A stretch of DNA of 61,924 bases, from assembly GCA_017428925.1 (NCBI GenBank), contig JAFRPY010000060.1, positions 1 to 61,924 of the forward strand, written 5' to 3'. The notes below the pieces were generated by a model. The model was not told where the DNA came from, made no database searches, and saw only the letters and a list, made by a program, of their open reading frames with translations. A program made the position numbers and the translations under genes. The stretch comes from Prevotella sp. (GTDB lineage Bacteria > Bacteroidota > Bacteroidia > Bacteroidales > Bacteroidaceae). This document shows, piece by piece, positions 1 to 61,924 of this stretch; within the stretch, counting starts at the first letter, position 1; each line of letters starts with the position of its first letter.

Positions 1-150
1 AGACAAGAAAATAGCATCAATACAGGCCAAAATCAACAGAAGACCAAGGGAAAAATTAAAATTCCTCACACCTAATGAGGTCTTTTTCAAACATTATGCC
101 TAACTTTGCAGGAAACTTGCACTTGCTGGTTGACTCTATATATCAAAAAC
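1..150 (+). mobile_element. Right end of an IS30-family insertion sequence (partial)
   Basis: The window opens inside an insertion sequence. The first 103 bases encode the last residues of an IS30-type transposase, and the following bases up to about 150 would be the short untranslated tail and right terminal repeat. The exact outer boundary cannot be fixed because the left end lies outside the window and no target duplication can be compared. The family is inferred from the transposase tail only. Confidence 0.55.
2..103 (+). CDS. IS30-family transposase, C-terminal fragment
   Basis: An open frame entering from the left edge ends at TAA 101-103 after 33 codons. It reads ...IQAKINRRPREKL.FLTPNEVF..., which matches the C-terminal signature of IS30/IS4351-type DDE transposases (N-x-RPR-K/R-x-L-x-x-TP-x-E-x-F), located just after the catalytic glutamate region. 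The catalytic core lies upstream and is not visible. This recognition comes from memory of the family, but the RPR...LTPNEVF pattern is characteristic. The fragment is cut by the window edge, so whether the element is intact is unknown. Confidence 0.75.
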   Translation, partial: DKKIASIQAKINRRPREKLKFLTPNEVFFKHYA

Positions 151-259
151 ATGGCATAAAAAAGACAAAAAATTATTGGAGGCTAACAAAATAAATAATA
201 AGGTAATACGTTAGAATAATGTAACACGTGATAATAATAAATTAAAAACACATCCGCCT

Positions 260-385
260 ATGCCAAATTTTACATCCGAAGAACTCAAACCGTCAGAAAA
301 GACGCTGAATCTAATCAGACAAATTGCCTACACTTATCGCACCTTCATGACAGAAGCAGGATCAAGGTCGTATTGTCTGAATTGA
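260..385 (+). CDS. Conserved mini-protein, 41 aa
   Basis: This short frame starts at ATG 260-262 and stops at TGA 383-385. The product is 41 residues with the core KPSEKTLNLIRQIAYTYR and the terminal residues YCLN. I recall short Bacteroidales proteins with the same layout, (K/R)PSEKTL..IRQ.AY.YR followed by a variable stretch and a terminal CLN. That makes this a probable real gene rather than a chance frame. No signal peptide or membrane segment is visible; the middle could form one amphipathic basic helix. It lies 31 bases upstream of rpe on the same strand and could share its transcript. The function is unknown to me. Confidence 0.6.
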   Translation: MPNFTSEELKPSEKTLNLIRQIAYTYRTFMTEAGSRSYCLN

Positions 386-416
386 GTTTAAGAACTAATT
401 TCATCTTTCATCTGAA

Positions 417-1067
417 ATGAGCACATTACTATCCCCATCACTCCTGGCCGCCAATTTCCTTGACCTTAGGAGTGATGTTGAAATGATTAACAACAGCGAG
501 GCCGACTGGCTCCACCTTGATATCATGGACGGCATGTTCGTGCCCAACATCTCGTTTGGATTCCCCGTTATCGAGGCCGTTGCCAAAATATGCAAGAAAC
601 CGCTCGACGTGCACTACATGATTGAAAAGCCCGAGCGCTACATTGCTCATACCGCTCGTATTGGGGCTATGATGATGAACGTGCACTACGAGGCCTGCAC
701 CCACCTGCACCGCACCATCCAAGAAATTCATGATGCCGGAATGAAGGCCGGCGTGACGCTGAACCCCAGTTCGCCTGTCTCCCTGCTTGAAGACATCATA
801 GGCGACGTTGACATGGTTCTGTTGATGAGCGTTAATCCAGGATTTGGCGGACAGAAATTCATTGAAAACACCATCCAGAAGGTTAAGAACCTGAGACGCA
901 TGATTGACGAGAGCGGCTCAAAGGCACTCATCGAAGTGGATGGAGGAGTTCAAGGAGAAACCGCCCCACGACTTGTAGAAGCAGGTGTCGACGTACTGGT
1001 CAGCGGTAGCTACGTATTCAAGAGCAGCGACCCTTATAAGACCATTCACGACCTGAAGAACCTTTAA
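417..1067 (+). CDS. rpe: Ribulose-phosphate 3-epimerase
   Basis: The 216-residue protein interconverts D-ribulose-5-phosphate and D-xylulose-5-phosphate in the non-oxidative pentose phosphate pathway. It has the typical TIM-barrel order: N-terminal SPSLLAANF, the metal-binding region HLDIMDGMFVPNISFG, a histidine in LDVHYMIEKPERYI, the loop MSVNPGFGGQKF and the second catalytic aspartate in IEVDGGVQ. The C-terminal phosphate-binding VSGSYVFKS is also present. Length equals that of bacterial Rpe. The ATG at 417 is the natural start. The gene converges with the sigma-factor gene, with only five bases between the stop codons, and no clear -7 box was found directly upstream. Confidence 0.96.
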   Translation: MSTLLSPSLLAANFLDLRSDVEMINNSEADWLHLDIMDGMFVPNISFGFPVIEAVAKICKKPLDVHYMIEKPERYIAHTARIGAMMMNVHYEACTHLHRTIQEIHDAGMKAGVTLNPSSPVSLLEDIIGDVDMVLLMSVNPGFGGQKFIENTIQKVKNLRRMIDESGSKALIEVDGGVQGETAPRLVEAGVDVLVSGSYVFKSSDPYKTIHDLKNL

Positions 1068-1072
1068 GCGGC

Positions 1073-1669
1073 TTAGTCCAACTGAAGCATTACGTTATGC
1101 TGCCTAGCCATGCGACGCATGTTGAGGACGGCATAGCGCATACGTCCAAGTGAGGTATTGATACTCACGCCCGTCGTCTCGGCAATTTCCTTGAACGACA
1201 TTTCCTGATAGAACCGCATATAGACCACCTCACGCTGGGGAGCGGGAAGCTGGTTCATGATTTTCTTCACGTCGCAAAGTATCTGCTCGTTCACGAATCT
1301 ATTCTCGGCATTCATCTCGAGAAGGTCCTTCGAAGAAATGTTCGAAAGGTCGTTATCGACGGTCGGCTCAACGATATTCTGGGCCTTGTGCTCGCGATAA
1401 GAGTCCATAATCACGTTATGGGCAATGCGCATAATCCATGCAGAGAACTTTCCCGACTGTGTATACTTGCCCTGATTGAGCTTGGTAATCACTTTGACGA
1501 ATGTCTCCTGGAAGACATCTTCGGCCTTATCGCGGTCACGGACCACGAATAAAATGTACGAGAACAATTTCGACTGGGTGCGCTGTAACAGCAAATCGAA
1601 TGCTCTATTGTTTCCTTCAACGTAGGACATGGCCAACTCTTCGTCAGTCATATCTTTCAGATATTCCAT
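1073..1669 (-). CDS. ECF-type RNA polymerase sigma factor
   Basis: This 198-residue sigma-70-family protein has region 2 at about residues 20-95 (FDLLLQRTQSKLFSYILFVVRDRDKAEDVFQETFVKV, then FSAWIMRIAHNVIMDSYR). Region 4 lies at about 135-190 (LPAPQREVVYMRFYQEMSFKEIAETTGVSINTSLGRMRYAVLNMRR). No region 3 or 1.1 is present, which fits the extracytoplasmic-function class. No anti-sigma gene lies next to it, unlike many Bacteroidales ECF factors tied to FecR-type partners. It is transcribed away from the pectinase cluster from a clear vegetative promoter at 1737-1768. What it regulates cannot be told from the window. Confidence 0.93.
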   Translation of the reverse strand: MEYLKDMTDEELAMSYVEGNNRAFDLLLQRTQSKLFSYILFVVRDRDKAEDVFQETFVKVITKLNQGKYTQSGKFSAWIMRIAHNVIMDSYREHKAQNIVEPTVDNDLSNISSKDLLEMNAENRFVNEQILCDVKKIMNQLPAPQREVVYMRFYQEMSFKEIAETTGVSINTSLGRMRYAVLNMRRMARQHNVMLQLD

Positions 1670-1736
1670 CTTTTACAATGTTTTGTTTATTGAAGTAACA
1701 ATGTTTCGATAAGCGTAAAAATTTAGGTTTCGGCTG

Positions 1737-1768
1737 CAAAGATATGGATTCTATATGATTTTTGCAAA
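1737..1768 (-). promoter_or_regulatory. Bacteroidetes-type promoter of the ECF sigma gene
   Basis: On the minus strand TTTG (1768-1765), a 20-base spacer and TATCTTTG (1744-1737) match the Bacteroidetes housekeeping consensus. Transcription would start near 1733, about 60 bases before the start codon. Confidence 0.8.
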
Positions 1769-1933
1769 TTTTTTAGCAAAAAAATATTGTTTTCAAAAAA
1801 AAATGAGGTTGACGCAGGACGCACCAACCTCGGGCGATTTCGAAATACCGAAACCATAAATAAGATGCCGCAAATTTAGGATTTATATTCGAAAAATGCA
1901 AGTTTTTAAACAAAAAAGTTCGTTTTTTAACAT

Positions 1934-1957
1934 TTCAAGCCGCAAAAATGGCTTGAA
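1934..1957. promoter_or_regulatory. Perfect 8-bp inverted repeat upstream of the pectinase promoter
   Basis: TTCAAGCC (1934-1941) and GGCTTGAA (1950-1957) are perfect inverted repeats separated by GCAAAAAT. The repeat ends 27 bases before the -7 box at 1985, so it covers the -33 zone, where no good -33 box is seen. This placement fits an activator or repressor site. The remaining bases of the 1670-2044 gap hold AT-rich sequence and a looser GAGGTTG/CAACCTC repeat (1805-1831). Confidence 0.5.
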
Positions 1958-1984
1958 GGAAGATTCCTATTCAGAATTTCTTTG

Positions 1985-1992
1985 TACCTTTG
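1985..1992 (+). promoter_or_regulatory. -7 box of the pectin-degradation operon
   Basis: TACCTTTG matches the TAnnTTTG consensus. The start point would be near 1996, giving a leader of about 50 bases to the GH28-GH105 gene. No -33 box lies at the right distance, which suggests dependence on an activator. Confidence 0.65.
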
Positions 1993-2044
1993 CACCGAAA
2001 TAAAATAAACTCGCCAAAACTAATTAAAAATTGATTAAACAAAC

Positions 2045-4633
2045 ATGAATTACTTAAAAACCCTAATCATTGCACTGCTACTCCCCGCAGTAATGAACGC
2101 TTCACCATGGGATACTCAGTACAAGCAAATCGAAAAGGCCATCCGTTGTCCGCAATTTGCCGACCGCACATTCAGCATCACCAAGTATGGCGCTTCAACT
2201 AAGGCCACGGCCAAAAAGAACCAGACGGCCATCAACAAGGCCATCGACGCCTGCTCGAAGGCTGGCGGCGGCAAGGTCATCATCCCCGCTGGTGTGTGGA
2301 ACACCGGCGCCATCACCATGAAAAGCCGTGTGAACCTCGTCATCGAGAAAGACGCCAGGCTGGTGTTTGCCTTCGACCGCTCACTTTATCCCAATGTCCC
2401 CACCCGATGGGAAGGTCTCGACTGCTGGAACTACCAGCCGCTCATCTATGCCTACCAGCAGACAGACATTGCCCTGACGGGTGAAGGCACCATCGACGGC
2501 AACGGCTCCGACGATACTTGGTGGCTGATGAGTGGAAAGACGCCCAAGAGCCGCGACATCCAAGTTCCCGAAAAACAGCAGAACCCCGGCGGACGTGCCG
2601 ACCTGCTGAAATATGCCGAGGACGGCGTTGACATGGACCAGCGCATTTTCGGTGCCAGCAAGGGACTTCGTCCGCAATTGGTGAACTTCAACCAATGCGA
2701 CGGCATCCTCATTGAAGGAGTGACGATGGTCAACTCTCCGTTCTGGGTGATGCACCCCCTGCTCTCCAAGAACATCATCGTGCGCAATGTAAAGGTTTGG
2801 AACGAAGGACCTAACGGCGACGGCTGCGACCCGGAGAGTTGCGAGAACGTGCTTATCGAAGGCTGCACTTTCCATACCGGCGACGATTGTATCGCTATCA
2901 AGAGCGGTCGCAACGCCGACGGACGTGCCGGGGCTACAGGCCGCTTTGCAGGTACGCCATCGAAAAACATCATCATCCGCAACTGCGTGATGGAAGACGG
3001 CCACGGCGGTGTGGTTATCGGCTCCGAGATTTCCGGCGGTTGCCAGAATGTGTTTGCCGAGAACTGCCAGATGGACTCTCCCAATCTTGACCGTGTGCTC
3101 CGCATCAAGACCAACTCCTGCCGCGGCGGTGTCATTGAGAACATCAACGTGCGCAACATCACCGTAGGCCAATGCAAGGAGGCCGTACTCAAGATCAATA
3201 CCGACTATGAACCCAAGGAAGTGTGCTGCCGCGGCTTCTACCCCACCGTGCGCAACGTCACGATGGAGAACGTCACCTGCCAGAAGTCAAAGTATGGCGT
3301 GATGATTGTCGGCTACGATGCTGACTCGCTGGCTTATACCGTCAACAACATCTACGTGAACAACTGTAAGTTTGAGGGTGTACACGGCAAGCCCTACTAC
3401 CTCACTGGCAAGGCCCAGGATGTACACTTCGACAACCTGATGATTAACGGCAACCTCATTCTCACCGAGAAACCCTATAAGCACTACTCCGAATGGATGA
3501 CGCATTCCGAGATGAAGCGCGTGCCCGATGTGACCTATCTCGACTTCGCCAAGAAGCCCCGCTGGAGTTACACCGTGGGCACCGAAATGGGTGCCATGCT
3601 GGATACCTACAAAGCCTACAAAGACGAGTCCATCTATAACTGGCTGAAAGAATATCCCGCCAAGATGATCGACGAGAACGGCCAAGGTGCCGGATATAAG
3701 TACGAAGACTTCAACCTCGACAACGTGCGCCCCGGCAAGGTGCTGCTGGCCATGTACCAACTCAACCCCGTGGAAAAAGATCTCAAACTGCTCAAGACGC
3801 TCTTTAAGCAGTTGCAGAACCAGCCGCGCACCAAGGAAGGCGTATTCTGGCACAAGGCCATCTATGCCAACCAGGTATGGCTCGACGGCATCTTCATGGG
3901 ACTTCCCTTTTACACCGAGGCTGCCCCGATGATGCTGAAACCGAAGAAGGTAAAGAAGACCTACGAGGACATTATCGGCCAGATCGTGAAAACTGATAAG
4001 CGCACCTTCGACGCCAAGACCGGACTGTGGAAGCATGCATGGGACGAGACGCATACCGCTTTCTGGGCCGACAAGGAAACCGGACAGTCGAAGCATACGT
4101 GGGCCCGTGCTATGGGCTGGTATGTGATGGCCATGGTGGAAGTGCTCGACAACCTGCCTGCCGACCATCCCCGCCGCACTGAGGTCATCGATGTCTTCAA
4201 GCGTGCGATGACTGCCCTGGTGAAGCATCAGGACAAGAAGACCGGCGTGTGGTATGATGTGCTCGACGTGAAAGACGACCGCAACTATCTGGAGTCCACC
4301 GCCTCCTCGATGTACGCCTATTGTCTGCTGAAAGGAGCGCGCAAAGGCTATCTCGACGACTCTTTCCGTCAGGCCGGCATCAAGGCCTTCAACGGCATCA
4401 TCAACGAGTTCATCCGCGTGAATGCCGACAAGACCATCTCTCTGACCCGTTGCTGCGAGGTCAGCGGCCTCGGCCCTGCCCCCGGCCCATACGTTGAGAA
4501 GCCCAACTTCAAGCGCGACGGCAGTTTCGACTACTACATGAGCGAGCCCATCCGTGACAACGACGGCAAGGGCGTAGGTCCCTTCATCTGGGCCGCCCTC
4601 GAAATGGAACAACTCGGCTTTACCACCGATTAA
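2045..4633 (+). CDS. Secreted GH28 polygalacturonase - GH105 unsaturated galacturonyl hydrolase fusion
   Basis: The 862-residue protein begins with a signal peptide (MNYLKTLIIALLLPAVMNA). Residues about 35-480 form a GH28 right-handed beta-helix with all four family signatures: NGDGCDPES (the NTD motif), HTGDDCIAIKSG (the DD pair), DGHGGVVIGSE (GHG) and RVLRIKTN (RIK). Residues about 500-862 form a GH105 (alpha/alpha)6 barrel with LDGIFMGLPF, HAWDE and WARAMGWYVMAM. The first half should release galacturonate units from homogalacturonan or rhamnogalacturonan. The second should hydrolyse the unsaturated galacturonyl ends made by pectate lyases, such as the PL1 encoded 57 bases downstream. Normally these are two proteins. 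Localisation is periplasmic or surface. Confidence 0.93.
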   Translation: MNYLKTLIIALLLPAVMNASPWDTQYKQIEKAIRCPQFADRTFSITKYGASTKATAKKNQTAINKAIDACSKAGGGKVIIPAGVWNTGAITMKSRVNLVIEKDARLVFAFDRSLYPNVPTRWEGLDCWNYQPLIYAYQQTDIALTGEGTIDGNGSDDTWWLMSGKTPKSRDIQVPEKQQNPGGRADLLKYAEDGVDMDQRIFGASKGLRPQLVNFNQCDGILIEGVTMVNSPFWVMHPLLSKNIIVRNVKVWNEGPNGDGCDPESCENVLIEGCTFHTGDDCIAIKSGRNADGRAGATGRFAGTPSKNIIIRNCVMEDGHGGVVIGSEISGGCQNVFAENCQMDSPNLDRVLRIKTNSCRGGVIENINVRNITVGQCKEAVLKINTDYEPKEVCCRGFYPTVRNVTMENVTCQKSKYGVMIVGYDADSLAYTVNNIYVNNCKFEGVHGKPYYLTGKAQDVHFDNLMINGNLILTEKPYKHYSEWMTHSEMKRVPDVTYLDFAKKPRWSYTVGTEMGAMLDTYKAYKDESIYNWLKEYPAKMIDENGQGAGYKYEDFNLDNVRPGKVLLAMYQLNPVEKDLKLLKTLFKQLQNQPRTKEGVFWHKAIYANQVWLDGIFMGLPFYTEAAPMMLKPKKVKKTYEDIIGQIVKTDKRTFDAKTGLWKHAWDETHTAFWADKETGQSKHTWARAMGWYVMAMVEVLDNLPADHPRRTEVIDVFKRAMTALVKHQDKKTGVWYDVLDVKDDRNYLESTASSMYAYCLLKGARKGYLDDSFRQAGIKAFNGIINEFIRVNADKTISLTRCCEVSGLGPAPGPYVEKPNFKRDGSFDYYMSEPIRDNDGKGVGPFIWAALEMEQLGFTTD

Positions 4634-4690
4634 GTTTCAACAACTTTATTTCCAACAACGAATTTGACGAATTAAACAAATAATATATAT

Positions 4691-6430
4691 ATGAGAAAGA
4701 TAGTTTTCATCATCATGGCCGCGCTCTTCACGTGTTCAACGGCCTTTGCCGACGATGCTCCTGCATTCCCGGGAGCCGAAGGTCACGGACGCTATGTAAC
4801 GGGCGGACGCGGAGGCAAAATCGTACATGTCACCAACCTCAACAACAGCGGCACGGGTTCGTTCCGTGCTGCCGTCAGCGGCTCAGCCAAGAAAATCGTC
4901 GTCTTCGACGTTGGCGGTGTTATTCCCTTGGCCAGCAATATTACCATCGGTGCCAACACCACCATTCTCGGACAAACGGCTCCTGCCCCTGGCATCACCC
5001 TTCGTTATTACACTATATCAACCGAGAATAGCAACAACATCATCGTACGGTTCATACGTTTTCGCCGCGGACAAGAAAAAAACGTTAACGATGGAGCAGA
5101 TGCAGCCACAGGCCGTTACTCCACTGGCATCATTTTCGACCATTGCTCGTTCTCGTGGAGCATCGACGAGGTGGCTTCGTTCTATGACAACAACAACTTC
5201 ACCATGCAATGGTGTACTCTCGGCGAGAGCCTGAACAATGCAGGCCACGGCAAGGGTGCTCATGGCTATGGAGGTATCTGGGGTGGTAAGCTGGTGTCCT
5301 TCCACCACAACCTCATCTGTCATGTCAACAACCGTTCTCCTCGCTTTAACGGTGCACGCTACGAATGGAAGGGCTATACCAGTAATTACGAATACAGCAA
5401 ATACAATTGGGCCAACGAGGTACAGGCAGAGAACGTGGACTTCCGCAATTGCGTCATTTACAACTGTGGCAACGGCTGCTATGGTGGTCCTGGCGGCGGA
5501 CAAATCAATATCGTGAACAACTATTACAAGACAGGCCCTGCTGCCACCACCAGTCGCGTCACCCAAGTCACGGTAGGAGCCAGTGGAAACGCCGAAGGCC
5601 ATCCTAACCTGTGGACGATGACCAGCCGCTATTTCATTGACGGCAACCAGATGAACAATACAGCAAATTTCAATGGATGGTCGAATATCTCATACGATAG
5701 CGGAACATATACTATAGATGGGGAGCAGTGGAGTCCAGACCCCAACCACTACAATGGCGAGAACGTTACATACAAGAAAAACTCAGCAGGCACCGACTGC
5801 GTTCGCATCCGTCTTGACGAACCCGCTCCTATCGGTGATATCACGACACATACGGCATCCAATGCCTTCGACAAGGTGCTGACCTATGCTGGTGCATCGC
5901 TCCACATGGACGATGTTGATGCACGCTACTTCACCGAAGCCAAGAACGGCACAGCAACCTATAGCGGATCCGTCACAAAAAAGAAAGGACGCATCGACCT
6001 CGTCAGCGACGTGAATGGTTACACCGAAGAAAACTTCCCCACCGGAAGCCGGGAAGAAGGATTCGACACCGATAACGACGGCATGCCCGATGCCTGGGAG
6101 ACCGCCAACGGCCTGAACCCCAACGATGCAAGCGATGCCAATACCTTCACGCTCGACAGCAAAGGCTGGTACACCAACATCGAAGTCTATGCTAACTCAC
6201 TTGTGGAAGACATCATGAAGGCCGGAAATGCCGATGCCGAAAGCAGCGTAGACGAATACTACCCTGCCATTGCATCAGGCATTGAGCGTACCCCTAACCA
6301 GCTCGCCGGCAAAATCGTGTATTTCACAGTCGATGGCCGCCGGCTCGATGCACCCAAGAGCGGCATCAGCATTCGCAAGATAACGTTCAGCAACGGACAA
6401 ATCGTCACCGACAAGGTTATCAAACGATAA
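4691..6430 (+). CDS. Secreted pectate lyase, PL1 family
   Basis: The 579-residue protein has a signal peptide (MRKIVFIIMAALFTCSTAFA), then FPGAEGHGRYVTGGRGGKIVHVTNLN, the usual opening of Bacteroidales PL1 lyases. The beta-helix carries DHCSFSWSIDE, the tract HGYGGIWGGKLVSFHHN and the catalytic-region NRSPRF. PL1 enzymes cleave polygalacturonate by beta-elimination with Ca2+, leaving unsaturated ends that the neighbouring GH105 domain can remove. Near residue 460 the stretch DTDNDGMPDAWE looks like a calcium-binding thrombospondin-3-type loop. The last 40 residues hold a tail (YFTVDGRRL...SGISIRK...DKVIKR) shared with other secreted proteins here. It is in the same operon as the upstream fusion gene, and a strong hairpin follows. 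Confidence 0.93.
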   Translation: MRKIVFIIMAALFTCSTAFADDAPAFPGAEGHGRYVTGGRGGKIVHVTNLNNSGTGSFRAAVSGSAKKIVVFDVGGVIPLASNITIGANTTILGQTAPAPGITLRYYTISTENSNNIIVRFIRFRRGQEKNVNDGADAATGRYSTGIIFDHCSFSWSIDEVASFYDNNNFTMQWCTLGESLNNAGHGKGAHGYGGIWGGKLVSFHHNLICHVNNRSPRFNGARYEWKGYTSNYEYSKYNWANEVQAENVDFRNCVIYNCGNGCYGGPGGGQINIVNNYYKTGPAATTSRVTQVTVGASGNAEGHPNLWTMTSRYFIDGNQMNNTANFNGWSNISYDSGTYTIDGEQWSPDPNHYNGENVTYKKNSAGTDCVRIRLDEPAPIGDITTHTASNAFDKVLTYAGASLHMDDVDARYFTEAKNGTATYSGSVTKKKGRIDLVSDVNGYTEENFPTGSREEGFDTDNDGMPDAWETANGLNPNDASDANTFTLDSKGWYTNIEVYANSLVEDIMKAGNADAESSVDEYYPAIASGIERTPNQLAGKIVYFTVDGRRLDAPKSGISIRKITFSNGQIVTDKVIKR

Positions 6431-6457
6431 TATCACCATCGGGTAACCATTTCCTTC

Positions 6458-6501
6458 ATGCGCATCCTTGGATTGATTATCTCCAAGGATGCGCATTTCC
6501 G
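6458..6501 (+). terminator. 15-bp perfect hairpin after the PL1 gene
   Basis: ATGCGCATCCTTGGA (6458-6472) pairs perfectly with TCCAAGGATGCGCAT (6482-6496) around a nine-base loop. A short TTTCC follows rather than a long T run, so it is a probable terminator or 3' stabiliser of the pectinase transcript. Confidence 0.7.
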
Positions 6502-6564
6502 TTTAGCAACCATTTGCCATAAGCCCGCAAACAAATCAAAATAATAATTTTTCACTCTCAAATA

Positions 6565-6596
6565 ATTGCATGGTTCAAATAATTTGTATATCTTTG
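6565..6596 (+). promoter_or_regulatory. Promoter of the secreted multidomain protein
   Basis: ATTG (6565-6568), a 20-base spacer and TATCTTTG (6589-6596) match the Bacteroidetes consensus. The start site would be near 6600, about 45 bases before the start codon. Confidence 0.75.
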
Positions 6597-6647
6597 CAAC
6601 ATCAATAATAACCAAATAAAAGTTTAACTTAAAAAACAATGTGTATT

Positions 6648-7946
6648 ATGAAGCAAAATTACTCATTTATTAAGCTGTTCATGCTTACAGTTATGGCCCT
6701 CTTTGCCGGAAACGTGATGGCAGAGGACATTATCTGGTCGGAAGACTTCAGCAGTTATGCCGACAAAGACGTTCCCAGCGGCGGCACATACTCGTACGTT
6801 TGCGAAGGAACAAACTACAACGATGACGGCACTGTTAAGAGTGGAACCATGATTTATGGTTCTGCCAACCTTGCAGGCGGAACCGCTCCTGAACTGCTGG
6901 TGGCAAAGAGTGGCGGTTCATTCACGGCAACCGTAGCCCTGGGTGGAAAGAGTGGCGACATGACGCTGCAGTTCAAGACCAACCGTACCGACCTGAAAGT
7001 GGAAGTTACTGGCGCAACACTCGGCGAAAAAGATCGCTCTGGCAATACCGACACCTATGCATTGACAGGTGCAAGCGGAACACTAACCATTAAGTTTGTA
7101 GCCGGTTCTAACAACGCCCGCCTCGATGACATCAAGTTGTTCCAGGGGCAAGGCCTGAAGCCCGCCGGACTTTCTTGGGGCAAAGCATCTACCAGCGTGA
7201 CACTGGGCGACGAAGAGTCTTACAAAAACATTCCCACTCTTTCCAACGAGAACGGACTGCCGGTAACCTACACCAGTTCCGACGAGGCCGTCGCAACGGT
7301 CAGCAGCGATGGCGTTATCACTGTAGTAGGTGCTGGTAAGACCACCATCACCGCATCATTTGCAGGCAACAGCGAGTACGAAGCACAGACCGTTTCCGTC
7401 GATATAACCGTTAATGATAACAGCGGTGGCGGCGGTGGCGACACTCCCGCAACAGAACTCACCGTAGCTCAGGCTCTCGAAAAGATTAATGCCCTTGGAA
7501 CAGAGGCAACTGGATACGTAGATAACAAGGCTGTTTTCCAAGTTAAGGGATATGTTGTAGGAACTCCAGATTGGCAGCGCAAACCAGCCGACAACACGCT
7601 TTATGGCAACGTTGAATTCAAGATTGCTGATGAGGCAGGCGGATCAAACACGCTCACAGTATATCATTGCAACAACCTGGATAATGCAAAATATACCGAA
7701 GAAACCATCAACAACTTTAAGGAAGGCGACTTCGTAATTGTTGAGGGTGTTCTTCAAATGTATGTTAAGAATGGAGTTGGAACTCCTGAAATTTCAAGTT
7801 GCCATCTCGTCAGCATCACAGCCGGCTTGAACCAGATCAGCGCCGAGACCGATGCCAACGCTCCTGCCTACAACGTTGCCGGCCAGCGCGTGAATGACGA
7901 CTTCAAGGGCATTGTTGTCAAGAAGGGCAAGAAAGTCATCAAGTAA
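6648..7946 (+). CDS. Secreted multidomain protein with BIG2-like and OB-fold-like domains
   Basis: The signal peptide MKQNYSFIKLFMLTVMALF starts at ATG 6648. An in-frame ATG at 6639 would add three residues and is less typical. Residues about 25-165 look like a beta-sandwich of the kind found beside pectin enzymes (WSEDFSSYADKDVP..., ending LDDIKLFQ). Residues about 170-255 resemble a bacterial Ig-like BIG2 domain (VSSDGVITVVGAGKTTITASF). After a glycine-rich linker, residues about 270-390 resemble an OB-fold (FQVKGYVVGTPDWQ..., EGDFVIVEGVL). It ends in the shared tail YNVAGQRV...KGIVVKKGKKVIK. No catalytic motif is recognised, so a carbohydrate-binding or surface role is inferred from the neighbouring pectinases. 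Confidence 0.8.
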   Translation: MKQNYSFIKLFMLTVMALFAGNVMAEDIIWSEDFSSYADKDVPSGGTYSYVCEGTNYNDDGTVKSGTMIYGSANLAGGTAPELLVAKSGGSFTATVALGGKSGDMTLQFKTNRTDLKVEVTGATLGEKDRSGNTDTYALTGASGTLTIKFVAGSNNARLDDIKLFQGQGLKPAGLSWGKASTSVTLGDEESYKNIPTLSNENGLPVTYTSSDEAVATVSSDGVITVVGAGKTTITASFAGNSEYEAQTVSVDITVNDNSGGGGGDTPATELTVAQALEKINALGTEATGYVDNKAVFQVKGYVVGTPDWQRKPADNTLYGNVEFKIADEAGGSNTLTVYHCNNLDNAKYTEETINNFKEGDFVIVEGVLQMYVKNGVGTPEISSCHLVSITAGLNQISAETDANAPAYNVAGQRVNDDFKGIVVKKGKKVIK

Positions 7947-7978
7947 ATTCCCATTCCTTCAGGCCATTCGCCTGACAT

Positions 7979-8020
7979 ATAATTGCCGTTTCCCTTTTGA
8001 GGAGACGGCAATTATTTTTT
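7979..8020 (+). terminator. Intrinsic terminator after the secreted protein gene
   Basis: AATTGCCGTTTCC (7981-7993) pairs with GGAGACGGCAATT (8001-8013) with one G-T wobble and a seven-base loop, followed by TTTTTT (8015-8020). Confidence 0.9.
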
Positions 8021-8078
8021 CTACCGTTTTGCTATAAAAGCAGGAGTAAAGTAATTAACCATTACTTGCATTGTTTCC

Positions 8079-8188
8079 AGACTTTAAATGACTTGCAATT
8101 AGACTTTAAATGCATCGCAATTAGACTTTAAATTGGATGCATTTAGACTTTAATTGCAACTCAATTAGACTTTGTTTGAAAAGTGTCC
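8079..8188. repeat. Tandem array A, five units, exact 22-base period
   Basis: The motif AGACTTT starts at 8079, 8101, 8123, 8145 and 8167, exactly 22 bases apart. The first three units share AGACTTTAAAT and the fourth and fifth drift (AGACTTTAATTG, AGACTTTGTTTG). The second halves vary (ACTTGCAATT, CATCGCAATT, GGATGCATTT, CAACTCAATT). There are no spacers between units. The array lies between a terminator (ending 8020) and the carB promoter. The rest of the 7947-8372 gap is AT-rich and holds nothing else I recognise. Confidence 0.9.
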
Positions 8189-8313
8189 ACACCTATAGTC
8201 CAATGATATTACCGTTTTCAAAAATAAAAAGGATATTCTTGCAGTTTTATTTTTTTAACGGCAGGAAAACGCAATTAAAGAAAGGATAATGTCCATTTTA
8301 CAATTAATTAGTG

Positions 8314-8321
8314 TATCTTTG
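8314..8321 (+). promoter_or_regulatory. -7 box of the carB-uvrA operon
   Basis: TATCTTTG matches the consensus. No good -33 box is seen at 19-21 bases. The start would be near 8325, leaving a leader of about 48 bases before carB. Confidence 0.65.
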
Positions 8322-8372
8322 CAGTCAAATTTGAGCAAGTAGCAAAAACTTAAGAACAAAGATAACAATAAA

Positions 8373-11300
8373 ATGAAAAAGAAACTCAACAAGGTGCTCG
8401 TACTGGGTTCTGGCGCATTGAAAATCGGACAGGCAGGAGAATTCGACTACTCTGGCTCTCAGGCCTTGAAAGCTCTCCGCGAAGAAGGTATTTCATCTGT
8501 TCTGGTGAACCCCAACATCGCCACCATCCAAACGTCGGAAGGCATCGCCGACAAGGTTTACTTCCAACCAGTGACTACTCATTTCGTAACCGAAATCATC
8601 AAGAAGGAACGCCCCGACGGAATTCTGCTGGCTTTTGGTGGCCAGACGGCACTGAACTGCGGTACTGAACTCTACCGCAACGGCACGCTCGAGGAATACG
8701 GCGTGGAGGTGCTCGGCACTAGTGTTGAGGCTATCATGAACACCGAGGACCGCGACCTGTTCGTGAAGAAACTCGACGAGGTGGAGCTGAAGACGCCCGT
8801 GAGCCACGCTGTGGAGAACATGGACGACGCGCTGAAGGCTGCCCGCGAGATTGGCTTCCCCATCATGATTCGCTCGGCATACGCCCTGGGCGGTCTGGGC
8901 TCGGGCATCTGTCCCGACGAGAAGGCTTTCATTGAGCTGGCCGAGAGTGCCTTTACGTTTGCCCCCCAGATTCTTGTGGAGGAGTCGCTGAAGGGATGGA
9001 AGGAGATTGAGTTTGAGTGCATCCGCGACGCCAACGACCACTGCTTCACGGTGGCTTCGATGGAGAATTTCGACCCGCTGGGCATCCATACGGGTGAATC
9101 AATCGTTGTGGCTCCGACTTGTTCGCTGACAGCCGAGCAGGTAAAGCAGCTTCAGGAAATCACCATCCGCTGCGTGCGCCATCTGGGCATCGTGGGCGAG
9201 TGCAACATTCAGTTTGCCTTCAACGCCACTACCAACGACTATCGCATCATTGAAATCAATGCCCGACTGAGCCGCTCATCGGCACTTGCCAGTAAGGCAA
9301 CGGGCTATCCGCTGGCCTTCGTGGCCGCCAAGATTGCGCTGGGCTACACGCTCGACCAAATCGGCGAGATGGGAACTCCGAATTCTGCATACGTGGCCCC
9401 GAGCCTCGACTATATGATTTGTAAGATACCGCGCTGGGACCTGACGAAGTTCTCGGGCGTCAGCCGACTGATTGGCTCGTCGATGAAATCGGTGGGTGAA
9501 ATCATGTCGATTGGCCGTTCGTTCGAGGAGATGATCCAGAAGGGCCTGCGCATGATTGGCCAGGGCATGCACGGATTCGTGGGCAACGACCACACGAAGT
9601 TCGACAACATCGAGGATGCCCTTCAGAATCCTACCGACCTGCGCATCTTTGCCATTGCCCAAGCACTGGAGGAGGGCTACACGGTGGAGCGCATCGAGGA
9701 GCTTACGAAAATCGACGTGTGGTTCCTGGAGCGACTGAAGCACATCGTTGACCTGAAGCACGAGCTGATGCAGTACAACAAGCTGGAGGACATCTCTGAC
9801 GAGAAGCTGCGCGAACTGAAGGGTGCCGGTTTCTCTGACTTCCAGATTGCCCGCTTCGTGCTGAAGCCCACTCAGGGTAACATGGAGAAGGAAAACCTCA
9901 CCGTTCGCAAGTACCGCAAGCAGCGTGGCATCGTGCCCTCGGTGAAGCGCATCAATACCGTGGCCAGCGAGCATCCCGAGCTGACCAACTACCTGTATTT
10001 CACCTATCTTTCGAAGGTGGAACCTACGATGGCCGATGCCAACGGTTCGGTGAGTTGCTGTGGCACAGCAACTTACAAAACAGCGGAGCATGACATTGAG
10101 TACTACAAGAATGAGAAATCGGTGGTGGTGCTCGGTTCGGGTGCCTACCGCATCGGTTCGTCGGTGGAGTTCGACTGGTGCTCGGTGAATGCCATCAACA
10201 CCGCCCGCAAGCTGGGCTACAAGTCGATAATGATTAACTACAACCCCGAAACGGTGTCGACCGACTATGATATGTGCGACCGCCTCTACTTCGACGAGCT
10301 TTCGCTAGAGCGCGTGCTCGACGTCATCGAACTGGAAGAGCCCCGCGGCGTCATCGTGAGCGTGGGCGGACAGATTCCGAACAACCTGGCCATGAAGCTC
10401 TATCATCAGGGCGTTCCCGTGCTGGGTACAAGTCCGGTGAACATCGACCGCGCTGAGAACCGCGACAAGTTCTCGGCCATGCTCGACAAACTGGGCATCG
10501 ACCAGCCCGCATGGCGTGCACTTACATCGGAGGACGACATCAAGGAGTTTGTGAACGAGGTGGGATTCCCCGTGCTGGTGCGTCCGTCGTACGTGCTCTC
10601 GGGAGCAGCCATGAACGTCTGCTATGACTTCGACGAGCTGCACCGCTTCCTCAACATGGCTACCGAAGTGTCGAAGGATTATCCGGTGGTGGTTTCGCAG
10701 TTCATGCAGGACACCAAGGAAATCGAGTTCGATGCCGTGGCCGACAAGGGCGAGGTGGTGGAATATGCCATCTCTGAGCATGTGGAATATGCCGGCGTAC
10801 ACTCTGGCGACGCAACTATGGTGTTCCCTGCCCAGCACATCTATTTCTCGACCATTCGCCAGATTAAGAAGATTTCGCGCAAGATTGCCCAGGAGCTGAA
10901 CATCAGCGGTCCGTTCAACATCCAGTTCCTTGCCAAGAACCGCGAGGTGAAGGTCATCGAGTGCAACCTGCGCGCCAGCCGTTCGTTCCCCTTCGTTTCG
11001 AAGATTCTGAAGCGCAACTTCATTGAGACGGCCACGAAGATTATGCTCGACGCTCCCTATCAGACACCCGACAGAAGCGAGTTCGACATCGACCGCATCG
11101 GCGTGAAGGCCAGCCAGTTCTCGTTCGCCAGACTGCAGAATGCCGACCCCGTGCTGGGTGTTGACATGAGCAGTACGGGTGAGGTGGGATGCCTTGGCGA
11201 CGACCTGAACGAGGCGCTGCTGAATGCACTTATTGCCACCGGCTACCGTCTGCCCAAGAAGAACATCCTGATTTCATCGGGTGCCGTGAAAGGCAAGGTT

Positions 11301-11663
11301 GACTTGCTTGAGCCGGCTCGCGAGCTGGTGAAGAACGGCTACCGCATCTTTGCAACGGCAGGAACGGCCAAGTTCTTCCAGGAGAACGGAGTGGAGGCTA
11401 CGGCTGTGGCATGGCCCGATGAAGGCGGCGAGAACAACGTGATGAACATGATTCAAGACCATCAGCTCGACCTGATCATCAACGTGCCCAAGAACCATAC
11501 CAACCGTGAGCTGACCAATGGCTACCGCATCCGCAGAGGTGCCATCGACCACAACATTCCGCTGATGACCAACGTACGTCTGGCCAAAGCTTTCATTGAG
11601 GCCTTCTGTGCGCTGAAGATGGAAGACATCAAGATAAAGGGATGGCAGGAATATAATGCATGA
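8373..11663 (+). CDS. carB: Carbamoyl-phosphate synthase large subunit
   Basis: The 1096-residue protein makes carbamoyl phosphate from bicarbonate, ammonia (delivered by CarA) and two ATP, for pyrimidine and arginine synthesis. It shows the internal duplication of CarB. The first half opens with VLVLGSGALKIGQAGEFDYSG and has ATP-grasp motifs (FGGQTALN, IMIRSAYALGGLGSG, IEINARLSRSSALASKATGYP). The second opens near residue 582 with VVVLGSGAYRIGSSVEFDW and has LVRPSYVLSGAAM and IECNLRASRSFPF. The last 140 residues (FATAGTAKFFQENGVEATAVAWPDEGG) form the MGS-like allosteric domain. carA is not in the window. It overlaps uvrA by four bases (ATGA), so the two are translationally coupled. Confidence 0.96.
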   Translation: MKKKLNKVLVLGSGALKIGQAGEFDYSGSQALKALREEGISSVLVNPNIATIQTSEGIADKVYFQPVTTHFVTEIIKKERPDGILLAFGGQTALNCGTELYRNGTLEEYGVEVLGTSVEAIMNTEDRDLFVKKLDEVELKTPVSHAVENMDDALKAAREIGFPIMIRSAYALGGLGSGICPDEKAFIELAESAFTFAPQILVEESLKGWKEIEFECIRDANDHCFTVASMENFDPLGIHTGESIVVAPTCSLTAEQVKQLQEITIRCVRHLGIVGECNIQFAFNATTNDYRIIEINARLSRSSALASKATGYPLAFVAAKIALGYTLDQIGEMGTPNSAYVAPSLDYMICKIPRWDLTKFSGVSRLIGSSMKSVGEIMSIGRSFEEMIQKGLRMIGQGMHGFVGNDHTKFDNIEDALQNPTDLRIFAIAQALEEGYTVERIEELTKIDVWFLERLKHIVDLKHELMQYNKLEDISDEKLRELKGAGFSDFQIARFVLKPTQGNMEKENLTVRKYRKQRGIVPSVKRINTVASEHPELTNYLYFTYLSKVEPTMADANGSVSCCGTATYKTAEHDIEYYKNEKSVVVLGSGAYRIGSSVEFDWCSVNAINTARKLGYKSIMINYNPETVSTDYDMCDRLYFDELSLERVLDVIELEEPRGVIVSVGGQIPNNLAMKLYHQGVPVLGTSPVNIDRAENRDKFSAMLDKLGIDQPAWRALTSEDDIKEFVNEVGFPVLVRPSYVLSGAAMNVCYDFDELHRFLNMATEVSKDYPVVVSQFMQDTKEIEFDAVADKGEVVEYAISEHVEYAGVHSGDATMVFPAQHIYFSTIRQIKKISRKIAQELNISGPFNIQFLAKNREVKVIECNLRASRSFPFVSKILKRNFIETATKIMLDAPYQTPDRSEFDIDRIGVKASQFSFARLQNADPVLGVDMSSTGEVGCLGDDLNEALLNALIATGYRLPKKNILISSGAVKGKVDLLEPARELVKNGYRIFATAGTAKFFQENGVEATAVAWPDEGGENNVMNMIQDHQLDLIINVPKNHTNRELTNGYRIRRGAIDHNIPLMTNVRLAKAFIEAFCALKMEDIKIKGWQEYNA

Positions 11664-14515
11664 CAGATAAGATAGAAGTACGCAATGCTCGGGTGAACAA
11701 CTTGAAGGGCATAACGCTCGACATCCCTCGCGACCGCTTCATCGTGGTAGCGGGGGTGTCTGGTTCAGGTAAGTCCTCGTTGGCCTTCGACACGCTATAT
11801 GCCGAGGGCCAGCGGCGCTATGTGGAGTCGCTGAGTTCTTACGCTCGGCAGTTCCTCGGCCGCATGAGCAAACCTGAATGCGACTACATTAAAGGACTGC
11901 CACCGGCCATTGCCATCGAGCAAAAGACGATTACCAGGAATCCGCGTTCCACCGTGGGCACCAGCACCGAAATCTACGAATACCTCAGGCTGCTGTTCGC
12001 CCGCATCGGAAAGACCTTCTCCCCCATCAGTGGGCAGGAGGTGAAGAAGCATACCACGGAAGACATCCTGAAATGCGCGCAGCAGTTTCAGGCGGGAACA
12101 AAGTTCGTGGTGATGGCTCCGCTACACATCCCCGAGAACCGCTCGCTCGGCAAGCAGCTTGAAATGGACATCAAGCAGGGATATGCCAGGCTTTTCTATA
12201 AGGGGGAATTCCACAGAATTGAAGATTTCATACAAGACGAGACGCTGCTGAACGAGGCCGAGAGGCAGCAATCATCCTCAAACGAATGCCTGTTGTGGCT
12301 GCTCATTGACCGTCTTTCGGTAGATGACAGCAAGGATACCATTTCGCGCCTGTTGGATTCGGCAGAGACCGCTTTCTATGAGGGCGACGGAGAGTGCCGA
12401 CTGATGTTCCTCCCCAGCAACATCAGCTACGACTTTTCCACACGCTTCGAGGCCGACGGCATCAAGTTTGAGGAGCCCAACGACAACATGTTCTCGTTTA
12501 ATTCTCCGCTTGGCGCCTGTCCCACGTGTGAAGGCTTTGGCCGCGTGATTGGTATCGATGAGAAATTGGTGATTCCCAACACAACGCTATCGGTATATGA
12601 AGGCTGCGTGCAATGCTGGCATGGCGACAAGATGAAGCAATGGCAAGACGAATTTTGCCGACGGGCAGCACGCGACCAGTTCCCCATCTTCAAGCCTTAC
12701 ATGGACCTTTCACGACAGGAAAGGGACTGGCTGTGGCATGGGCTGCCCTCTGACTCGAAAGACATCCACCAGCAAGTGAGCATCGACGCTTTCTTCCAGA
12801 TGGTCAAAGACAACCAATACAAGATTCAGTATCGCGTGATGATGAGCCGCTATCGCGGAAAGACCATTTGTCCGGACTGTCATGGGACTCGTCTGAAGAA
12901 GGAGACGGACTACATCAAGATAGGCGGAATGAGCATCACCAATCTCGTGGAGATGCCCATCGGGAACATGAAGCAATGGTTCGACAACCTGGTGCTTGAC
13001 GAGCATGACGCTGAGGTTGCGCGCCGACTGCTGGCAGAAATCAAAATGCGACTGCAATTCCTGGTTGACGTGGGGCTGAACTATCTGACGCTGAACCGTC
13101 CGTCGAACACATTGTCGGGTGGTGAAAGCCAGCGCATCAACCTCACTACATCGTTAGGCAGCTCGCTCGTGGGCAGCCTCTACATCCTCGACGAGCCCAG
13201 CATCGGACTACATTCGCGCGACACCTTCCGGCTTATCAACGTGCTCAAGGAACTGCAAAGCCTGGGCAATACGGTTATTGTGGTGGAGCACGACGAAGAA
13301 ATCATGCGGGCTGCCGACTATCTTATCGACATCGGCCCTGAGGCTGGAAGACTGGGCGGTGAGATTGTTTTCGAGGGAAACGTGGCCGACATCAAGAACG
13401 ACCCAGAGTCGGAAGAGGCCAAAAGTATCGTTGCGAAATATCCGCTGAGCCACTCCATCAAATACCTGACGGGAACGGAAGTGATTGCCGTGCCACAAAG
13501 CCGAAGGAAATGGAACCGCAGCTTCTGGCTGAAAGGGTGCCGGATGAACAACCTAAAAGGCATCGACGTGGAGTTCCCGCTGAATGTCTTCAATGTGGTT
13601 ACTGGCGTCTCGGGAAGCGGAAAGTCGTCGTTGGTGAAAGGCATTCTGTATCCGGCATTAAAGCGACATCTCGACGAGGTGGCCGAAATTCCGGGAGAAT
13701 ACAGGTCGCTGGAGGGTGACTGGCAGGAAATAAAGCAAGTGGAAATGGTTGACCAGAATCCCATCGGAAAGAGTTCGCGCTCGAACCCCGCCACCTACGT
13801 GAAAGCCTATGATGCCATCCGTCAGCTGTTTGCCGAGCAGCCGCTGTCGAAACAAATGGGATTCACGCCGCAGTATTTCTCGTTCAACGCCGACGGCGGA
13901 CGATGCGAGGAATGCCAGGGAGCTGGTGTCATCAATGTGGAGATGCAGTTTATGGCCGATCTTACGCTGGTCTGCGAGGCCTGTCACGGCAAGCGTTTTA
14001 AGCGTGAAATCCTTGAAGTGCGCTTCCACGATAAAAACATCAACGACATTCTTGACATGACCATCGCTGAAGCCATTGATTTCTTTAAAGAGCATAATGA
14101 GCAGCAGATTGTCAGCAAGCTGAAACCGCTCGATGATGTAGGGCTGGGATACATCAAGCTGGGACAGAGCAGCAGCACTTTGTCGGGAGGTGAGAACCAG
14201 CGCGTAAAGCTGGCCTACTTTATCGGAAAAGAGCAGCAGGCCCCTACCCTATTCATTTTCGACGAACCTACCACCGGCTTGCATTTCCACGATATCCAAC
14301 GGCTGCTCGACGCATTCAATGCGCTCATTGAGCGTGGACACACCATCATCGTCATCGAGCATAACCTTGACATTGTAAAATGCGCCGACCATGTTATCGA
14401 CCTAGGCCCTGAAGGCGGAGACCGCGGCGGTTCGCTGGTATGCACAGGAACACCCGAAGAGGTGGCAAAATGCAAAGAAAGCCTTACTGGCCATTATCTT
14501 GCCCCTAAACTATAA
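11660..14515 (+). CDS. uvrA: Excinuclease ABC subunit A (UvrA)
   Basis: The 951-residue ATPase recognises bulky DNA damage and loads UvrB in nucleotide excision repair. Two ABC modules are visible: Walker A GVSGSGKSSLAFD (about residue 32) with signature LSGGESQR (about 486), and Walker A GVSGSGKSSLVKG (about 650) with signature LSGGENQR (about 840), then Walker B FIFDEPTTGLH. Zinc-binding pairs are present as CPTCEGFG (about 288) with CPDCHGTRL (about 403), and CEECQGAG (about 749) with CEACHGKRF (about 772). Length is normal. Bacteroidales genomes often hold more than one UvrA, so this could be the second paralogue. It overlaps carB by four bases, an unusual pairing. Confidence 0.95.
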   Translation: MTDKIEVRNARVNNLKGITLDIPRDRFIVVAGVSGSGKSSLAFDTLYAEGQRRYVESLSSYARQFLGRMSKPECDYIKGLPPAIAIEQKTITRNPRSTVGTSTEIYEYLRLLFARIGKTFSPISGQEVKKHTTEDILKCAQQFQAGTKFVVMAPLHIPENRSLGKQLEMDIKQGYARLFYKGEFHRIEDFIQDETLLNEAERQQSSSNECLLWLLIDRLSVDDSKDTISRLLDSAETAFYEGDGECRLMFLPSNISYDFSTRFEADGIKFEEPNDNMFSFNSPLGACPTCEGFGRVIGIDEKLVIPNTTLSVYEGCVQCWHGDKMKQWQDEFCRRAARDQFPIFKPYMDLSRQERDWLWHGLPSDSKDIHQQVSIDAFFQMVKDNQYKIQYRVMMSRYRGKTICPDCHGTRLKKETDYIKIGGMSITNLVEMPIGNMKQWFDNLVLDEHDAEVARRLLAEIKMRLQFLVDVGLNYLTLNRPSNTLSGGESQRINLTTSLGSSLVGSLYILDEPSIGLHSRDTFRLINVLKELQSLGNTVIVVEHDEEIMRAADYLIDIGPEAGRLGGEIVFEGNVADIKNDPESEEAKSIVAKYPLSHSIKYLTGTEVIAVPQSRRKWNRSFWLKGCRMNNLKGIDVEFPLNVFNVVTGVSGSGKSSLVKGILYPALKRHLDEVAEIPGEYRSLEGDWQEIKQVEMVDQNPIGKSSRSNPATYVKAYDAIRQLFAEQPLSKQMGFTPQYFSFNADGGRCEECQGAGVINVEMQFMADLTLVCEACHGKRFKREILEVRFHDKNINDILDMTIAEAIDFFKEHNEQQIVSKLKPLDDVGLGYIKLGQSSSTLSGGENQRVKLAYFIGKEQQAPTLFIFDEPTTGLHFHDIQRLLDAFNALIERGHTIIVIEHNLDIVKCADHVIDLGPEGGDRGGSLVCTGTPEEVAKCKESLTGHYLAPKL

Positions 14516-14553
14516 TTACTCCATATTTTCAGTCATTCAAAAAAGAAAGAATA

Positions 14554-14814
14554 ATGAAACACTACGAATATCAGACCTCAGGCGTTTGCAGCAAGGCCAT
14601 CGTATTCGACCTCGATGAGCAGCAGCAAGTACACAATATACAGTTCATCGGAGGATGCCCGGGCAACACCACTGGAGTAAGCCTTCTTTCTGAAGGCCAC
14701 GATGCCCAAAAGCTGATCAGCATGCTGAAAGACGTGAAATGCGGCTACAAGAATACCAGCTGCCCTGCTCAGTTTGCGTTGGCGCTATCACAAGCAATGA
14801 AAGAGGAAATCTGA
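14554..14814 (+). CDS. TSCPD domain protein (TIGR03905-like)
   Basis: The 86-residue protein carries IGGCPGNTTGVSLL and the signature TSCPAQFALALSQA, the TSCPD motif that names the domain. The same domain closes vitamin B12-dependent ribonucleotide reductases, and stand-alone versions of this length are common in anaerobes. Cysteines at GVCSK, GGCPG, KCGY and SCPA could bind a metal. Function is not established. It follows uvrA by 38 bases on the same strand and precedes a bidirectional terminator, so it is probably the last gene of the carB operon. Confidence 0.85.
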   Translation: MKHYEYQTSGVCSKAIVFDLDEQQQVHNIQFIGGCPGNTTGVSLLSEGHDAQKLISMLKDVKCGYKNTSCPAQFALALSQAMKEEI

Positions 14815-14824
14815 AAGCATAAAC

Positions 14825-14866
14825 AAAAAGGGTTGTCTTCCGAACGAATGGAAAACAACCCTTTTT
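14825..14866. terminator. Bidirectional intrinsic terminator
   Basis: AAAAAGGGTTGT (14825-14836) pairs with ACAACCCTTTTT (14855-14866), and an inner TTCC/GGAA extends the stem. The A/T tracts serve both the TSCPD gene (plus) and atpG (minus). Confidence 0.9.
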
Positions 14867-14884
14867 ATTACTGATAATGTAAGG

Positions 14885-15853
14885 TCAGTTCTGAGAACCG
14901 CCCACAATGTCAAGCAACTCGTTGGTAATGGCCTGCTGACGGCTCTTGTTGTACTGAAGATTCAGCTCGCGCAACAGTTCATCGGCATTGTCTGTTGCTG
15001 TCTGCATGGCAACCATACGGGCAGCATGCTCGGAAGCCACGCTGTCGAGCAGGGCAGTATAGAGCATCAGGTGGGCCATCTTTGGAATCAGCTGAGAGAG
15101 CACGGTGTCCATGTCGGGTTCCACGATGAAGTTGTCGTTTAGCGGTTTTACTTCTTCGCCTGTCGATGCTGAAGTATGCCGTGCATGCTTTCGCAGGTAT
15201 TCCTGGCTCTCCTTAGTGGCTGCAATCGACGTAAGGTCGCGCTCATGATCGCGCTCAAGCTCAGTCTCCAAGTCGATGGGCAAGAATGTCTTTCGGGTAA
15301 GCACTTGCGAACCAGCGCTCTTGAAATGATGGTAGATGAATTCCACCTTATCCACTTCACCCTCAGCAAATCTCTTTCCGAGCAACATGGCTAAGTCTAT
15401 GCACTGTCGTGCATTGGGCTTGTCGCAAAGGTCTGCATAACTGCCCTTGACGATGTAGCCCAGCTTGCGTGCCTTCTCCTCCACTTTACGGCCGATAGGA
15501 TAAATGTCTATGTTCTCTTGTCCAATTGAAGAGGCATAGTTATCCACGGTATTCATCATCGACTTGATGACATTGGCGTTGAAACCGCCACAAAGCGAAG
15601 AATTGCTGGAAAAGACAACCAGTGCCACACGCTTCACGGGACGAACTTTGTCGTAAATGGTTTGAGCTTCAGCCTCGGCCGCCAGGAACGACTTCAAGAT
15701 ATGCTCCAGCATCGTCTCATAGGGCAACATGTTCTGGATAGCCACCTGCGCATGATGAAGCTTTGATGAAGCAACCATCTTCATGGCAGAAGTGATTTTC
15801 CGGGTGCTGTTGACCGATGCAATGCGACCTTTGATTTCTTTCAGTGACGGCAT
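14885..15853 (-). CDS. atpG: ATP synthase F1 gamma subunit
   Basis: The 322-residue central stalk subunit rotates inside the alpha3beta3 ring. It shows the N-terminal MPSLKEIKGRIASVNSTRKITSAMKMVASSKL and C-terminal MQTATDNADELLRELNLQYNKSRQQAITNELLDIVGG signatures. It is somewhat longer than the usual 285-295 residues because of an insertion near residues 215-245 (ASTGEEVKPLNDNFIVEP). This is the last gene of the nine-gene ATP synthase operon, and the terminator at 14825-14866 follows. Confidence 0.96.
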   Translation of the reverse strand: MPSLKEIKGRIASVNSTRKITSAMKMVASSKLHHAQVAIQNMLPYETMLEHILKSFLAAEAEAQTIYDKVRPVKRVALVVFSSNSSLCGGFNANVIKSMMNTVDNYASSIGQENIDIYPIGRKVEEKARKLGYIVKGSYADLCDKPNARQCIDLAMLLGKRFAEGEVDKVEFIYHHFKSAGSQVLTRKTFLPIDLETELERDHERDLTSIAATKESQEYLRKHARHTSASTGEEVKPLNDNFIVEPDMDTVLSQLIPKMAHLMLYTALLDSVASEHAARMVAMQTATDNADELLRELNLQYNKSRQQAITNELLDIVGGSQN

Positions 15854-15859
15854 AAGCGA

Positions 15860-17446
15860 TTACTGTTTATACGTTCCAGCGATATCGGCCATCGTGGCCT
15901 CAATCTTCTTCGTAGTGTCATCATCAATCTTTCCGGCACCTAAAGCGTCAATAACTTCCGGAGCCGATGAACGCAACTTGTCGAGGAATTGCGTCTGGCA
16001 CTCACGAACCTTATCGATGGGCACATCGCGCATCAAACCATGCACACCACAATAGAGAATAGCCACCTGTTCACCTACGGGCATTGGGCTATATTGCGGC
16101 TGGATGAGCAACTGGTTGTTCTTGCGTCCGCGGTCGAGCGTCATGGCTGTCACGGCATCCATATCACTTGAGAATTTTGAGAACGCCTCAAGTTCACGAT
16201 ACTGTGCCTGGTCAATCTTGAGTGTACCTGCCACCTTCTTCATCGATTTAATCTGAGCTGAGCCACCCACACGAGATACCGAAATACCCACATTGATGGC
16301 AGGACGGAAACCTTGGTTGAACAAATCAGACTCAAGGAATATCTGACCATCGGTGATTGAAATCACGTTCGTGGGGATGTAAGCCGAAACGTCGCCTGCC
16401 TGAGTTTCGATAATGGGCAGTGCGGTAAGAGAGCCGCCTCCCTTGACATGGCCTTTCATGCACTCAGGAAGGTCGTTCATCTGCTCGGCTACTTCCTGCT
16501 GTTCGTTCATCTTGGCAGCACGCTCCAAAAGACGGGAATGAAGATAGAACACATCGCCAGGATATGCTTCGCGACCAGAAGGACGGCGCAAGATAAGCGA
16601 CACCTCACGATAGGCCACAGCCTGCTTGGAAAGATCATCGTAAACAACAAGAGCCGGTAAACCACGGTCGCGGAAATATTCACCGATGGCAGCACCTGCG
16701 AACGGAGCATAATACTGCATAGCAGCCGGGTCAGCAGCTGTAGCAGCCACGATGATGGTATATGGCATGGCACCATGTTCCTTCAGCGTCTGCACCAATG
16801 TTGCAACGGTAGATGCTTTCTGGCCAATGGCCACATAAATGCAATACACAGGCTTTCCGGCTTCGTAGAAACTCTTCTGGTTGATAATGGTGTCGACGGC
16901 AATAGCGGTCTTTCCCGTCTGACGGTCACCGATAATCAGCTCACGCTGTCCACGGCCAATGGGAATCATCGAGTCGATTGCCTTCAGGCCCGTCTGAAGA
17001 GGTTCTTTCACGGGCTGACGATAGATCACACCGGGAGCCTTACGGTCGAGAGGCATTTCGAAGGCACCCGCGAGGTCGATGTCACCCTTACCATCAACAG
17101 CCTCGCCAAGCGGGTTAATAACACGCCCCAGCATGTTGTCGTTGACACGGATTGAGGCAATGCGCTTGGTGCGCTTCACCACCATGCCTTCCTTGATGCC
17201 CGAAGTCGTACCGAGAAGCACACAACCCACATTGTCCTCTTCAAGGTTCATGACAATAGCCATTGTGCCATTCTCAAACTCCAGCAGTTCGTTGGCCTCG
17301 GCATTACGGAGTCCATAGATGCGCGCTACGCCGTCGCTAACGGTGAGCACGGTGCCCACCTCGTCGAACTTCTCTTCATTCGAGATGCCCTTCAGCTGCT
17401 CGAGCAGCACCTGTGAGACTTCGCTTGGTTTTATTTTATCTGACAT
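15860..17446 (-). CDS. atpA: ATP synthase F1 alpha subunit
   Basis: The 528-residue non-catalytic nucleotide-binding subunit has the P-loop [15 protein letters not shown] (about residues 169-183) and the alpha-type signature [17 protein letters not shown]. The N-terminal [21 protein letters not shown] is typical. Six bases separate it from atpG, and 36 bases from atpH upstream. Confidence 0.98.
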
Positions 17447-17482
17447 AAATTTAATGCTTAATTCTTTATGCTTTATGCATGA

Positions 17483-18019
17483 TTATTTCTTCAATGCTGT
17501 AAGTATCGTGTTGAGACGTGTCTTAACACTCGCATCCATGCGATAAGTGTCGTACTCAAGGATGAAGCCGCCGATAATCTCAGGGTTCACCTCGGTCTCA
17601 AACTCTACTGTTCCATTAGTTTTGCTTTCCACCATCTGGCGCATCTTCTGCTCCGTCTGGGCACTGACGCGTGCTGCGGTGGTTAGCTTTCCACGGATGA
17701 CGTTCTTCTGCTTGCGGTAAAGCGTGACATACGAGTTTGCCATGAATTGTATCAGGTTCTCGCGGTCTTCCTTCAGCACGAGACCGATGAAAGACTTCGT
17801 CAAGTCGGAAGGATTCTGGCCGACGGCGGTCAGCAACAGAACTTCCTTCTTGTCTTTCGAGAGCATCGGATTGTCAATAGTATGCCGCAACTGTGGAACA
17901 TCGATGTAGCTCTTGGCCAACGACGACATCTCACCGTAGACAGCATCCTCTTTCTTCGCGTCAGCGGCAGCTTTCAGCAGTGCCCTGGCATAGCGAACCG
18001 ATATAACTCCTATATCCAT
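17483..18019 (-). CDS. atpH: ATP synthase F1 delta subunit
   Basis: The 178-residue peripheral-stalk subunit begins MDIGVISVRYARALLKAA (the usual RYA.AL motif) and ends with the conserved beta-strand EVNPEIIGGFILEYDTYRMDASVKTRLNTI. Length matches bacterial OSCP/delta proteins. It lies six bases after atpF. Confidence 0.95.
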   Translation of the reverse strand: MDIGVISVRYARALLKAAADAKKEDAVYGEMSSLAKSYIDVPQLRHTIDNPMLSKDKKEVLLLTAVGQNPSDLTKSFIGLVLKEDRENLIQFMANSYVTLYRKQKNVIRGKLTTAARVSAQTEQKMRQMVESKTNGTVEFETEVNPEIIGGFILEYDTYRMDASVKTRLNTILTALKK

Positions 18020-18025
18020 ATATAA

Positions 18026-18523
18026 TTACTCTTTAGCAGATACATCATCCAGCATACGTTCAATCAAATCCATCTGGGCCTGGTCACTCTTCAGTTGCTG
18101 GCGAATCACCTTCTCGGCAATCTCCACACTGAGCGTGGCAACCTGTTTGCGGATGTCGGCAATGGCGGCCTTCTTCTCTTGTTCGATGGCAATCTTCGCA
18201 TCGTCAAGCAGACGTGCACCTTCCTGGCGGGCCTTGTCCTGAGCCTTCTCCACAATTGCGTCGCGGGTTTCGGCAGCCTCCTTCAGTATCTGAGCCTGCT
18301 TCTCGCGAGCTTCCTGCAAGATGGATTCACCTTCCTTCTGGATGTTGGCCAACTTCTCGTTAGCCTCATGAGCCTTTTGCAGCGATTCATCAATGAAGGC
18401 CTTGCGCTCATTCACCATGTTGGTGATGACCGGAAAACCGAACCTCCAAAGGATGAACAGCACCACCAAGAACGTCAATGACATCCAAAACAGTAGTCCT
18501 GTGCTCGGAATCAATAAATCCAT
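18026..18523 (-). CDS. atpF: ATP synthase F0 b subunit
   Basis: The 165-residue stator protein has one N-terminal membrane helix (about residues 8-30, GLLFWMSLTFLVVLFILWRFGFP) followed by a long charged coiled coil rich in Ala, Glu, Lys and Gln. This is the usual b-subunit design, with the partner strand contacting delta. A 101-base gap separates it from atpE; no structure stands out there. Confidence 0.95.
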   Translation of the reverse strand: MDLLIPSTGLLFWMSLTFLVVLFILWRFGFPVITNMVNERKAFIDESLQKAHEANEKLANIQKEGESILQEAREKQAQILKEAAETRDAIVEKAQDKARQEGARLLDDAKIAIEQEKKAAIADIRKQVATLSVEIAEKVIRQQLKSDQAQMDLIERMLDDVSAKE

Positions 18524-18624
18524 ACGCTGAAATACTTCTTTTAGTAAACAATGGTCGACAAATCAAACGCGGGGCAATCCCCTCTCGTCAATTCATCTTC
18601 CCAATTCTCAAATGGTTTGTCAGA

Positions 18625-18861
18625 TTAGATGCAGAGGAATGCAATAACGGCTGCGAACAGGGCAACACCCTCGATAAGAGCAGCTGCCACAATCATGTTC
18701 GTGAACAGTTTGTTCATTACTTCCGGCTGACGAGCCATAGCATCCATGGCCTGGCCGCCAATCTTACCAATACCGATACCTGCGCCAATAGCTGCGAGAC
18801 CTGCGCCTACTGCGGCACCCAACTTTGCAACACCTTCTGCTGCTAATAATGCTGTAATCAT
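18625..18861 (-). CDS. atpE: ATP synthase F0 c subunit
   Basis: The 78-residue hairpin of two membrane helices forms the rotor ring. The polar loop is ARQPE (about residues 43-47) and the ion-binding glutamate sits in ALIEGVAL in helix 2. Aligned by eye on the RQPE loop, the position of the Na+-ligating glutamine in Na+-type rings (as in Ilyobacter) is an isoleucine here. The Glu-Ser-Thr triad is Glu-Gly-Val. This favours proton rather than Na+ coupling, which is an inference. Confidence 0.96.
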   Translation of the reverse strand: MITALLAAEGVAKLGAAVGAGLAAIGAGIGIGKIGGQAMDAMARQPEVMNKLFTNMIVAAALIEGVALFAAVIAFLCI

Positions 18862-18915
18862 AATTCTTAAAGTTTTAAATTTGTTATTGTTTTTAATTAT
18901 TTGATTTTTAGAAAT

Positions 18916-19947
18916 TTATTCGTGTTCTGGCTCAACTTTAGCTAAGCCGATGAACACAGCGGAGAGCATCGTGAACACCATGGCCTGGATGAAGCAGACC
19001 AAACATTCAAGACACATCATGAAGATACTCATTATCACACTCAAGACCGACATAGACAGTTGGACGGCTATAGCCTGAGAAGCCACCAAGAAGATAATGC
19101 AGGTGATGGCAACGGCAATGGCATGTCCTGCCATCATGTTGGCAAAAAGACGGATCATCAAGGCAAATGGCTTTGTGAAGATACCCACAAACTCAATTAC
19201 CGGAATGATGGGAATCGGGGCTTTCAGCCATGTTGGCACATCTGGCCAGAAGATATCTTTCCAGTAGTGCTTGTTACCCGAGAACTGCACGATGATAAAC
19301 GTACAGAGGGCAAGGAAGAAAGTCACGGCGATGTTACCCGTCACGTTTCCAGAACCTGGGGGGAATGGGATAAGGCCCATCACGTTGCAGATGAAGATGA
19401 AGAAGAAGCACGTCAGCAAGTAGGGCGTATATTTCTCATATCCCTTGCCTACTCCCGGCTTGATAATCTCATCAACTACATACATCACCAACAACTCGAC
19501 AAAGCCCACAAAACCGCCAGGCGCCTTGTCCGATGCCTTGCGATTCTTGTACCAGCGGGCACTTAAAAGAATGCAACAAAGCAACAGGATGACATTAATG
19601 AACATCACGGCAACAGTCTTGGTAATGGAAAGGTCGAGGACAGGCTCGCCATTCTCGACTATCTTTCCGGCCAACTCACCTTCCTTCACCAATTCCAGTC
19701 CGTATGGACGTCCGTCACCTTCCTCAAAGGCTGACGACATGAACACATGCCATCCCGTAGAGCTTTTCACGATAACAGGCAACGGAATGACCAGAGCATT
19801 CTCGCCTTCACCGGTGATATGCCACTCATGGGAATCCTTGATATGCTCAAGCACCACTTCTTTAGCGCTGAACTCGGCACTCCATGCCGTACTGGCAAAT
19901 GCCATCAGCATAAGGAAAATGGGAAGCAGTCGTTTGATTTTATTCAT
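18916..19947 (-). CDS. atpB: ATP synthase F0 a subunit
   Basis: The 343-residue channel subunit is about 80-100 residues longer than the E. coli form at its N-terminus. It starts with a signal-peptide-like segment (MNKIKRLLPIFLMLMAFASTA) followed by about 90 soluble residues. The membrane part begins near residue 110. The essential arginine lies in MIRLFANMMAGHAIAVA. Several other hydrophobic helices follow the family pattern, including GLIPFPPGSGNVTGNIAVTF. Extended AtpB proteins are known in Bacteroidetes. Confidence 0.96.
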   Translation of the reverse strand: MNKIKRLLPIFLMLMAFASTAWSAEFSAKEVVLEHIKDSHEWHITGEGENALVIPLPVIVKSSTGWHVFMSSAFEEGDGRPYGLELVKEGELAGKIVENGEPVLDLSITKTVAVMFINVILLLCCILLSARWYKNRKASDKAPGGFVGFVELLVMYVVDEIIKPGVGKGYEKYTPYLLTCFFFIFICNVMGLIPFPPGSGNVTGNIAVTFFLALCTFIIVQFSGNKHYWKDIFWPDVPTWLKAPIPIIPVIEFVGIFTKPFALMIRLFANMMAGHAIAVAITCIIFLVASQAIAVQLSMSVLSVIMSIFMMCLECLVCFIQAMVFTMLSAVFIGLAKVEPEHE

Positions 19948-19984
19948 TTAGAGTTATAGTATTATTATTCAGTTACATTAGTAA

Positions 19985-20257
19985 TTAGTGTCTCATTGTA
20001 AGTGTCACCACCATCATTATTGCATACATTATAATAAACATAGCTGCAAATTCGATGGTTTTTTCACGGTCTGTGGAGAAAACGACGTAGAGTGCAACGA
20101 CGGTTGCGACAAGCACCATGCGTATCGTGGCCATAATCAGGTAGAACTGTACCAGATTCTCAGGCGAGCGGCGCTTCACTGCATCGTATCCTTTCACATA
20201 AGCCATCCCAAGCAACGTGAAGAACAGGACACTGAGGAATACCGAAACGGGAGTCAT
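19985..20257 (-). CDS. AtpI-like small membrane protein
   Basis: This 90-residue protein has a hydrophobic N-terminus (TPVSVFLSVLFFTLLGMAYV) and two further hydrophobic stretches (FYLIMATIRMVLVATVVALYVVF and FAAMFIIMYAIMMVVTLTM). It sits between atpC and atpB, where Bacteroidales ATP synthase operons carry an unnamed membrane gene, a position comparable to atpI. AtpI proteins assist c-ring assembly and ion handling elsewhere. That role here is inferred from position. Its start overlaps the atpC stop by four bases. Confidence 0.75.
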   Translation of the reverse strand: MTPVSVFLSVLFFTLLGMAYVKGYDAVKRRSPENLVQFYLIMATIRMVLVATVVALYVVFSTDREKTIEFAAMFIIMYAIMMVVTLTMRH

Positions 20258-20487
20258 TCGGTTTTCTCAATACAGAGCGACACTACACCCTTCTGGACTT
20301 CAACCACGCCGCCCAGTATGGGCAGCTGCACGCCGTCATACTCCACCACTCCTTTCTGAAGCGTTGAGATGATGGGGGCATGGCCTGAGAGAATCTCAAA
20401 GTTACCCTGCGTTCCGGGCACCTTCACGCTCTCCACTTCACCAGTGAACTCAATCTTTTCGGGCGAAACTATTTTCAGTTGCAACAT
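20254..20487 (-). CDS. atpC: ATP synthase F1 epsilon subunit, short form
   Basis: The 77-residue protein covers only the N-terminal beta-sandwich of epsilon (MLQLKIVSPEKIEFTGEVESVKVPGTQG..., LSGHAPIISTLQKG, GGVVEV). The usual 130-140-residue epsilon also carries a two-helix C-terminal domain that inhibits ATP hydrolysis. That domain is missing here, and no frameshift is needed to explain it. The frame ends naturally and overlaps the next gene. An 87-base gap separates it from atpD. Confidence 0.93.
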   Translation of the reverse strand: MLQLKIVSPEKIEFTGEVESVKVPGTQGNFEILSGHAPIISTLQKGVVEYDGVQLPILGGVVEVQKGVVSLCIEKTE

Positions 20488-20574
20488 TTCAATATCCTTA
20501 TTTAGAAATTGACCTTTTACTACCTAACGATGGGCAACACTCAAGTGCGCTCATCGATTACCGGCTAACGATAA

Positions 20575-22110
<1,536 letters not shown>

Positions 22111-22132
22111 TCAATAATGCTATTAGTGAAGG

Positions 22133-22164
22133 CAAAATTAGAAAAAAAATCCGATAAGTCCAAA
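22133..22164 (-). promoter_or_regulatory. Promoter of the ATP synthase operon
   Basis: On the minus strand TTTG (22164-22161), a 20-base spacer and TAATTTTG (22140-22133) fit the consensus exactly. The start would be near 22129, about 35 bases before atpD. Confidence 0.85.
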
Positions 22165-22269
22165 CTTTCAATTAAAAAAAAACAAAAAAGTAGAATGTGT
22201 AATATAATTCGTACATAATAACCATACGAATATGTTTTTATGATCAGATAAAGTTCTGCTGGACAACAA

Positions 22270-22357
22270 ATAAAGTCACAATGGGTTGGTTTTAAAGTTC
22301 AAAACTACCAGTATTAAAGTTCAGAACTGCCAGTTTTAAAGTTTAAAACTACCAGTT
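22270..22357. repeat. Tandem array B, three clear units plus one worn unit, 22-base period
   Basis: TTAAAGTT or TTAAAGTTT starts at 22292, 22314 and 22336, exactly 22 bases apart. A worn copy (TAAAGT) lies in phase at 22270. Each clear unit ends in ACTACCAGT or ACTGCCAGT. The array lies between the serA terminator and the atp promoter. The unit sequence differs from array A, although its reverse complement also contains ACTTTAA. Nothing else is recognised in the 22093-22484 gap. Confidence 0.9.
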
Positions 22358-22430
22358 CCGCTCAGTAAAACTCTTGCTTCCACTGGGTGGAAGGAGTGCA
22401 AGTAACCAGCGTTTGAATGGAATCTGATGG

Positions 22431-22470
22431 ATAAAAAAACTGAGTCCACCGATTTAAAGTGGACTCAGTT
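22431..22470 (-). terminator. Intrinsic terminator of serA
   Basis: AACTGAGTCCAC (22438-22449) pairs perfectly with GTGGACTCAGTT (22459-22470). On the minus strand the stem is followed by a run of Ts (complement of 22431-22439). Confidence 0.92.
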
Positions 22471-22484
22471 ATCTTCAGTTTTGA

Positions 22485-23402
22485 TTATTTGTTCACCTGG
22501 AACTTTGTGCAGCCATCCTTGAAGAAGGCGTTGATCTGCTTGGCGGCAGCAATACCGGCATTGATATTGGCCTCAGCGGTCTGTGCACCCATCTTCTTGG
22601 GAGTTGAGAAGTAGCGGCCTTCGAACTTCTGGAACTCAGCATCGGCATCGGGCTTGATGTCGGTGATGTACTTAATGTCCTCACGCTCTGCCATCAGTTT
22701 GAGCAGTTCAGGCTCATTGATCACTTCCTTGCGGGCTGTGTTGACCACGATACCACCCTTCTTCATCTTGTTCACCAAGGCATAGTTGATGCTCTCCTTG
22801 GTCTCGGGAGTTGCAGGAATATGGAGTGAAACCACGTCGCACTGTTCGAAGAGTGCATCCTGGTTGGCAACGGCATGCACACCGGCAGCCTCGATAACCT
22901 CTACAGGACAGTAGGCATCGTATGCATAGACATCCATTCCAAAGCCCTTGGCCACACGAGCCACATTGCGGCCCACATTACCAAATGCGAGGATACCCAG
23001 TTTCTTGCCCATCAGTTCAGAGCCGGCCTTGCCGTTGAAGAAGTTGCGCACACCAAATACGAGCAGGCCGAACACCAGTTCAGCCACGGCGTTTGAGTTC
23101 TGTCCGGGAGTGTTCTCAGCCACCACATTGTGGGCAGTAGCAGCAGCCAGGTCGATATTGTCATAGCCTGCACCTGCACGAACCACAATCTTCAACTGCT
23201 TGGCAGCATCGAGCACCTCGGCATCCACCTTGTCGGAACGGATGATAAGGGCATCGGCATCCTTCACGGCATCCAGAAGTTGGGCCTTCTCGGTATATTT
23301 CTCCAGCAGCACGAGTTCGTTGCCTGCTGCTTCAATCTCCTTGCGAATGCCCTCAACAGCGGCACTTGCAAATGGTTTCTCTGTAGCTACTAAAATCTTC
23401 AT
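22485..23402 (-). CDS. serA: D-3-phosphoglycerate dehydrogenase, short form without ACT domain
   Basis: The 305-residue D-2-hydroxyacid dehydrogenase should oxidise 3-phosphoglycerate to 3-phosphohydroxypyruvate, the first step of serine synthesis. Visible motifs are VVRAGAGYDNIDLAAA, ENTPGQNSNAVAEL, the NAD-binding LGILAFGNVGRNVARVAKGFGM and VVNTARKEVINE. The catalytic Arg, Glu and C-terminal His are in the expected order. It lacks the C-terminal ACT regulatory domain of E. coli SerA, so serine feedback through that domain is not expected. It follows serC on the same strand, which supports the serine assignment over other hydroxyacid substrates. Confidence 0.9.
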   Translation of the reverse strand: MKILVATEKPFASAAVEGIRKEIEAAGNELVLLEKYTEKAQLLDAVKDADALIIRSDKVDAEVLDAAKQLKIVVRAGAGYDNIDLAAATAHNVVAENTPGQNSNAVAELVFGLLVFGVRNFFNGKAGSELMGKKLGILAFGNVGRNVARVAKGFGMDVYAYDAYCPVEVIEAAGVHAVANQDALFEQCDVVSLHIPATPETKESINYALVNKMKKGGIVVNTARKEVINEPELLKLMAEREDIKYITDIKPDADAEFQKFEGRYFSTPKKMGAQTAEANINAGIAAAKQINAFFKDGCTKFQVNK

Positions 23403-23418
23403 TTTAATTTATTTAATG

Positions 23419-23493
23419 GAACACAAAGACACAAAGGCACAAAGGATATTTTTATTGTCGTTTAAATCTTTGTTTCTTCGTGTCTTTGTGTTC
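23419..23493. repeat. Inverted-repeat element, copy 1
   Basis: GAACACAAAGACAC (23419-23432) and its exact reverse complement GTGTCTTTGTGTTC (23480-23493) flank about 47 bases. The arms extend to ACAAAG and CTTCGT with one mismatch. The same arms flank a second element at 57761-57831. It fills nearly the whole serC-serA gap. Confidence 0.85.
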
Positions 23494-23502
23494 AGTTAAT
23501 TA

Positions 23503-24573
23503 TTAATGATTAGCCTCGAATTCCTTCATGCAAGCCACAAGAGCGTTAACTCCCTCGATGGTCTGGGCATTGTAGCAAGATGCACGGAAACCACCAACCG
23601 AACGGTGACCCTTCACACCAACCATACCCTTTGAGGTAGCAAAGTCGAGGAAGTCCTTTTCCAGTTCCTTGTACTCATCGGCCATCACGAAGCAGATGTT
23701 CATCAGCGAACGGTCTTCCTCAGCAGTCACTGTGCCACGGAACAACTTGTTGCGGTCAATCTCACCATACACAATCTCGGCACGCTGCTGGGCCAGTTTG
23801 TCCATAGCAGCAACACCGCCCTGAGCCTTAATCCAACGAAGGTTCTCGAGAGCAGTATAGATGGGAACTACTGGAGGAGTGTTGAACATTGAACCCTTGT
23901 CTACGTGGGTACGATAGTCGAGCATGGTGGGAATCTCACGGGGAACCTTGCCCAGGGCATCTTCCTTCACAATTACGATAGTCACACCAGCCATAGAAAG
24001 GTTCTTCTGGGCACCGGCGTAGATGGCATCATATTTAGCCACATCTACTGGACGGCTGAAGATGTCGGAAGACATATCGGCAATCATCGGAACAGAAACC
24101 TCATATTCCTTGCGTACCTCTGTTCCGTAGATGGTGTTATTGGTAGTAATGTGCAGATAGTCGGCATCAGCGGGAACAGTCCATCCTTTCGGGATAAACG
24201 TATAGTTGGCATCGGCAGAAGAAGCCACTTCAACAACCTCACCGAATAATTTGGCTTCCTTCATTGCCTTCTTAGCCCAAACACCAGTGTTCAGGTAAGC
24301 AGCTTTCTTAATAAGGAAGTTGTAGGGAATCATACAGAATTCCAGAGACGCACCGCCTCCGAGGAAAAGAACCTTGTAACCCTCTGGAACGTCGAGGAGT
24401 TCTTTGACAAGTGCTTCAGCCTCATCGACAACAGGCTGGAAATCCTTTGCGCGGTGGCTGATCTCAGCAAGCGAGAGACCACTTCCGTTGAAGTCTAAAA
24501 TCTGCTTAGCAGTATTCTCAATCACTTCGCGGGGAAGCATCGAGGGACCTGCGTTAAAGTTGTACTTCTTCAT
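23503..24573 (-). CDS. serC: Phosphoserine aminotransferase
   Basis: The 356-residue class V PLP enzyme converts 3-phosphohydroxypyruvate and glutamate to phosphoserine, and can also act in pyridoxal phosphate synthesis. It opens with [16 protein letters not shown] and has [15 protein letters not shown]. The PLP lysine is in [18 protein letters not shown], and the substrate-binding [15 protein letters not shown] lies near the C-terminus. Length is normal. It is transcribed ahead of serA from a promoter at 24622-24653. Confidence 0.96.
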
Positions 24574-24621
24574 TTGATTGTATTGTTTTAATGTTAAATG
24601 TATTGTTTTCTAAAACGGGTG

Positions 24622-24653
24622 CGAAATTACAATAAATCTGCAAAATAGCCAAA
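24622..24653 (-). promoter_or_regulatory. Promoter of serC-serA
   Basis: TTTG (24653-24650), a 20-base spacer and TAATTTCG (24629-24622) on the minus strand. The -7 box has one mismatch to TAnnTTTG. Confidence 0.6.
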
Positions 24654-24750
24654 TATTTTATCACAATTTATAATTATAATCAAAATTACATGGCAATTTG
24701 TCATTTATGAATAGCACTTTTATGGTTGTCTGAAGCTTTTTTATTGGTCG

Positions 24751-26070
24751 TTATCTGACTTCTTCGACAATCGTCTTTACGCCCTTTATTTTCTCTCCGA
24801 CAACATTTCGAAGCAATGTTCCCAGTTTCTCACGACTGACGGCTGCATAGCTGTAGCGGTCGTTCACGTCGATACGGCCTATTTCGTCACTATTGAGCCC
24901 ACCTTTCTTACATAGAAAACCAACGATATCACCCTTGGAAATCTTGTCCTTCTTGCCTTTTCCGATATATACGGTCGACATTCGGGGCAAAGCTGGCTCA
25001 GGCAAGGATTCTGGTATCTGATAAGATTCCGCTTCTCCTTTCACATATTCTGGAATATGTTCCTCTGGACCAAGGACAAAGAACGTGCGCCCCGACTTGT
25101 CCCAACGGCCAGTTCGTCCCACTCGATGAACATAACCTTCGGAGCCAAGGGGAAGGTGATAATGGATGATGTTTTGAATGTCGGGAATGTCAAGGCCACG
25201 ACTGGCTAAATCGGTGCATACCAGGATATTAGAAGATGCATTCGAGAAGCGGTAGAGTGCTGCCTCACGGTCGTTCTGCTCCATACCTCCATGAAAGGCG
25301 CTTGTGGTGAAACCACACTTGCGAAGATATTGGTCGGTTCGCTCAACGCTGTCACGATAATTGAGAAACACTATGCTGCTCTCGTTGCCAAGACTTCTAA
25401 GCAAATTGGCCAGAGCTTCGAGTTTGTCCTTCAACTTACTTTCCACCTTATATAATATAATACGCTCAGGAATCTGTTCGTCGGCAACACGATAATCCAA
25501 TATACGTGTTTTTCCCATACGGACAAAACGGGGAATCTCTTCTGCATCAGTAGCTGATAACAGCACAAGCTGTTCTGCATGGCGAAGCTTTCCCATCAAC
25601 TTGCTCATCTCGTCGCGAAAACCCATTTCAAGGCACTTGTCGAACTCATCGATAACCACATACTTGATGAAAAGCGGCGAAATATTTCCTTTCTCCAAAT
25701 GGTCATTAATTCGGCCTGGGGTTCCAAATACAACCTGAGGTTCAACCTCGCGCAAACGGCGATGCTCGTCCATAGTGGCTCGACCGCCATAAAGTGCCAT
25801 CGAACGAAGCCCACAACCCAAATCCTTTAGGAAAGTCTGCGACTGAAGCGCAAGTTCACGTCCGGGAACCAACACAAGAATCTGAACTTGGGCAAGACTA
25901 GCATCAACTTTTTCGATAAGCGGAAACAAATAAGCCAAGGTCTTGCCACTACCCGTCGGCGAGAGTATGACCACATCGTCGTTACACTCCCCTATCGTCT
26001 CAATGGCAGCCTTTTGCATCGGGTTCAGTTCTGCAAAACCAAGTTTGTCAAGCGTCTTTTCTATATCCAT
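24751..26070 (-). CDS. DEAD-box RNA helicase, DbpA-like
   Basis: The protein of about 439 residues has the Q motif (FAELNPMQKAAIE), motif I SPTGSGKT, motif II as DEFD instead of DEAD (VIDEFDKCLEMGF), motif III SAT and motif VI HRVGRTGR. The last 75 residues (TVYIGKGKKDKISKGDIVGFLC...) match the DbpA RNA-binding domain that targets 23S rRNA in E. coli, so a role in 50S assembly is likely. I place the start at ATG 26070 (MDIEKTLDKLGF). The in-frame ATG at 26085 lies inside the -7 box and would probably not be transcribed. Confidence 0.9.
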   Translation of the reverse strand: MDIEKTLDKLGFAELNPMQKAAIETIGECNDDVVILSPTGSGKTLAYLFPLIEKVDASLAQVQILVLVPGRELALQSQTFLKDLGCGLRSMALYGGRATMDEHRRLREVEPQVVFGTPGRINDHLEKGNISPLFIKYVVIDEFDKCLEMGFRDEMSKLMGKLRHAEQLVLLSATDAEEIPRFVRMGKTRILDYRVADEQIPERIILYKVESKLKDKLEALANLLRSLGNESSIVFLNYRDSVERTDQYLRKCGFTTSAFHGGMEQNDREAALYRFSNASSNILVCTDLASRGLDIPDIQNIIHYHLPLGSEGYVHRVGRTGRWDKSGRTFFVLGPEEHIPEYVKGEAESYQIPESLPEPALPRMSTVYIGKGKKDKISKGDIVGFLCKKGGLNSDEIGRIDVNDRYSYAAVSREKLGTLLRNVVGEKIKGVKTIVEEVR

Positions 26071-26082
26071 CTTTTTTGCTTG

Positions 26083-26112
26083 CAAAATTAATTAAAATTT
26101 CTGGAAACTCAA
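26083..26112 (-). promoter_or_regulatory. Promoter of the DbpA-like helicase
   Basis: TTG (26112-26110), a 19-base spacer and TAATTTTG (26090-26083) on the minus strand. The start would fall near 26079, leaving a leader of about nine bases before ATG 26070. Confidence 0.65.
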
Positions 26113-26228
26113 CGCTCACGGCAGCATTATTTTCACTATCCTCTTCCGACCGTGTAACCGTAACACTTCTGCAAACGATTTCGTGAGCAAAATCAATTCT
26201 CGTGGTATCAATATCACAAAAAAAAATG

Positions 26229-26236
26229 TATCTTTG
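26229..26236 (+). promoter_or_regulatory. -7 box of the second pectate lyase operon
   Basis: TATCTTTG fits the consensus, but no -33 box lies at the right distance. The start would be near 26240, giving a leader of about 54 bases to ATG 26294. Confidence 0.65.
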
Positions 26237-26293
26237 CACCGCACTTCTGATGGCATAACTATTGAAAGAAGACTACAAACAACTATTATCGAT

Positions 26294-26653
26294 ATGCGAA
26301 AACAACTACTTACACTCTGTCTCGCCCTAACATGCACAGGCATAGCATGGGCCGACGACACACAAACTGTGACCATTGACGGAGCCACTCAGGCAAAGAC
26401 CGTCAGGCAAATCACTTTCAGTGGAGACCAGATTGTGCTCCACTATTCTGATGGAACGACATACTCGGGCGACGATTTGTCGCTCGTCGTAATCACGTTC
26501 AGTGTTTCCAACGGCATCTCTACCCCCGACCAGACCATCGACACAGAGGCCGTATGGTACGATCTGGCAGGCCGGAAACTCTCAGGAATGCCAACCAAGA
26601 GCGGCACATACATCAAGAAAACAGCAAACAAAACCATTAAAGTCCAAAAGTAA
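26294..26653 (+). CDS. Small secreted protein, free-standing C-terminal tail module
   Basis: Starting at ATG 26294, after the -7 box at 26229, the 119-residue product has a signal peptide (MRKQLLTLCLALTCTGIAWA). An in-frame upstream ATG at 26183 precedes the promoter and is rejected. The body (TVRQITFSGDQIVLHYSDGTT, then LSLVVITFSV) and end (WYDLAGRKL...SGTYIKKTANKTIKVQK) resemble the last 100 residues of many large secreted Bacteroidales enzymes, where they follow a catalytic domain. Here there is no catalytic domain. The stop TAA overlaps the next ATG (TAATG), so translation is coupled to the pectate lyase. The role is unknown; see findings. Confidence 0.8.
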   Translation: MRKQLLTLCLALTCTGIAWADDTQTVTIDGATQAKTVRQITFSGDQIVLHYSDGTTYSGDDLSLVVITFSVSNGISTPDQTIDTEAVWYDLAGRKLSGMPTKSGTYIKKTANKTIKVQK

Positions 26654-29475
26654 TGAAAAGAATCATATTATCGCTGATTGCCCTGCTGGGCATCTTCGGT
26701 GCTAAAGCCGATACAACATGGGACTTCACCACCGTGAGCGATGCCGACTACACCGCCATAGCAAACGATGCAGCCAACTGGACGAAGGACTCCGAAGTAG
26801 ACCGCTACGGGAATGCAAAGGCACTGACTAACTCACAACTTATTGCAGGAAACACGGAACTGGCATACGCCAAGGGCATCTTGTTTACAATAACAAAAGC
26901 CGATGGAATCCGTGTTGACAGGGCCAACAAACGATTAGGACTAAACGGTTCGGGATTCACGGTGACTATCCCCAACCTAAAGAAGGGACAGACCGTCAAG
27001 ATTGTATCAAGAATTGGCAACAAGAATGGCACCAACCGCTATCTGGAAGCCACCACCAACCTGACCGTGAAAAGCGGCTTTACCACACACGACAAGGACG
27101 AGCAAATCACCAATGAAGCCACGGTTACCGAAGACGGAAGCATTGCATTCACCACGAAAGAGGGCGGAATCAATCTATTCTCCATCACTATCAGCGCTTC
27201 AGCTTCGGGCGGCGGTTCTGAATCCACAAGCAACGACGTCATCAACAACGCCGTAAGCATGAACACCAACAAGAACCAAGCTGTCTTCACGCTGAACAGT
27301 GGCGAAAAGAAGTATTACGACACTGAGTCGCTCACCAGCATCGACATTGACGAACAGACCAACCAAATCAGCGTCGTCTCTGCTACAGGAGGCTCCGATG
27401 AATACTACGGAAGCGTGGCCCGGCTGTCGTTTACCAAAAAGGCTGAAAGTGGCTCTGAGGGCACTTTCGATAACCAGGACGGGAAAGTGGTCATCACCGA
27501 AGCTAAGGGATGGTTGGAGTCGGCTTACGTGAAATGGCAACCCTTCACGAATGCCACGTCGTATATTGTCTACATCAAAGGCGGACAATACAGCGATTGG
27601 ACGAAACTCGACGACCAGTTGGTGCGCAACTATGGTGCCTACGGACGTGCCGATGCAGTTGGGCTAACGGCAGGAAGCGACTACGCCTTCAAAGTGGTTC
27701 CTGTTCTGGAAAGTTCCCCCGAGGGTAGCGAAAGCAATGCCAACGAAGCTACCGGCATCGACGTAAAAAACTACAGTAGACAGGGATTTGCCTTCATGGA
27801 TGGCTACACTCCTGGTGCCTACAACAATGACGGCACACTGAAACAGGGTGCGAAGGTCTTCTACGTCACAAAGAACACAGCCAAGACCATCTCCACCACT
27901 GTGACAGGTGCCGAGACGAATCCCTGCGTGGGATTGCAGGCCATCATCGCCGGCTACGAGAAGGGCAAGGACACCACGCCCATCGCCTTCCGCTTCGTCG
28001 GCCTCGTAACCATAGACGACCTCGATGCCATCGGCAGTTCGGAAGAGGGCATTCAGGTTAAAGGCAGAAAGGCCGACTCGGAGCTGAACCTCACCTTTGA
28101 GGGCATCGGCGACGATGCCACCGTGAAGGGCTTCGGCTTCTTGGTTCGCAACTCGAAGAGCGTGGAGTTCCGCAACCTGGGTATCATGCGCTGTATGGAC
28201 GACGGCCTTTCGCTCGACACCGACAATTCTAACATCTGGATTCACCACAACGACTTCTTCTACGGCCCAAAGAAGAGCGGCGACCAGATAAAGGGCGACG
28301 GTGCCTGCGACGTGAAGAGCGACTCGAAGCTGGTCACCGTATCTTACAACCGCTTCTGGGATACCGGCAAGTCAAATATGTTCGGCATGAAGAGCGAGAG
28401 CGGCCCAAACTATATCAGTTACGACCATAACTGGTTCGACCACTCCGACTCGCGCCATCCGCGTGTGCGCACCATGAGTGTTCACGTTTGGAACAACTAC
28501 TTCGACAATGTGGCCAAGTATGGCGTGGGCGCAACGACAGGCGCCAGCGTATTCGTGGAGAACAACTATTTCCTCAAGACCAAGAAGCCTATTCTCTCCT
28601 CCCTGCAAGGAACCGACGCACAAGGTAGCGGAACCTTCTCAGGTGAAGAAGGCGGTATGATCAAGGCTTACGGAAACTACTTCGACCGCACGGCCACCAA
28701 CTTCAAGTACTTCACCCAGAAGAATCCTTCCTCTACGGGTTACGATGCCTACGAGACAGACAGCCGCGATGAGCAGATACCCGCTTCGGAAGTGACCAAG
28801 TCGGGCAATAACAGTTACAACAACTTCGACACCACACCCAGCCTGATGTATGACTACACACCCGAAGGAGCAGAGAATGTTCCGGCTGTCGTGACAGGCT
28901 TCTATGGTGCAGGTCGAATGAATCACGGTGATTTCACCTACACTTTCAGCGACAACGTTGGCAACGACGACACTGACTCCGCGTACGACAACACGCTTGG
29001 CAGCCTTCTCGACGACTACAGTTCTTCGCTCATAGGCATCTTCGGCGACGAAAATTCGTCAAGCGGCGAAGGAGGCAATGAACAAGGCGGAGGCTCCGAC
29101 GAAGGCGGACAGAGTGGCGGAACCACCATCTCAGCCTCGGTGGAATGTACATTCACAGGCAGCAAGCCGTCGAGCAATCTCTTCACCATAAGCGGAAACT
29201 ACAGCACATCGAAAGGCTATGCCAACGTCAACGGAACAACTTACACCACCTGTCTGAAGATGGAAGAAAAAACCAGCATCAAGTTCACCACAGAGAAAGC
29301 CATGAAACTGACGCTTGTATTTGCTTCCACCGAGACAGGGAAAAAGGTGAAGGTAGACGGAACCGAGTATACAACTGACAGCAAAGCTGCGGTTACCGTT
29401 GACCTGGCCGCAGGTGAACACGAGATAAAGAAATCTGCCTCTATCAACCTGTTCTACATAGGACTTTCAGAATAG
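26653..29475 (+). CDS. Secreted multidomain pectate lyase, PL1 family
   Basis: The 940-residue protein has a signal peptide (MKRIILSLIALLGIFGAKA). Residues about 20-180 form a beta-sandwich of the CBM type (TTWDFTTVSDADYTAI...). Residues about 280-355 resemble a fibronectin-like domain (WLESAYVKWQPFTNATSYIVYIKGG). Residues about 380-740 form the PL1 beta-helix with GLQAIIAGYEKG, the calcium region DDGLSLDTDNSNIWIHHNDF, KGDGACDVKSDS and the catalytic RHPRVR. After a Gly/Ser/Glu-rich linker near 795-825, a second beta-sandwich closes the protein. Repeated binding domains suggest attachment to pectin. It lacks the C-terminal tail seen in other secreted proteins here. Its start overlaps the stop of the upstream small gene. 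Confidence 0.92.
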   Translation: MKRIILSLIALLGIFGAKADTTWDFTTVSDADYTAIANDAANWTKDSEVDRYGNAKALTNSQLIAGNTELAYAKGILFTITKADGIRVDRANKRLGLNGSGFTVTIPNLKKGQTVKIVSRIGNKNGTNRYLEATTNLTVKSGFTTHDKDEQITNEATVTEDGSIAFTTKEGGINLFSITISASASGGGSESTSNDVINNAVSMNTNKNQAVFTLNSGEKKYYDTESLTSIDIDEQTNQISVVSATGGSDEYYGSVARLSFTKKAESGSEGTFDNQDGKVVITEAKGWLESAYVKWQPFTNATSYIVYIKGGQYSDWTKLDDQLVRNYGAYGRADAVGLTAGSDYAFKVVPVLESSPEGSESNANEATGIDVKNYSRQGFAFMDGYTPGAYNNDGTLKQGAKVFYVTKNTAKTISTTVTGAETNPCVGLQAIIAGYEKGKDTTPIAFRFVGLVTIDDLDAIGSSEEGIQVKGRKADSELNLTFEGIGDDATVKGFGFLVRNSKSVEFRNLGIMRCMDDGLSLDTDNSNIWIHHNDFFYGPKKSGDQIKGDGACDVKSDSKLVTVSYNRFWDTGKSNMFGMKSESGPNYISYDHNWFDHSDSRHPRVRTMSVHVWNNYFDNVAKYGVGATTGASVFVENNYFLKTKKPILSSLQGTDAQGSGTFSGEEGGMIKAYGNYFDRTATNFKYFTQKNPSSTGYDAYETDSRDEQIPASEVTKSGNNSYNNFDTTPSLMYDYTPEGAENVPAVVTGFYGAGRMNHGDFTYTFSDNVGNDDTDSAYDNTLGSLLDDYSSSLIGIFGDENSSSGEGGNEQGGGSDEGGQSGGTTISASVECTFTGSKPSSNLFTISGNYSTSKGYANVNGTTYTTCLKMEEKTSIKFTTEKAMKLTLVFASTETGKKVKVDGTEYTTDSKAAVTVDLAAGEHEIKKSASINLFYIGLSE

Positions 29476-29593
29476 CACCTTTCGGTTGAAATCTTCTACA
29501 AGGCGACGGGCGACACGAACATATCAGAGTGTCTTGTCCGCCGCCTTTAAGTATGCAGTAAAACAAGGCAAACAAACATTCATTCCATTATTC

Positions 29594-29703
29594 ATCGCAT
29601 TACTGCTCATTATCGGCAGTAAAACTGCTCATTATTGGCAGAAAAACTGCTCCCTATTGGCAGTAAAACTGCAACTTATCAGCAGTAAAACAAGAAAAAT
29701 ACA
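29594..29703. repeat. Tandem array C, five units, 22-base period
   Basis: GCAGTAAAAC or GCAGAAAAAC starts at 29616, 29638, 29660 and 29682, exactly 22 bases apart, and a worn unit lies in phase at 29594. Units carry CTGCTCATTATTG, CTGCTCCCTATTG and CTGCAACTTATCA after the core. The start of each clear unit can form a small hairpin (GCAGT-AAA-ACTGC). Another GCAGTAAAAC at 29555 is out of phase by five bases. The array lies between the pectate lyase and tRNA-Lys; the rest of the 29476-29843 gap holds only the tRNA promoter. Confidence 0.9.
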
Positions 29704-29791
29704 CTCTAACTTCATCACGGCGACGCATAACGACCATTACATTGCCCGAAACATTGCACTGAAAAGTTTTTTGAAAAAAAAAGCGTATTTA

Positions 29792-29823
29792 TTTGGTGTT
29801 TTCGAAAAAACACCGTACCTTTG
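29792..29823 (+). promoter_or_regulatory. Promoter of tRNA-Lys with a palindromic spacer
   Basis: TTTG (29792-29795), a 20-base spacer and TACCTTTG (29816-29823) fit the consensus. The spacer itself is an inverted repeat: GGTGTTTT (29795-29802) and AAAACACC (29807-29814). The start would be near 29827, leaving about 17 bases of 5' leader to be trimmed. Confidence 0.8.
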
Positions 29824-29843
29824 CAACCGCATTCAAGAAAACT

Positions 29844-29919
29844 GCACCCGTAGCTCAGTTGGTAGAGCACCTGACTCTTAATCAGGGTGTCCAGGGTTCG
29901 AACCCCTGCGGGTGTACCA
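29844..29919 (+). tRNA. tRNA-Lys (anticodon CTT)
   Basis: The 76-base gene folds as a standard cloverleaf. The acceptor stem is GCACCCG with CGGGTGT (first pair G-U). The D arm contains GCTCAGTTGGTAGAGC. The anticodon stem CCTGA/TCAGG closes the loop CTCTTAA with anticodon CTT at 29877-29879. The T arm is CAGGG-TTCGAAC-CCCTG. The 3' CCA is encoded (29917-29919). Confidence 0.97.
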
Positions 29920-29921
29920 AG

Positions 29922-29946
29922 AGGAAGAGAAATCTTCCTTTTTTTA
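29922..29946 (+). terminator. Intrinsic terminator after tRNA-Lys
   Basis: AGGAAGA (29922-29928), loop GAAA and TCTTCCT (29933-29939) are followed by TTTTTTATT. Confidence 0.88.
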
Positions 29947-30009
29947 TTGATATTTTTCTTTTATTAAAGAAAAAAACACTAAAAAACTTCATATCTCGAT
30001 TTTTATTGT

Positions 30010-30017
30010 TAACTTTG
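30010..30017 (+). promoter_or_regulatory. -7 box of the Wzc-like kinase gene
   Basis: TAACTTTG fits the consensus. The start would be near 30021. The leader contains TGCGGA (30028-30033) and TCCGCA (30042-30047), a possible small hairpin before the ATG at 30082. Confidence 0.65.
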
Positions 30018-30081
30018 CACCGCCTATTGCGGATTGCCAATTCCGCAGGATTAAAATTAACGATTAAAACTCAACAAATAA

Positions 30082-32643
30082 ATGGCAGAAGAAACAACAA
30101 CAGTTCAGAAAGAACAACAGCCTCTTGCTGAAGAACAATCGTTCTTCAGTCTTGAGTCTATTTTCAGAATGCTCGTACTCAATTGGCAGTGGTTTGCCTT
30201 GAGCCTTGTTATCGCATTAGGTATAGCATTCCTGTATCTTCGCTACACCAAGCCAGTGTATAACACCTATACTAAGATTATGGTTAAAGGAAGCGAAACC
30301 AAAGGCAGCAAAGCAAGCCAGGCTCTTACCATCGGTGACATTATCCAGAACTATGGTCTGTCGAATGAGAGACAGATTCTGAAATCGTCAACAACTGCTG
30401 CTGAAGTAGTTCGTGACTTGAAACTTTATGTCACATACACTCTGGAAGGTCGTGTGCTTGATCGAATTCTCTATAAGAACCAGGAAATTCTTGTAGATAT
30501 GGATGCTGCACACGTGGAAAAACTCAACACACCAGTATATATGAAACTGGAGAAAGATAAGGGCAGTTATCATATCACTGGAACATATCGAGTTCCCATC
30601 GATGAACTGAACTCATCGGCTCCCTATGGTATCGACCAAACCATTAAAACATTTCCTGCAACAATCAAGACCAAGGCAGGAACAATAACTGTTTTCAAGA
30701 ATCCTGCTCCTGTAACAACGAAGATGCAAGATGGTCAGGTTATCAACATCTCCATCAATTCGCCAATGAATGTTGGTAAAAGCTATGCCGGAAGACTGAA
30801 TGTTGTTAGCAACGAAGGCTCTGACGTGCTTACGCTGAGCATAAATGATGAAAACACTACTCGTGCCGTGGATTATCTGAACCAGATGTTTATCGTCTAC
30901 AATCGTTTGGCAAATGAAGACAAAAACGATGTGGCACGCCGCACAGAGGCATTCATCAACGAACGTTTGGAGAAGATTAATGGAGAATTGAATGCCACCG
31001 ACAGCGAGCTTGAAAGCTACAAGCGCCGTCACGGACTTGTGAACCTTCGTTCTGATGCAAGCCAGTCGGCCGGCAACCAAGATGCTTATGAGAAACGGCT
31101 TAGTGATGCCAACACCCAAATTCAGTTGATTAACACATACCGTCAGTATATAAATAAACCTACGAACAAAGGTCAGATTATGCCATCAAACGTAGGCTTG
31201 AACGATGGTCAGACAGGACAACTTGTATCAGAATACAATCAACGCGTGCTGGAGCGTAACCGTCTGTTGCGCTCTGCTTCAGAACAGAGTCCTGCCGTTC
31301 AGAAACTGAATGCCGACATCGACGATCTCTACCAGAGCGTTCAGCAGAGCTTGAACAACGCCTATCAGCACAACATGCAGACAGCACAGATTCAGCGCAA
31401 TGCTATTTCTTCACAATTAGGTCGCTATACTGGCGAAATCAACAAGACTCCTGAGCAGGAGCGCATTCTTACCCAGATTGGACGTCAGCAAGAGGTACGC
31501 AGCGGTCTTTATCTGATGCTTTTGCAGAAACGTGAAGAAAACTCCATCTCACTTTCAGCTACGGCTAACAAAGCCAACATGATTGAGGTTCCCCTCTTCG
31601 GTGGAAAGGTGAGTCCTAAAAACAATATGGTATATCTTACAGCTCTTGGTATAGGTATTTTGCTTCCTGCACTGATTATGTTCGTACTCTCACTTCTCCG
31701 TTACCGAATTGAAGGCCACGATGACGTGATGAGACTGACAGCACTGCCCATTCTGGCAGATGTGGCTATTGCAAGCGATACAGCCAAGACAAAGGCCGAC
31801 ATTGTTGTGCATGAAAACAAAAACAACCAAATGGAAGAAATCTTCCGATCCATGCGAACGAACCTGCAATTCATGCTTAAGGAGAGTGACAAAGTCGTTA
31901 TGTTTACCTCAACAACCTCTGGTGAAGGTAAGACATTCAACTGTGCCAACCTCGCAGTTTCCTTCGCACTTCTCGGCAAGAAGGTTCTCATTGCAGGTCT
32001 TGATATTCGTAAGCCACGTCTTGCAGAACTTTTCGAAATCAACAACCATCATAACGGTATCACACCGCTTCTCACTTTAGAAGAGCCCAAATGGAGCGAT
32101 ATTGCAGAGCAGATTTTGCCCTCAGGTGTTAACAAAAACCTCGATTTGCTTATGGCAGGTCCGGTTCCACCCAACCCCGCAGAGTTGATGGCTCGTCCCT
32201 CACTCGATGTCATCTTCAAGATCCTTCGAGACAAATATGACTATATCCTCGTTGATACAGCGCCCGTTGGTCTGGTAACCGACACGCTACAAGTAGGTCG
32301 TGTGGCAGATGCTACTATCTACATGTGCCGTGCAGACTTTACAGCAAAATCATCGTTCGAGTTAATCAATGGTCTTGCTAACGAAGAGAAACTTCCAAAC
32401 ATGGCAATAGTTATCAACGGTATCGACATGTCGAAGAAGAAGTATGGCTACTATTATGGCTACGGACGCTACGGTAAGTATGGGCGATATGGACGATATA
32501 ACAGCTATGGCAAATACGGACGCTACGGTTATGGACGATATGGCTATGGACGATATGGTTCATACGGCAGCTATGGTCAGTATGGTAACTATAGTCAGAG
32601 TAATTATGGAAACAAGGCTGACGACTCCATCAAACTAAAATAA
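30082..32643 (+). CDS. Wzc-like polysaccharide co-polymerase and tyrosine autokinase
   Basis: The 853-residue inner-membrane protein controls chain length and export of capsule or exopolysaccharide. The first membrane helix is at about residues 35-56 (WQWFALSLVIALGIAFLYL), then a Wzz-type periplasmic domain with coiled coils (about 270-450), and a second helix at about 515-540. The cytoplasmic BY-kinase domain has Walker A SGEGKTFNCANLA (about 613), Walker A' VLIAGLDIRKPRLAEL and Walker B ILVDTAPVGL (about 722). The tail from about residue 785 is unusually long and made of Tyr, Gly and Arg/Lys repeats. It is the autophosphorylated cluster in this family. No Wza/OPX or glycosyltransferase genes are adjacent. 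Confidence 0.94.
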   Translation: MAEETTTVQKEQQPLAEEQSFFSLESIFRMLVLNWQWFALSLVIALGIAFLYLRYTKPVYNTYTKIMVKGSETKGSKASQALTIGDIIQNYGLSNERQILKSSTTAAEVVRDLKLYVTYTLEGRVLDRILYKNQEILVDMDAAHVEKLNTPVYMKLEKDKGSYHITGTYRVPIDELNSSAPYGIDQTIKTFPATIKTKAGTITVFKNPAPVTTKMQDGQVINISINSPMNVGKSYAGRLNVVSNEGSDVLTLSINDENTTRAVDYLNQMFIVYNRLANEDKNDVARRTEAFINERLEKINGELNATDSELESYKRRHGLVNLRSDASQSAGNQDAYEKRLSDANTQIQLINTYRQYINKPTNKGQIMPSNVGLNDGQTGQLVSEYNQRVLERNRLLRSASEQSPAVQKLNADIDDLYQSVQQSLNNAYQHNMQTAQIQRNAISSQLGRYTGEINKTPEQERILTQIGRQQEVRSGLYLMLLQKREENSISLSATANKANMIEVPLFGGKVSPKNNMVYLTALGIGILLPALIMFVLSLLRYRIEGHDDVMRLTALPILADVAIASDTAKTKADIVVHENKNNQMEEIFRSMRTNLQFMLKESDKVVMFTSTTSGEGKTFNCANLAVSFALLGKKVLIAGLDIRKPRLAELFEINNHHNGITPLLTLEEPKWSDIAEQILPSGVNKNLDLLMAGPVPPNPAELMARPSLDVIFKILRDKYDYILVDTAPVGLVTDTLQVGRVADATIYMCRADFTAKSSFELINGLANEEKLPNMAIVINGIDMSKKKYGYYYGYGRYGKYGRYGRYNSYGKYGRYGYGRYGYGRYGSYGSYGQYGNYSQSNYGNKADDSIKLK

Positions 32644-32650
32644 ATAAAAC

Positions 32651-33079
32651 ATGACGATCGCAGTTGATTTTGACGGCACTATAGTAACCCACGAATATCC
32701 AGAAATTGGCAAAGAATTACCTTTTGCCACTGATACGCTGAAACTTCTTATCAAAGAAGGACACAAGCTTATCTTATGGAGTTGTCGTGAGGAGAAATTA
32801 CTTGATGATGCTATTAACTGGTGTCGTGAGCGAGGTGTTGAATTCTATGCCATCAACCGCGACTACCCAGAAGAGACAACTGAAAACAATAATCATTTCT
32901 CCAGAAAACTCAAGGTTGATATGTTTATTGACGATCGTAATATTGGTGGCATTCCCGACTGGGGCACCATCTACCGTATGATTTCCCATCACATGACATT
33001 AACCGACATCATACGAGAACGCCTGGGAGATGCAACACAGCAGGAACACCCGAAGAAAAAACATTGGTGGCAGCTATGA
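32651..33079 (+). CDS. HAD-family hydrolase, BT0820-like
   Basis: The 142-residue protein has the HAD nucleophile motif at its very start (MTIAVDFDGTIV), with Asp-6 and Asp-8 as the expected catalytic pair. It then has ILWSCREEKLLDDAINWCRERG and the third motif VDMFIDDRNIGG. Small HAD proteins of this type, often with capsule genes in Bacteroidales, are phosphatases of unknown substrate. It follows the Wzc gene by seven bases, so the two are probably co-transcribed, and a bidirectional terminator comes next. Confidence 0.85.
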   Translation: MTIAVDFDGTIVTHEYPEIGKELPFATDTLKLLIKEGHKLILWSCREEKLLDDAINWCRERGVEFYAINRDYPEETTENNNHFSRKLKVDMFIDDRNIGGIPDWGTIYRMISHHMTLTDIIRERLGDATQQEHPKKKHWWQL

Positions 33080-33147
33080 GTAAGCTTCCATGAAATATGC
33101 GTTAGAAACTTACACGCGTTAGAATACGTTTACTATTGTTGAACTAA

Positions 33148-33190
33148 AAGCCCACCCAGGAAATTCTTTTTCGAATTCCGGGGTGGGCTT
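33148..33190. terminator. Bidirectional hairpin terminator
   Basis: AAGCCCACCC (33148-33157) pairs with GGGTGGGCTT (33181-33190), with inner GGAA and TTCC arms. It separates the HAD gene (plus) from uxaA (minus). Confidence 0.88.
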
Positions 33191-33222
33191 CATATCTCAA
33201 TTAAGGTGACGTTTCACTAAAC

Positions 33223-34719
33223 TCAAAGCGTCACTCCGTTCTTGAAAATAGAAATCTCGCGATAGCCGTTTATTTCGTTGCGGGATTTCTCTCCGCTGGC
33301 TACCGATATGATTTTGTCAATGAAATCATTGAGAACATCCTTCATCGGACGACCTTCAACCAATTGCCCTGCATTAAAGTCAATCCAATTGGGTTTATTA
33401 CGGTAGAGCGTGCTGTTAGTGCTTATTTTCATGGTGGGGATGAAAGTCCCAAAAGGTGTGCCGCGCCCTGTGGTGAACAGAACAATCTGACAACCTGCCG
33501 ATGCAAGTGCCGTAGATGCAACTAGATCATTACCAGGAGCTGAAAGAAGATTGAGTCCTTTCACTTCCAAGCGGTCGCCATAGCCAAGCACGCCACTCAC
33601 AGGCGCACGTCCGCATTTTTGAGTACAGCCAAGGGCCTTGTCCTCAAGTGTGGAGATTCCTCCTGCCTTATTACCTGGACTTGGATTCTCACCTACAGGC
33701 TCTCCATGAGAAAGGAAATATTCCTTAAAGTCGTTAACCAATTTAACCGTTTTGTCAAACAATTCTGGTGTTTCACAACGATTCATCAAAATGGTTTCAG
33801 CACCAAACATTTCGGGAACCTCTGTAAGAATACTCGTACCACCTTGAGCCACTAGGAAATCAGAGAACTCACCAACTAATGGATTGGCCGTAATACCGCT
33901 AAAGCCATCGCTGCCTCCGCATTTCAGGCCCACTCGAAGTTCATTGAGCGGACAAGATTCACGTTTGTCTTGACGTGCAATCTCATAAAGACCACGCAGA
34001 ATCTCCATGCCAGCCTCAACTTCGTCGCCCTCCACTTTCTGTGTCACAAGCAACTTGATGCGGTCTTTGTCATAGTCTCCAAGCATCTGCATGAAATCAT
34101 CTGGCTGATTATTTTCACAACCAAGTGAAAGCACAAGTACTGCTCCTGCATTCGGATGAAGCACTATGTCACGCAACACCTTCCTTGTATTTTCATGATC
34201 ATCTGAGAGCTGGGAACAACCATAATTGTGATGCCAGGCGTGGACGGCATCTATTCCTTCAAGCTGAGTCTCCTTTTCGAGTTGTGATGCCAGGCGCTCG
34301 GCTATTCCGTTCACGCATCCGACAGTGGGCACAATCCAAACTTCATTGCGAATACCCACCTCCCCATTCTTACGACGAAAACCTTGGAAAGTACGGTTGT
34401 CGGTAGGAATATTCAGTTTTTCTCCTACAGGATGATATTCATAAGAAAGTGTTCCTGACAAATTAGTCTTCAGGTTGTTCTCATTTACCCATTGTCCTGC
34501 CTTCAGGTCTTCACGAGCATGTCCGATAGGATACCCATATTTGATAATATCAGTGTCCTTTGGAGCATCGACGATTAACACTTTGTGGCCAGCAGGGGTG
34601 TCTTGGAGTATGGTAATGGTCTTGTTGTCCACTTCAATAGTTTCACCCTTATTGAGGGGACGCAGGCATACCACGACAGAGTCTGCCGGGTTAATTTTAA
34701 TGAATGATGACTGTTTCAT
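33223..34719 (-). CDS. uxaA: Altronate dehydratase
   Basis: The protein of about 498 residues converts D-altronate to 2-keto-3-deoxygluconate in galacturonate breakdown. It has a small N-terminal SAF-type domain (about residues 1-95) and a large dehydratase domain with the family marks EVWIVPTVGCVNG, HHNYGCSQL, LSLGCENNQ, LKCGGSDGFSGITANP and GCTQKCGRAPV. The cysteines are likely metal ligands. I use ATG 34719 (MKQSSFIKINPADSV); an in-frame start 27 bases upstream gives an unlikely extension. It follows the LacI-type regulator on the same strand and its product feeds KdgK. Confidence 0.94.
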   Translation of the reverse strand: MKQSSFIKINPADSVVVCLRPLNKGETIEVDNKTITILQDTPAGHKVLIVDAPKDTDIIKYGYPIGHAREDLKAGQWVNENNLKTNLSGTLSYEYHPVGEKLNIPTDNRTFQGFRRKNGEVGIRNEVWIVPTVGCVNGIAERLASQLEKETQLEGIDAVHAWHHNYGCSQLSDDHENTRKVLRDIVLHPNAGAVLVLSLGCENNQPDDFMQMLGDYDKDRIKLLVTQKVEGDEVEAGMEILRGLYEIARQDKRESCPLNELRVGLKCGGSDGFSGITANPLVGEFSDFLVAQGGTSILTEVPEMFGAETILMNRCETPELFDKTVKLVNDFKEYFLSHGEPVGENPSPGNKAGGISTLEDKALGCTQKCGRAPVSGVLGYGDRLEVKGLNLLSAPGNDLVASTALASAGCQIVLFTTGRGTPFGTFIPTMKISTNSTLYRNKPNWIDFNAGQLVEGRPMKDVLNDFIDKIISVASGEKSRNEINGYREISIFKNGVTL

Positions 34720-34749
34720 AGTAGATTGTTTTATATTGCTTTTCAATTA

Positions 34750-35814
34750 TTATAGTTGTGTTCGACGATAAAACTCCACATTCTCGCGGGATAGCAACTC
34801 TATAGGCATATAGTTTACCGGGGTTACTTCCTGTTTCAATATGATGGCCTTGAAGAGGGTTTCAATACAATTGTAACCCTGCATGAAAGCATGCTGAGCA
34901 ATGAGGAAAGAAATGCTTCCCCGACGAAGGCATTCTGCATTTTTACCCACCATGTCGTAACCCATAATCTGAACATTGCTGCGATTTGTGCGCAACAAGA
35001 ATTCACCAACGATATGAGCCTTGGAACACATGGTGATGCAATGATGTACGTTAGGATGAGAATTGAAGAAATTTTCCAGTATGTCATCGTAGAGACTCCG
35101 CTCTTCGTCAAGTGGGAGGTTCAAATCCAGAATCTTCAATGAAGGATAAAATTCATGCATATAATGGCGGAAACCCACCTCTCGGTTTTCTTGTTGCTTG
35201 GATGCCACTTTACCGTTTTTCATTTGCTTCATCAGCATGATTTCTGTCTCTTTATGGGCAATGAGCATCAGCATTTTAGCCGCAAAATAACCGCTTTGCA
35301 AGGAATCCTGCCCAAAGAAACTCAAAGGATTTAGGCTGGGCATATAAGAGTCGAGCAAAATGAAAGGTATTTCGCGTTCGTGGAGTTTATCTGTAAACTC
35401 TTGAGTGATATCCAGGTCGCTCGGAACTATTACGACACCATTAGGATTCTGGTCAAGTATTTCATTGAATGACTTAGTAAAAGATTCGGCATCAAAGCGT
35501 TTATAATATTTCACATCTACAGTGATATTGAAATCTCTTCTTGCCTCGGCACAATATTGCACGCCCTCTTCAATCTCTTCCCAATAAGCTTCACTCTCGT
35601 GCTTGGGGAGGAGAATCATGAAACTGTATGACTTATTGTAAGCCAATGCTGCTGCATACATGTTAGGCTGATAGTTAATCTCCTTGAGAACTTTCTCAAC
35701 TTTCTCACGAGCGGACTTAGAAACATTGGGGCGGTTATGAAGTATTCTGTCAATTGTTCCTACAGATACTCCAGCAAGTTCAGCAATGTCTTTAATGCGA
35801 ATCTTTTCTGCCAT
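34750..35814 (-). CDS. LacI-family transcriptional regulator
   Basis: The 354-residue regulator starts with the LacI helix-turn-helix (IRIKDIAELAGVSVGTIDRILHNRPNVSKSAREKVEKVLKEINYQPN). A periplasmic-binding-protein-like effector domain follows (residues about 65-350, with GVVIVPSDLD and QIMGYDMVGKNAECL). It lies between uxaA and the divergent kdgK-eda genes, so it probably controls galacturonate catabolism. The effector could be KDG or another hexuronate intermediate. Operator-like palindromes lie in the divergent gap and near its own start. The direction of control is not visible. Confidence 0.92.
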   Translation of the reverse strand: MAEKIRIKDIAELAGVSVGTIDRILHNRPNVSKSAREKVEKVLKEINYQPNMYAAALAYNKSYSFMILLPKHESEAYWEEIEEGVQYCAEARRDFNITVDVKYYKRFDAESFTKSFNEILDQNPNGVVIVPSDLDITQEFTDKLHEREIPFILLDSYMPSLNPLSFFGQDSLQSGYFAAKMLMLIAHKETEIMLMKQMKNGKVASKQQENREVGFRHYMHEFYPSLKILDLNLPLDEERSLYDDILENFFNSHPNVHHCITMCSKAHIVGEFLLRTNRSNVQIMGYDMVGKNAECLRRGSISFLIAQHAFMQGYNCIETLFKAIILKQEVTPVNYMPIELLSRENVEFYRRTQL

Positions 35815-35830
35815 TGTAGATTAATTATTG

Positions 35831-35907
35831 TTGTTTGCGCAGGTGTGTTTGCGAACACAACCGCAAAATCGGGTGCAAAAATAACAATTTTTATTGAATT
35901 GTGCGAA
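35831..35907 (-). promoter_or_regulatory. LacI-gene promoter and operator-like palindromes
   Basis: On the minus strand TATTTTTG (35883-35876) with a weak TTCG box (35907-35904) at 20 bases forms a possible promoter. Just downstream of the expected start lies TGTGTT-TGCG-AACACA (35844-35859), a near-perfect 16-base palindrome, and TTGTTTGCGC (35831-35840). Confidence 0.6.
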
Positions 35908-35957
35908 AGCACAGTGATTTTTTTTGTTAAAATACTATTTTTTTCGGTTTTTATTTG

Positions 35958-35998
35958 TACATTTGCAACTGAAGTTGTAATTTTGTGGGCGCAAACAA
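35958..35998 (+). promoter_or_regulatory. kdgK -7 box with downstream operator half-site
   Basis: TACATTTG (35958-35965) is the likely -7 box. GCGCAAACAA (35989-35998), about 20 bases past the expected start point, is the exact reverse complement of TTGTTTGCGC at 35831-35840 on the other side of the divergent gap. Repression by roadblock or looping is plausible. Confidence 0.6.
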
Positions 35999-36040
35999 AA
36001 TATTAACAACTTAATCTATAAACATTCAAAAAACAAGACA

Positions 36041-37063
36041 ATGGCAAAAATTGTAACATTGGGCGAGATTATGCTTCGCCTTTCCCCCAACGGTAACGAC
36101 CGTTTCATCCAGAGTGACTCTTTCCGAATTATTCCCGGTGGCGGTGAAGCTAACGTTGCCATTTCTGTGGCAAACTATGGACATGAGGCATATTTTGTAA
36201 GCAAGTTGCCTAAGCATGAGATTGGACAAATTGCCGTAAATGCCCTTCGTCGCTATGGCGTGAACACTCAGTTCGTTGCTCGTGGTGGCGACCGTGTGGG
36301 GCTCTATTATGCCGAGACGGGAGCAAGCATGCGCCCTTCTAAAGTCATTTATGACCGTGCCCACTCTTCCATAGCCGAAGCTTCTCCCGAAGACTTTGAT
36401 TTCGATGCAATTATGGAGGGGGCTCAGTGGTTCCATTGGAGTGGCATCACACCAGCTATCAGCGATAAGGCTGCAGAATTGACAAAACTGGCCTGCGAGG
36501 CAGCAAAGCGTCATGGCGTGACTGTGAGCGTTGACCTCAACTTCCGCAAAAAGCTCTGGACTTCAGAGAAGGCTATATCCATCATGCGCCCCTTGATGCA
36601 ATATGTCGACGTCTGCATTGGTAACGAGGAAGACGCAGAACTTTGCCTTGGTTTCAAGCCTGATGCTGACGTTGAAGGAGGCCAGACCGATGCTGCTGGC
36701 TACGAAGGCATTTTCAAGCAGATGCGTGAGGAATTCGGCTTCAAGTATGTAGTTAGCACTTTACGCGAGTCGTTCTCTGCAACTTTCAACGGATGGAAGG
36801 CACTTATCTACGATGGCAAGGAGTTCTATCAGAGCAAGCGTTACGAGATTAATCCTATCATCGACCGCGTTGGAGGTGGTGATTCATTCTCCGGTGGTCT
36901 TATCCATGGTCTGCTCACAAAGCCGACTCAAGGTGAAGCCCTCGAATTTGCTGTAGCTGCCAGCGCTTTGAAACACACCATCAACGGCGACTTCAACCTG
37001 GTAAGTGTTGACGAGGTGGAAAGCCTTGCTGGCGGAAATGCGAACGGACGCGTGCAGAGATAA
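36041..37063 (+). CDS. kdgK: 2-keto-3-deoxygluconate kinase
   Basis: The 340-residue PfkB-family sugar kinase phosphorylates KDG to KDPG with ATP. Marks include the N-terminal LGEIMLRLSPNG, the substrate-side PGGGEANVAISVANYGHEAYFVSKL and SVDLNFRKKLW. The catalytic glycine-rich motif RVGGGDSFSGGLIHGLL contains the base Asp. Divergent pairing with the LacI-uxaA unit and the following eda gene support KDG as substrate. The leader from the -7 box at 35958 is about 70 bases. Confidence 0.95.
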   Translation: MAKIVTLGEIMLRLSPNGNDRFIQSDSFRIIPGGGEANVAISVANYGHEAYFVSKLPKHEIGQIAVNALRRYGVNTQFVARGGDRVGLYYAETGASMRPSKVIYDRAHSSIAEASPEDFDFDAIMEGAQWFHWSGITPAISDKAAELTKLACEAAKRHGVTVSVDLNFRKKLWTSEKAISIMRPLMQYVDVCIGNEEDAELCLGFKPDADVEGGQTDAAGYEGIFKQMREEFGFKYVVSTLRESFSATFNGWKALIYDGKEFYQSKRYEINPIIDRVGGGDSFSGGLIHGLLTKPTQGEALEFAVAASALKHTINGDFNLVSVDEVESLAGGNANGRVQR

Positions 37064-37087
37064 GTTGAAACAAAAAAAACTACAAAA

Positions 37088-37756
37088 ATGGCAAAGTTTG
37101 ACAAAATTGCAGTAATGAAAAAGATTGGCGATACCGGTATGGTTCCAGTCTTTTACAACAAGGATATAGAAATATGTAAAAACGTAGTGAAAGCATGCTA
37201 CGAAGGAGGTGTTCGTGCATTTGAATTCACTAATCGTGGTGACTTCGCCCAAGAAGTGTTTGGTGAACTTGTGAAGTGGGCCGACAAAGAATGTCCTGAA
37301 CTGGCTTTGGGTATCGGTTCCGTGGTTGATGCCCCTACCGCAGCACTTTACATCCAACTTGGTGCCAACTTCGTGGTTGGTCCACTGTTCAATCCCGACA
37401 TTGCACCAGTTTGTAACCGCCGTCTTGTTCCCTATTGCCCTGGCTGTATGACAGTTTCAGAAATTGGCAAGGCTCAGGAATTGGGTTGCGATCTGACAAA
37501 GGTATTCCCTGGCGACGTCGTAGGTCCCAACATGGTGAAGGGACTGAAGGCTCCAATGCCCTGGTCGAAGATCATGGTCACAGGTGGTGTCGCTCCTGAA
37601 GCCGAGAACCTTAAGTCATGGTTCAAGGCAGGTGTCTACTGCGTGGGGATGGGTTCCAAACTGTTCCCGAAAGACAAAGTAGCAGCCGGCGACTGGCAAT
37701 ATGTGACAGACAAGTGCAAGGAAGCACTGGGTTACGTAGCTGCTGCCCGAGCATAA
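37088..37756 (+). CDS. eda: KDPG aldolase
   Basis: The 222-residue class I aldolase splits 2-keto-3-deoxy-6-phosphogluconate to pyruvate and glyceraldehyde-3-phosphate. Visible marks are [10 protein letters not shown] (the glutamate and arginine of the active site), the Schiff-base lysine in [13 protein letters not shown] and the phosphate-binding [11 protein letters not shown]. It follows kdgK by 24 bases, completing the galacturonate path to central metabolism. Confidence 0.95.
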
Positions 37757-37760
37757 GATA

Positions 37761-40700
37761 ATGAAGCGTAAGGACATAAAAGCACAGAATGCTGCGTCGT
37801 CATTGAGGCGAGGCAGTTTCTGTGTTTTTATGTTTATTTTTTTATCTCTCTTTTTATCAGCATGTCATACCCGAAATCAGGAGGAAACTGACAACCTGAA
37901 CTCCGTTTCATATTATTACCACTACAAAAACCTTGATTCTACAGCCTTCTATGCTGAAAAAGCATTGAAGGCGGCAAGTGATTATCCTGCTGGAAAAGCA
38001 GAAGCATTGAACAACCTTGCGTTTGTAAACATCATGAAGATGAATTATCCGGATGCTTACAAACAGCTCGACAGTGTGCGCCAAATCACCGACAATCAGG
38101 TGGAACTATTGGTTGCCGAGGTCCAACTGATGCGTCTATGCCAGCGAGAATCACGCAACAAAGAATTCTACGACCATCATGAGCGGGCGCTAAGGGCTTT
38201 AAATCGCATAGATGAGGAGCGCAACATGATTTCTGAGCGTTTGCAGCGCAGGCTCAGCTATGCCGAAAGTGAGTTTCATATCGTCACTTCCACCTATTTT
38301 TATTATGTAGGACTTGAGAACCTCAGTGTTGAGGCATTGCGAAAAATTGACGAGAATGAAATCGAAGAAGATACTGCCCAATACCTTAATTATTTATATC
38401 AGATTGGTGCTGGCGGAATCATCACAGAAGGAACCACCGAGGAAATTGTCCGAAAGGAATGGGATTACCTGATGCGCTGCTATCAGCGAAGCATCAGTTC
38501 AAATAATATCTTTTGGCAGGCCAATGCCCTTCAAGCACTCAGCGAACATCTCTTTGACAAGGATATACGGCAACCACTGCTTGACGACGCCTATGCCAGC
38601 ATGCCACTTATCAACCCTAATGAAGTTGAAGACTCACTTTTAGCGGGATATCTGGCAGAGCGTTCCCTGCAGCTATTCCAACAATATGGAGATGTATATC
38701 AGACGGCTGGTGGCTACCGTACGTTAGCCTCCTGTTATTGGGATATCGGTGAATATACTTCGGCATTAACTTTCCTTGAAAAATCACTCAACGAGAATCC
38801 TGCCATTCACCAAGCCCCCGACCTTGTAGCCAGTATTTATGAACGCTTTTCAATAACCTATTCCGCACTTGACGAGAAAGCGGAAAGCGACCACTACCGT
38901 AATCTGTATCTCGACTTACAAGAACAGACCAGGCAAGACAGACAACTCGAAGCACGTGCAGAGCAGCTCGACCGCGTCTCAGCCCAACTCAACTGGATGA
39001 TACTTGCTGTTATCAGCATGATACTTCTCGTGGTCGTTTCTTTGTTCCTATTCAGCTACCTTCGCCGAAGGAATGAAGAGAAATCAAGACGCCTCATGGA
39101 CAATCAGATTAATCATGATAACGAGCTGATTATCAAAGAAGCCAAGAAGAAGATTGAAGAGATTGACGAAGATTTGATTATCTCCCGTTCTCATCTTCAA
39201 GACAATAAGAAACGTAATGTCGAGAACCGTGCTAAGATATTCCTTGTGAATAGCATCACTCCGCTCATCGACCGCATGATTCACGAAATAGACCGTTTGC
39301 AGAATGCCCAAGAAACGGAACAGGTGAAAAGGGAGAGATGGGACTATATTGGTGAGATCACCAACAAAATCAACGAATTCAATCAGGTACTTACCGAATG
39401 GATTCAGCTCAGACAAGGTCAGCTCCAACTCCAGATAGGAAGTTTTGCCATACAGGAACTGTTCGACATGGTGAAACGTTCCAGAATGAGTTTCCAACTG
39501 AAGGGCATTAATTTTCAGGTAATTGACAGTGATGCAGTGGTGAAGGCCGACAAGATCCTCACCCTATTCATGATAAACACCATTGCCGATAATGCCCGCA
39601 AATTTACTCCACAAGGAGGATCGGTAACGATTGAGGCCAAGCAAGAAGACAACTATGTGGAAATATCTGTGACCGATACGGGCAAGGGAATGGACAGCGA
39701 CGAGCTATCGCGCATATTCACCCACCAAATACAAGGCGGTCATGGCTTCGGACTGCTCAACTGCCGCGGCATCATTGAACGCTACAAAAAAATCAGCAAA
39801 ATTTTTTCTGTCTGCACCCTCGAAGCAGAAAGCGAATGCGGTAAGGGAAGCCGTTTTTACTTCCGCCTCCCGGTTGGAATTCGCAGGACGTCAACACTTG
39901 CCGCCCGTAAAATCCTCATATTATTACTGGCCATAACTGGAATGCTAACTGCCAATCCCCTTTCCGCAGCCAACAATTCTCAGGAAACCGCTTTGATGAA
40001 GGCCATTAACTATGCGGATAGCGCCTATTACAGCAATCTCGACGGGACTTTCTCACGCACGTTGATGCTTACCGACAGCGCCCGTCACTACCTGGACCTC
40101 TGCAATAAGAAAGACACTAGCGTTATCCTTGGTGTCGCCAACGAGACTGCTGTGGCAGCACTGGCCCTTCATAAATGGGATATATACCATAAGAACAATC
40201 GTATCTATACCCAACTATACAAAGAACATTCGGCCGACCACAGCTTAGGCGATTATGTGCGAATGATGCAACGTTCCAGCCAGAACAAGAATATTGCCAT
40301 TTTTTTGCTGATTTTGCTTCTTGTGGCTATTATCGTGGCTTATTTCATTTTATATTATCGTCCACAGCTGCGAAGGAGCTATATTGCTGAGCAACGCGCG
40401 CTTTCGCGAAGTCAGATGGCCGTAAACAAACAACAGCAACTGCTAGAGCAACATCAAGATGAGCTGCATCGCACCGACTATGAGTTGCAGCAGCTATATA
40501 TCAGCAATAATGTGATTGACAATTGTCTCTCAACCCTGAAGCACGAAACGATGTACTATCCATCGCGAATTGCACAACTGCTACCTGATGAAGGGACAAC
40601 TGCTGAGAATACAGACATCGGTCCGATTGCCGAACTTGCCACTTATTATAAGGAACTATACGTCCTGCTCTCCCAACAGGTTGCAAATCAGGTGCTCACG

Positions 40701-41027
40701 CCCTGTTACGACGAAACCGTGGAACAATATCTATTCAGCCTGCTCGAGAAAGCTTCGGGTGAAAAGCCCCTGGCAGTCAAGAGTGAGACCGATGGTGGCT
40801 ATACCATTTACGAGGCTAGCATGCCTCGCGTGACATACAGGAATTTCTTTAAACCGTCACTTGAGAATATTCCTTTTCTCATTTGCCGTCAGATAGTTCG
40901 CGAAAACAGCGAGCTGACCAACCGCCACCGATGCGGCATCGTGGCCACTCCTGAGGGAGAAGGCAGCAAGTTCAACATCACGTTGTGTCCCACACACCGC
41001 GCAAACAACGATTCAGAAACTCATTAA
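37761..41027 (+). CDS. Double-module sensor protein (DUF5112/DUF5113-type histidine kinase-like lipoprotein)
   Basis: The 1088-residue protein starts with a lipoprotein-type signal ending LSACH. A TPR-rich periplasmic domain (about 45-400) leads to a membrane helix at about 410-433. A cytoplasmic ATPase domain follows, with NTIADNARKF (N box, about 605), DTGKGM (about 638) and GHGFGLLNC (about 660). Near residue 712 a second signal-like hydrophobic segment (ILILLLAITGMLTANPLSAAN) starts a second module with another membrane helix at about 847-868 and a coiled-coil cytoplasmic end holding HETMYYPS. The design resembles Prevotella proteins labelled DUF5112/DUF5113. No classical phosphorylated H box was found in the first module. 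It starts four bases after eda and precedes its likely response regulator. Confidence 0.85.
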   Translation: MKRKDIKAQNAASSLRRGSFCVFMFIFLSLFLSACHTRNQEETDNLNSVSYYYHYKNLDSTAFYAEKALKAASDYPAGKAEALNNLAFVNIMKMNYPDAYKQLDSVRQITDNQVELLVAEVQLMRLCQRESRNKEFYDHHERALRALNRIDEERNMISERLQRRLSYAESEFHIVTSTYFYYVGLENLSVEALRKIDENEIEEDTAQYLNYLYQIGAGGIITEGTTEEIVRKEWDYLMRCYQRSISSNNIFWQANALQALSEHLFDKDIRQPLLDDAYASMPLINPNEVEDSLLAGYLAERSLQLFQQYGDVYQTAGGYRTLASCYWDIGEYTSALTFLEKSLNENPAIHQAPDLVASIYERFSITYSALDEKAESDHYRNLYLDLQEQTRQDRQLEARAEQLDRVSAQLNWMILAVISMILLVVVSLFLFSYLRRRNEEKSRRLMDNQINHDNELIIKEAKKKIEEIDEDLIISRSHLQDNKKRNVENRAKIFLVNSITPLIDRMIHEIDRLQNAQETEQVKRERWDYIGEITNKINEFNQVLTEWIQLRQGQLQLQIGSFAIQELFDMVKRSRMSFQLKGINFQVIDSDAVVKADKILTLFMINTIADNARKFTPQGGSVTIEAKQEDNYVEISVTDTGKGMDSDELSRIFTHQIQGGHGFGLLNCRGIIERYKKISKIFSVCTLEAESECGKGSRFYFRLPVGIRRTSTLAARKILILLLAITGMLTANPLSAANNSQETALMKAINYADSAYYSNLDGTFSRTLMLTDSARHYLDLCNKKDTSVILGVANETAVAALALHKWDIYHKNNRIYTQLYKEHSADHSLGDYVRMMQRSSQNKNIAIFLLILLLVAIIVAYFILYYRPQLRRSYIAEQRALSRSQMAVNKQQQLLEQHQDELHRTDYELQQLYISNNVIDNCLSTLKHETMYYPSRIAQLLPDEGTTAENTDIGPIAELATYYKELYVLLSQQVANQVLTPCYDETVEQYLFSLLEKASGEKPLAVKSETDGGYTIYEASMPRVTYRNFFKPSLENIPFLICRQIVRENSELTNRHRCGIVATPEGEGSKFNITLCPTHRANNDSETH

Positions 41028-41040
41028 AAACAAGAAGGAT

Positions 41041-41766
41041 ATGGAGAATTTCAAAGTTATCATCGTGGAAGACGTGCCCCTTGAACTGAAGGGCACAGAA
41101 GGTATTTTTCGTAACGAAATACCCGAGGCAGAAATTATTGGCACCGCTGCAAGCGAGACAGCCTATTGGAGGCTCATTAAGCAACAGCAGCCCGACCTTG
41201 TATTACTTGACCTCGGACTCAACGGATCAACCACCATTGGCGTGGAAATCTGCCGCCAGACAAAGGAGGCTTATCCCAAGATAAAGGTGCTTATCTTCAC
41301 AGGCGAAATACTCAACGAGAAGCTTTGGGTAGATGTGCTGGATGCCGGCTGCGATGGTATCTGCCTGAAAAGCGGCGAGTTGCTTACACGGGGTGATGTG
41401 CAGAGCGTGATGCTTGGGAAGCGTATGGTGTTTAACCAGCCAATCTTAGAGAAAATCATCGACCGCTTTAAGCACAGCGTTGGGGCACAACTGATGCGCC
41501 AGGAAGCTCTGGTAGACTATGAAATCGACGAATACGACGAGCGCTTCCTTCGCCACCTTGCCCTGGGATACACCAAGGACCAGATTACACAGTTGCGAGG
41601 AATGCCTTTCGGTGTGAAGAGTCTGGAGAAACGCCAGAACGAACTGGTGCAGAAACTGTTCCCAGATGGCAATGGAGGCATGGGCGTCAACGCCACCCGA
41701 CTGGTAGTTCGCGCCTGCGAGCTCCGTATTATTGACATCGACAACCTGCATGCAGACATAGAGTAA
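41041..41766 (+). CDS. Response regulator with C-terminal helix-turn-helix
   Basis: The 241-residue protein has an N-terminal receiver domain (about residues 1-125). The acidic pair lies in VIIVEDVP, the phosphoacceptor Asp in LVLLDLGLNG (about residue 57), Thr in LIFTGE and Lys in CLKSGE. The C-terminal part (about 165-235, FLRHLALGYTKDQITQLRGMPFGVKSLEKRQNELVQKLF) resembles a LuxR-like DNA-binding fold. It lies 13 bases after the double sensor gene and is its natural partner. Target genes are not evident. Confidence 0.88.
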   Translation: MENFKVIIVEDVPLELKGTEGIFRNEIPEAEIIGTAASETAYWRLIKQQQPDLVLLDLGLNGSTTIGVEICRQTKEAYPKIKVLIFTGEILNEKLWVDVLDAGCDGICLKSGELLTRGDVQSVMLGKRMVFNQPILEKIIDRFKHSVGAQLMRQEALVDYEIDEYDERFLRHLALGYTKDQITQLRGMPFGVKSLEKRQNELVQKLFPDGNGGMGVNATRLVVRACELRIIDIDNLHADIE

Positions 41767-41790
41767 CAGAACAATTATTCAGCATTATCC

Positions 41791-42372
41791 GTGAAGACGA
41801 TAAGACTTTGCCTATTCTTAGTCGTGATGCAGCTTTTGGTGGTGCTTGTGTCATGGCTTGTTCCGGCAGCAATGCCAGACATAGCCATGCACTCACTACT
41901 CTCGTCGGAAGGTTTAAGATGGTTTTTCGGCCGTTTCACAAGCAATCTTGCCCATCCCTTTCTGGTATGGTTCATCCTTATCTATGTGGCATGTGTGGCC
42001 TATCGTCAGAGCGGATTGCAACATACATTGAAGAGCATCATCCACGGTGAACGCCTCCTACTACGCCAGCGCACAGCACTTTGGCTGGTATTAGCCGAAC
42101 TTGTGATTATTCTATGCGTGATTATCGGATTAGCCTTTGTTCCCCATGCCATGTTGCTCAGTATCACTGGAGACTTGTTTCCTTCCAGTTTTGCTGCTTC
42201 GCTGGTTCCTCTTGCCGCCTTCACACTATTCATTGTCAGCGTCAGCTATGCAGCTGCCAATGGTCAGCTGCGCCATTTGTCACATCCCGTAAACAACCAT
42301 GTTGCCCATTGGCTGCTTGTCTACATTTTAGCCATGCAGTTGTGGCAGAGCATCCTCTTTGTATTTTCTTAA
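41791..42372 (+). CDS. Membrane protein, possibly a half-size AbgT-type transporter
   Basis: The 193-residue protein (GTG start at 41791; no earlier ATG) has about five hydrophobic helices and few charged residues. The pattern LVPAAMPDIAMHSLLSSEGLRWFFGRFTSN...FLVWFILIYVACVAYRQSGLQ resembles the first part of AbgT (aminobenzoyl-glutamate) family transporters. Full AbgT proteins have about 500 residues, so this would be a short relative rather than a full carrier. Recognition is from memory and only moderate. It follows the response regulator by 24 bases. Confidence 0.55.
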   Translation: MKTIRLCLFLVVMQLLVVLVSWLVPAAMPDIAMHSLLSSEGLRWFFGRFTSNLAHPFLVWFILIYVACVAYRQSGLQHTLKSIIHGERLLLRQRTALWLVLAELVIILCVIIGLAFVPHAMLLSITGDLFPSSFAASLVPLAAFTLFIVSVSYAAANGQLRHLSHPVNNHVAHWLLVYILAMQLWQSILFVFS

Positions 42373-42394
42373 TCCTTCTTGTTGCTCTGCCCGT

Positions 42395-43150
42395 TCACTG
42401 GGCTTTCATCCAATACTGCCGCTCATCGGCCGACATCTTCTCAATGGCATAGCGAAGTGTCGTCCTTGGCATTTCGTGAACATGCTGGCTGAGGAACTCA
42501 CGGAGTAAATCCATACTGACGTTCTTACCCATTTCACGAAGCATCCATCCCGTGGCTTTGTGCATCAAATCGTGGGGATGGCGGAGATGGATTTCAGCAT
42601 AGCGAAGACACCACGAAGGGTCGCCTTCGCGAGAAGTCATCCATGTGAAGACCATGCTTATGCGCTGTTTCCAGAGGTTGTCACTATAGGCAAGCTCGTC
42701 GATGATTTGTTGACGGGAGCCTTTGATGCCTGTAGGCAGCATCACCCATCGGCCGAGAATCTTGGGAGCCGACAAATCTACCAAATCCCAATTGTTAGCT
42801 TGAGCGGAATATTGCAGATACATCGTCAGAATCTTGTCGCGGATGAGCATCGCCTGAGGGTCATCGACAAACTTTTTCTTGGAAAGCGCCTCGAACTTCT
42901 CTACAAGAATCAGCAGCCCGCATAGTCTGACTTCATGCCAACGGCTCATCAACAGTTCTGGAACTTCGTCGAGTGGAAGTTCCTTCGACTCCTTTGCGAT
43001 GGCTCGTGTCTGCGGAACTTTCAGTCCAAGGAATTCGTCGCCCTCGCCGTATTCTCCCTCTCCAGTCTTGAAAAATCGTATCAATACCTGGCGTTGTTCT
43101 TCGTTTTGAAGAGATTCCATCAACGCTATAACTTCTTTCGCTTTAGTCAT
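42395..43150 (-). CDS. DNA alkylation repair protein, AlkD-like
   Basis: The 251-residue all-helical protein matches the AlkD family of HEAT-repeat DNA glycosylases: FLGLKVPQTRAIAKESKELPLDEVPELLMSRWHEVRLCGLLIL, WDLVDLSAPKILG, RISMVFTWM and HDLMHKATGWMLREMGK. AlkD removes N3- and N7-alkylpurines without base flipping. The aspartate in NWDLVDLSA corresponds to the conserved active-site region. It follows yraN by six bases on the same strand, so the two DNA-linked genes share an operon. Confidence 0.9.
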   Translation of the reverse strand: MTKAKEVIALMESLQNEEQRQVLIRFFKTGEGEYGEGDEFLGLKVPQTRAIAKESKELPLDEVPELLMSRWHEVRLCGLLILVEKFEALSKKKFVDDPQAMLIRDKILTMYLQYSAQANNWDLVDLSAPKILGRWVMLPTGIKGSRQQIIDELAYSDNLWKQRISMVFTWMTSREGDPSWCLRYAEIHLRHPHDLMHKATGWMLREMGKNVSMDLLREFLSQHVHEMPRTTLRYAIEKMSADERQYWMKAQ

Positions 43151-43156
43151 TGTGAA

Positions 43157-43519
43157 TCAGATAATTGGAACGTCAATAATATGTTCTATTTCGGGCGTTC
43201 CAGTTTCGGGTGAGCCGACGATGGAAATGATGTCGAAACGGATGTCGTTGTCAATATGGTGATATTTGATGTAGTGGTTTATGGCACGTTTCAGGTTCTG
43301 CATCTTCTTGTAGTTTATGGCGTCGGTGGGTTCCGTGAACTGTCGGTTTCGTCTGGTTTTCACTTCCACAAAAACCACAACATCGGCGTCTTTAGCGATG
43401 AGGTCGATGTCGCGATGACCTGATTTCCAGTCTTGTTCAAGAATCAGATACCCCTTGCTACGCAGGAAAACGGCAGCCACGGCCTCTCCCCACTTTCCCA
43501 ACTCATTATGTGCTGCCAT
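43157..43519 (-). CDS. yraN: YraN-family (UPF0102) nuclease-like protein
   Basis: Starting at ATG 43519 (MAAHNELGKWGEAVAAVFL), the product is 120 residues. Longer in-frame starts add an unrelated extension. It has the UPF0102 marks ELGKWGE, LEQDWKSGHRDIDLIAKDADVVVFVEVKTRRN and the closing FDIISIVG, a restriction-endonuclease-like core (D, then ExK). Family members are linked to Holliday junction or recombination processing, but function remains unproven. It shares a divergent gap with ispE. Confidence 0.9.
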   Translation of the reverse strand: MAAHNELGKWGEAVAAVFLRSKGYLILEQDWKSGHRDIDLIAKDADVVVFVEVKTRRNRQFTEPTDAINYKKMQNLKRAINHYIKYHHIDNDIRFDIISIVGSPETGTPEIEHIIDVPII

Positions 43520-43614
43520 ACTTGACTTATTATATCCTGTTCTACACCATTTTCTGTCCCGTATCATTCCTCCAGCACATAGCCGTAGGAGGATGATAAT
43601 CAACAATCGTTTTG

Positions 43615-43622
43615 CAAAGATA
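43615..43622 (-). promoter_or_regulatory. -7 box of yraN-alkD
   Basis: TATCTTTG on the minus strand (43622-43615). The start would be near 43611, leaving a leader of about 90 bases. The nearest -33-like sequence is weak. Confidence 0.6.
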
Positions 43623-43685
43623 ACACTTTCCCGTAAGATACGAAAAAAAACAAGACAATATTACAATTATTCCAGCAGTTTGCGT

Positions 43686-43693
43686 TATCTTTG
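43686..43693 (+). promoter_or_regulatory. -7 box of ispE
   Basis: TATCTTTG. The start would be near 43697, giving a short leader of about 14 bases that contains AAAGGAAAT, a possible ribosome site. Confidence 0.65.
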
Positions 43694-43710
43694 CAGAAAA
43701 AAAGGAAATA

Positions 43711-44511
43711 ATGAAGACAAAGGTATGCGCTAAGGTGAATCTGGGACTCAACGTCGTGAACAAACGGGCCGACGGTTATCACGACCTTGAAACGGTGTTC
43801 TATCCCGTTGCGCTTTTCGACAGCATCGAGATAAGGGTAGCTGAGCAATTTGCCTTCCACGTAGAAGGAGAGCCGATAACGGGAGACCCCGAGAAGAACC
43901 TTGTGGTAAAGGCTTATCGGATGATAGCCGATAAGTATCCTCTTCCACAGGTTGACATCACACTCTGCAAGCTGATTCCCATGCAGGCAGGCATGGGCGG
44001 AGGCTCTGCTGACGGTGCTTTCACCATCCGGCTTCTCAACGAACAATTCCAGCTGGGCATGAGCGTCGAGGAAATGCAGGAGTATGCAGTAAAGTTAGGC
44101 GCCGATTGCCCTTTCTTCATCGAAGCCGTTCCTGCCTATGCCGAGGGCATCGGCGAGAAACTCTACTCTCTCCCACTCGACCTTAGCCGTTACACAATGG
44201 CCGTGGTGAAGCCTCCCATAGCCGTCAGCACTCGCGAGGCCTTCAATGGCATCAGCGTTAGACGCCCGGCTAAATGCTGTCGAGACATCGTGATGCAACC
44301 TGTAGAGACCTGGAGGAAAGAACTCGTGAACGATTTCGAGGACAGTATCTTCCCGCTTTATCCCCGACTGCGCGATATCAAGCAGCAACTCTATGACCTG
44401 GGGGCAACCTATGCTGCCATGAGCGGAAGCGGCTCGGCACTCTTCGCACTCTTCAAGAACCGTCCACAAATCGATAACCAATTCACCGACTGCAAGACAT
44501 GGATAATCTGA
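43711..44511 (+). CDS. ispE: 4-diphosphocytidyl-2-C-methyl-D-erythritol kinase
   Basis: The 266-residue GHMP kinase phosphorylates CDP-methylerythritol in the MEP isoprenoid pathway. It shows the substrate lysine in AKVNLGLNVVNKRADGYHDLETVF, the phosphate loop PMQAGMGGGSADGAFTI and the third motif AAMSGSGSALFALF. The catalytic Asp lies in LGADCPFF. Length is close to the family norm. Its 3' end overlaps the Nudix gene by 13 bases. Confidence 0.95.
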   Translation: MKTKVCAKVNLGLNVVNKRADGYHDLETVFYPVALFDSIEIRVAEQFAFHVEGEPITGDPEKNLVVKAYRMIADKYPLPQVDITLCKLIPMQAGMGGGSADGAFTIRLLNEQFQLGMSVEEMQEYAVKLGADCPFFIEAVPAYAEGIGEKLYSLPLDLSRYTMAVVKPPIAVSTREAFNGISVRRPAKCCRDIVMQPVETWRKELVNDFEDSIFPLYPRLRDIKQQLYDLGATYAAMSGSGSALFALFKNRPQIDNQFTDCKTWII

Positions 44512-45002
44512 AAGAACTCTTCCCTATGGTCGACGAACAGGGCAACATCATGGGTTGCATCACCCGGGGTGAGGCCCATTCGGGTAGCATGGTACTCCAC
44601 CCCGTCGTCCACCTGCACGTTTTCAACAGTAAGGGCGACCTCTACTTGCAGAAGCGCCCCGAGTGGAAAGACATCCAGCCGGGCAAATGGGACACGGCCG
44701 TAGGCGGGCACATCGACTTCGGCGAGAACGTGGCGACAGCACTACAGCGCGAGGCCCGCGAGGAACTCGGCATCACCTCCTTCACCCCCGAATCCATGGG
44801 CCACTATGTGTTTCAGAGCAAGCGCGAACGCGAACTTGTCTATGTGAACAAAATTATCTACGACGGTGATATCCGTCCAAGCGCCAACGAACTCGACGGT
44901 GGACGATTCTGGACGCGCCAGGAGATTGCCGACAATATAGGAAAACAGGTATTCACCCCCAACTTTGAAGACGAATACCTGCGATTTTTTGGTCGTAAAT
45001 AG
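44499..45002 (+). CDS. Nudix hydrolase
   Basis: The 167-residue protein has a full Nudix box, GHIDFGENVATALQREAREELGI (written here for its pattern G-x5-E-x7-REAREELGI), and the preceding WDTAVGG. The N-terminal LFPMVDEQGNIMGCITRGEAH and HLHVFNSKGDLYLQKRP resemble the YfcD and isopentenyl-diphosphate isomerase-like branch. The IPP-isomerase cysteine and SHP signature are not seen. The diphosphate substrate is unknown. It overlaps ispE by 13 bases, so they are co-translated. Confidence 0.9.
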   Translation: MDNLKELFPMVDEQGNIMGCITRGEAHSGSMVLHPVVHLHVFNSKGDLYLQKRPEWKDIQPGKWDTAVGGHIDFGENVATALQREAREELGITSFTPESMGHYVFQSKRERELVYVNKIIYDGDIRPSANELDGGRFWTRQEIADNIGKQVFTPNFEDEYLRFFGRK

Positions 45003-45018
45003 TCTTTCTCCTGAAACG

Positions 45019-47277
45019 CTATCTCACCACTATTTTCTTTCCGTCCTTGATGTAGATGCCCTTGGCGGGACGGCTGACGGCCAGGCCGTTAAGGTTCCAT
45101 ACTGCCGAAGGCGAATTGCTTTCGGCATCAATCTCGCCGATGCCTGTGGCAGGGCCGTTGACCACAGTGAACGTGATGGGCGTGCACAAGTTGTTGTGGG
45201 CATTGTCGATGACACTCACCGTGTAAGTCTTGCCCACTTGCAGTCCCATGATGCTCATGATTCCCGAGGCCGATTTTCCTACGGGGATGGTAAACGTCCA
45301 GCCCTTGAAGTCGGTGATGCCCACGAGCACCGACTGCGAAATCACCTCCGACGTCATGTTCGTCACATCCACCGTCACCTTGGCCGTTGTCGTTCCCAGG
45401 TAGTTGGTTCCGTCCTCCTCATACATTCCCTCGATGGTTGCCGTCACCAGCACCTTGGGCTTGCCCTCCGAGATGTATATGGTCTTCGTTCCTAGCAGTT
45501 TCCCTGCAGCATCCTTGAAGATAAGTTTGAAGTTGCCTGACTCCACCGGAGTGAAATAGAAATTGCCCGTTCCCGTAGATTGCGCCTTTGCCGAGACACC
45601 CGAGGCGCCCGTCAGCGTTGATTCATCGTCAACGAACATCTGCACCGTACCATAGAACTCGTCGCTGCCGTCGTTGTAGAACGTGGCCACAATCTCCTGC
45701 GTCGAGAACGAAGTGGCGTTGCCATTGATTGTGACGTCTTGGAGGGACAGCTCACATTGTGGATGGCATACCACCTTCGTGACCTTGCCTCCGCTTACCG
45801 TCACCTCTGCATAATATAGTCCGCTGCCGTCGTTCACCGTCCAGTCACCACTGCCGTCCAGTCGCGAGATGGCCACCACTCTGAAAGTGCCGTTGCCGAA
45901 GGTCTGCGCCATCGACGCATACGGAACCGAAGTGATGAATCCGAAGCCCGTCAGATAGCTGTCCACATGCTTGAAGTTCTGCGGCTGCAGCTGTCCGCTG
46001 TTGTCATAGTATCCCCATCCATAGTCCACCGAAAGCGTCTGCCCGCTGTCGTTCGAAATCAGGAATCGCAGCGACTTGTCCTCCTCATCTGTATAAACGT
46101 TCTTTGTGGTCAGCGCGAAGTCTGCCTCCAATCCAGCGGTCTTCTTCTGAATGCCCACCACCATCAGCTGGTCCATGCTGTAGCCGTCCTCTTTATTGTG
46201 GCCTGGCGATGTCTGGTCGTTGAACGCATCCATCAGCGAGAGCAGGAAGAAACCATCGTGTTTCCCTTTCCATCCCCAGTTCACGTGGTAGTGGCCACTG
46301 TTGTCGCAACCGTCACAGATGAAGGCATGCACCCCATTGGTGGCCGACTGTCCCGAATAGACCACGGGGCGGCCTTCTAGTAGTTCGTTGTAGATGATGT
46401 CGTCCCACTGGCCGCTCGTATAAGCCGAGCGCAAGATGAGGTGCAGGGCCGGAGAATAGTCGAAATAATCAATCATCGCGCTACACAGGTTGCTCACGAT
46501 GGAACTCGACGAAGACGTTCCGAAATTGGTGCAAACAGACCATGAGCAGTATTTGAACAGCTGCGCCACAGCGTTCATCTGCCTGTCGCTCTCGGTGCCC
46601 TCATACGTGTCGAGCATGTTGTCCCAGTCGAAGTTCACGGGCGATAGTGCCGGTAGCGTCCCTAAAAGGTCGTTTGTCTTGTACGATGGAATCGTCATCG
46701 ACGGACGAGAAGGCCAGCGATGATACTTCATCAGCTGCGCCATAGCCACGCCAACACACCCAGCATAGCAGTAGTTTTCCTTATAGACGGGGCATTGCAA
46801 GTTGAAGGGCTGAGTGCCGTTTCGCGTACCTTGACTCCACTTCGTGGTCAGCATTGGGCTTATGGGCGTATGGGTTATCACCGATGCGGGGGCGGCCCTT
46901 CGTGCGGCGATGTTCCCCATCTGTGCGGCATAGCTGTCGAGCAGCGCCTGCAAGGCCTCGGGCACGTCATCGGCAGAGAGGCTTCCCTCGTCAGAATAGC
47001 CCAGTATAGGCTCCACAGCATCGTCGGCAGCGGCAATCACGTAACCCTCGCTGCCCACGTTCATCACGTAGAAAGCACCTTCGCGGCTCAGTTCCTCAAC
47101 GGTAGTGACCTTGAGGGGCGCCTTGGGTGCTTTCATTCTGAAACTCGATTTTCCGTCATTCGATGCGGCAATGAACGACAACACTCGTTGACGGGCCGTT
47201 TGCTCACTAATGGGATTAGCCTTAGCATTCACAACGAATGCCAAAAGTATCAGCGGTAGTATTCTTTTCATGCTCAT
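45019..47277 (-). CDS. Secreted C10-family cysteine protease (streptopain-like)
   Basis: The 752-residue protein starts with a signal peptide (MSMKRILPLILLAFVVNAKA) and a propeptide (about 20-120, YVIAAADDAVEPILGYSDEG). The catalytic domain (about 135-380) has the active Cys in CYAGCVGVAMAQLMKYHRWP (about 173) and the His in GVHAFICDGCD (about 316). HYHVNWGWKG follows. Homologues include SpeB and interpain A. Residues about 390-700 form beta-rich modules of unknown role, and the end carries the tail WNLNGLAV...KGIYIKDGKKIVVR. It has its own promoter at 47295-47327. Confidence 0.92.
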   Translation of the reverse strand: MSMKRILPLILLAFVVNAKANPISEQTARQRVLSFIAASNDGKSSFRMKAPKAPLKVTTVEELSREGAFYVMNVGSEGYVIAAADDAVEPILGYSDEGSLSADDVPEALQALLDSYAAQMGNIAARRAAPASVITHTPISPMLTTKWSQGTRNGTQPFNLQCPVYKENYCYAGCVGVAMAQLMKYHRWPSRPSMTIPSYKTNDLLGTLPALSPVNFDWDNMLDTYEGTESDRQMNAVAQLFKYCSWSVCTNFGTSSSSSIVSNLCSAMIDYFDYSPALHLILRSAYTSGQWDDIIYNELLEGRPVVYSGQSATNGVHAFICDGCDNSGHYHVNWGWKGKHDGFFLLSLMDAFNDQTSPGHNKEDGYSMDQLMVVGIQKKTAGLEADFALTTKNVYTDEEDKSLRFLISNDSGQTLSVDYGWGYYDNSGQLQPQNFKHVDSYLTGFGFITSVPYASMAQTFGNGTFRVVAISRLDGSGDWTVNDGSGLYYAEVTVSGGKVTKVVCHPQCELSLQDVTINGNATSFSTQEIVATFYNDGSDEFYGTVQMFVDDESTLTGASGVSAKAQSTGTGNFYFTPVESGNFKLIFKDAAGKLLGTKTIYISEGKPKVLVTATIEGMYEEDGTNYLGTTTAKVTVDVTNMTSEVISQSVLVGITDFKGWTFTIPVGKSASGIMSIMGLQVGKTYTVSVIDNAHNNLCTPITFTVVNGPATGIGEIDAESNSPSAVWNLNGLAVSRPAKGIYIKDGKKIVVR

Positions 47278-47294
47278 TTAGGTAGCTTAGACTG

Positions 47295-47327
47295 CAAAGT
47301 TACTGTTTTTTTCACAAAACTGCCAAA
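47295..47327 (-). promoter_or_regulatory. Promoter of the C10 protease
   Basis: TTTG (47327-47324), a 21-base spacer and TAACTTTG (47302-47295) on the minus strand. The start would be near 47291, giving a short leader of about 13 bases. Confidence 0.75.
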
Positions 47328-47438
47328 ACTTTCGTCACTTTTTTTCAATTCCCCGTATTTTCGTGGAAAATAGTCTTCGACGACATAAAAAAGTAACTTG
47401 TAAACAACAATGGAAAGGATACTGCCCTTCTGAAAAAA

Positions 47439-47602
47439 CATTGTATTCCTTCCGCTTAGCAGAAGCATCCTTTCCACAGTTCAGAAGCATCCTTTCCACA
47501 GTTTAGAAGCATCCTTTCCACAGTTTAGAAGCTTCGTTTCCACAGTTTGGAAATCCTCTTTCCGAAGTTCGGAAGTATTCCTTCCTTGTAGGGAGGAAAG
47601 TA
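47439..47602. repeat. Tandem array D, about seven units, 22-base period
   Basis: AGAAGCATCC starts at 47461, 47483 and 47505. AGAAGCTTCG follows at 47527, then GGAAATCCTC at 47549 and GGAAGTATTC at 47571. All steps are exactly 22 bases. Worn units lie in phase on both sides (47439 and about 47593). Units 1-4 share TTTCCACAGTT after the start. The array lies between the C10 protease promoter and the 3' end of nqrF. The rest of the 47278-47702 gap holds a hairpin at 47643-47674. Confidence 0.92.
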
Positions 47603-47642
47603 TGAATGGGGGGGCAACATCCTTAGAAAGTATAACAACACA

Positions 47643-47674
47643 TAGAGCGCAAGTCAATGAAGACCTGCGCTCTA
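47643..47674 (-). terminator. Hairpin after nqrF
   Basis: TAGAGCGCA (47643-47651) pairs perfectly with TGCGCTCTA (47666-47674), and GTC/GAC may extend the stem inside the loop. No long T run follows on the minus strand, so it may be a weak terminator or 3' end stabiliser of the nqr transcript. Confidence 0.55.
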
Positions 47675-47702
47675 ATATGCGATAGGGATGATGTCAAAGG
47701 GA

Positions 47703-48971
47703 TTATCCGAAGTTGTCGAACATGATGCTCTCGGGGTCTACGCCGAGAGAGTCGAGCATGCCCTGAACGGCCTTCGACATAGGGCCAGGACCACACATGT
47801 AGTACTCGATGTCTTCAGGTGCCTCGTGGTCTTTCAGATATGTCTCATACATTACCTGATGAACGAAGCCTGCGGTGTATTTCACGCCTGCCTTGTCAGC
47901 CTCAGGATCTGGACGGTCGAGTGCGAGGTGGAAATGGAAGTTGGGATATTCCTTCTCGAGCTCGAGGAAGTCTTCTACGAAGAATGCCTCCACCAATGCA
48001 CGGGCACCATAGAAGAAGTGCATCTCACGGTCGCGGGTATGGAGCGTCTTTGTCATGTGCATAATCTGCGCACGCAAAGGAGCCATACCTGCGCCACCGC
48101 CTACCCATATCATCTCTTTCTTGGAATCGAAGATGGGATGGAAGTCGCCATAAGGTCCGCTCATAATAACCTTATCGCCAGGCTTTCGGGAGAAGATGTA
48201 ACTTGAGGCAATACCCGTGGGTACATCCTGGAATCCTACCTCTGGCTTTGGCTTGAACGGCGTAGTAGCAATACGCACGGTAAGCGTGATACGGTCGCCC
48301 TCGGCAGGATAGTTGGCCATAGAGTAGGCTCGGATGGTGTCCTCGGGGTTGTGGGCCTTCAGGGAGAAAATGTTGAAGCGTTCCCATGAGGGCAGATAAT
48401 CGGGACCGATGTCGGCCTTGTCGAAGTCTTTGTCGTAATCAATGCAATCGTAGGCGGGAATCTTTATCTGGGCATAAGAGCCGGGGATGAAGTCCATGTG
48501 CTCGCCAGGAGGCAGGGCTACGATAAATTCCTTGATAAAGGAACTGACGTTCTTATTGGAAATGACGGTGCACTCCCACTCTTTCACGCCCATAACGCTC
48601 TCAGGCACCTTGATCTTAAGGTCGCCCTTGACCTTGCACTGGCAGCCAAGTCGCCAGTGTTCCTTGATTTGCTTGCGGGTGAAGTGGGGTTTCTCGGAGT
48701 CGAGAATCTCACCGCCTCCCTCAAGCACCTGCACCTTACACTGTCCGCAGCTGGCCTTTCCACCACATGCACTGGGAAGGAAGATGCCGTTCTCGTTGAG
48801 CGTGGTCATCAGGCTGGAGCCCTGGGGCACGCTGATGGTGTGCTCGCCGTTGATTTCAATGTTGACATCTCCGCTGGGCGAGAGGTATTTCTTCGCGATG
48901 AGCAGGATGGCAACAACGAGGAGAATGATAACGAGGAATACTCCTATACTTGCTAAAATGAAATTTACCAT
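47703..48971 (-). CDS. nqrF: Na+-translocating NADH:quinone reductase subunit F
   Basis: The 422-residue entry subunit oxidises NADH. It has an N-terminal membrane helix (ILASIGVFLVIILLVVAILLI) and a 2Fe-2S domain with cysteines in SACGGKASCGQCKV and GCQC. A ferredoxin-reductase part has FAD binding at RAYSMANYP and NADH binding at GGGAGMAPLRAQIMHM. The C-terminal EYYMCGPGPMSKAV is typical. It is the last gene of nqrABCDEF. Confidence 0.96.
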   Translation of the reverse strand: MVNFILASIGVFLVIILLVVAILLIAKKYLSPSGDVNIEINGEHTISVPQGSSLMTTLNENGIFLPSACGGKASCGQCKVQVLEGGGEILDSEKPHFTRKQIKEHWRLGCQCKVKGDLKIKVPESVMGVKEWECTVISNKNVSSFIKEFIVALPPGEHMDFIPGSYAQIKIPAYDCIDYDKDFDKADIGPDYLPSWERFNIFSLKAHNPEDTIRAYSMANYPAEGDRITLTVRIATTPFKPKPEVGFQDVPTGIASSYIFSRKPGDKVIMSGPYGDFHPIFDSKKEMIWVGGGAGMAPLRAQIMHMTKTLHTRDREMHFFYGARALVEAFFVEDFLELEKEYPNFHFHLALDRPDPEADKAGVKYTAGFVHQVMYETYLKDHEAPEDIEYYMCGPGPMSKAVQGMLDSLGVDPESIMFDNFG

Positions 48972-48989
48972 ATCTGTTGTCCTCCTTCT

Positions 48990-49616
48990 TTAAATTTTTA
49001 ATCCTGAGAAGCACATCATGGCCATTGCCATAAGTCCCACGGTGATGAATGTGATGCCGAGTCCCTGCAGGGGCTTAGGCACGTCGGTGTATTGCATTTT
49101 CTCGCGGATGGCACCCAGCATCACGATGGCGAGCGTCCAACCGATACCGCTGCCCACAGCATAGGCGATGGCATCCCAGATGGAGCCGATGAACTGTGAG
49201 TTGAGCGGGTCAAGGTTGATACGCTGCTGCATGAACAGCGATGCACCCATGATGGCGCAGTTCACGGCAATGAGGGGCAGGAATATGCCGAGAGCCGCAT
49301 AGAGCGACGGTGAGTATTTCTCGACAATCATCTCAACGAGCTGCACCATGCCAGCAATGACGGCGATGAAGAGGATGAACGACAGATAGCTGAGGTCGAC
49401 GCCCTCAATGAGACAGTCGGGGCCGAGCACTTTAGTCTGCAGCAGATAGTCTACAGGAACCGTGACCAATAGCACGAACGTTACGGCCATACCCAGTCCA
49501 AGGGAGGTCTTTACGTTCTTAGAAACTGCCAAGTAAGAACACATGCCAAGAAAGAAGGCGAATATCATGTTGTCGACAAAAATCGACCTGAAAAACAAAT
49601 TAATTATATGTTCCAT
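48990..49616 (-). CDS. nqrE: Na+-translocating NADH:quinone reductase subunit E
   Basis: The 208-residue protein has six hydrophobic helices and the family stretches [26 protein letters not shown] and [20 protein letters not shown]. NqrE and NqrD form a pseudo-symmetric pair that holds an iron centre in the membrane and takes part in Na+ transfer. Three bases separate it from nqrD. Confidence 0.95.
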
Positions 49617-49619
49617 AGT

Positions 49620-50246
49620 TTACTTCTCCTTATAAAAATATGCACGGTGAACCCAAATGACACATCCAACGAGTATGAGCGCCATGGCGGGCATGGTCAT
49701 CATACCGTTATTCATATAGCCTGCATCGTAGACGGCCTGAGGGAATACCTTGAAGCCCAGAAGCGTGCCGAAACCGAACAGTTCGCGAACAGCTCCCACG
49801 ATGACGAGTATCATGGCATAGCCAAGACCGTTGGCGATACCGTCGAGGAACGAAGGCCAAGGCTTGTTCATCATGGCGAATGCCTCGAGACGGCCCATCA
49901 GAATACAGTTAGTAATGATAAGTCCGACATAAACGGAGAGCTGCACGCTCACGTCGTAAGCGAATGCCTTGAGGACCTGACTGACAATGGTCACCAGCGC
50001 TGCCACCACCACCAGCTGCACGATAATACGGATGCGCGTGGGGATGGTGTTGCGGACCACAGAGATTATCACATTTGAGAAGGCGGTGATAATGGTCACT
50101 GCCAATCCCATCACTATTGCCGGCTTGAGCTGAGCCGTAACGGCCAGCGCCGAACAGATACCAAGCACCTGAACAAGTATAGGATTGTCCAAGTTCAATG
50201 GATTCTTGAAAACTTCCTGGTTTTCCTTACTGAATAACTTGCTCAT
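49620..50246 (-). CDS. nqrD: Na+-translocating NADH:quinone reductase subunit D
   Basis: The 208-residue membrane protein shows NPILVQVLGICSALAVTAQLKPAIVMGLAVT and VGLIITNCILMGRLEAFAM, the NqrD/RnfE signatures. It pairs with NqrE. Spacing of three bases to nqrC shows tight operon packing. Confidence 0.95.
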   Translation of the reverse strand: MSKLFSKENQEVFKNPLNLDNPILVQVLGICSALAVTAQLKPAIVMGLAVTIITAFSNVIISVVRNTIPTRIRIIVQLVVVAALVTIVSQVLKAFAYDVSVQLSVYVGLIITNCILMGRLEAFAMMNKPWPSFLDGIANGLGYAMILVIVGAVRELFGFGTLLGFKVFPQAVYDAGYMNNGMMTMPAMALILVGCVIWVHRAYFYKEK

Positions 50247-50249
50247 GGC

Positions 50250-50864
50250 TTATTTGTCTTTTAAGATTTCCATAAACGGCTTAAGACCTTCCTTCAGCAT
50301 CTGGCTGACGCCATTGGAGGTCAGGGTGGCACCCGTCACCGCATCAACTTCACTTTCGGGATTCTCTACTTTCTTGACAACGCCAAGGTCGATCTCACTG
50401 GAACCTTCCTTCATGATCTTCTTGCCCTGGAACTTCTCTTGCCAAGCCTGGGAATCCTTGATTTCTGCACCAAGACCTGCGGTCTCGCTGTCGTGATTGA
50501 AATAGGCTCCGTAGACGGTGTTCTTGTCTTCATTGATGGAGATGAATCCATACACCGGGCCCCAGAGTCCCATTCCCTTGACGGTACACACATACTTGGG
50601 AGCGCCATCAACCTCACAGATGTAGAGTTTCTGCTCGCCCACGTTCTCCTCGCTCTTCACCACCTCGCTGTACTTAGTCTCAGCGGCAGCATCGTCCAAT
50701 CCGCGGATGTTGAGGGAATAGAGTATCTGCTTCTTCACGTCGAGCTTAACGTTGGCATCCTGACGGTCCTTCAGGGCCTGGGAAACGAATGCCAGAAGGA
50801 ACGCCACAATGACGACCAGCACCACAGAATAAATAATCGTATAAGTATTACTGTTTGTCTTCAT
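50250..50864 (-). CDS. nqrC: Na+-translocating NADH:quinone reductase subunit C
   Basis: The 204-residue protein has one N-terminal membrane helix (TYTIIYSVVLVVIVAFLLAFVSQ) and a periplasmic FMN domain. The covalent FMN threonine is in the motif DAVTGATLTSNGV near the C-terminus. It is shorter than the roughly 250-residue Vibrio protein but has the complete flavinylation site. FMN attachment would need an ApbE enzyme, which is not in the window. Confidence 0.94.
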   Translation of the reverse strand: MKTNSNTYTIIYSVVLVVIVAFLLAFVSQALKDRQDANVKLDVKKQILYSLNIRGLDDAAAETKYSEVVKSEENVGEQKLYICEVDGAPKYVCTVKGMGLWGPVYGFISINEDKNTVYGAYFNHDSETAGLGAEIKDSQAWQEKFQGKKIMKEGSSEIDLGVVKKVENPESEVDAVTGATLTSNGVSQMLKEGLKPFMEILKDK

Positions 50865-50878
50865 AATTCTTTTCCTCC

Positions 50879-52033
50879 TTATTTTACACGGTTTACACGG
50901 CGTGAGATGTTACGCTGTACCACGCAATAGTCAATCAGCGGAGCTATCATATTGCCGAAGAATATGGCAAGCATCATGCCTTCGGGATAGCCGGGATTCA
51001 TCACACGGACAATCACGGCCAGGGCTCCGATGATGAAGCCGTAGTACCATTTGCCGCACTCGGTACGGGCAGAGGTAACAGGATCGGTGGCCATGAAGAC
51101 GGCACCGAAGCAGAAGCCGCCGAGGACGATGTGCTCATACCACTCAAGCTCAGTCATTCCGAGACTCTTGAAGAGTACAGCCATCAAGCCGCCGCCAAGG
51201 AATACGCTCAGCATGGTCTTCCATGAGGCAACGCCCGTCCACAGCAGGATAACAGCACCAATGGCGATGGCAATGACGCTTGTCTCGCCAATAGAACCGG
51301 GAATCAATCCGATAATCATATCGTTAAGCGATGCCTGGGGAACAACACCCTGAGCTACCTCGCCAAGCGGAGTGGCAGCGGTAAAGGCATCGGGTAACTG
51401 ATTGCCAAGACCGAAAATCTTGTCGGTGGCCACCCATACGGTATCACCCGTCATCTTTGAGGGATAAGAGAAGAAGAGGAACAAGCGCGTAGCCACGGCC
51501 ACGTTGAAGATGTTCATTCCCGTTCCGCCCCATATCTCCTTGGCGAAAATCACGGCGAAGGCAATGGCTATTATAAGTATCCAGAGCGGACAGTTGATGG
51601 GAAGGATAAGCGGGATAATCATACCCGAGACGAGATAACCCTCCTGGATTTCCTCTCCCTTCCATTGGGCAACTATGAACTCAATGCCCAGTCCGACGAT
51701 ATAACTGACGAGAACCTTTGGCAGCACAGCCAGGAAACCATAGAAGAAAATTTCCCAGAAAGAGGCACTTGCCAATGTTCCTGCATACAAATAATTCTGA
51801 TAGCCCACGTTGTACATTCCGAACAGCAATGCCGGAAGAAGAGCTATGACCACCATACTCATGATACGCTTCGAATCGATGGCGTCATGGATGTGAACAC
51901 CGCTCTTCGATGTTTCGTTGGGAACGAAAAGGAATGTCTCAAATCCGTCAAAGACGCTGCGAAAAGCGTGCAGCTTGCCTCCCTCCTGGAAGTTGGGCTT
52001 TATCTTATTGATGTATTTTTTCAGTGCACTCAT
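50879..52033 (-). CDS. nqrB: Na+-translocating NADH:quinone reductase subunit B
   Basis: The 384-residue membrane subunit carries about ten helices, riboflavin and a covalently bound FMN. The likely flavinylation threonine is in DAFTAATPLGEV, matching the (S/T)xAT pattern. Other marks are IPGSIGETSVIAIAIGA and the C-terminal FMATDPVTSARTECGKWYYG...NPGYPEGMMLAI. NqrB drives the Na+ pumping step. Confidence 0.95.
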   Translation of the reverse strand: MSALKKYINKIKPNFQEGGKLHAFRSVFDGFETFLFVPNETSKSGVHIHDAIDSKRIMSMVVIALLPALLFGMYNVGYQNYLYAGTLASASFWEIFFYGFLAVLPKVLVSYIVGLGIEFIVAQWKGEEIQEGYLVSGMIIPLILPINCPLWILIIAIAFAVIFAKEIWGGTGMNIFNVAVATRLFLFFSYPSKMTGDTVWVATDKIFGLGNQLPDAFTAATPLGEVAQGVVPQASLNDMIIGLIPGSIGETSVIAIAIGAVILLWTGVASWKTMLSVFLGGGLMAVLFKSLGMTELEWYEHIVLGGFCFGAVFMATDPVTSARTECGKWYYGFIIGALAVIVRVMNPGYPEGMMLAIFFGNMIAPLIDYCVVQRNISRRVNRVK

Positions 52034-52037
52034 AATT

Positions 52038-53384
52038 CTATGCGTTTTCTTTACGTAACATGTTTAGACCGTTTCTAACAATCTTCTGCAACTCCAGCTT
52101 TGAACTGTCTACAAACTCTGCAAGCGCGAAGTCTTCGGGAGAAACCTCATAGATGCCGAGCTGCTCCATTTTGTCGATATCCTCGGCAATGATGGCCTTG
52201 ATGAGATACTCGGCGAAGATGTCCATCGGAAGCACCTTGTCGTATTCGCCGCTCATGATCATGTGGCGCTCACCACCCTTGATGCGGGCATCAAGCGAAT
52301 AGTCTTTCTTGCCAAACAACCATGAGAAATAGCTGCGATTCACAGAGAACTGATTGAAGCGGGGCATGATCCATCCCAGCATCTCGTCGGCGTCATCGCC
52401 CTCGGAAATCACCGTCACCTCGGAAGTATGCGCTCCGAGATAGCCGTCCATAGAAGACTTCTCTCCGGTGAGCACGTTGCCGTTGATGATGCGGAGCTTT
52501 CCGTCGCCGATGTTGTCCTTTAGGATGCTGTCGAGCTTGGTGCCCACAAGTACATCAGCATAAGCAGGATTCTGTACTTTGTCGCCACAGATGGCTACCG
52601 TACGGGTGAGGTTTACCTTTCCAGTGTTGAACAGGCGTCCAAAGAAAATGACGGCCGTAGGATCTACCGTCCACACCACTTCACCCTTGTTGACGGGAGA
52701 AACATGATTCACCTGAACACCCACATTACCAGCGGGACACTTGCCGTCGAAGATGTTAATCTCAACATCCTTTGCATTCACCAATGCATCGGCCTTTTGT
52801 GCGGCTCCAATGCCGAGATAAGTCTTGGCCATCTTTGAAAGAGCAGTAAGTCCAGCCTGGAAATCCTGTTCGTTACCCTGAAGTTCAAACTCGAAATCGG
52901 CTGCCAACGGCATGTCTCTCAGCGCACTGACGAAAATCGCCTTAGGATTGGTGTCGGGCCATGTGCTGATGGCATAGGGCAACTGGTTGATGTAGCCGAA
53001 AAGACCAGCATCAAGCAATGCCTGCCTGACCGCCTCTCCACTCATCGTTGCAGGATCCTTCTTGCCGAAATCCACAAACTGCTGCTGGGCATCAGCCGTA
53101 ACTTTCACGCACAGCACCTTCCTTCGCTCGCCGCGTACCACTTCAGAGACTTGTCCGCTAACAGGCGAAGCAAACTTAACTTCGGGACAATGCTTGTTAA
53201 CGAACAAGGCATCCCCAGCTTTGACGTGCTCGCCTTCCTTGACAACAACTTTTGGAGTCATTCCGACAAAAGAATCGGGCGTCAGAGCATATTCCGCGCC
53301 CGCCTTTACAATCGTTTTCTCCAAAAGAGCCTTGCCCTTCAGGTTAATGTCCAAGCCTTTACGTAATTTGATTACATTTGCCAT
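52038..53384 (-). CDS. nqrA: Na+-translocating NADH:quinone reductase subunit A
   Basis: The 448-residue cytoplasmic subunit begins KLRKGLDINLKGKALLEKTI and has PKVVVKEGEHVKAGDALF, KFASPVSGQVSEVVRGERRKVL and VGTKLDSIL, the usual NqrA features. It is the first gene of the six-gene operon, and four bases separate it from nqrB. Na+-NQR passes electrons from NADH to quinone and exports Na+. Confidence 0.96.
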   Translation of the reverse strand: MANVIKLRKGLDINLKGKALLEKTIVKAGAEYALTPDSFVGMTPKVVVKEGEHVKAGDALFVNKHCPEVKFASPVSGQVSEVVRGERRKVLCVKVTADAQQQFVDFGKKDPATMSGEAVRQALLDAGLFGYINQLPYAISTWPDTNPKAIFVSALRDMPLAADFEFELQGNEQDFQAGLTALSKMAKTYLGIGAAQKADALVNAKDVEINIFDGKCPAGNVGVQVNHVSPVNKGEVVWTVDPTAVIFFGRLFNTGKVNLTRTVAICGDKVQNPAYADVLVGTKLDSILKDNIGDGKLRIINGNVLTGEKSSMDGYLGAHTSEVTVISEGDDADEMLGWIMPRFNQFSVNRSYFSWLFGKKDYSLDARIKGGERHMIMSGEYDKVLPMDIFAEYLIKAIIAEDIDKMEQLGIYEVSPEDFALAEFVDSSKLELQKIVRNGLNMLRKENA

Positions 53385-53425
53385 AACATTTTATAAAAAC
53401 TAATAATATTCATGAATAGTTGGCA

Positions 53426-53456
53426 CAAAGATATTTAAAAAAAATCACTTTACAAA
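53426..53456 (-). promoter_or_regulatory. Promoter of nqrABCDEF
   Basis: TTTG (53456-53453), a 19-base spacer and TATCTTTG (53433-53426) on the minus strand. The start would be near 53422, about 37 bases before nqrA. Confidence 0.8.
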
Positions 53457-53497
53457 AAAAAACTTTTAAAAACTTCTTTTTTGTTAACCATTTAGCG

Positions 53498-53505
53498 TAA
53501 CTTTG
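53498..53505 (+). promoter_or_regulatory. -7 box directly abutting the tamB start codon
   Basis: TAACTTTG ends only four bases before GTG 53510. The expected transcription start coincides with the start codon, so the mRNA would be leaderless. No -33 box lies at the right distance, which lowers confidence. Confidence 0.5.
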
Positions 53506-53509
53506 CAAT

Positions 53510-56500
53510 GTGAAGAAAGCAAAACACATCGTCAGTGGACTTGTATGGGCCATCATCGGCCTATACATTTTTGCTATGATTCTACTCCATATTCCTGCCT
53601 TCCAGTCGTTCCTCGGAAAGAAGGTCGGCGAGGTTCTTTCAGAAAAATTCGCAACCGAAGTTACCGTGGGAAGAGTCGACCTGGGATTCGCCAACCGCAT
53701 TATCGTTGACGATGTCAGAATGAAAGACAAGGAGGGAAAAGACATGCTCGCGGCATCAAGGTTGTCGGCAAAAATCGACATCACGGCGCTGATGAACGGC
53801 GACATCAACATCTCGTCGGCACAAATCTTCGGAATGAAAGGCACTTTCTACAAGAAGAGCGATGCCGACAAACCCAATTTCCAATTCGTTCTCGACTCCC
53901 TGGCATCAAAAGACACCACAAAGCACACACCGCTCAATCTCAGAATCAGCTCGGTTGTCATTCGCCACAGTGGTTTTACCTACGACAACTACAGTCAGCC
54001 AGTAACCCCCAATCGCTTTGACCTCAACCATCTGAAAATAAACGACATCAGCACCCACCTGCTGTTGCCCAAGCTTACCGACGACAGTATATCGCTAAAC
54101 CTCAAGCGTCTTTCGCTCACCGAAGCATCGGGGCTGAAAGTAAAGGACCTTGCCTTTCGGCTGAATGCGGGAAGAAAGCAAATGTCGATGGACGGTTTCT
54201 CGCTGGCTCTTCCCCACTCCACCTTGCTGCTCGACTCGCTGAGAGCCACTTACGAATTCCAAAACGGGAAGCTGGAAATGCCAACGCTAAGGTTTGAAGG
54301 AACTATTCCAACATCATCCATAACTCCCTCAGACCTAGGCTGTTTCTTTCCACAAGCAAACAAAGCCAACAACCCTATTACACTTAAGGCATCGGTATCG
54401 GGAACCAGCAACATGATCAATGTCCCGGAATTGATGTTGGCAGCCGACGATGGCGGATTATCGCTAAATGCCAGCGGCAGCATCTCGAACAACAAGCGAT
54501 GGTTCGGCAAGATAAATGACCTCCACATCAGTTCACAGACCATCGGTTTCATTCAGAAGAATTTCCTCGACGAACGGAAGCAACTGCCTGCGGAAATCGA
54601 GCGTCTTGGCGACATCAATTTCGTTGGTGAAGTAGGTGGCTTCGGAAGCGATGTCTCGATGAAAGGTCATCTCGCAACCGATGCCGGCAACGCCGATTTG
54701 GGCATAGGCATGCATGGCGACGCTTTCACCGCCCGCCTGGAAACCAAAGGAATAGACCTCAAGCAAATTCTCGACGACAATAAATTTGGAACTTTGGCCT
54801 CAGACCTTGACATCGACGGCAACAGGTCGCTGAGCAGGATAAAGGTGGCAGGAACAGTATCGCAGTTCGATTACGAGGGCTACAGCTACAAGAACCTTGA
54901 CATTCAAGGCACGCTCAACGGCAAGATGGCCGAAGGCACCTTCACCATCGACGATCCCAACGTGCAGCTACAGGCCGACGGAACGGTTGATTTCTCCAGC
55001 AACAATCCCACGGCTGACGTTTCTGCCCGCGTAAAACATATTTATCCCCGTGCCCTGAAACTGACCGACTATTTCGAAGACGGGAAACTCTCTGCCGACA
55101 TCGACGCCCACGTCAACGGCAAATCGCTTCGCCAGCTTCTGGGCACCGTCCACTTAACAAATTTCGACATGCAGTCGAGCAAGGCCAACTACCACCTTAA
55201 CAACCTGACCATCAACGCAGAACCCACCGACGAAGGGAGAAGAATTACCCTGACGAGCGACTTTGCCAATGGCACCATCACCGAGCGCAACAATTTCGAG
55301 ATTGCCGACATGGACCTTGCCGTATCGAAAAGCGACTGGCTCAACACCTTCTTCGACATCCCCGTGGAGATTTCGAAACCGGTAAGGCTCAAAGGAAACT
55401 ACAACACGAAATCGAACGCCATCGACATGATTGCACAGCTGCCCTTCTTCACGGTGAGCGGAGTGAAAATGAACTACGACCTCCAGGTGAAGCGCGACGA
55501 GACGGGCGCCATCAACAGCATCCTGAAATGGGACGACGGCAAACGGAATCCCTTCAAGGGAACCCTCAACTGCACCACCAAACTCCTGACCAGCAACGGA
55601 ATAAAGGGATTCCACACCCAGGTGCATGAATCCGAGGTCGTCATCAACGATACGGCGTGGCACCTGCGTCCCTCTGAGATAAAGTACATCAACAAGCATC
55701 TCAGCATCGACCATTTCACCATCGACCATAACGACCAGCACCTGACGATTAACGGACTGGCAACCTCGAACCCCACCGACAGCATGATGATCGACATGAG
55801 CGGAGTAAACGTGAAATACATCCTTGACCTTGTCAACTTCGATGCCGTCAAATTCAGCGGACTGGCTTCCGGCAATGTGTGCGTGCAGTCAGTCTTCGAC
55901 TCCCCAAAACTTTCTGCCGACCTCAACGTCAGAGAGTTCCGTTTTCAGGACGGACGCATGGGAACACTCTACGCAAAGGCCGATTTCAGCAAGCATTCAA
56001 AGCAAATCAACATCGATGCCCATACCGACGACGTCAACGGAAAAACACTCATAAAAGGATACATCTCGCCCGAGCGCAACTATCTCGACCTCGACATCCA
56101 TGCCGACAACACACGACTGGAATTCGTAGAGAGTTTCTGCAGTTCGTTCATGCGCAACACCGACCTTCGCGGCAGCGGCGACGTCAAGCTTGCAGGATTC
56201 CTTAGCGGCGACAACAGCATCAACCTGAGCGGCAACCTGATGGCTGACGGCTCGCTGGAGATTTCCACGCTCAACACGGGATATACCCTGAAGAACGGCA
56301 GGGTGCGCATGATTCCCAACGAAATCTTCTTCGAAAACGACACCATCTACGACCACGACGGCCACATAGGTATCGTCAACGGTGCCATCCACCACGACGA
56401 ACTGACCAACCTCACCTACGACTTCGACATCGAGGCCCAGAACCTGCTGGCCTACGACTTCCACGACTATCAGGACGCATCTTTCTTCGGAACCATCTAT

Positions 56501-57730
56501 GGCACAGGTCGTTGCGTTGTCAAAGGCCGTAGCGGAAGAATAGACTTCGACATCAATGCCACCCCCGAGAAAGGTTCGTTCATCGAATACAATGCAGCAA
56601 GCCCCGATGCCATCTCCGACCAGAGTTTCATCGAATGGCGCGATGCCAATGCCCTCAACGACACCACTACCGCAGCAGCCATCGAAAAGGCCACAATCAG
56701 ACAGGAAGAAGTGGACGACATCCCCACCAACATCCACATGAATTTCCTCTTCAACACCTCGCCCGAGAACTTCACGCTGCGCCTGCTCATGGACAAGCAG
56801 AGCGGCGACTACATCGCCCTCAACGGTTCGGGAATCCTTCGCGCCTCATATTATAACAAGGGAAACTTCGACATGTTCGGCACCTATCTCATCGACCACG
56901 GCGTCTACAAGCTCACCATACAGAACGTCATCAAAAAAGACTTCCAGTTCCAGCAGGGAGGAACCATCATCTTCGGCGGCGACCCCTATAACAGCACGCT
57001 CAGCCTGCAGGCACTCTACACCGTCAACGGAGTACCCCTTTCCGACCTGCAAATCGGAAACTCATTCAAGAACAACAACGTGCGCGTCGACTGTATGATG
57101 AACATCAACGGTACGCCGAGCTCCCCACAAGTCGACTTCGACCTCGACCTCCCCACCCTGGGAACCGATGCCAAGCAAATGGTGCGCTCGCTCATCAACA
57201 GCGAGGAGGAAATGAATCAGCAAGTCATCTACCTGCTGGCCATCGGACGATTCTATTCACAGGGCGAGAACAACAACGAGCAGCAGCAAAGCCAGACGTC
57301 GCTGGCCATGCAGAGCCTGTTGTCGGGAACCGTCAGCCAGCAAATCAACAGTGTGCTCTCGACGCTCACCAACAACTCCAACTGGAACTTCGGCGCCAAT
57401 ATTTCTACCGGTGACCAGGGATGGTACAATGCCGAATACGAAGGCATCCTCAGCGGAAGGCTCTTCAACAACCGCCTGCTCATCAACGGACAGTTCGGCT
57501 ATCGCGACAATGCCGCCAAGGCCACCTCGTCATTCATCGGCGACTTCGATGTGCGCTACCTGCTCTTCCCCAGCGGTGATGCCGCCATTAGGGTATACAA
57601 TCAGACCAACGACCGCTATTTCACCCGCAACTCGCTCAACACCCAGGGTATCGGCCTCATTCTGAAGCGCGACTTCAACTCCATTCCCGACCTCTTCCGT
57701 CGCAAACGCATCAACAGCACACAGAAGTAA
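53510..57730 (+). CDS. tamB: Translocation and assembly module protein TamB
   Basis: The 1406-residue protein has an N-terminal membrane anchor (KHIVSGLVWAIIGLYIFAMILLHIPAF) and a long beta-strand-rich body with many Asn, Asp and Ser. The C-terminal DUF490 domain (about residues 950-1390) includes RGSGDVKLAGFLSGDNSINLSGNLMADG, GTYLIDHGVYKLTIQNVIKKDFQFQQGGTIIFGG and GMMLNINGTPSSPQVDF-like strands (read here as CMMNINGTPSSPQVDFDLDLP). TamB is a periplasm-spanning groove that works with TamA/Omp85 in outer-membrane assembly or lipid transport. Start is GTG 53510, since later ATGs would remove the anchor. Divergent from nqrA. Confidence 0.92.
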   Translation: MKKAKHIVSGLVWAIIGLYIFAMILLHIPAFQSFLGKKVGEVLSEKFATEVTVGRVDLGFANRIIVDDVRMKDKEGKDMLAASRLSAKIDITALMNGDINISSAQIFGMKGTFYKKSDADKPNFQFVLDSLASKDTTKHTPLNLRISSVVIRHSGFTYDNYSQPVTPNRFDLNHLKINDISTHLLLPKLTDDSISLNLKRLSLTEASGLKVKDLAFRLNAGRKQMSMDGFSLALPHSTLLLDSLRATYEFQNGKLEMPTLRFEGTIPTSSITPSDLGCFFPQANKANNPITLKASVSGTSNMINVPELMLAADDGGLSLNASGSISNNKRWFGKINDLHISSQTIGFIQKNFLDERKQLPAEIERLGDINFVGEVGGFGSDVSMKGHLATDAGNADLGIGMHGDAFTARLETKGIDLKQILDDNKFGTLASDLDIDGNRSLSRIKVAGTVSQFDYEGYSYKNLDIQGTLNGKMAEGTFTIDDPNVQLQADGTVDFSSNNPTADVSARVKHIYPRALKLTDYFEDGKLSADIDAHVNGKSLRQLLGTVHLTNFDMQSSKANYHLNNLTINAEPTDEGRRITLTSDFANGTITERNNFEIADMDLAVSKSDWLNTFFDIPVEISKPVRLKGNYNTKSNAIDMIAQLPFFTVSGVKMNYDLQVKRDETGAINSILKWDDGKRNPFKGTLNCTTKLLTSNGIKGFHTQVHESEVVINDTAWHLRPSEIKYINKHLSIDHFTIDHNDQHLTINGLATSNPTDSMMIDMSGVNVKYILDLVNFDAVKFSGLASGNVCVQSVFDSPKLSADLNVREFRFQDGRMGTLYAKADFSKHSKQINIDAHTDDVNGKTLIKGYISPERNYLDLDIHADNTRLEFVESFCSSFMRNTDLRGSGDVKLAGFLSGDNSINLSGNLMADGSLEISTLNTGYTLKNGRVRMIPNEIFFENDTIYDHDGHIGIVNGAIHHDELTNLTYDFDIEAQNLLAYDFHDYQDASFFGTIYGTGRCVVKGRSGRIDFDINATPEKGSFIEYNAASPDAISDQSFIEWRDANALNDTTTAAAIEKATIRQEEVDDIPTNIHMNFLFNTSPENFTLRLLMDKQSGDYIALNGSGILRASYYNKGNFDMFGTYLIDHGVYKLTIQNVIKKDFQFQQGGTIIFGGDPYNSTLSLQALYTVNGVPLSDLQIGNSFKNNNVRVDCMMNINGTPSSPQVDFDLDLPTLGTDAKQMVRSLINSEEEMNQQVIYLLAIGRFYSQGENNNEQQQSQTSLAMQSLLSGTVSQQINSVLSTLTNNSNWNFGANISTGDQGWYNAEYEGILSGRLFNNRLLINGQFGYRDNAAKATSSFIGDFDVRYLLFPSGDAAIRVYNQTNDRYFTRNSLNTQGIGLILKRDFNSIPDLFRRKRINSTQK

Positions 57731-57760
57731 AGAAAGCTCTAAAGCAGGGAATATTTAACT

Positions 57761-57831
57761 GAACACAAAGACACGAAGACAGAAAGTTTTTTCTATGCGG
57801 CAGACCTTTGTATATTTGTGTCTTTGTGTTC
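57761..57831. repeat. Inverted-repeat element, copy 2
   Basis: GAACACAAAGACAC (57761-57774) and GTGTCTTTGTGTTC (57818-57831) flank 43 bases. The 14-base arms are identical to those at 23419-23493, but the inside sequence differs. The rest of the 57731-58056 gap holds T-rich TTTCTCAT repeats (57921-57955) and the rpsA promoter and leader. Confidence 0.85.
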
Positions 57832-57962
57832 CGTAAAAAAAAGGATGATTTTTGTCCATAAATCTATAGTTGAGTAGCTACACCATCGTCCTAAATGGTT
57901 AAAAAAACGTAAATTACGCCCATTTCTCATTTTCTCATTCTCTTAATTTCTCATTTTCTTCG

Positions 57963-58044
57963 TACCTTTGCCGCACTTTTTGCGCATGCGCGCGAAAACC
58001 GAGTTAATTCACATGTTTAATTTTTAACCGGTACTTGTAGTACC
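57963..58044 (+). promoter_or_regulatory. rpsA -7 box and structured leader
   Basis: TACCTTTG (57963-57970) starts a leader of about 83 bases. The leader has a self-complementary GCGCATGCGC (57982-57991) and a hairpin GGTAC-TTGTA-GTACC (58030-58044) that ends 12 bases before the rpsA ATG. S1 synthesis is often autoregulated through its leader, so these could be control structures. Confidence 0.6.
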
Positions 58045-58056
58045 ACACTATTTTTT

Positions 58057-59832
58057 ATGTCAGATTTAAAGAACGTACAGCCACTGGCTGAATTCGACTG
58101 GGACGAGTTTGAGAATGGAACAAACGTCAACCTCAGCAAGGAAGAATTAACCAAAGCTTACGACGAAACCCTTAACAAGGTCTCAGAACACCAGGTCACC
58201 GAAGGCACCGTAATCTCTGTCGACAAGAAAGAGGTTATCGTGAACATCGGTTACAAGAGCGACGGTATCATCCCCGCCAGCGAATTCCGCTACAACCCCG
58301 ACCTCAAGGTAGGCGACAAGGTAGAAGTCTACGTTGAGAACCAGGAAGACAAGAAGGGCCAGTTGCTGCTCAGCCACAAGAAGGCTCGCCTCTCTAAGAG
58401 TTGGGAGCGCGTAAATGCTGCTTTGGATAACGAAGAGATTATCCAGGGCTACATCAAGTGCCGCACCAAGGGTGGTATGATCGTTGATGTATTCGGCATT
58501 GAGGCTTTCTTGCCCGGCAGCCAGATCGACGTTCATCCCATACGCGACTACGATGTATTCGTAGGCAAGACTATGGAATTCAAGGTGGTCAAGATTAACC
58601 AGGAATTCCGCAATGTTGTTGTTTCTCACAAAGCCCTCATCGAGGCTGAACTGGAACAGCAGAAGAAGGAAATCATCAGCAAGCTCGAAAAAGGTCAGAT
58701 TCTTGAAGGTACTGTCAAGAACATCACCAGCTACGGTGTATTCGTTGACCTCGGCGGTGTCGACGGACTCATCCACATCACCGACCTCTCTTGGGGCCGC
58801 GTAAGCGACCCTCACGAAGTTGTTACCCTCGACCAGAAGATCAATGTCGTTATTCTCGACTTCGACGACGAGAAGAAGCGCATCGCCCTTGGTCTGAAGC
58901 AGCTCACTCCGCACCCATGGGATGCTCTCGACAGCGAGCTGAAGGTGGGCGACCACGTGAAGGGTAAGGTTGTCGTTATTGCCGACTACGGCGCATTCGT
59001 CGAGATTGCTCCCGGCGTTGAAGGTCTTATCCACGTTTCTGAGATGTCTTGGAGCCAGCACCTGCGTTCCGCTCAGGAATTCATGCACGTTGGCGACGAG
59101 GTAGAGGCCGTTATTCTCACCCTCGACCGCGACGAGCGCAAGATGAGCCTCGGCATCAAGCAGCTGAAGGAAGACCCATGGGAAACCATCGAGGTCAAGT
59201 ATCCCGTTGGCAGCAAGCACACCGCCAAGGTACGCAACTTCACCAACTTCGGTATCTTCGTTGAGCTCGAGGAAGGTGTCGACGGACTTATCCACATCAG
59301 CGACCTCTCTTGGACCAAGAAGGTTAAGCACCCGTCAGAGTTCACCCAGGTTGGTGAGGCCGTCGACGTTGTCGTGCTCGAAATCGACAAGGAGAACCGT
59401 CGCCTGAGCCTTGGCCACAAGCAGCTCGAAGACAATCCTTGGGACACCTACGAGACCCTCTACACTCCCGGCAGCGTCCACAAGGGCAAGATTACCGAGA
59501 TGATGGACAAAGGTGCTGTCATCGCCCTCAACGAGGGTGGCGAAGGATTTGCTACACCTAAGCACCTTGCCAAGGAAGACGGCACACAGGCCCAGCTCGG
59601 CGAGGAACTCGAGTTCAAGGTCATCGAGTTTGTCAAGGACACCAAGCGCATCATCCTCTCTCACAGCCGCACCTTCGAGGAGGCTAAGGAAGAGGCCAAG
59701 AAGGCTGCTCGCAGCAAGCGCGCTCCCAAGAAGGAAGAAGCTCCTGCTATCAACAACGTTGCCGCCGGTACTACTCTCGGCGACCTCGATGCACTGGCAG
59801 AACTGAAGGCTAAGCTCGAAAAGGGCGAGTAA
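58057..59832 (+). CDS. rpsA: 30S ribosomal protein S1
   Basis: The 591-residue protein is built of about six S1 (OB-fold) repeats from about residue 45 to 540. Clear repeats are GVFVDLGGVDGLIHITDLSWG, GAFVEIAPGVEGLIHVSEMSW and GIFVELEEGVDGLIHISDLSW. Each repeat is followed by a ...ALGLKQL.PHPWD-type link. The acidic N-terminus binds the ribosome in known S1 proteins. The C-terminus is Lys/Ala-rich (AKKAARSKRAPKKEEAP). S1 helps recruit mRNA to the 30S subunit, notable in Bacteroidetes where strong Shine-Dalgarno sites are rare. Confidence 0.97.
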   Translation: MSDLKNVQPLAEFDWDEFENGTNVNLSKEELTKAYDETLNKVSEHQVTEGTVISVDKKEVIVNIGYKSDGIIPASEFRYNPDLKVGDKVEVYVENQEDKKGQLLLSHKKARLSKSWERVNAALDNEEIIQGYIKCRTKGGMIVDVFGIEAFLPGSQIDVHPIRDYDVFVGKTMEFKVVKINQEFRNVVVSHKALIEAELEQQKKEIISKLEKGQILEGTVKNITSYGVFVDLGGVDGLIHITDLSWGRVSDPHEVVTLDQKINVVILDFDDEKKRIALGLKQLTPHPWDALDSELKVGDHVKGKVVVIADYGAFVEIAPGVEGLIHVSEMSWSQHLRSAQEFMHVGDEVEAVILTLDRDERKMSLGIKQLKEDPWETIEVKYPVGSKHTAKVRNFTNFGIFVELEEGVDGLIHISDLSWTKKVKHPSEFTQVGEAVDVVVLEIDKENRRLSLGHKQLEDNPWDTYETLYTPGSVHKGKITEMMDKGAVIALNEGGEGFATPKHLAKEDGTQAQLGEELEFKVIEFVKDTKRIILSHSRTFEEAKEEAKKAARSKRAPKKEEAPAINNVAAGTTLGDLDALAELKAKLEKGE

Positions 59833-59857
59833 TCCGCGCTCACCTTTTTAATATTAT

Positions 59858-59892
59858 AAAAGGGATGTGTTTCAACGACACATCCCTTTTTT
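59858..59892 (+). terminator. Intrinsic terminator of rpsA
   Basis: AAAAGGGATGTGT (59858-59870) pairs with ACACATCCCTTTT (59878-59890) around TTCAACG, followed by further Ts. Confidence 0.92.
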
Positions 59893-59942
59893 GTTTCAAA
59901 AACCTAAAAGATAAGAATATAAGAATATAAGAAACTAAGAAA

Positions 59943-61703
59943 TCACACAATTACCTTCACGATTTTCTTGTACTTTCCACGGCTCACTCTCTCGATGAAA
60001 CCCGAGTTCTGCCATTTTGTGCAACACACGTAGGCCGATGGTTTTGTAATGCCCATATATTTCACGATGTCTTCAGCCGTGAACTCGTCAGGCAATTCCG
60101 TGTAGGCCTTAATTCTCTTCGTTTCGCGCCTTACGTTACCCGTCAAGCCCACGCCGTCCAACGCTTCATCCACCAGCCGCCCAAAGTACCACAGTTGCGA
60201 CTCGAAGATGTAGTCGGCCAGGTGCATGGCCAGCTCGATGCTCGAGAACTTCAGGTTCAGTTTGCCCGATTCCTCGAAAGAGTCCAGCGAGTTCATGATG
60301 GCATCTACGGCAGCCAGGCGCACGGCAATCAGCGGCGGTCGCTTGCGGAAGTAGTCGCCCAGGCGATCATCGTCCAGCGAGAGGGCGAAAGCCTTCTGCT
60401 GCCCCCAGTAGTAGAGGGCATCGGCAAACGAGGTGGTCGTTCCCAGCTTGTCCTGCCACCGCTTGGGAACGCTGACACGCTGCTCCAGGTTCACGTCCCA
60501 TCCGCAGTGCAGCAGACGGTTGCCAATGGTTCGCAGCCAGTCGCTGTCCTTGTCCGAACGGCGGCGGGCCTTGCGCTTCAGCATCTCATAGCGCTGCCCG
60601 TACTGCACGCCCATGATCAGGCGCGTGGGCAGACCGTCAAGACAGTTCCTTAGGGTTATCTTCTTCTGAAGACTGTCGGGCGTGCCCGTCACCACGAAGT
60701 TGAAGAATGCCGGAACAAGTCCGTTTCTGGTCATTGCCGAGCGGCTTTCCGAACCCGTCAGTTCGCAGTCGAACGATTTCTTGTCGAAGTCCTGACTGGA
60801 GTTCCACGAATTCTTCTCGTAGTTGATTTTCGAAGACAACTCCGATTCAAAGTTATAGCAGGCCACCTGCCGCTGCACCGTGCCGAAGGTGTTCTTTGCG
60901 TCCATGCATCGCTCCAGTTTCTGCTTCAGCGTACAGTCCGTAGGCAGATAGCGTATGGGGAAATGCTTTTCCTCGGGAATATCGTCTTTCTTCGCCTTCG
61001 CCATCAGCAGGCGTTTCATCTCGGCCAGATAGTTCTCCTCGGCCTTGCGACCACGGGCATCCTCCAGCCGCAGCGGCTCCATAATCAGGTGGTCCAGCTC
61101 GCGGTAGTCACCTTTACCCGTTCCGGCATCGCCGATGATGTAGGTCATGTAGGTCAGCGCAAGGTCTGAGCCGTCGTACCAGTTTCGCAGTCGGCATCCC
61201 GATAGAAGCGTGCCGAACATGGTCCCTGCCACCAGCATCCCGTTAAGACGAGAGTACCTTGGCAGAACGGCGCACACGGGCCGCCATACGGGGCTTTCAA
61301 AATACGGAGAGAAACACTCGGCCCATTTTTCGAAATCCCATTCAGCCGCTTGGTCAGTGCCCTGGTTGCCTGACCGTATTCCCTCCGCCTTTCCTTCTCC
61401 CTGCAGGGTGATACCCAAACCTTGCAGGAAGGCCACGAGTTTCCTTGGCATGGCTGAATATCGTCGCGCACCGATAGCCGAGCGAGCACACTGCCGTCGC
61501 TCCTGTTCAGAAAGTCCGTAATCAGGAGTGGCGCCGACCACCATGTCCTCGCTGAAATCACAGATGTAGCGCATGCACTGCTGCACCAGCGCATAATAGC
61601 ACGCGTTGCGCTCGCCGACCGCCGGAAGGTGTCCGTACTCGGCGCGCAGCCAAGCGTCCGCAATGTCCGCGTATGGCACTCCTCGGAAAGAGACCCCCTC
61701 CAA
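59943..61703 (-). CDS. Divergent VirE/DUF3987-like protein, 5' end uncertain
   Basis: The 586 visible residues begin near FRGVPYADIADAWLRAEYG...VGERNACYY, then MRYICDFSEDMV...DYGLSEQERRQCARSA. This layout I recall at the linker of Bacteroidales VirE/DUF3987-type primase-helicase-like proteins often found in accessory DNA. A P-loop-like GDAGTGKGD lies near residue 194, with Gly where Ser/Thr normally follows the lysine. A C-terminal helix-turn-helix-like end (EDIVKYMGITKPSAYVCCTKW) is present. The only possible start in the frame is TTG 61703, inside a repeat. The frame stays open to 61793 without another start. The gene is therefore probably 5'-truncated, frameshifted or lacking its N-terminal domain. 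Confidence 0.7.
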   Translation of the reverse strand: MEGVSFRGVPYADIADAWLRAEYGHLPAVGERNACYYALVQQCMRYICDFSEDMVVGATPDYGLSEQERRQCARSAIGARRYSAMPRKLVAFLQGLGITLQGEGKAEGIRSGNQGTDQAAEWDFEKWAECFSPYFESPVWRPVCAVLPRYSRLNGMLVAGTMFGTLLSGCRLRNWYDGSDLALTYMTYIIGDAGTGKGDYRELDHLIMEPLRLEDARGRKAEENYLAEMKRLLMAKAKKDDIPEEKHFPIRYLPTDCTLKQKLERCMDAKNTFGTVQRQVACYNFESELSSKINYEKNSWNSSQDFDKKSFDCELTGSESRSAMTRNGLVPAFFNFVVTGTPDSLQKKITLRNCLDGLPTRLIMGVQYGQRYEMLKRKARRRSDKDSDWLRTIGNRLLHCGWDVNLEQRVSVPKRWQDKLGTTTSFADALYYWGQQKAFALSLDDDRLGDYFRKRPPLIAVRLAAVDAIMNSLDSFEESGKLNLKFSSIELAMHLADYIFESQLWYFGRLVDEALDGVGLTGNVRRETKRIKAYTELPDEFTAEDIVKYMGITKPSAYVCCTKWQNSGFIERVSRGKYKKIVKVIV

Positions 61704-61760
61704 ACCTCCCGAAGGGAGGGAAGTACTGCTGGCCCCTCCAACCTCCCCGAAGGGGAGGCT
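61701..61760. repeat. Two GC-rich palindromes read in frame by the terminal gene
   Basis: CCTCCC-GAA-GGGAGG (61705-61719) and CCTCCCC-GAA-GGGGAGG (61742-61758) are perfect short hairpins, each joined to CCCCTCCAA-type flanks. They look like REP-type elements common in Bacteroidetes. On the minus strand they are read without stops as SLPFGEVGG and SLPSGGLEG just before FRGVPYADI. Confidence 0.8.
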
Positions 61761-61924
61761 TTCTGCCCCAGAGTTACCCCCCTCCTTAGAAAGTTACTAT
61801 GTTTGCAACACGAAAAGTTACCACAGAGCGCAGAAGGTGCGCTGGATAAGGTTTCGTTATGCTGACGCCGACGAACCTCTCCGCTTTGCTCCGAGAACCC
61901 TCACCGCCATCATAACGATGAAAG

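Follow-up and report, generated by a model that had tools for sequence, protein, structure and literature searches.

Our results point to a group of intergenic repeats in Prevotella that are, on balance, probably non-coding, dispersed, and built from hairpin modules, with a 22-base register kept by pairing and exchange while the sequence itself turns over. Four such arrays lie in the window, that is, the entire 61,924-nucleotide stretch of Prevotella sp. that was analyzed (assembly GCA_017428925.1, contig JAFRPY010000060.1).

Four intergenic arrays with a period of 22 bases

The initial annotation had described four arrays, each with an exact 22-base period and unlike the others in sequence. 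The arrays are real: TRF assigned period 22 to all four, and in an ungapped lag scan of the window (lags 8-79) the segments scoring at least 20 were these four arrays only, at lag 22 and its multiple 44. The worn units that had been included within wider array limits are in phase. The arrays and the elements that lie between them and neighboring genes are as follows.

7981..8021, plus strand: terminator-like hairpin and T run between the upstream gene and array 1 (by eye)
8079..8181, no strand: array 1, family F1, unit CAATTAGACTTTAATTGCAACG, about five units of 22 bases (TRF 8079-8173 and lag scan)
8314..8321, plus strand: TATCTTTG, TAnnTTTG motif between array 1 and carB (by eye)
22133..22140, minus strand: TAATTTTG, TAnnTTTG motif between array 2 and atpD (by eye)
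22243..22396, no strand: array 2, family F2, unit CAGTTTTAAAGTTCAAAACTAC (TRF core 22289-22357)
22438..22471, minus strand: terminator-like hairpin of the minus-strand gene at 22485-23402, between that gene and array 2 (by eye)
29603..29691, no strand: array 3, family F3, hairpins CTGC-N9-GCAG, four in number and joined by 5-nt A/T linkers (TRF 29602-29691)
29816..29823, plus strand: TACCTTTG, TAnnTTTG motif between array 3 and tRNA-Lys (by eye)
47295..47302, minus strand: TAACTTTG, TAnnTTTG motif between array 4 and the 752-aa gene (by eye)
47447..47593, no strand: array 4, family F4, unit CAGTTTAGAAGCATCCTTTCCA, about six units with worn ends (TRF core 47461-47552)
47643..47675, minus strand: terminator-like hairpin of nqrF, between nqrF and array 4 (by eye)

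All four arrays are intergenic, as had been claimed. The sole listed open reading frame across array 3 (29486-29881, TTG start) extends into tRNA-Lys and is taken as spurious. Array 1 has carB downstream, array 2 sits between a phosphoglycerate dehydrogenase-like gene and atpD, array 3 precedes tRNA-Lys, and array 4 separates nqrF from a gene of 752 aa. Among the eight window genes flanking the arrays, NCBIfam named five (carB, atpD, the phosphoglycerate dehydrogenase-like gene, a polysaccharide tyrosine kinase, and nqrF) and gave no match for three; no transposase was among the named genes. By eye, every array has a TAnnTTTG motif, which we take to be the Bacteroidota -7-like motif, before the next gene start, and the hairpin toward the upstream gene is terminator-like at arrays 1, 2, and 4 and imperfect at array 3.

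Array 1 in its entirety is an inverted repeat (8078-8174, 75% over 48-bp arms) with a plus-strand RNA fold of -40.6 kcal/mol (z -8.4). In array 2, worn units flank the TRF core in phase on both sides, and there is an inverted repeat at 22289-22349. The syntenic gap of genome G145 lacks array 4.

Dispersed families in the same genome

The arrays had been called unrelated to one another. Their sequences do differ, with no common sequence left among the four, but none stands alone: every array has one or more relatives in other own-genome stretches and belongs to a dispersed family (F1 at L040:15251-15376, F2 at L054:8688-8778, F4 at L052:7345-7445). Family F3 occupies nine loci in this genome, eight with exactly four hairpins and one with five modules, and all 29 matches to its unit (at most two mismatches) are confined to those nine arrays. 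Its CTGC-N9-GCAG modules have conserved arms and variable cores, and modules resemble one another by position. The loops of the first and last modules pair at eight of nine bases in four of the nine loci and at no more than three in another three; in some copies the first and last modules are inverted. Copies stop at or near the array edge and share neither leader nor tail, and the F3 pattern gave a single stray match in 199 other genomes. A further family, F6, has the inverted ends TTGTAATTTC and GAAATTACAA.

No target duplications were evident by eye at F3 copies, and we saw neither a transposition event nor a mobilizer. Two candidate carriers were rejected. Identical arrays at L033 and L051 suggested a bracketed transposon; by eye, these loci look like duplicated host genes or operons rather than mobile cargo. 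The F3 pattern also matched two viral contigs, in both cases at the same gene-like stretch and with no array in the lag scan.

A period of 22 across the genus

The initial annotation had pointed to a period histogram as a check on the shared period. The histogram is not flat and peaks at 22, and the period extends genus-wide. By TRF, and with the window left out, period 22 accounted for 17 of the 59 arrays in stretches of this genome, a set that includes stretches fetched for a Y1 gene (L043 to L045, L044 lying inside L045), and for 14 of 54 once these were also removed. It accounted for 51 of 231 arrays at 79 nqrF loci, mostly from Prevotella records, where 31 of the 79 loci held at least one, and for 24 of 52 in ten other genomes of the genus, each of which had at least one. 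Outside the group the counts fell to 1 of 27 in other families and 1 of 29 in other classes. Across the three Prevotella sets there were approximately 3.5 to 6 period-22 arrays per 100 kb, and 17 of 21, 41 of 51, and 17 of 24 of them had 0% indels.

The lag scan was sparser. At the nqrF loci, 56 of 80 were without a lag-22 or lag-44 array, and among the ten genus genomes three lacked lags 22, 44, and 66 and one showed 66 only (40 kb). When the own-genome sample (470 kb, including L045 and leaving out L026, which has runs of N) was shuffled locally in 200-base blocks, no array of any period scored 16 or more. Unit sequences among period-22 arrays are species-specific.

Locus L121, identical to L118, was dropped from the TRF period comparison and from the dyad, fold, inverted-repeat, phase, gap-orientation, and terminator/motif tests; it was kept in the nqrF lag scan (hence 80 loci) and was a subject in the comparison of gaps between species. 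Loci L046 to L055, fetched by a CAGTTT pattern match, were excluded from the period histograms and counted in the dyad, gap-orientation, phase, fold, inverted-repeat, terminator/motif, and gap-versus-species tests.

Dyad symmetry and folding

The units had been described as free in sequence. Their letters do differ, but many share a palindromic design. Dyad-symmetric units were found in 39 of 69 lag-22/44 arrays, compared with 3 of 30 arrays with other periods; the remaining 30 of the 69 had no significant dyad. A best-strand RNA fold with z < -2 was obtained for 56 of 81 period-22 arrays versus 39 of 151 other-period arrays, and long inverted repeats were present in 32 of 81, as against 7 of 97 controls and none of the 81 shuffled arrays. 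The arrays at L018 and L053, with AGTTTT-N7-AAAACT units, have conserved arms and varying cores; at L025, L036, and L134, element-level pairing is weak or absent.

Symmetry alone, detached from repeated sequence, showed no such preference: in-phase dyad runs with unrelated sequence were not enriched at distance 22 (24 versus a mean of 17.7 per distance), and the peaks in dyad distance at 33 and 55 are read as a consequence of periodic palindromes. Where different arrays are neighbors and both reach an axis score of at least 0.5, four of six adjacent pairs were offset from a multiple of 11 by no more than half a base, in a post hoc comparison of small size.

A high-copy element whose modules differ in place

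Module changes were examined in two related genomes, G084 and G017, which carry an intergenic repeat of approximately 190 bases with a core of four 22-base modules. Its sequence differs from those of the window families. A pattern for module 4 matched 232 and 234 times in the two genomes, compared with zero matches for the reversed control. A search of 60 genomes, using a single copy plus flanking sequence as the query, recovered the array stretch as many repeats in G084 and G017 only; matches of approximately 40-80 bases to that stretch also occurred in G006, G012, G024, and G027. The ends, TGTAAA and TTTACA, pair in 48 to 50 of 50 copies per position.

From 58 collected copies, eight that were out of register were dropped, leaving 50. 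In 47 of these, the core of module 1 agrees with the reverse-complemented core of module 2 or 3 at five or six of six bases; in the other three the complementarity is broken. Permuting module 1 among copies gave 40.8 +/- 1.6 matching copies with a maximum of 47, and the observed mean match was reached in 1 of 10000 permutations. The covariation score of the whole structure was 0.115, versus 0.075 +/- 0.004 for shuffled copies (reached in 0 of 500) and 0.011-0.034 for slid structures. Two-sided changes are found in the module 1-3 stem only, the module 1-2 stem alone did not covary above shuffles, and one of five covariation measures was not above shuffles (further pair types, 18 versus 17.2, 171 of 500). 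The covariation is mostly one block of 3-5 columns exchanged as a unit, so few independent events are counted, and related copies may score above shuffles even when no structure is present. G084 and G017 carry different cores at three orthologous sites whose flanks are 86-94% identical, and in each genome the match of module 1 to module 2 or 3 is retained.

How the register may be kept

We propose that the arrays are copies of short Prevotella intergenic repeats, each made up of a small number of modules, often four, that are exactly 22 bp long. Dyads are common among these modules, with conserved arms and a variable core and spacer, which places symmetry axes every 11 bp, and a whole array could snap into a single rod-like hairpin. 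Such a hairpin, formed on a single strand during replication, repair, or transcription, may keep module lengths equal, with modules copied into each other in register by hairpin-templated or gene conversion. Conversion of this kind would preserve the 22-base length and the pairing and let the sequence change; a fixed length with free sequence would thus follow. The exchange is read from one family in one genome pair (G084 and G017) rather than from the window arrays, and selection for pairing would yield the same pattern as conversion.

The initial annotation had taken a fixed length to imply either selection on spacing or a generating mechanism with a fixed footprint. The latter fits the in-place differences between modules of G084 and G017; the step from a fixed length alone to selection on spacing is not supported. 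Its suggestion that units lie on the same DNA face is compatible with dyad axes every 11 bp, and the complementarity between separate modules favors the hairpin reading over it. A broader proposal, which we advance tentatively, is that there is a Prevotella-wide class whose heritable trait is the 22-bp length register and mirror symmetry rather than sequence, with modules rewritten in place by hairpin-templated conversion and with PINSR, and perhaps BrickBuilt, as local cases.

Alternatively, the arrays could be bound as double-stranded DNA by a dimeric protein or its paralogues, occupying half-sites phased at 11 bp, with two-turn spacing under selection. Conserved arms with varying cores (F3; L018 and L053) and the almost indel-free 22-bp steps would suit such a protein. 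So would the position of arrays, which is often amid terminator and promoter motifs: a terminator-like hairpin separated gene end from array in 39 of 80 cases versus 32 of 111 random segments, and TAnnTTTG separated array from gene start in 30 of 48 versus 7 of 48 shuffled. Yet protein binding would not predict complementary cores in separate modules. Two turns of B-DNA also come to slightly under 22 bp. Furthermore, when five array gaps were compared with those of other species (36 comparisons), period-22 arrays were absent from the gaps of all relatives, unlike a conserved operator. We regard this alternative as unlikely.

An RNA-level role, in which a transcribed rod hairpin acts on mRNA ends as a terminator or stabilizer in the manner of Escherichia coli REP/BIME, appears less likely still. 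Strong folding and covariation are in its favor, as is the A-form helix, in which 11 bp make one turn and 22 make two. Array gaps were convergent, codirectional, and divergent in 23, 34, and 7 cases, versus 115, 273, and 139 for gaps in general, so that convergent gaps are enriched and divergent ones depleted. However, because the hairpin is often upstream and TAnnTTTG often downstream of the array, many arrays probably lie outside mRNA. Rfam searches of the window, L283, and L028 gave no match at arrays, two tRNAs being the only matches. The G084/G017 element has no orientation bias relative to the left gene (22 same, 20 opposite) or the right gene (17 and 25; eight of 50 copies at locus edges left out), a weak point since a hairpin is strand-symmetric.

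Neutral minisatellites, arising by independent slippage at each locus with local hairpins favoring 22, would account for differences between species, worn units at array ends, and the 30 of 69 arrays without a significant dyad, but are very improbable because slippage is not expected to produce a sharp period that is confined almost wholly to a single genus. Nor would it predict that F3 keeps its module number and its similarity by position, or that an element is dispersed with approximately 230 matches per genome.

Relation to known systems

Several known systems resemble the arrays in part. The arrays differ from CRISPR in that the units are contiguous and have no spacers. Plasmid iterons and the end repeats of Tn7 and Mu are 22-bp direct repeats with two-turn phasing, a likeness to the arrays that stops at palindromic units and dispersed families. 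An iteron origin was rejected: Rep_3 (PF01051) occurs in four of 60 genomes, including this one, unlinked to arrays, and the two Rep_3 genes here are on contigs C38 and C108, with none on the window contig. REP, BIME, and REPIN elements are similarly short intergenic palindromes dispersed in blocks, with inverted first and last modules like some F3 copies; to our knowledge, a tandem fixed pitch is not a REP feature. REP/RAYT palindromes reportedly carry a GTAG or CGTC tag. This system was also rejected: the repeats flanking the two own-genome Y1 genes are different ones, and neither L043 nor L044 holds a period-22 array. Period-22 arrays do lie approximately 2 kb from one own-genome Y1 gene (L045), and a Y1 transposase search of G084 and G017 gave no match.

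The initial annotation knew of no named family with this property. Two described repeats come close, as far as their published accounts go, and a genus-wide 22-base class appears in neither (PMC4755523; PMC4596501). BrickBuilt is described as a single sequence family in Porphyromonas gingivalis and P. gulae, a 23-nt minisatellite within a MITE, with 19 dispersed copies, IS5-like terminal inverted repeats, a leader, and a tail (PMC4596501). Like the 22-base arrays, it is intergenic and dispersed, with spacer-less tandem units of near-equal length, a long stem-loop, one unit half more conserved, and terminators nearby (PMC4596501). It differs in unit length, which is 22 in all four window arrays, and in its leader and tail, F3 copies having none in common.

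PINSR is reported as an intergenic, non-coding repeat with a 188-bp consensus (Fig. 4A of that paper), present in 177 and 184 copies in two Prevotella intermedia strains and limited to the P. intermedia/nigrescens group (PMC4755523). It resembles the G084/G017 element in site, size (approximately 190 bp), and number (232 and 234 pattern matches), as well as in presumed host, and by description the element is a candidate PINSR. The published account states that PINSR has no terminal inverted repeat, unlike the short inverted ends of the G084/G017 element, and its main text does not use the term "22-bp" (PMC4755523).

Repeat families are usually recognized by sequence, so a class that keeps only length and symmetry escapes sequence search. 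If such a register class exists, each species, and even orthologous copies, would fill the same frame with different letters. Concerted exchange at orthologous sites offers a testable case of mutation by hairpin templating. The arrays could also serve as a marker for genome rearrangement in Prevotella, two P. intermedia strains being reported to differ by inversions and translocations whose sites include PINSR (PMC4755523). On the hairpin-module reading, the period-22 arrays would generalize two known repeats, PINSR and BrickBuilt.

The four arrays of the window

The window, contig C53 of a 3.56-Mb draft genome, has four intergenic arrays that the initial annotation described as stepping by exactly 22 bases and as lying between transcription units. 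Our results bear out both descriptions. Tandem Repeats Finder (TRF) assigned period 22 to all four, and in an ungapped lag scan they were the only segments of the window to score above 20, all with a lag of 22 or twice that (44). The flanking genes confirm their position:

Array 1, about 8079: carB follows
Array 2, about 22270: atpD follows
Array 3, about 29594: tRNA-Lys follows
Array 4, about 47439: nqrF precedes

By eye, the arrays are bracketed by a terminator-like hairpin, imperfect at array 3, and a TAnnTTTG motif, which we take to be the Bacteroidota -7 element. Two other gaps of the window, 23422-23491 and 57763-57829, have one common design of three 8-base repeats (CACAAAGG / ACACAAAG) with inverted counterparts about 20 bases on.

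A 22-base period across the genus

In a 470-kb sample of the window's own genome, which was selected without regard to arrays and includes the window, lag 22 accounted for 19 of the 37 arrays scoring at least 20 (four of the 19 being the window's) and lag 44 for one. Among 80 nqrF locus records (1.50 Mb, the majority labelled Prevotella or Prevotellaceae), the lag peak was again 22, with 28 of 129 arrays, along with 8 at 21, 2 at 23, and 8 at 44; 24 of the 80 loci carried a lag-22 or lag-44 array. Ten other genomes of the genus (400 kb) yielded lag 22 in 10 of 30 arrays and lag 44 in 2. No lag-22 or lag-44 array was found in 350 kb drawn from 20 further genomes in the order, of which 19 belong to other families and one to the same family, or in 380 kb representing the class and phylum (19 genomes). 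TRF, which tolerates indels, unlike the lag scan, gave period 22 for 21 of 68 own-genome arrays with the window and 17 of 59 without it, for 51 of 231 arrays in the nqrF loci, and for 24 of 52 in the ten genus genomes, each of which had at least one. Outside the genus, the counts were 1 of 27 (order) and 1 of 29 (class and phylum). The period histogram proposed in the initial annotation therefore peaks at 22 in the own-genome, nqrF, and genus sets. Furthermore, a pair of CAGTTT motifs 22 bases apart plus CAG matched 22 times in the own genome, across several families, and the reversed control matched 0 times.

TRF also shows a second, weaker peak in the nqrF loci (L129, L132, L137, and others), at period 21 (26 arrays), made up in part of ATTAGG-like simple repeats of the AATTAGGAATTAGGGATGAGG type. 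In Xylanibacter caecicola, 22-bp modules extend for 440 bp directly 3' of nqrF (L074:11435-11874), with a sequence that shifts along the array. At L135:19778-20205, about 430 bp are rich in 22-bp modules of at least three families in succession; the first and last arrays there have axes exactly 14 x 22 bases apart. CRISPR-like arrays with a 66-base pitch occur at L131:12598-14013 and L199:1011-2166.

Genomic position and turnover

By a simple ORF rule, 69 of 77 lag-22 or lag-44 arrays (score of at least 18) were intergenic. The other 8 fell in short ORFs; the only one of these judged, over a window array, was taken as spurious. Convergent gaps were enriched and divergent gaps depleted among gaps with arrays (23 convergent, 34 codirectional, and 7 divergent versus 115, 273, and 139; exact tests). 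In 39 of 80 cases, a terminator-like hairpin stood between the array and the end of the gene, versus 32 of 111 random segments. For TAnnTTTG between array and gene start, the counts were 30 of 48 versus 7 of 48 when shuffled.

Comparison of orthologous gaps, suggested earlier for strains, was carried out here between species for five arrays with matchable flanks. After own-genome and duplicate rows were excluded, the relative's gap was shorter in all 36 cross-species pairs, by 17 to 567 nt, and a period-22 array (score of at least 16) was present in 0 of 36. For array 4, 309 nt separate the flank matches versus 60 nt in the relative G145, whose sequence was also inspected by eye.

Unit design

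The cleanest design belongs to the family of array 3 (F3), in which CTGC-N9-GCAG hairpins are joined by linkers of five mostly A/T bases. Eight of its nine loci have exactly four hairpins and one has five, and modules are similar by position between several loci. Across the whole genome, all 29 matches to the F3 unit (up to 2 mismatches) lay inside the nine arrays, with zero solitary. Another family, F6, seen in three arrays, has four modules, with ends TTGTAATTTC and GAAATTACAA.

Dyad symmetry was significant in 39 of 69 lag-22 or lag-44 arrays versus 3 of 30 arrays with other periods from 18 to 30 (circular symmetry against column-permuted units, p <= 0.05; families enter these totals more than once). 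In a palindrome repeated every 22 bases, an axis falls every 11 bp. The best-strand RNA fold had z < -2 in 56 of 81 such arrays versus 39 of 151 others, and long inverted repeats (score of at least 14) occurred in 32 of 81, versus 7 of the 97 control arrays and none of the 81 after shuffling. Because several arrays (L025, L036, L118:789, L134, and two of L139) have neither dyad nor fold, the hairpin design is common, not universal. At L086:6205-6505, 23-bp units (CACGAATTATGGAAAATATAAAT-like) form a 301-bp array whose second half is inverted, the strongest inverted repeat among the 7 control arrays that have one. It lies in a gap between two genes upstream of nqrF; in most relatives this gap spans just a few tens of bases.

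Proposed module exchange in a high-copy element

A flank search showed that about 200 bp around one array of G084 recur throughout that genome and its relative G017. On alignment, this stretch is a single element that runs from TTTTGTAAAGATAATTC to GAAAAATATTTACA and has a core of four 22-base modules; its module-4 pattern had 232 and 234 matches (a few copies possibly matched twice) and the control had 0. Compared by description only, the element is probably PINSR, given its size, number, intergenic position, and the two large contigs of G084. PINSR is a 188-bp repeat of P. intermedia/nigrescens (PMC4755523, the only paper that a PINSR search of open-licence papers found); its main text says that a terminal inverted repeat is lacking, and "22-bp" is absent from it.

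In 47 of 50 in-register copies, the module 1 core is the reverse complement of the module 2 or 3 core (5 or 6 of 6 bases), versus 40.8 +/- 1.6 (maximum, 47) when module 1 was shuffled among copies; the observed mean match was attained in 1 of 10,000 shuffles. Among aligned copies, covariation for the structure with a module 1-3 stem was 0.115, versus 0.075 +/- 0.004 shuffled and 0.011-0.034 slid. Further pair types for this structure (18 versus 17.2 shuffled) were not above expectation, nor was the structure with a module 1-2 stem above its own shuffles. Because a single block, exchanged as a unit, accounts for most of the signal, the covariation represents few independent events.

Three elements occupy orthologous sites common to G084 and G017, with flanks 86-94% identical. 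At one, modules 1 and 2 differ jointly, plus the end of module 3; at another, modules 2 and 3 have swapped contents between the genomes; the differences at the third lie in module 2 and at the end of module 3. At all three sites, module length is kept at 22, and in each genome module 1 has a match in module 2 or 3. These changes, with length and pairing kept, are the direct basis for proposing that modules may be exchanged in register or rewritten by hairpin-templated conversion. Selection for pairing, instead of exchange or conversion, would give the same pattern.

Relation to known repeats

An origin as REP elements tied to a RAYT transposase was rejected: both Y1 genes of the window's genome are bordered by other repeats, and a Y1 match, present in 5 of 11 genomes tested, is absent from G084 and G017. 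The two RAYT-like genes (L043, C68:30684; L044, C22:31745) have, by eye, their own bordering repeats of AATGAATCAAAGAACCGTCCCC and CCTGTCCCCATGACCC types. The same genome has two Rep_3 replication initiator genes (C38:72992 and C108:20371), possibly of a plasmid or second replicon.

Among the matches listed in the open-licence literature for Prevotella or Bacteroidetes tandem repeats of 22 bp or in intergenic DNA, none dealt with such a class apart from the BrickBuilt paper. BrickBuilt is a spacer-less 23-nt array with long stem loops; it lies within a P. gingivalis MITE, and for strain W83 the paper also notes repeats of 22, 23, and 41 nt (PMC4596501). Given the likeness to BrickBuilt and the rejection of REP/RAYT, we place the arrays among dispersed intergenic hairpin repeats. 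That is the known kind here; the new part is the genus-wide fixed register.
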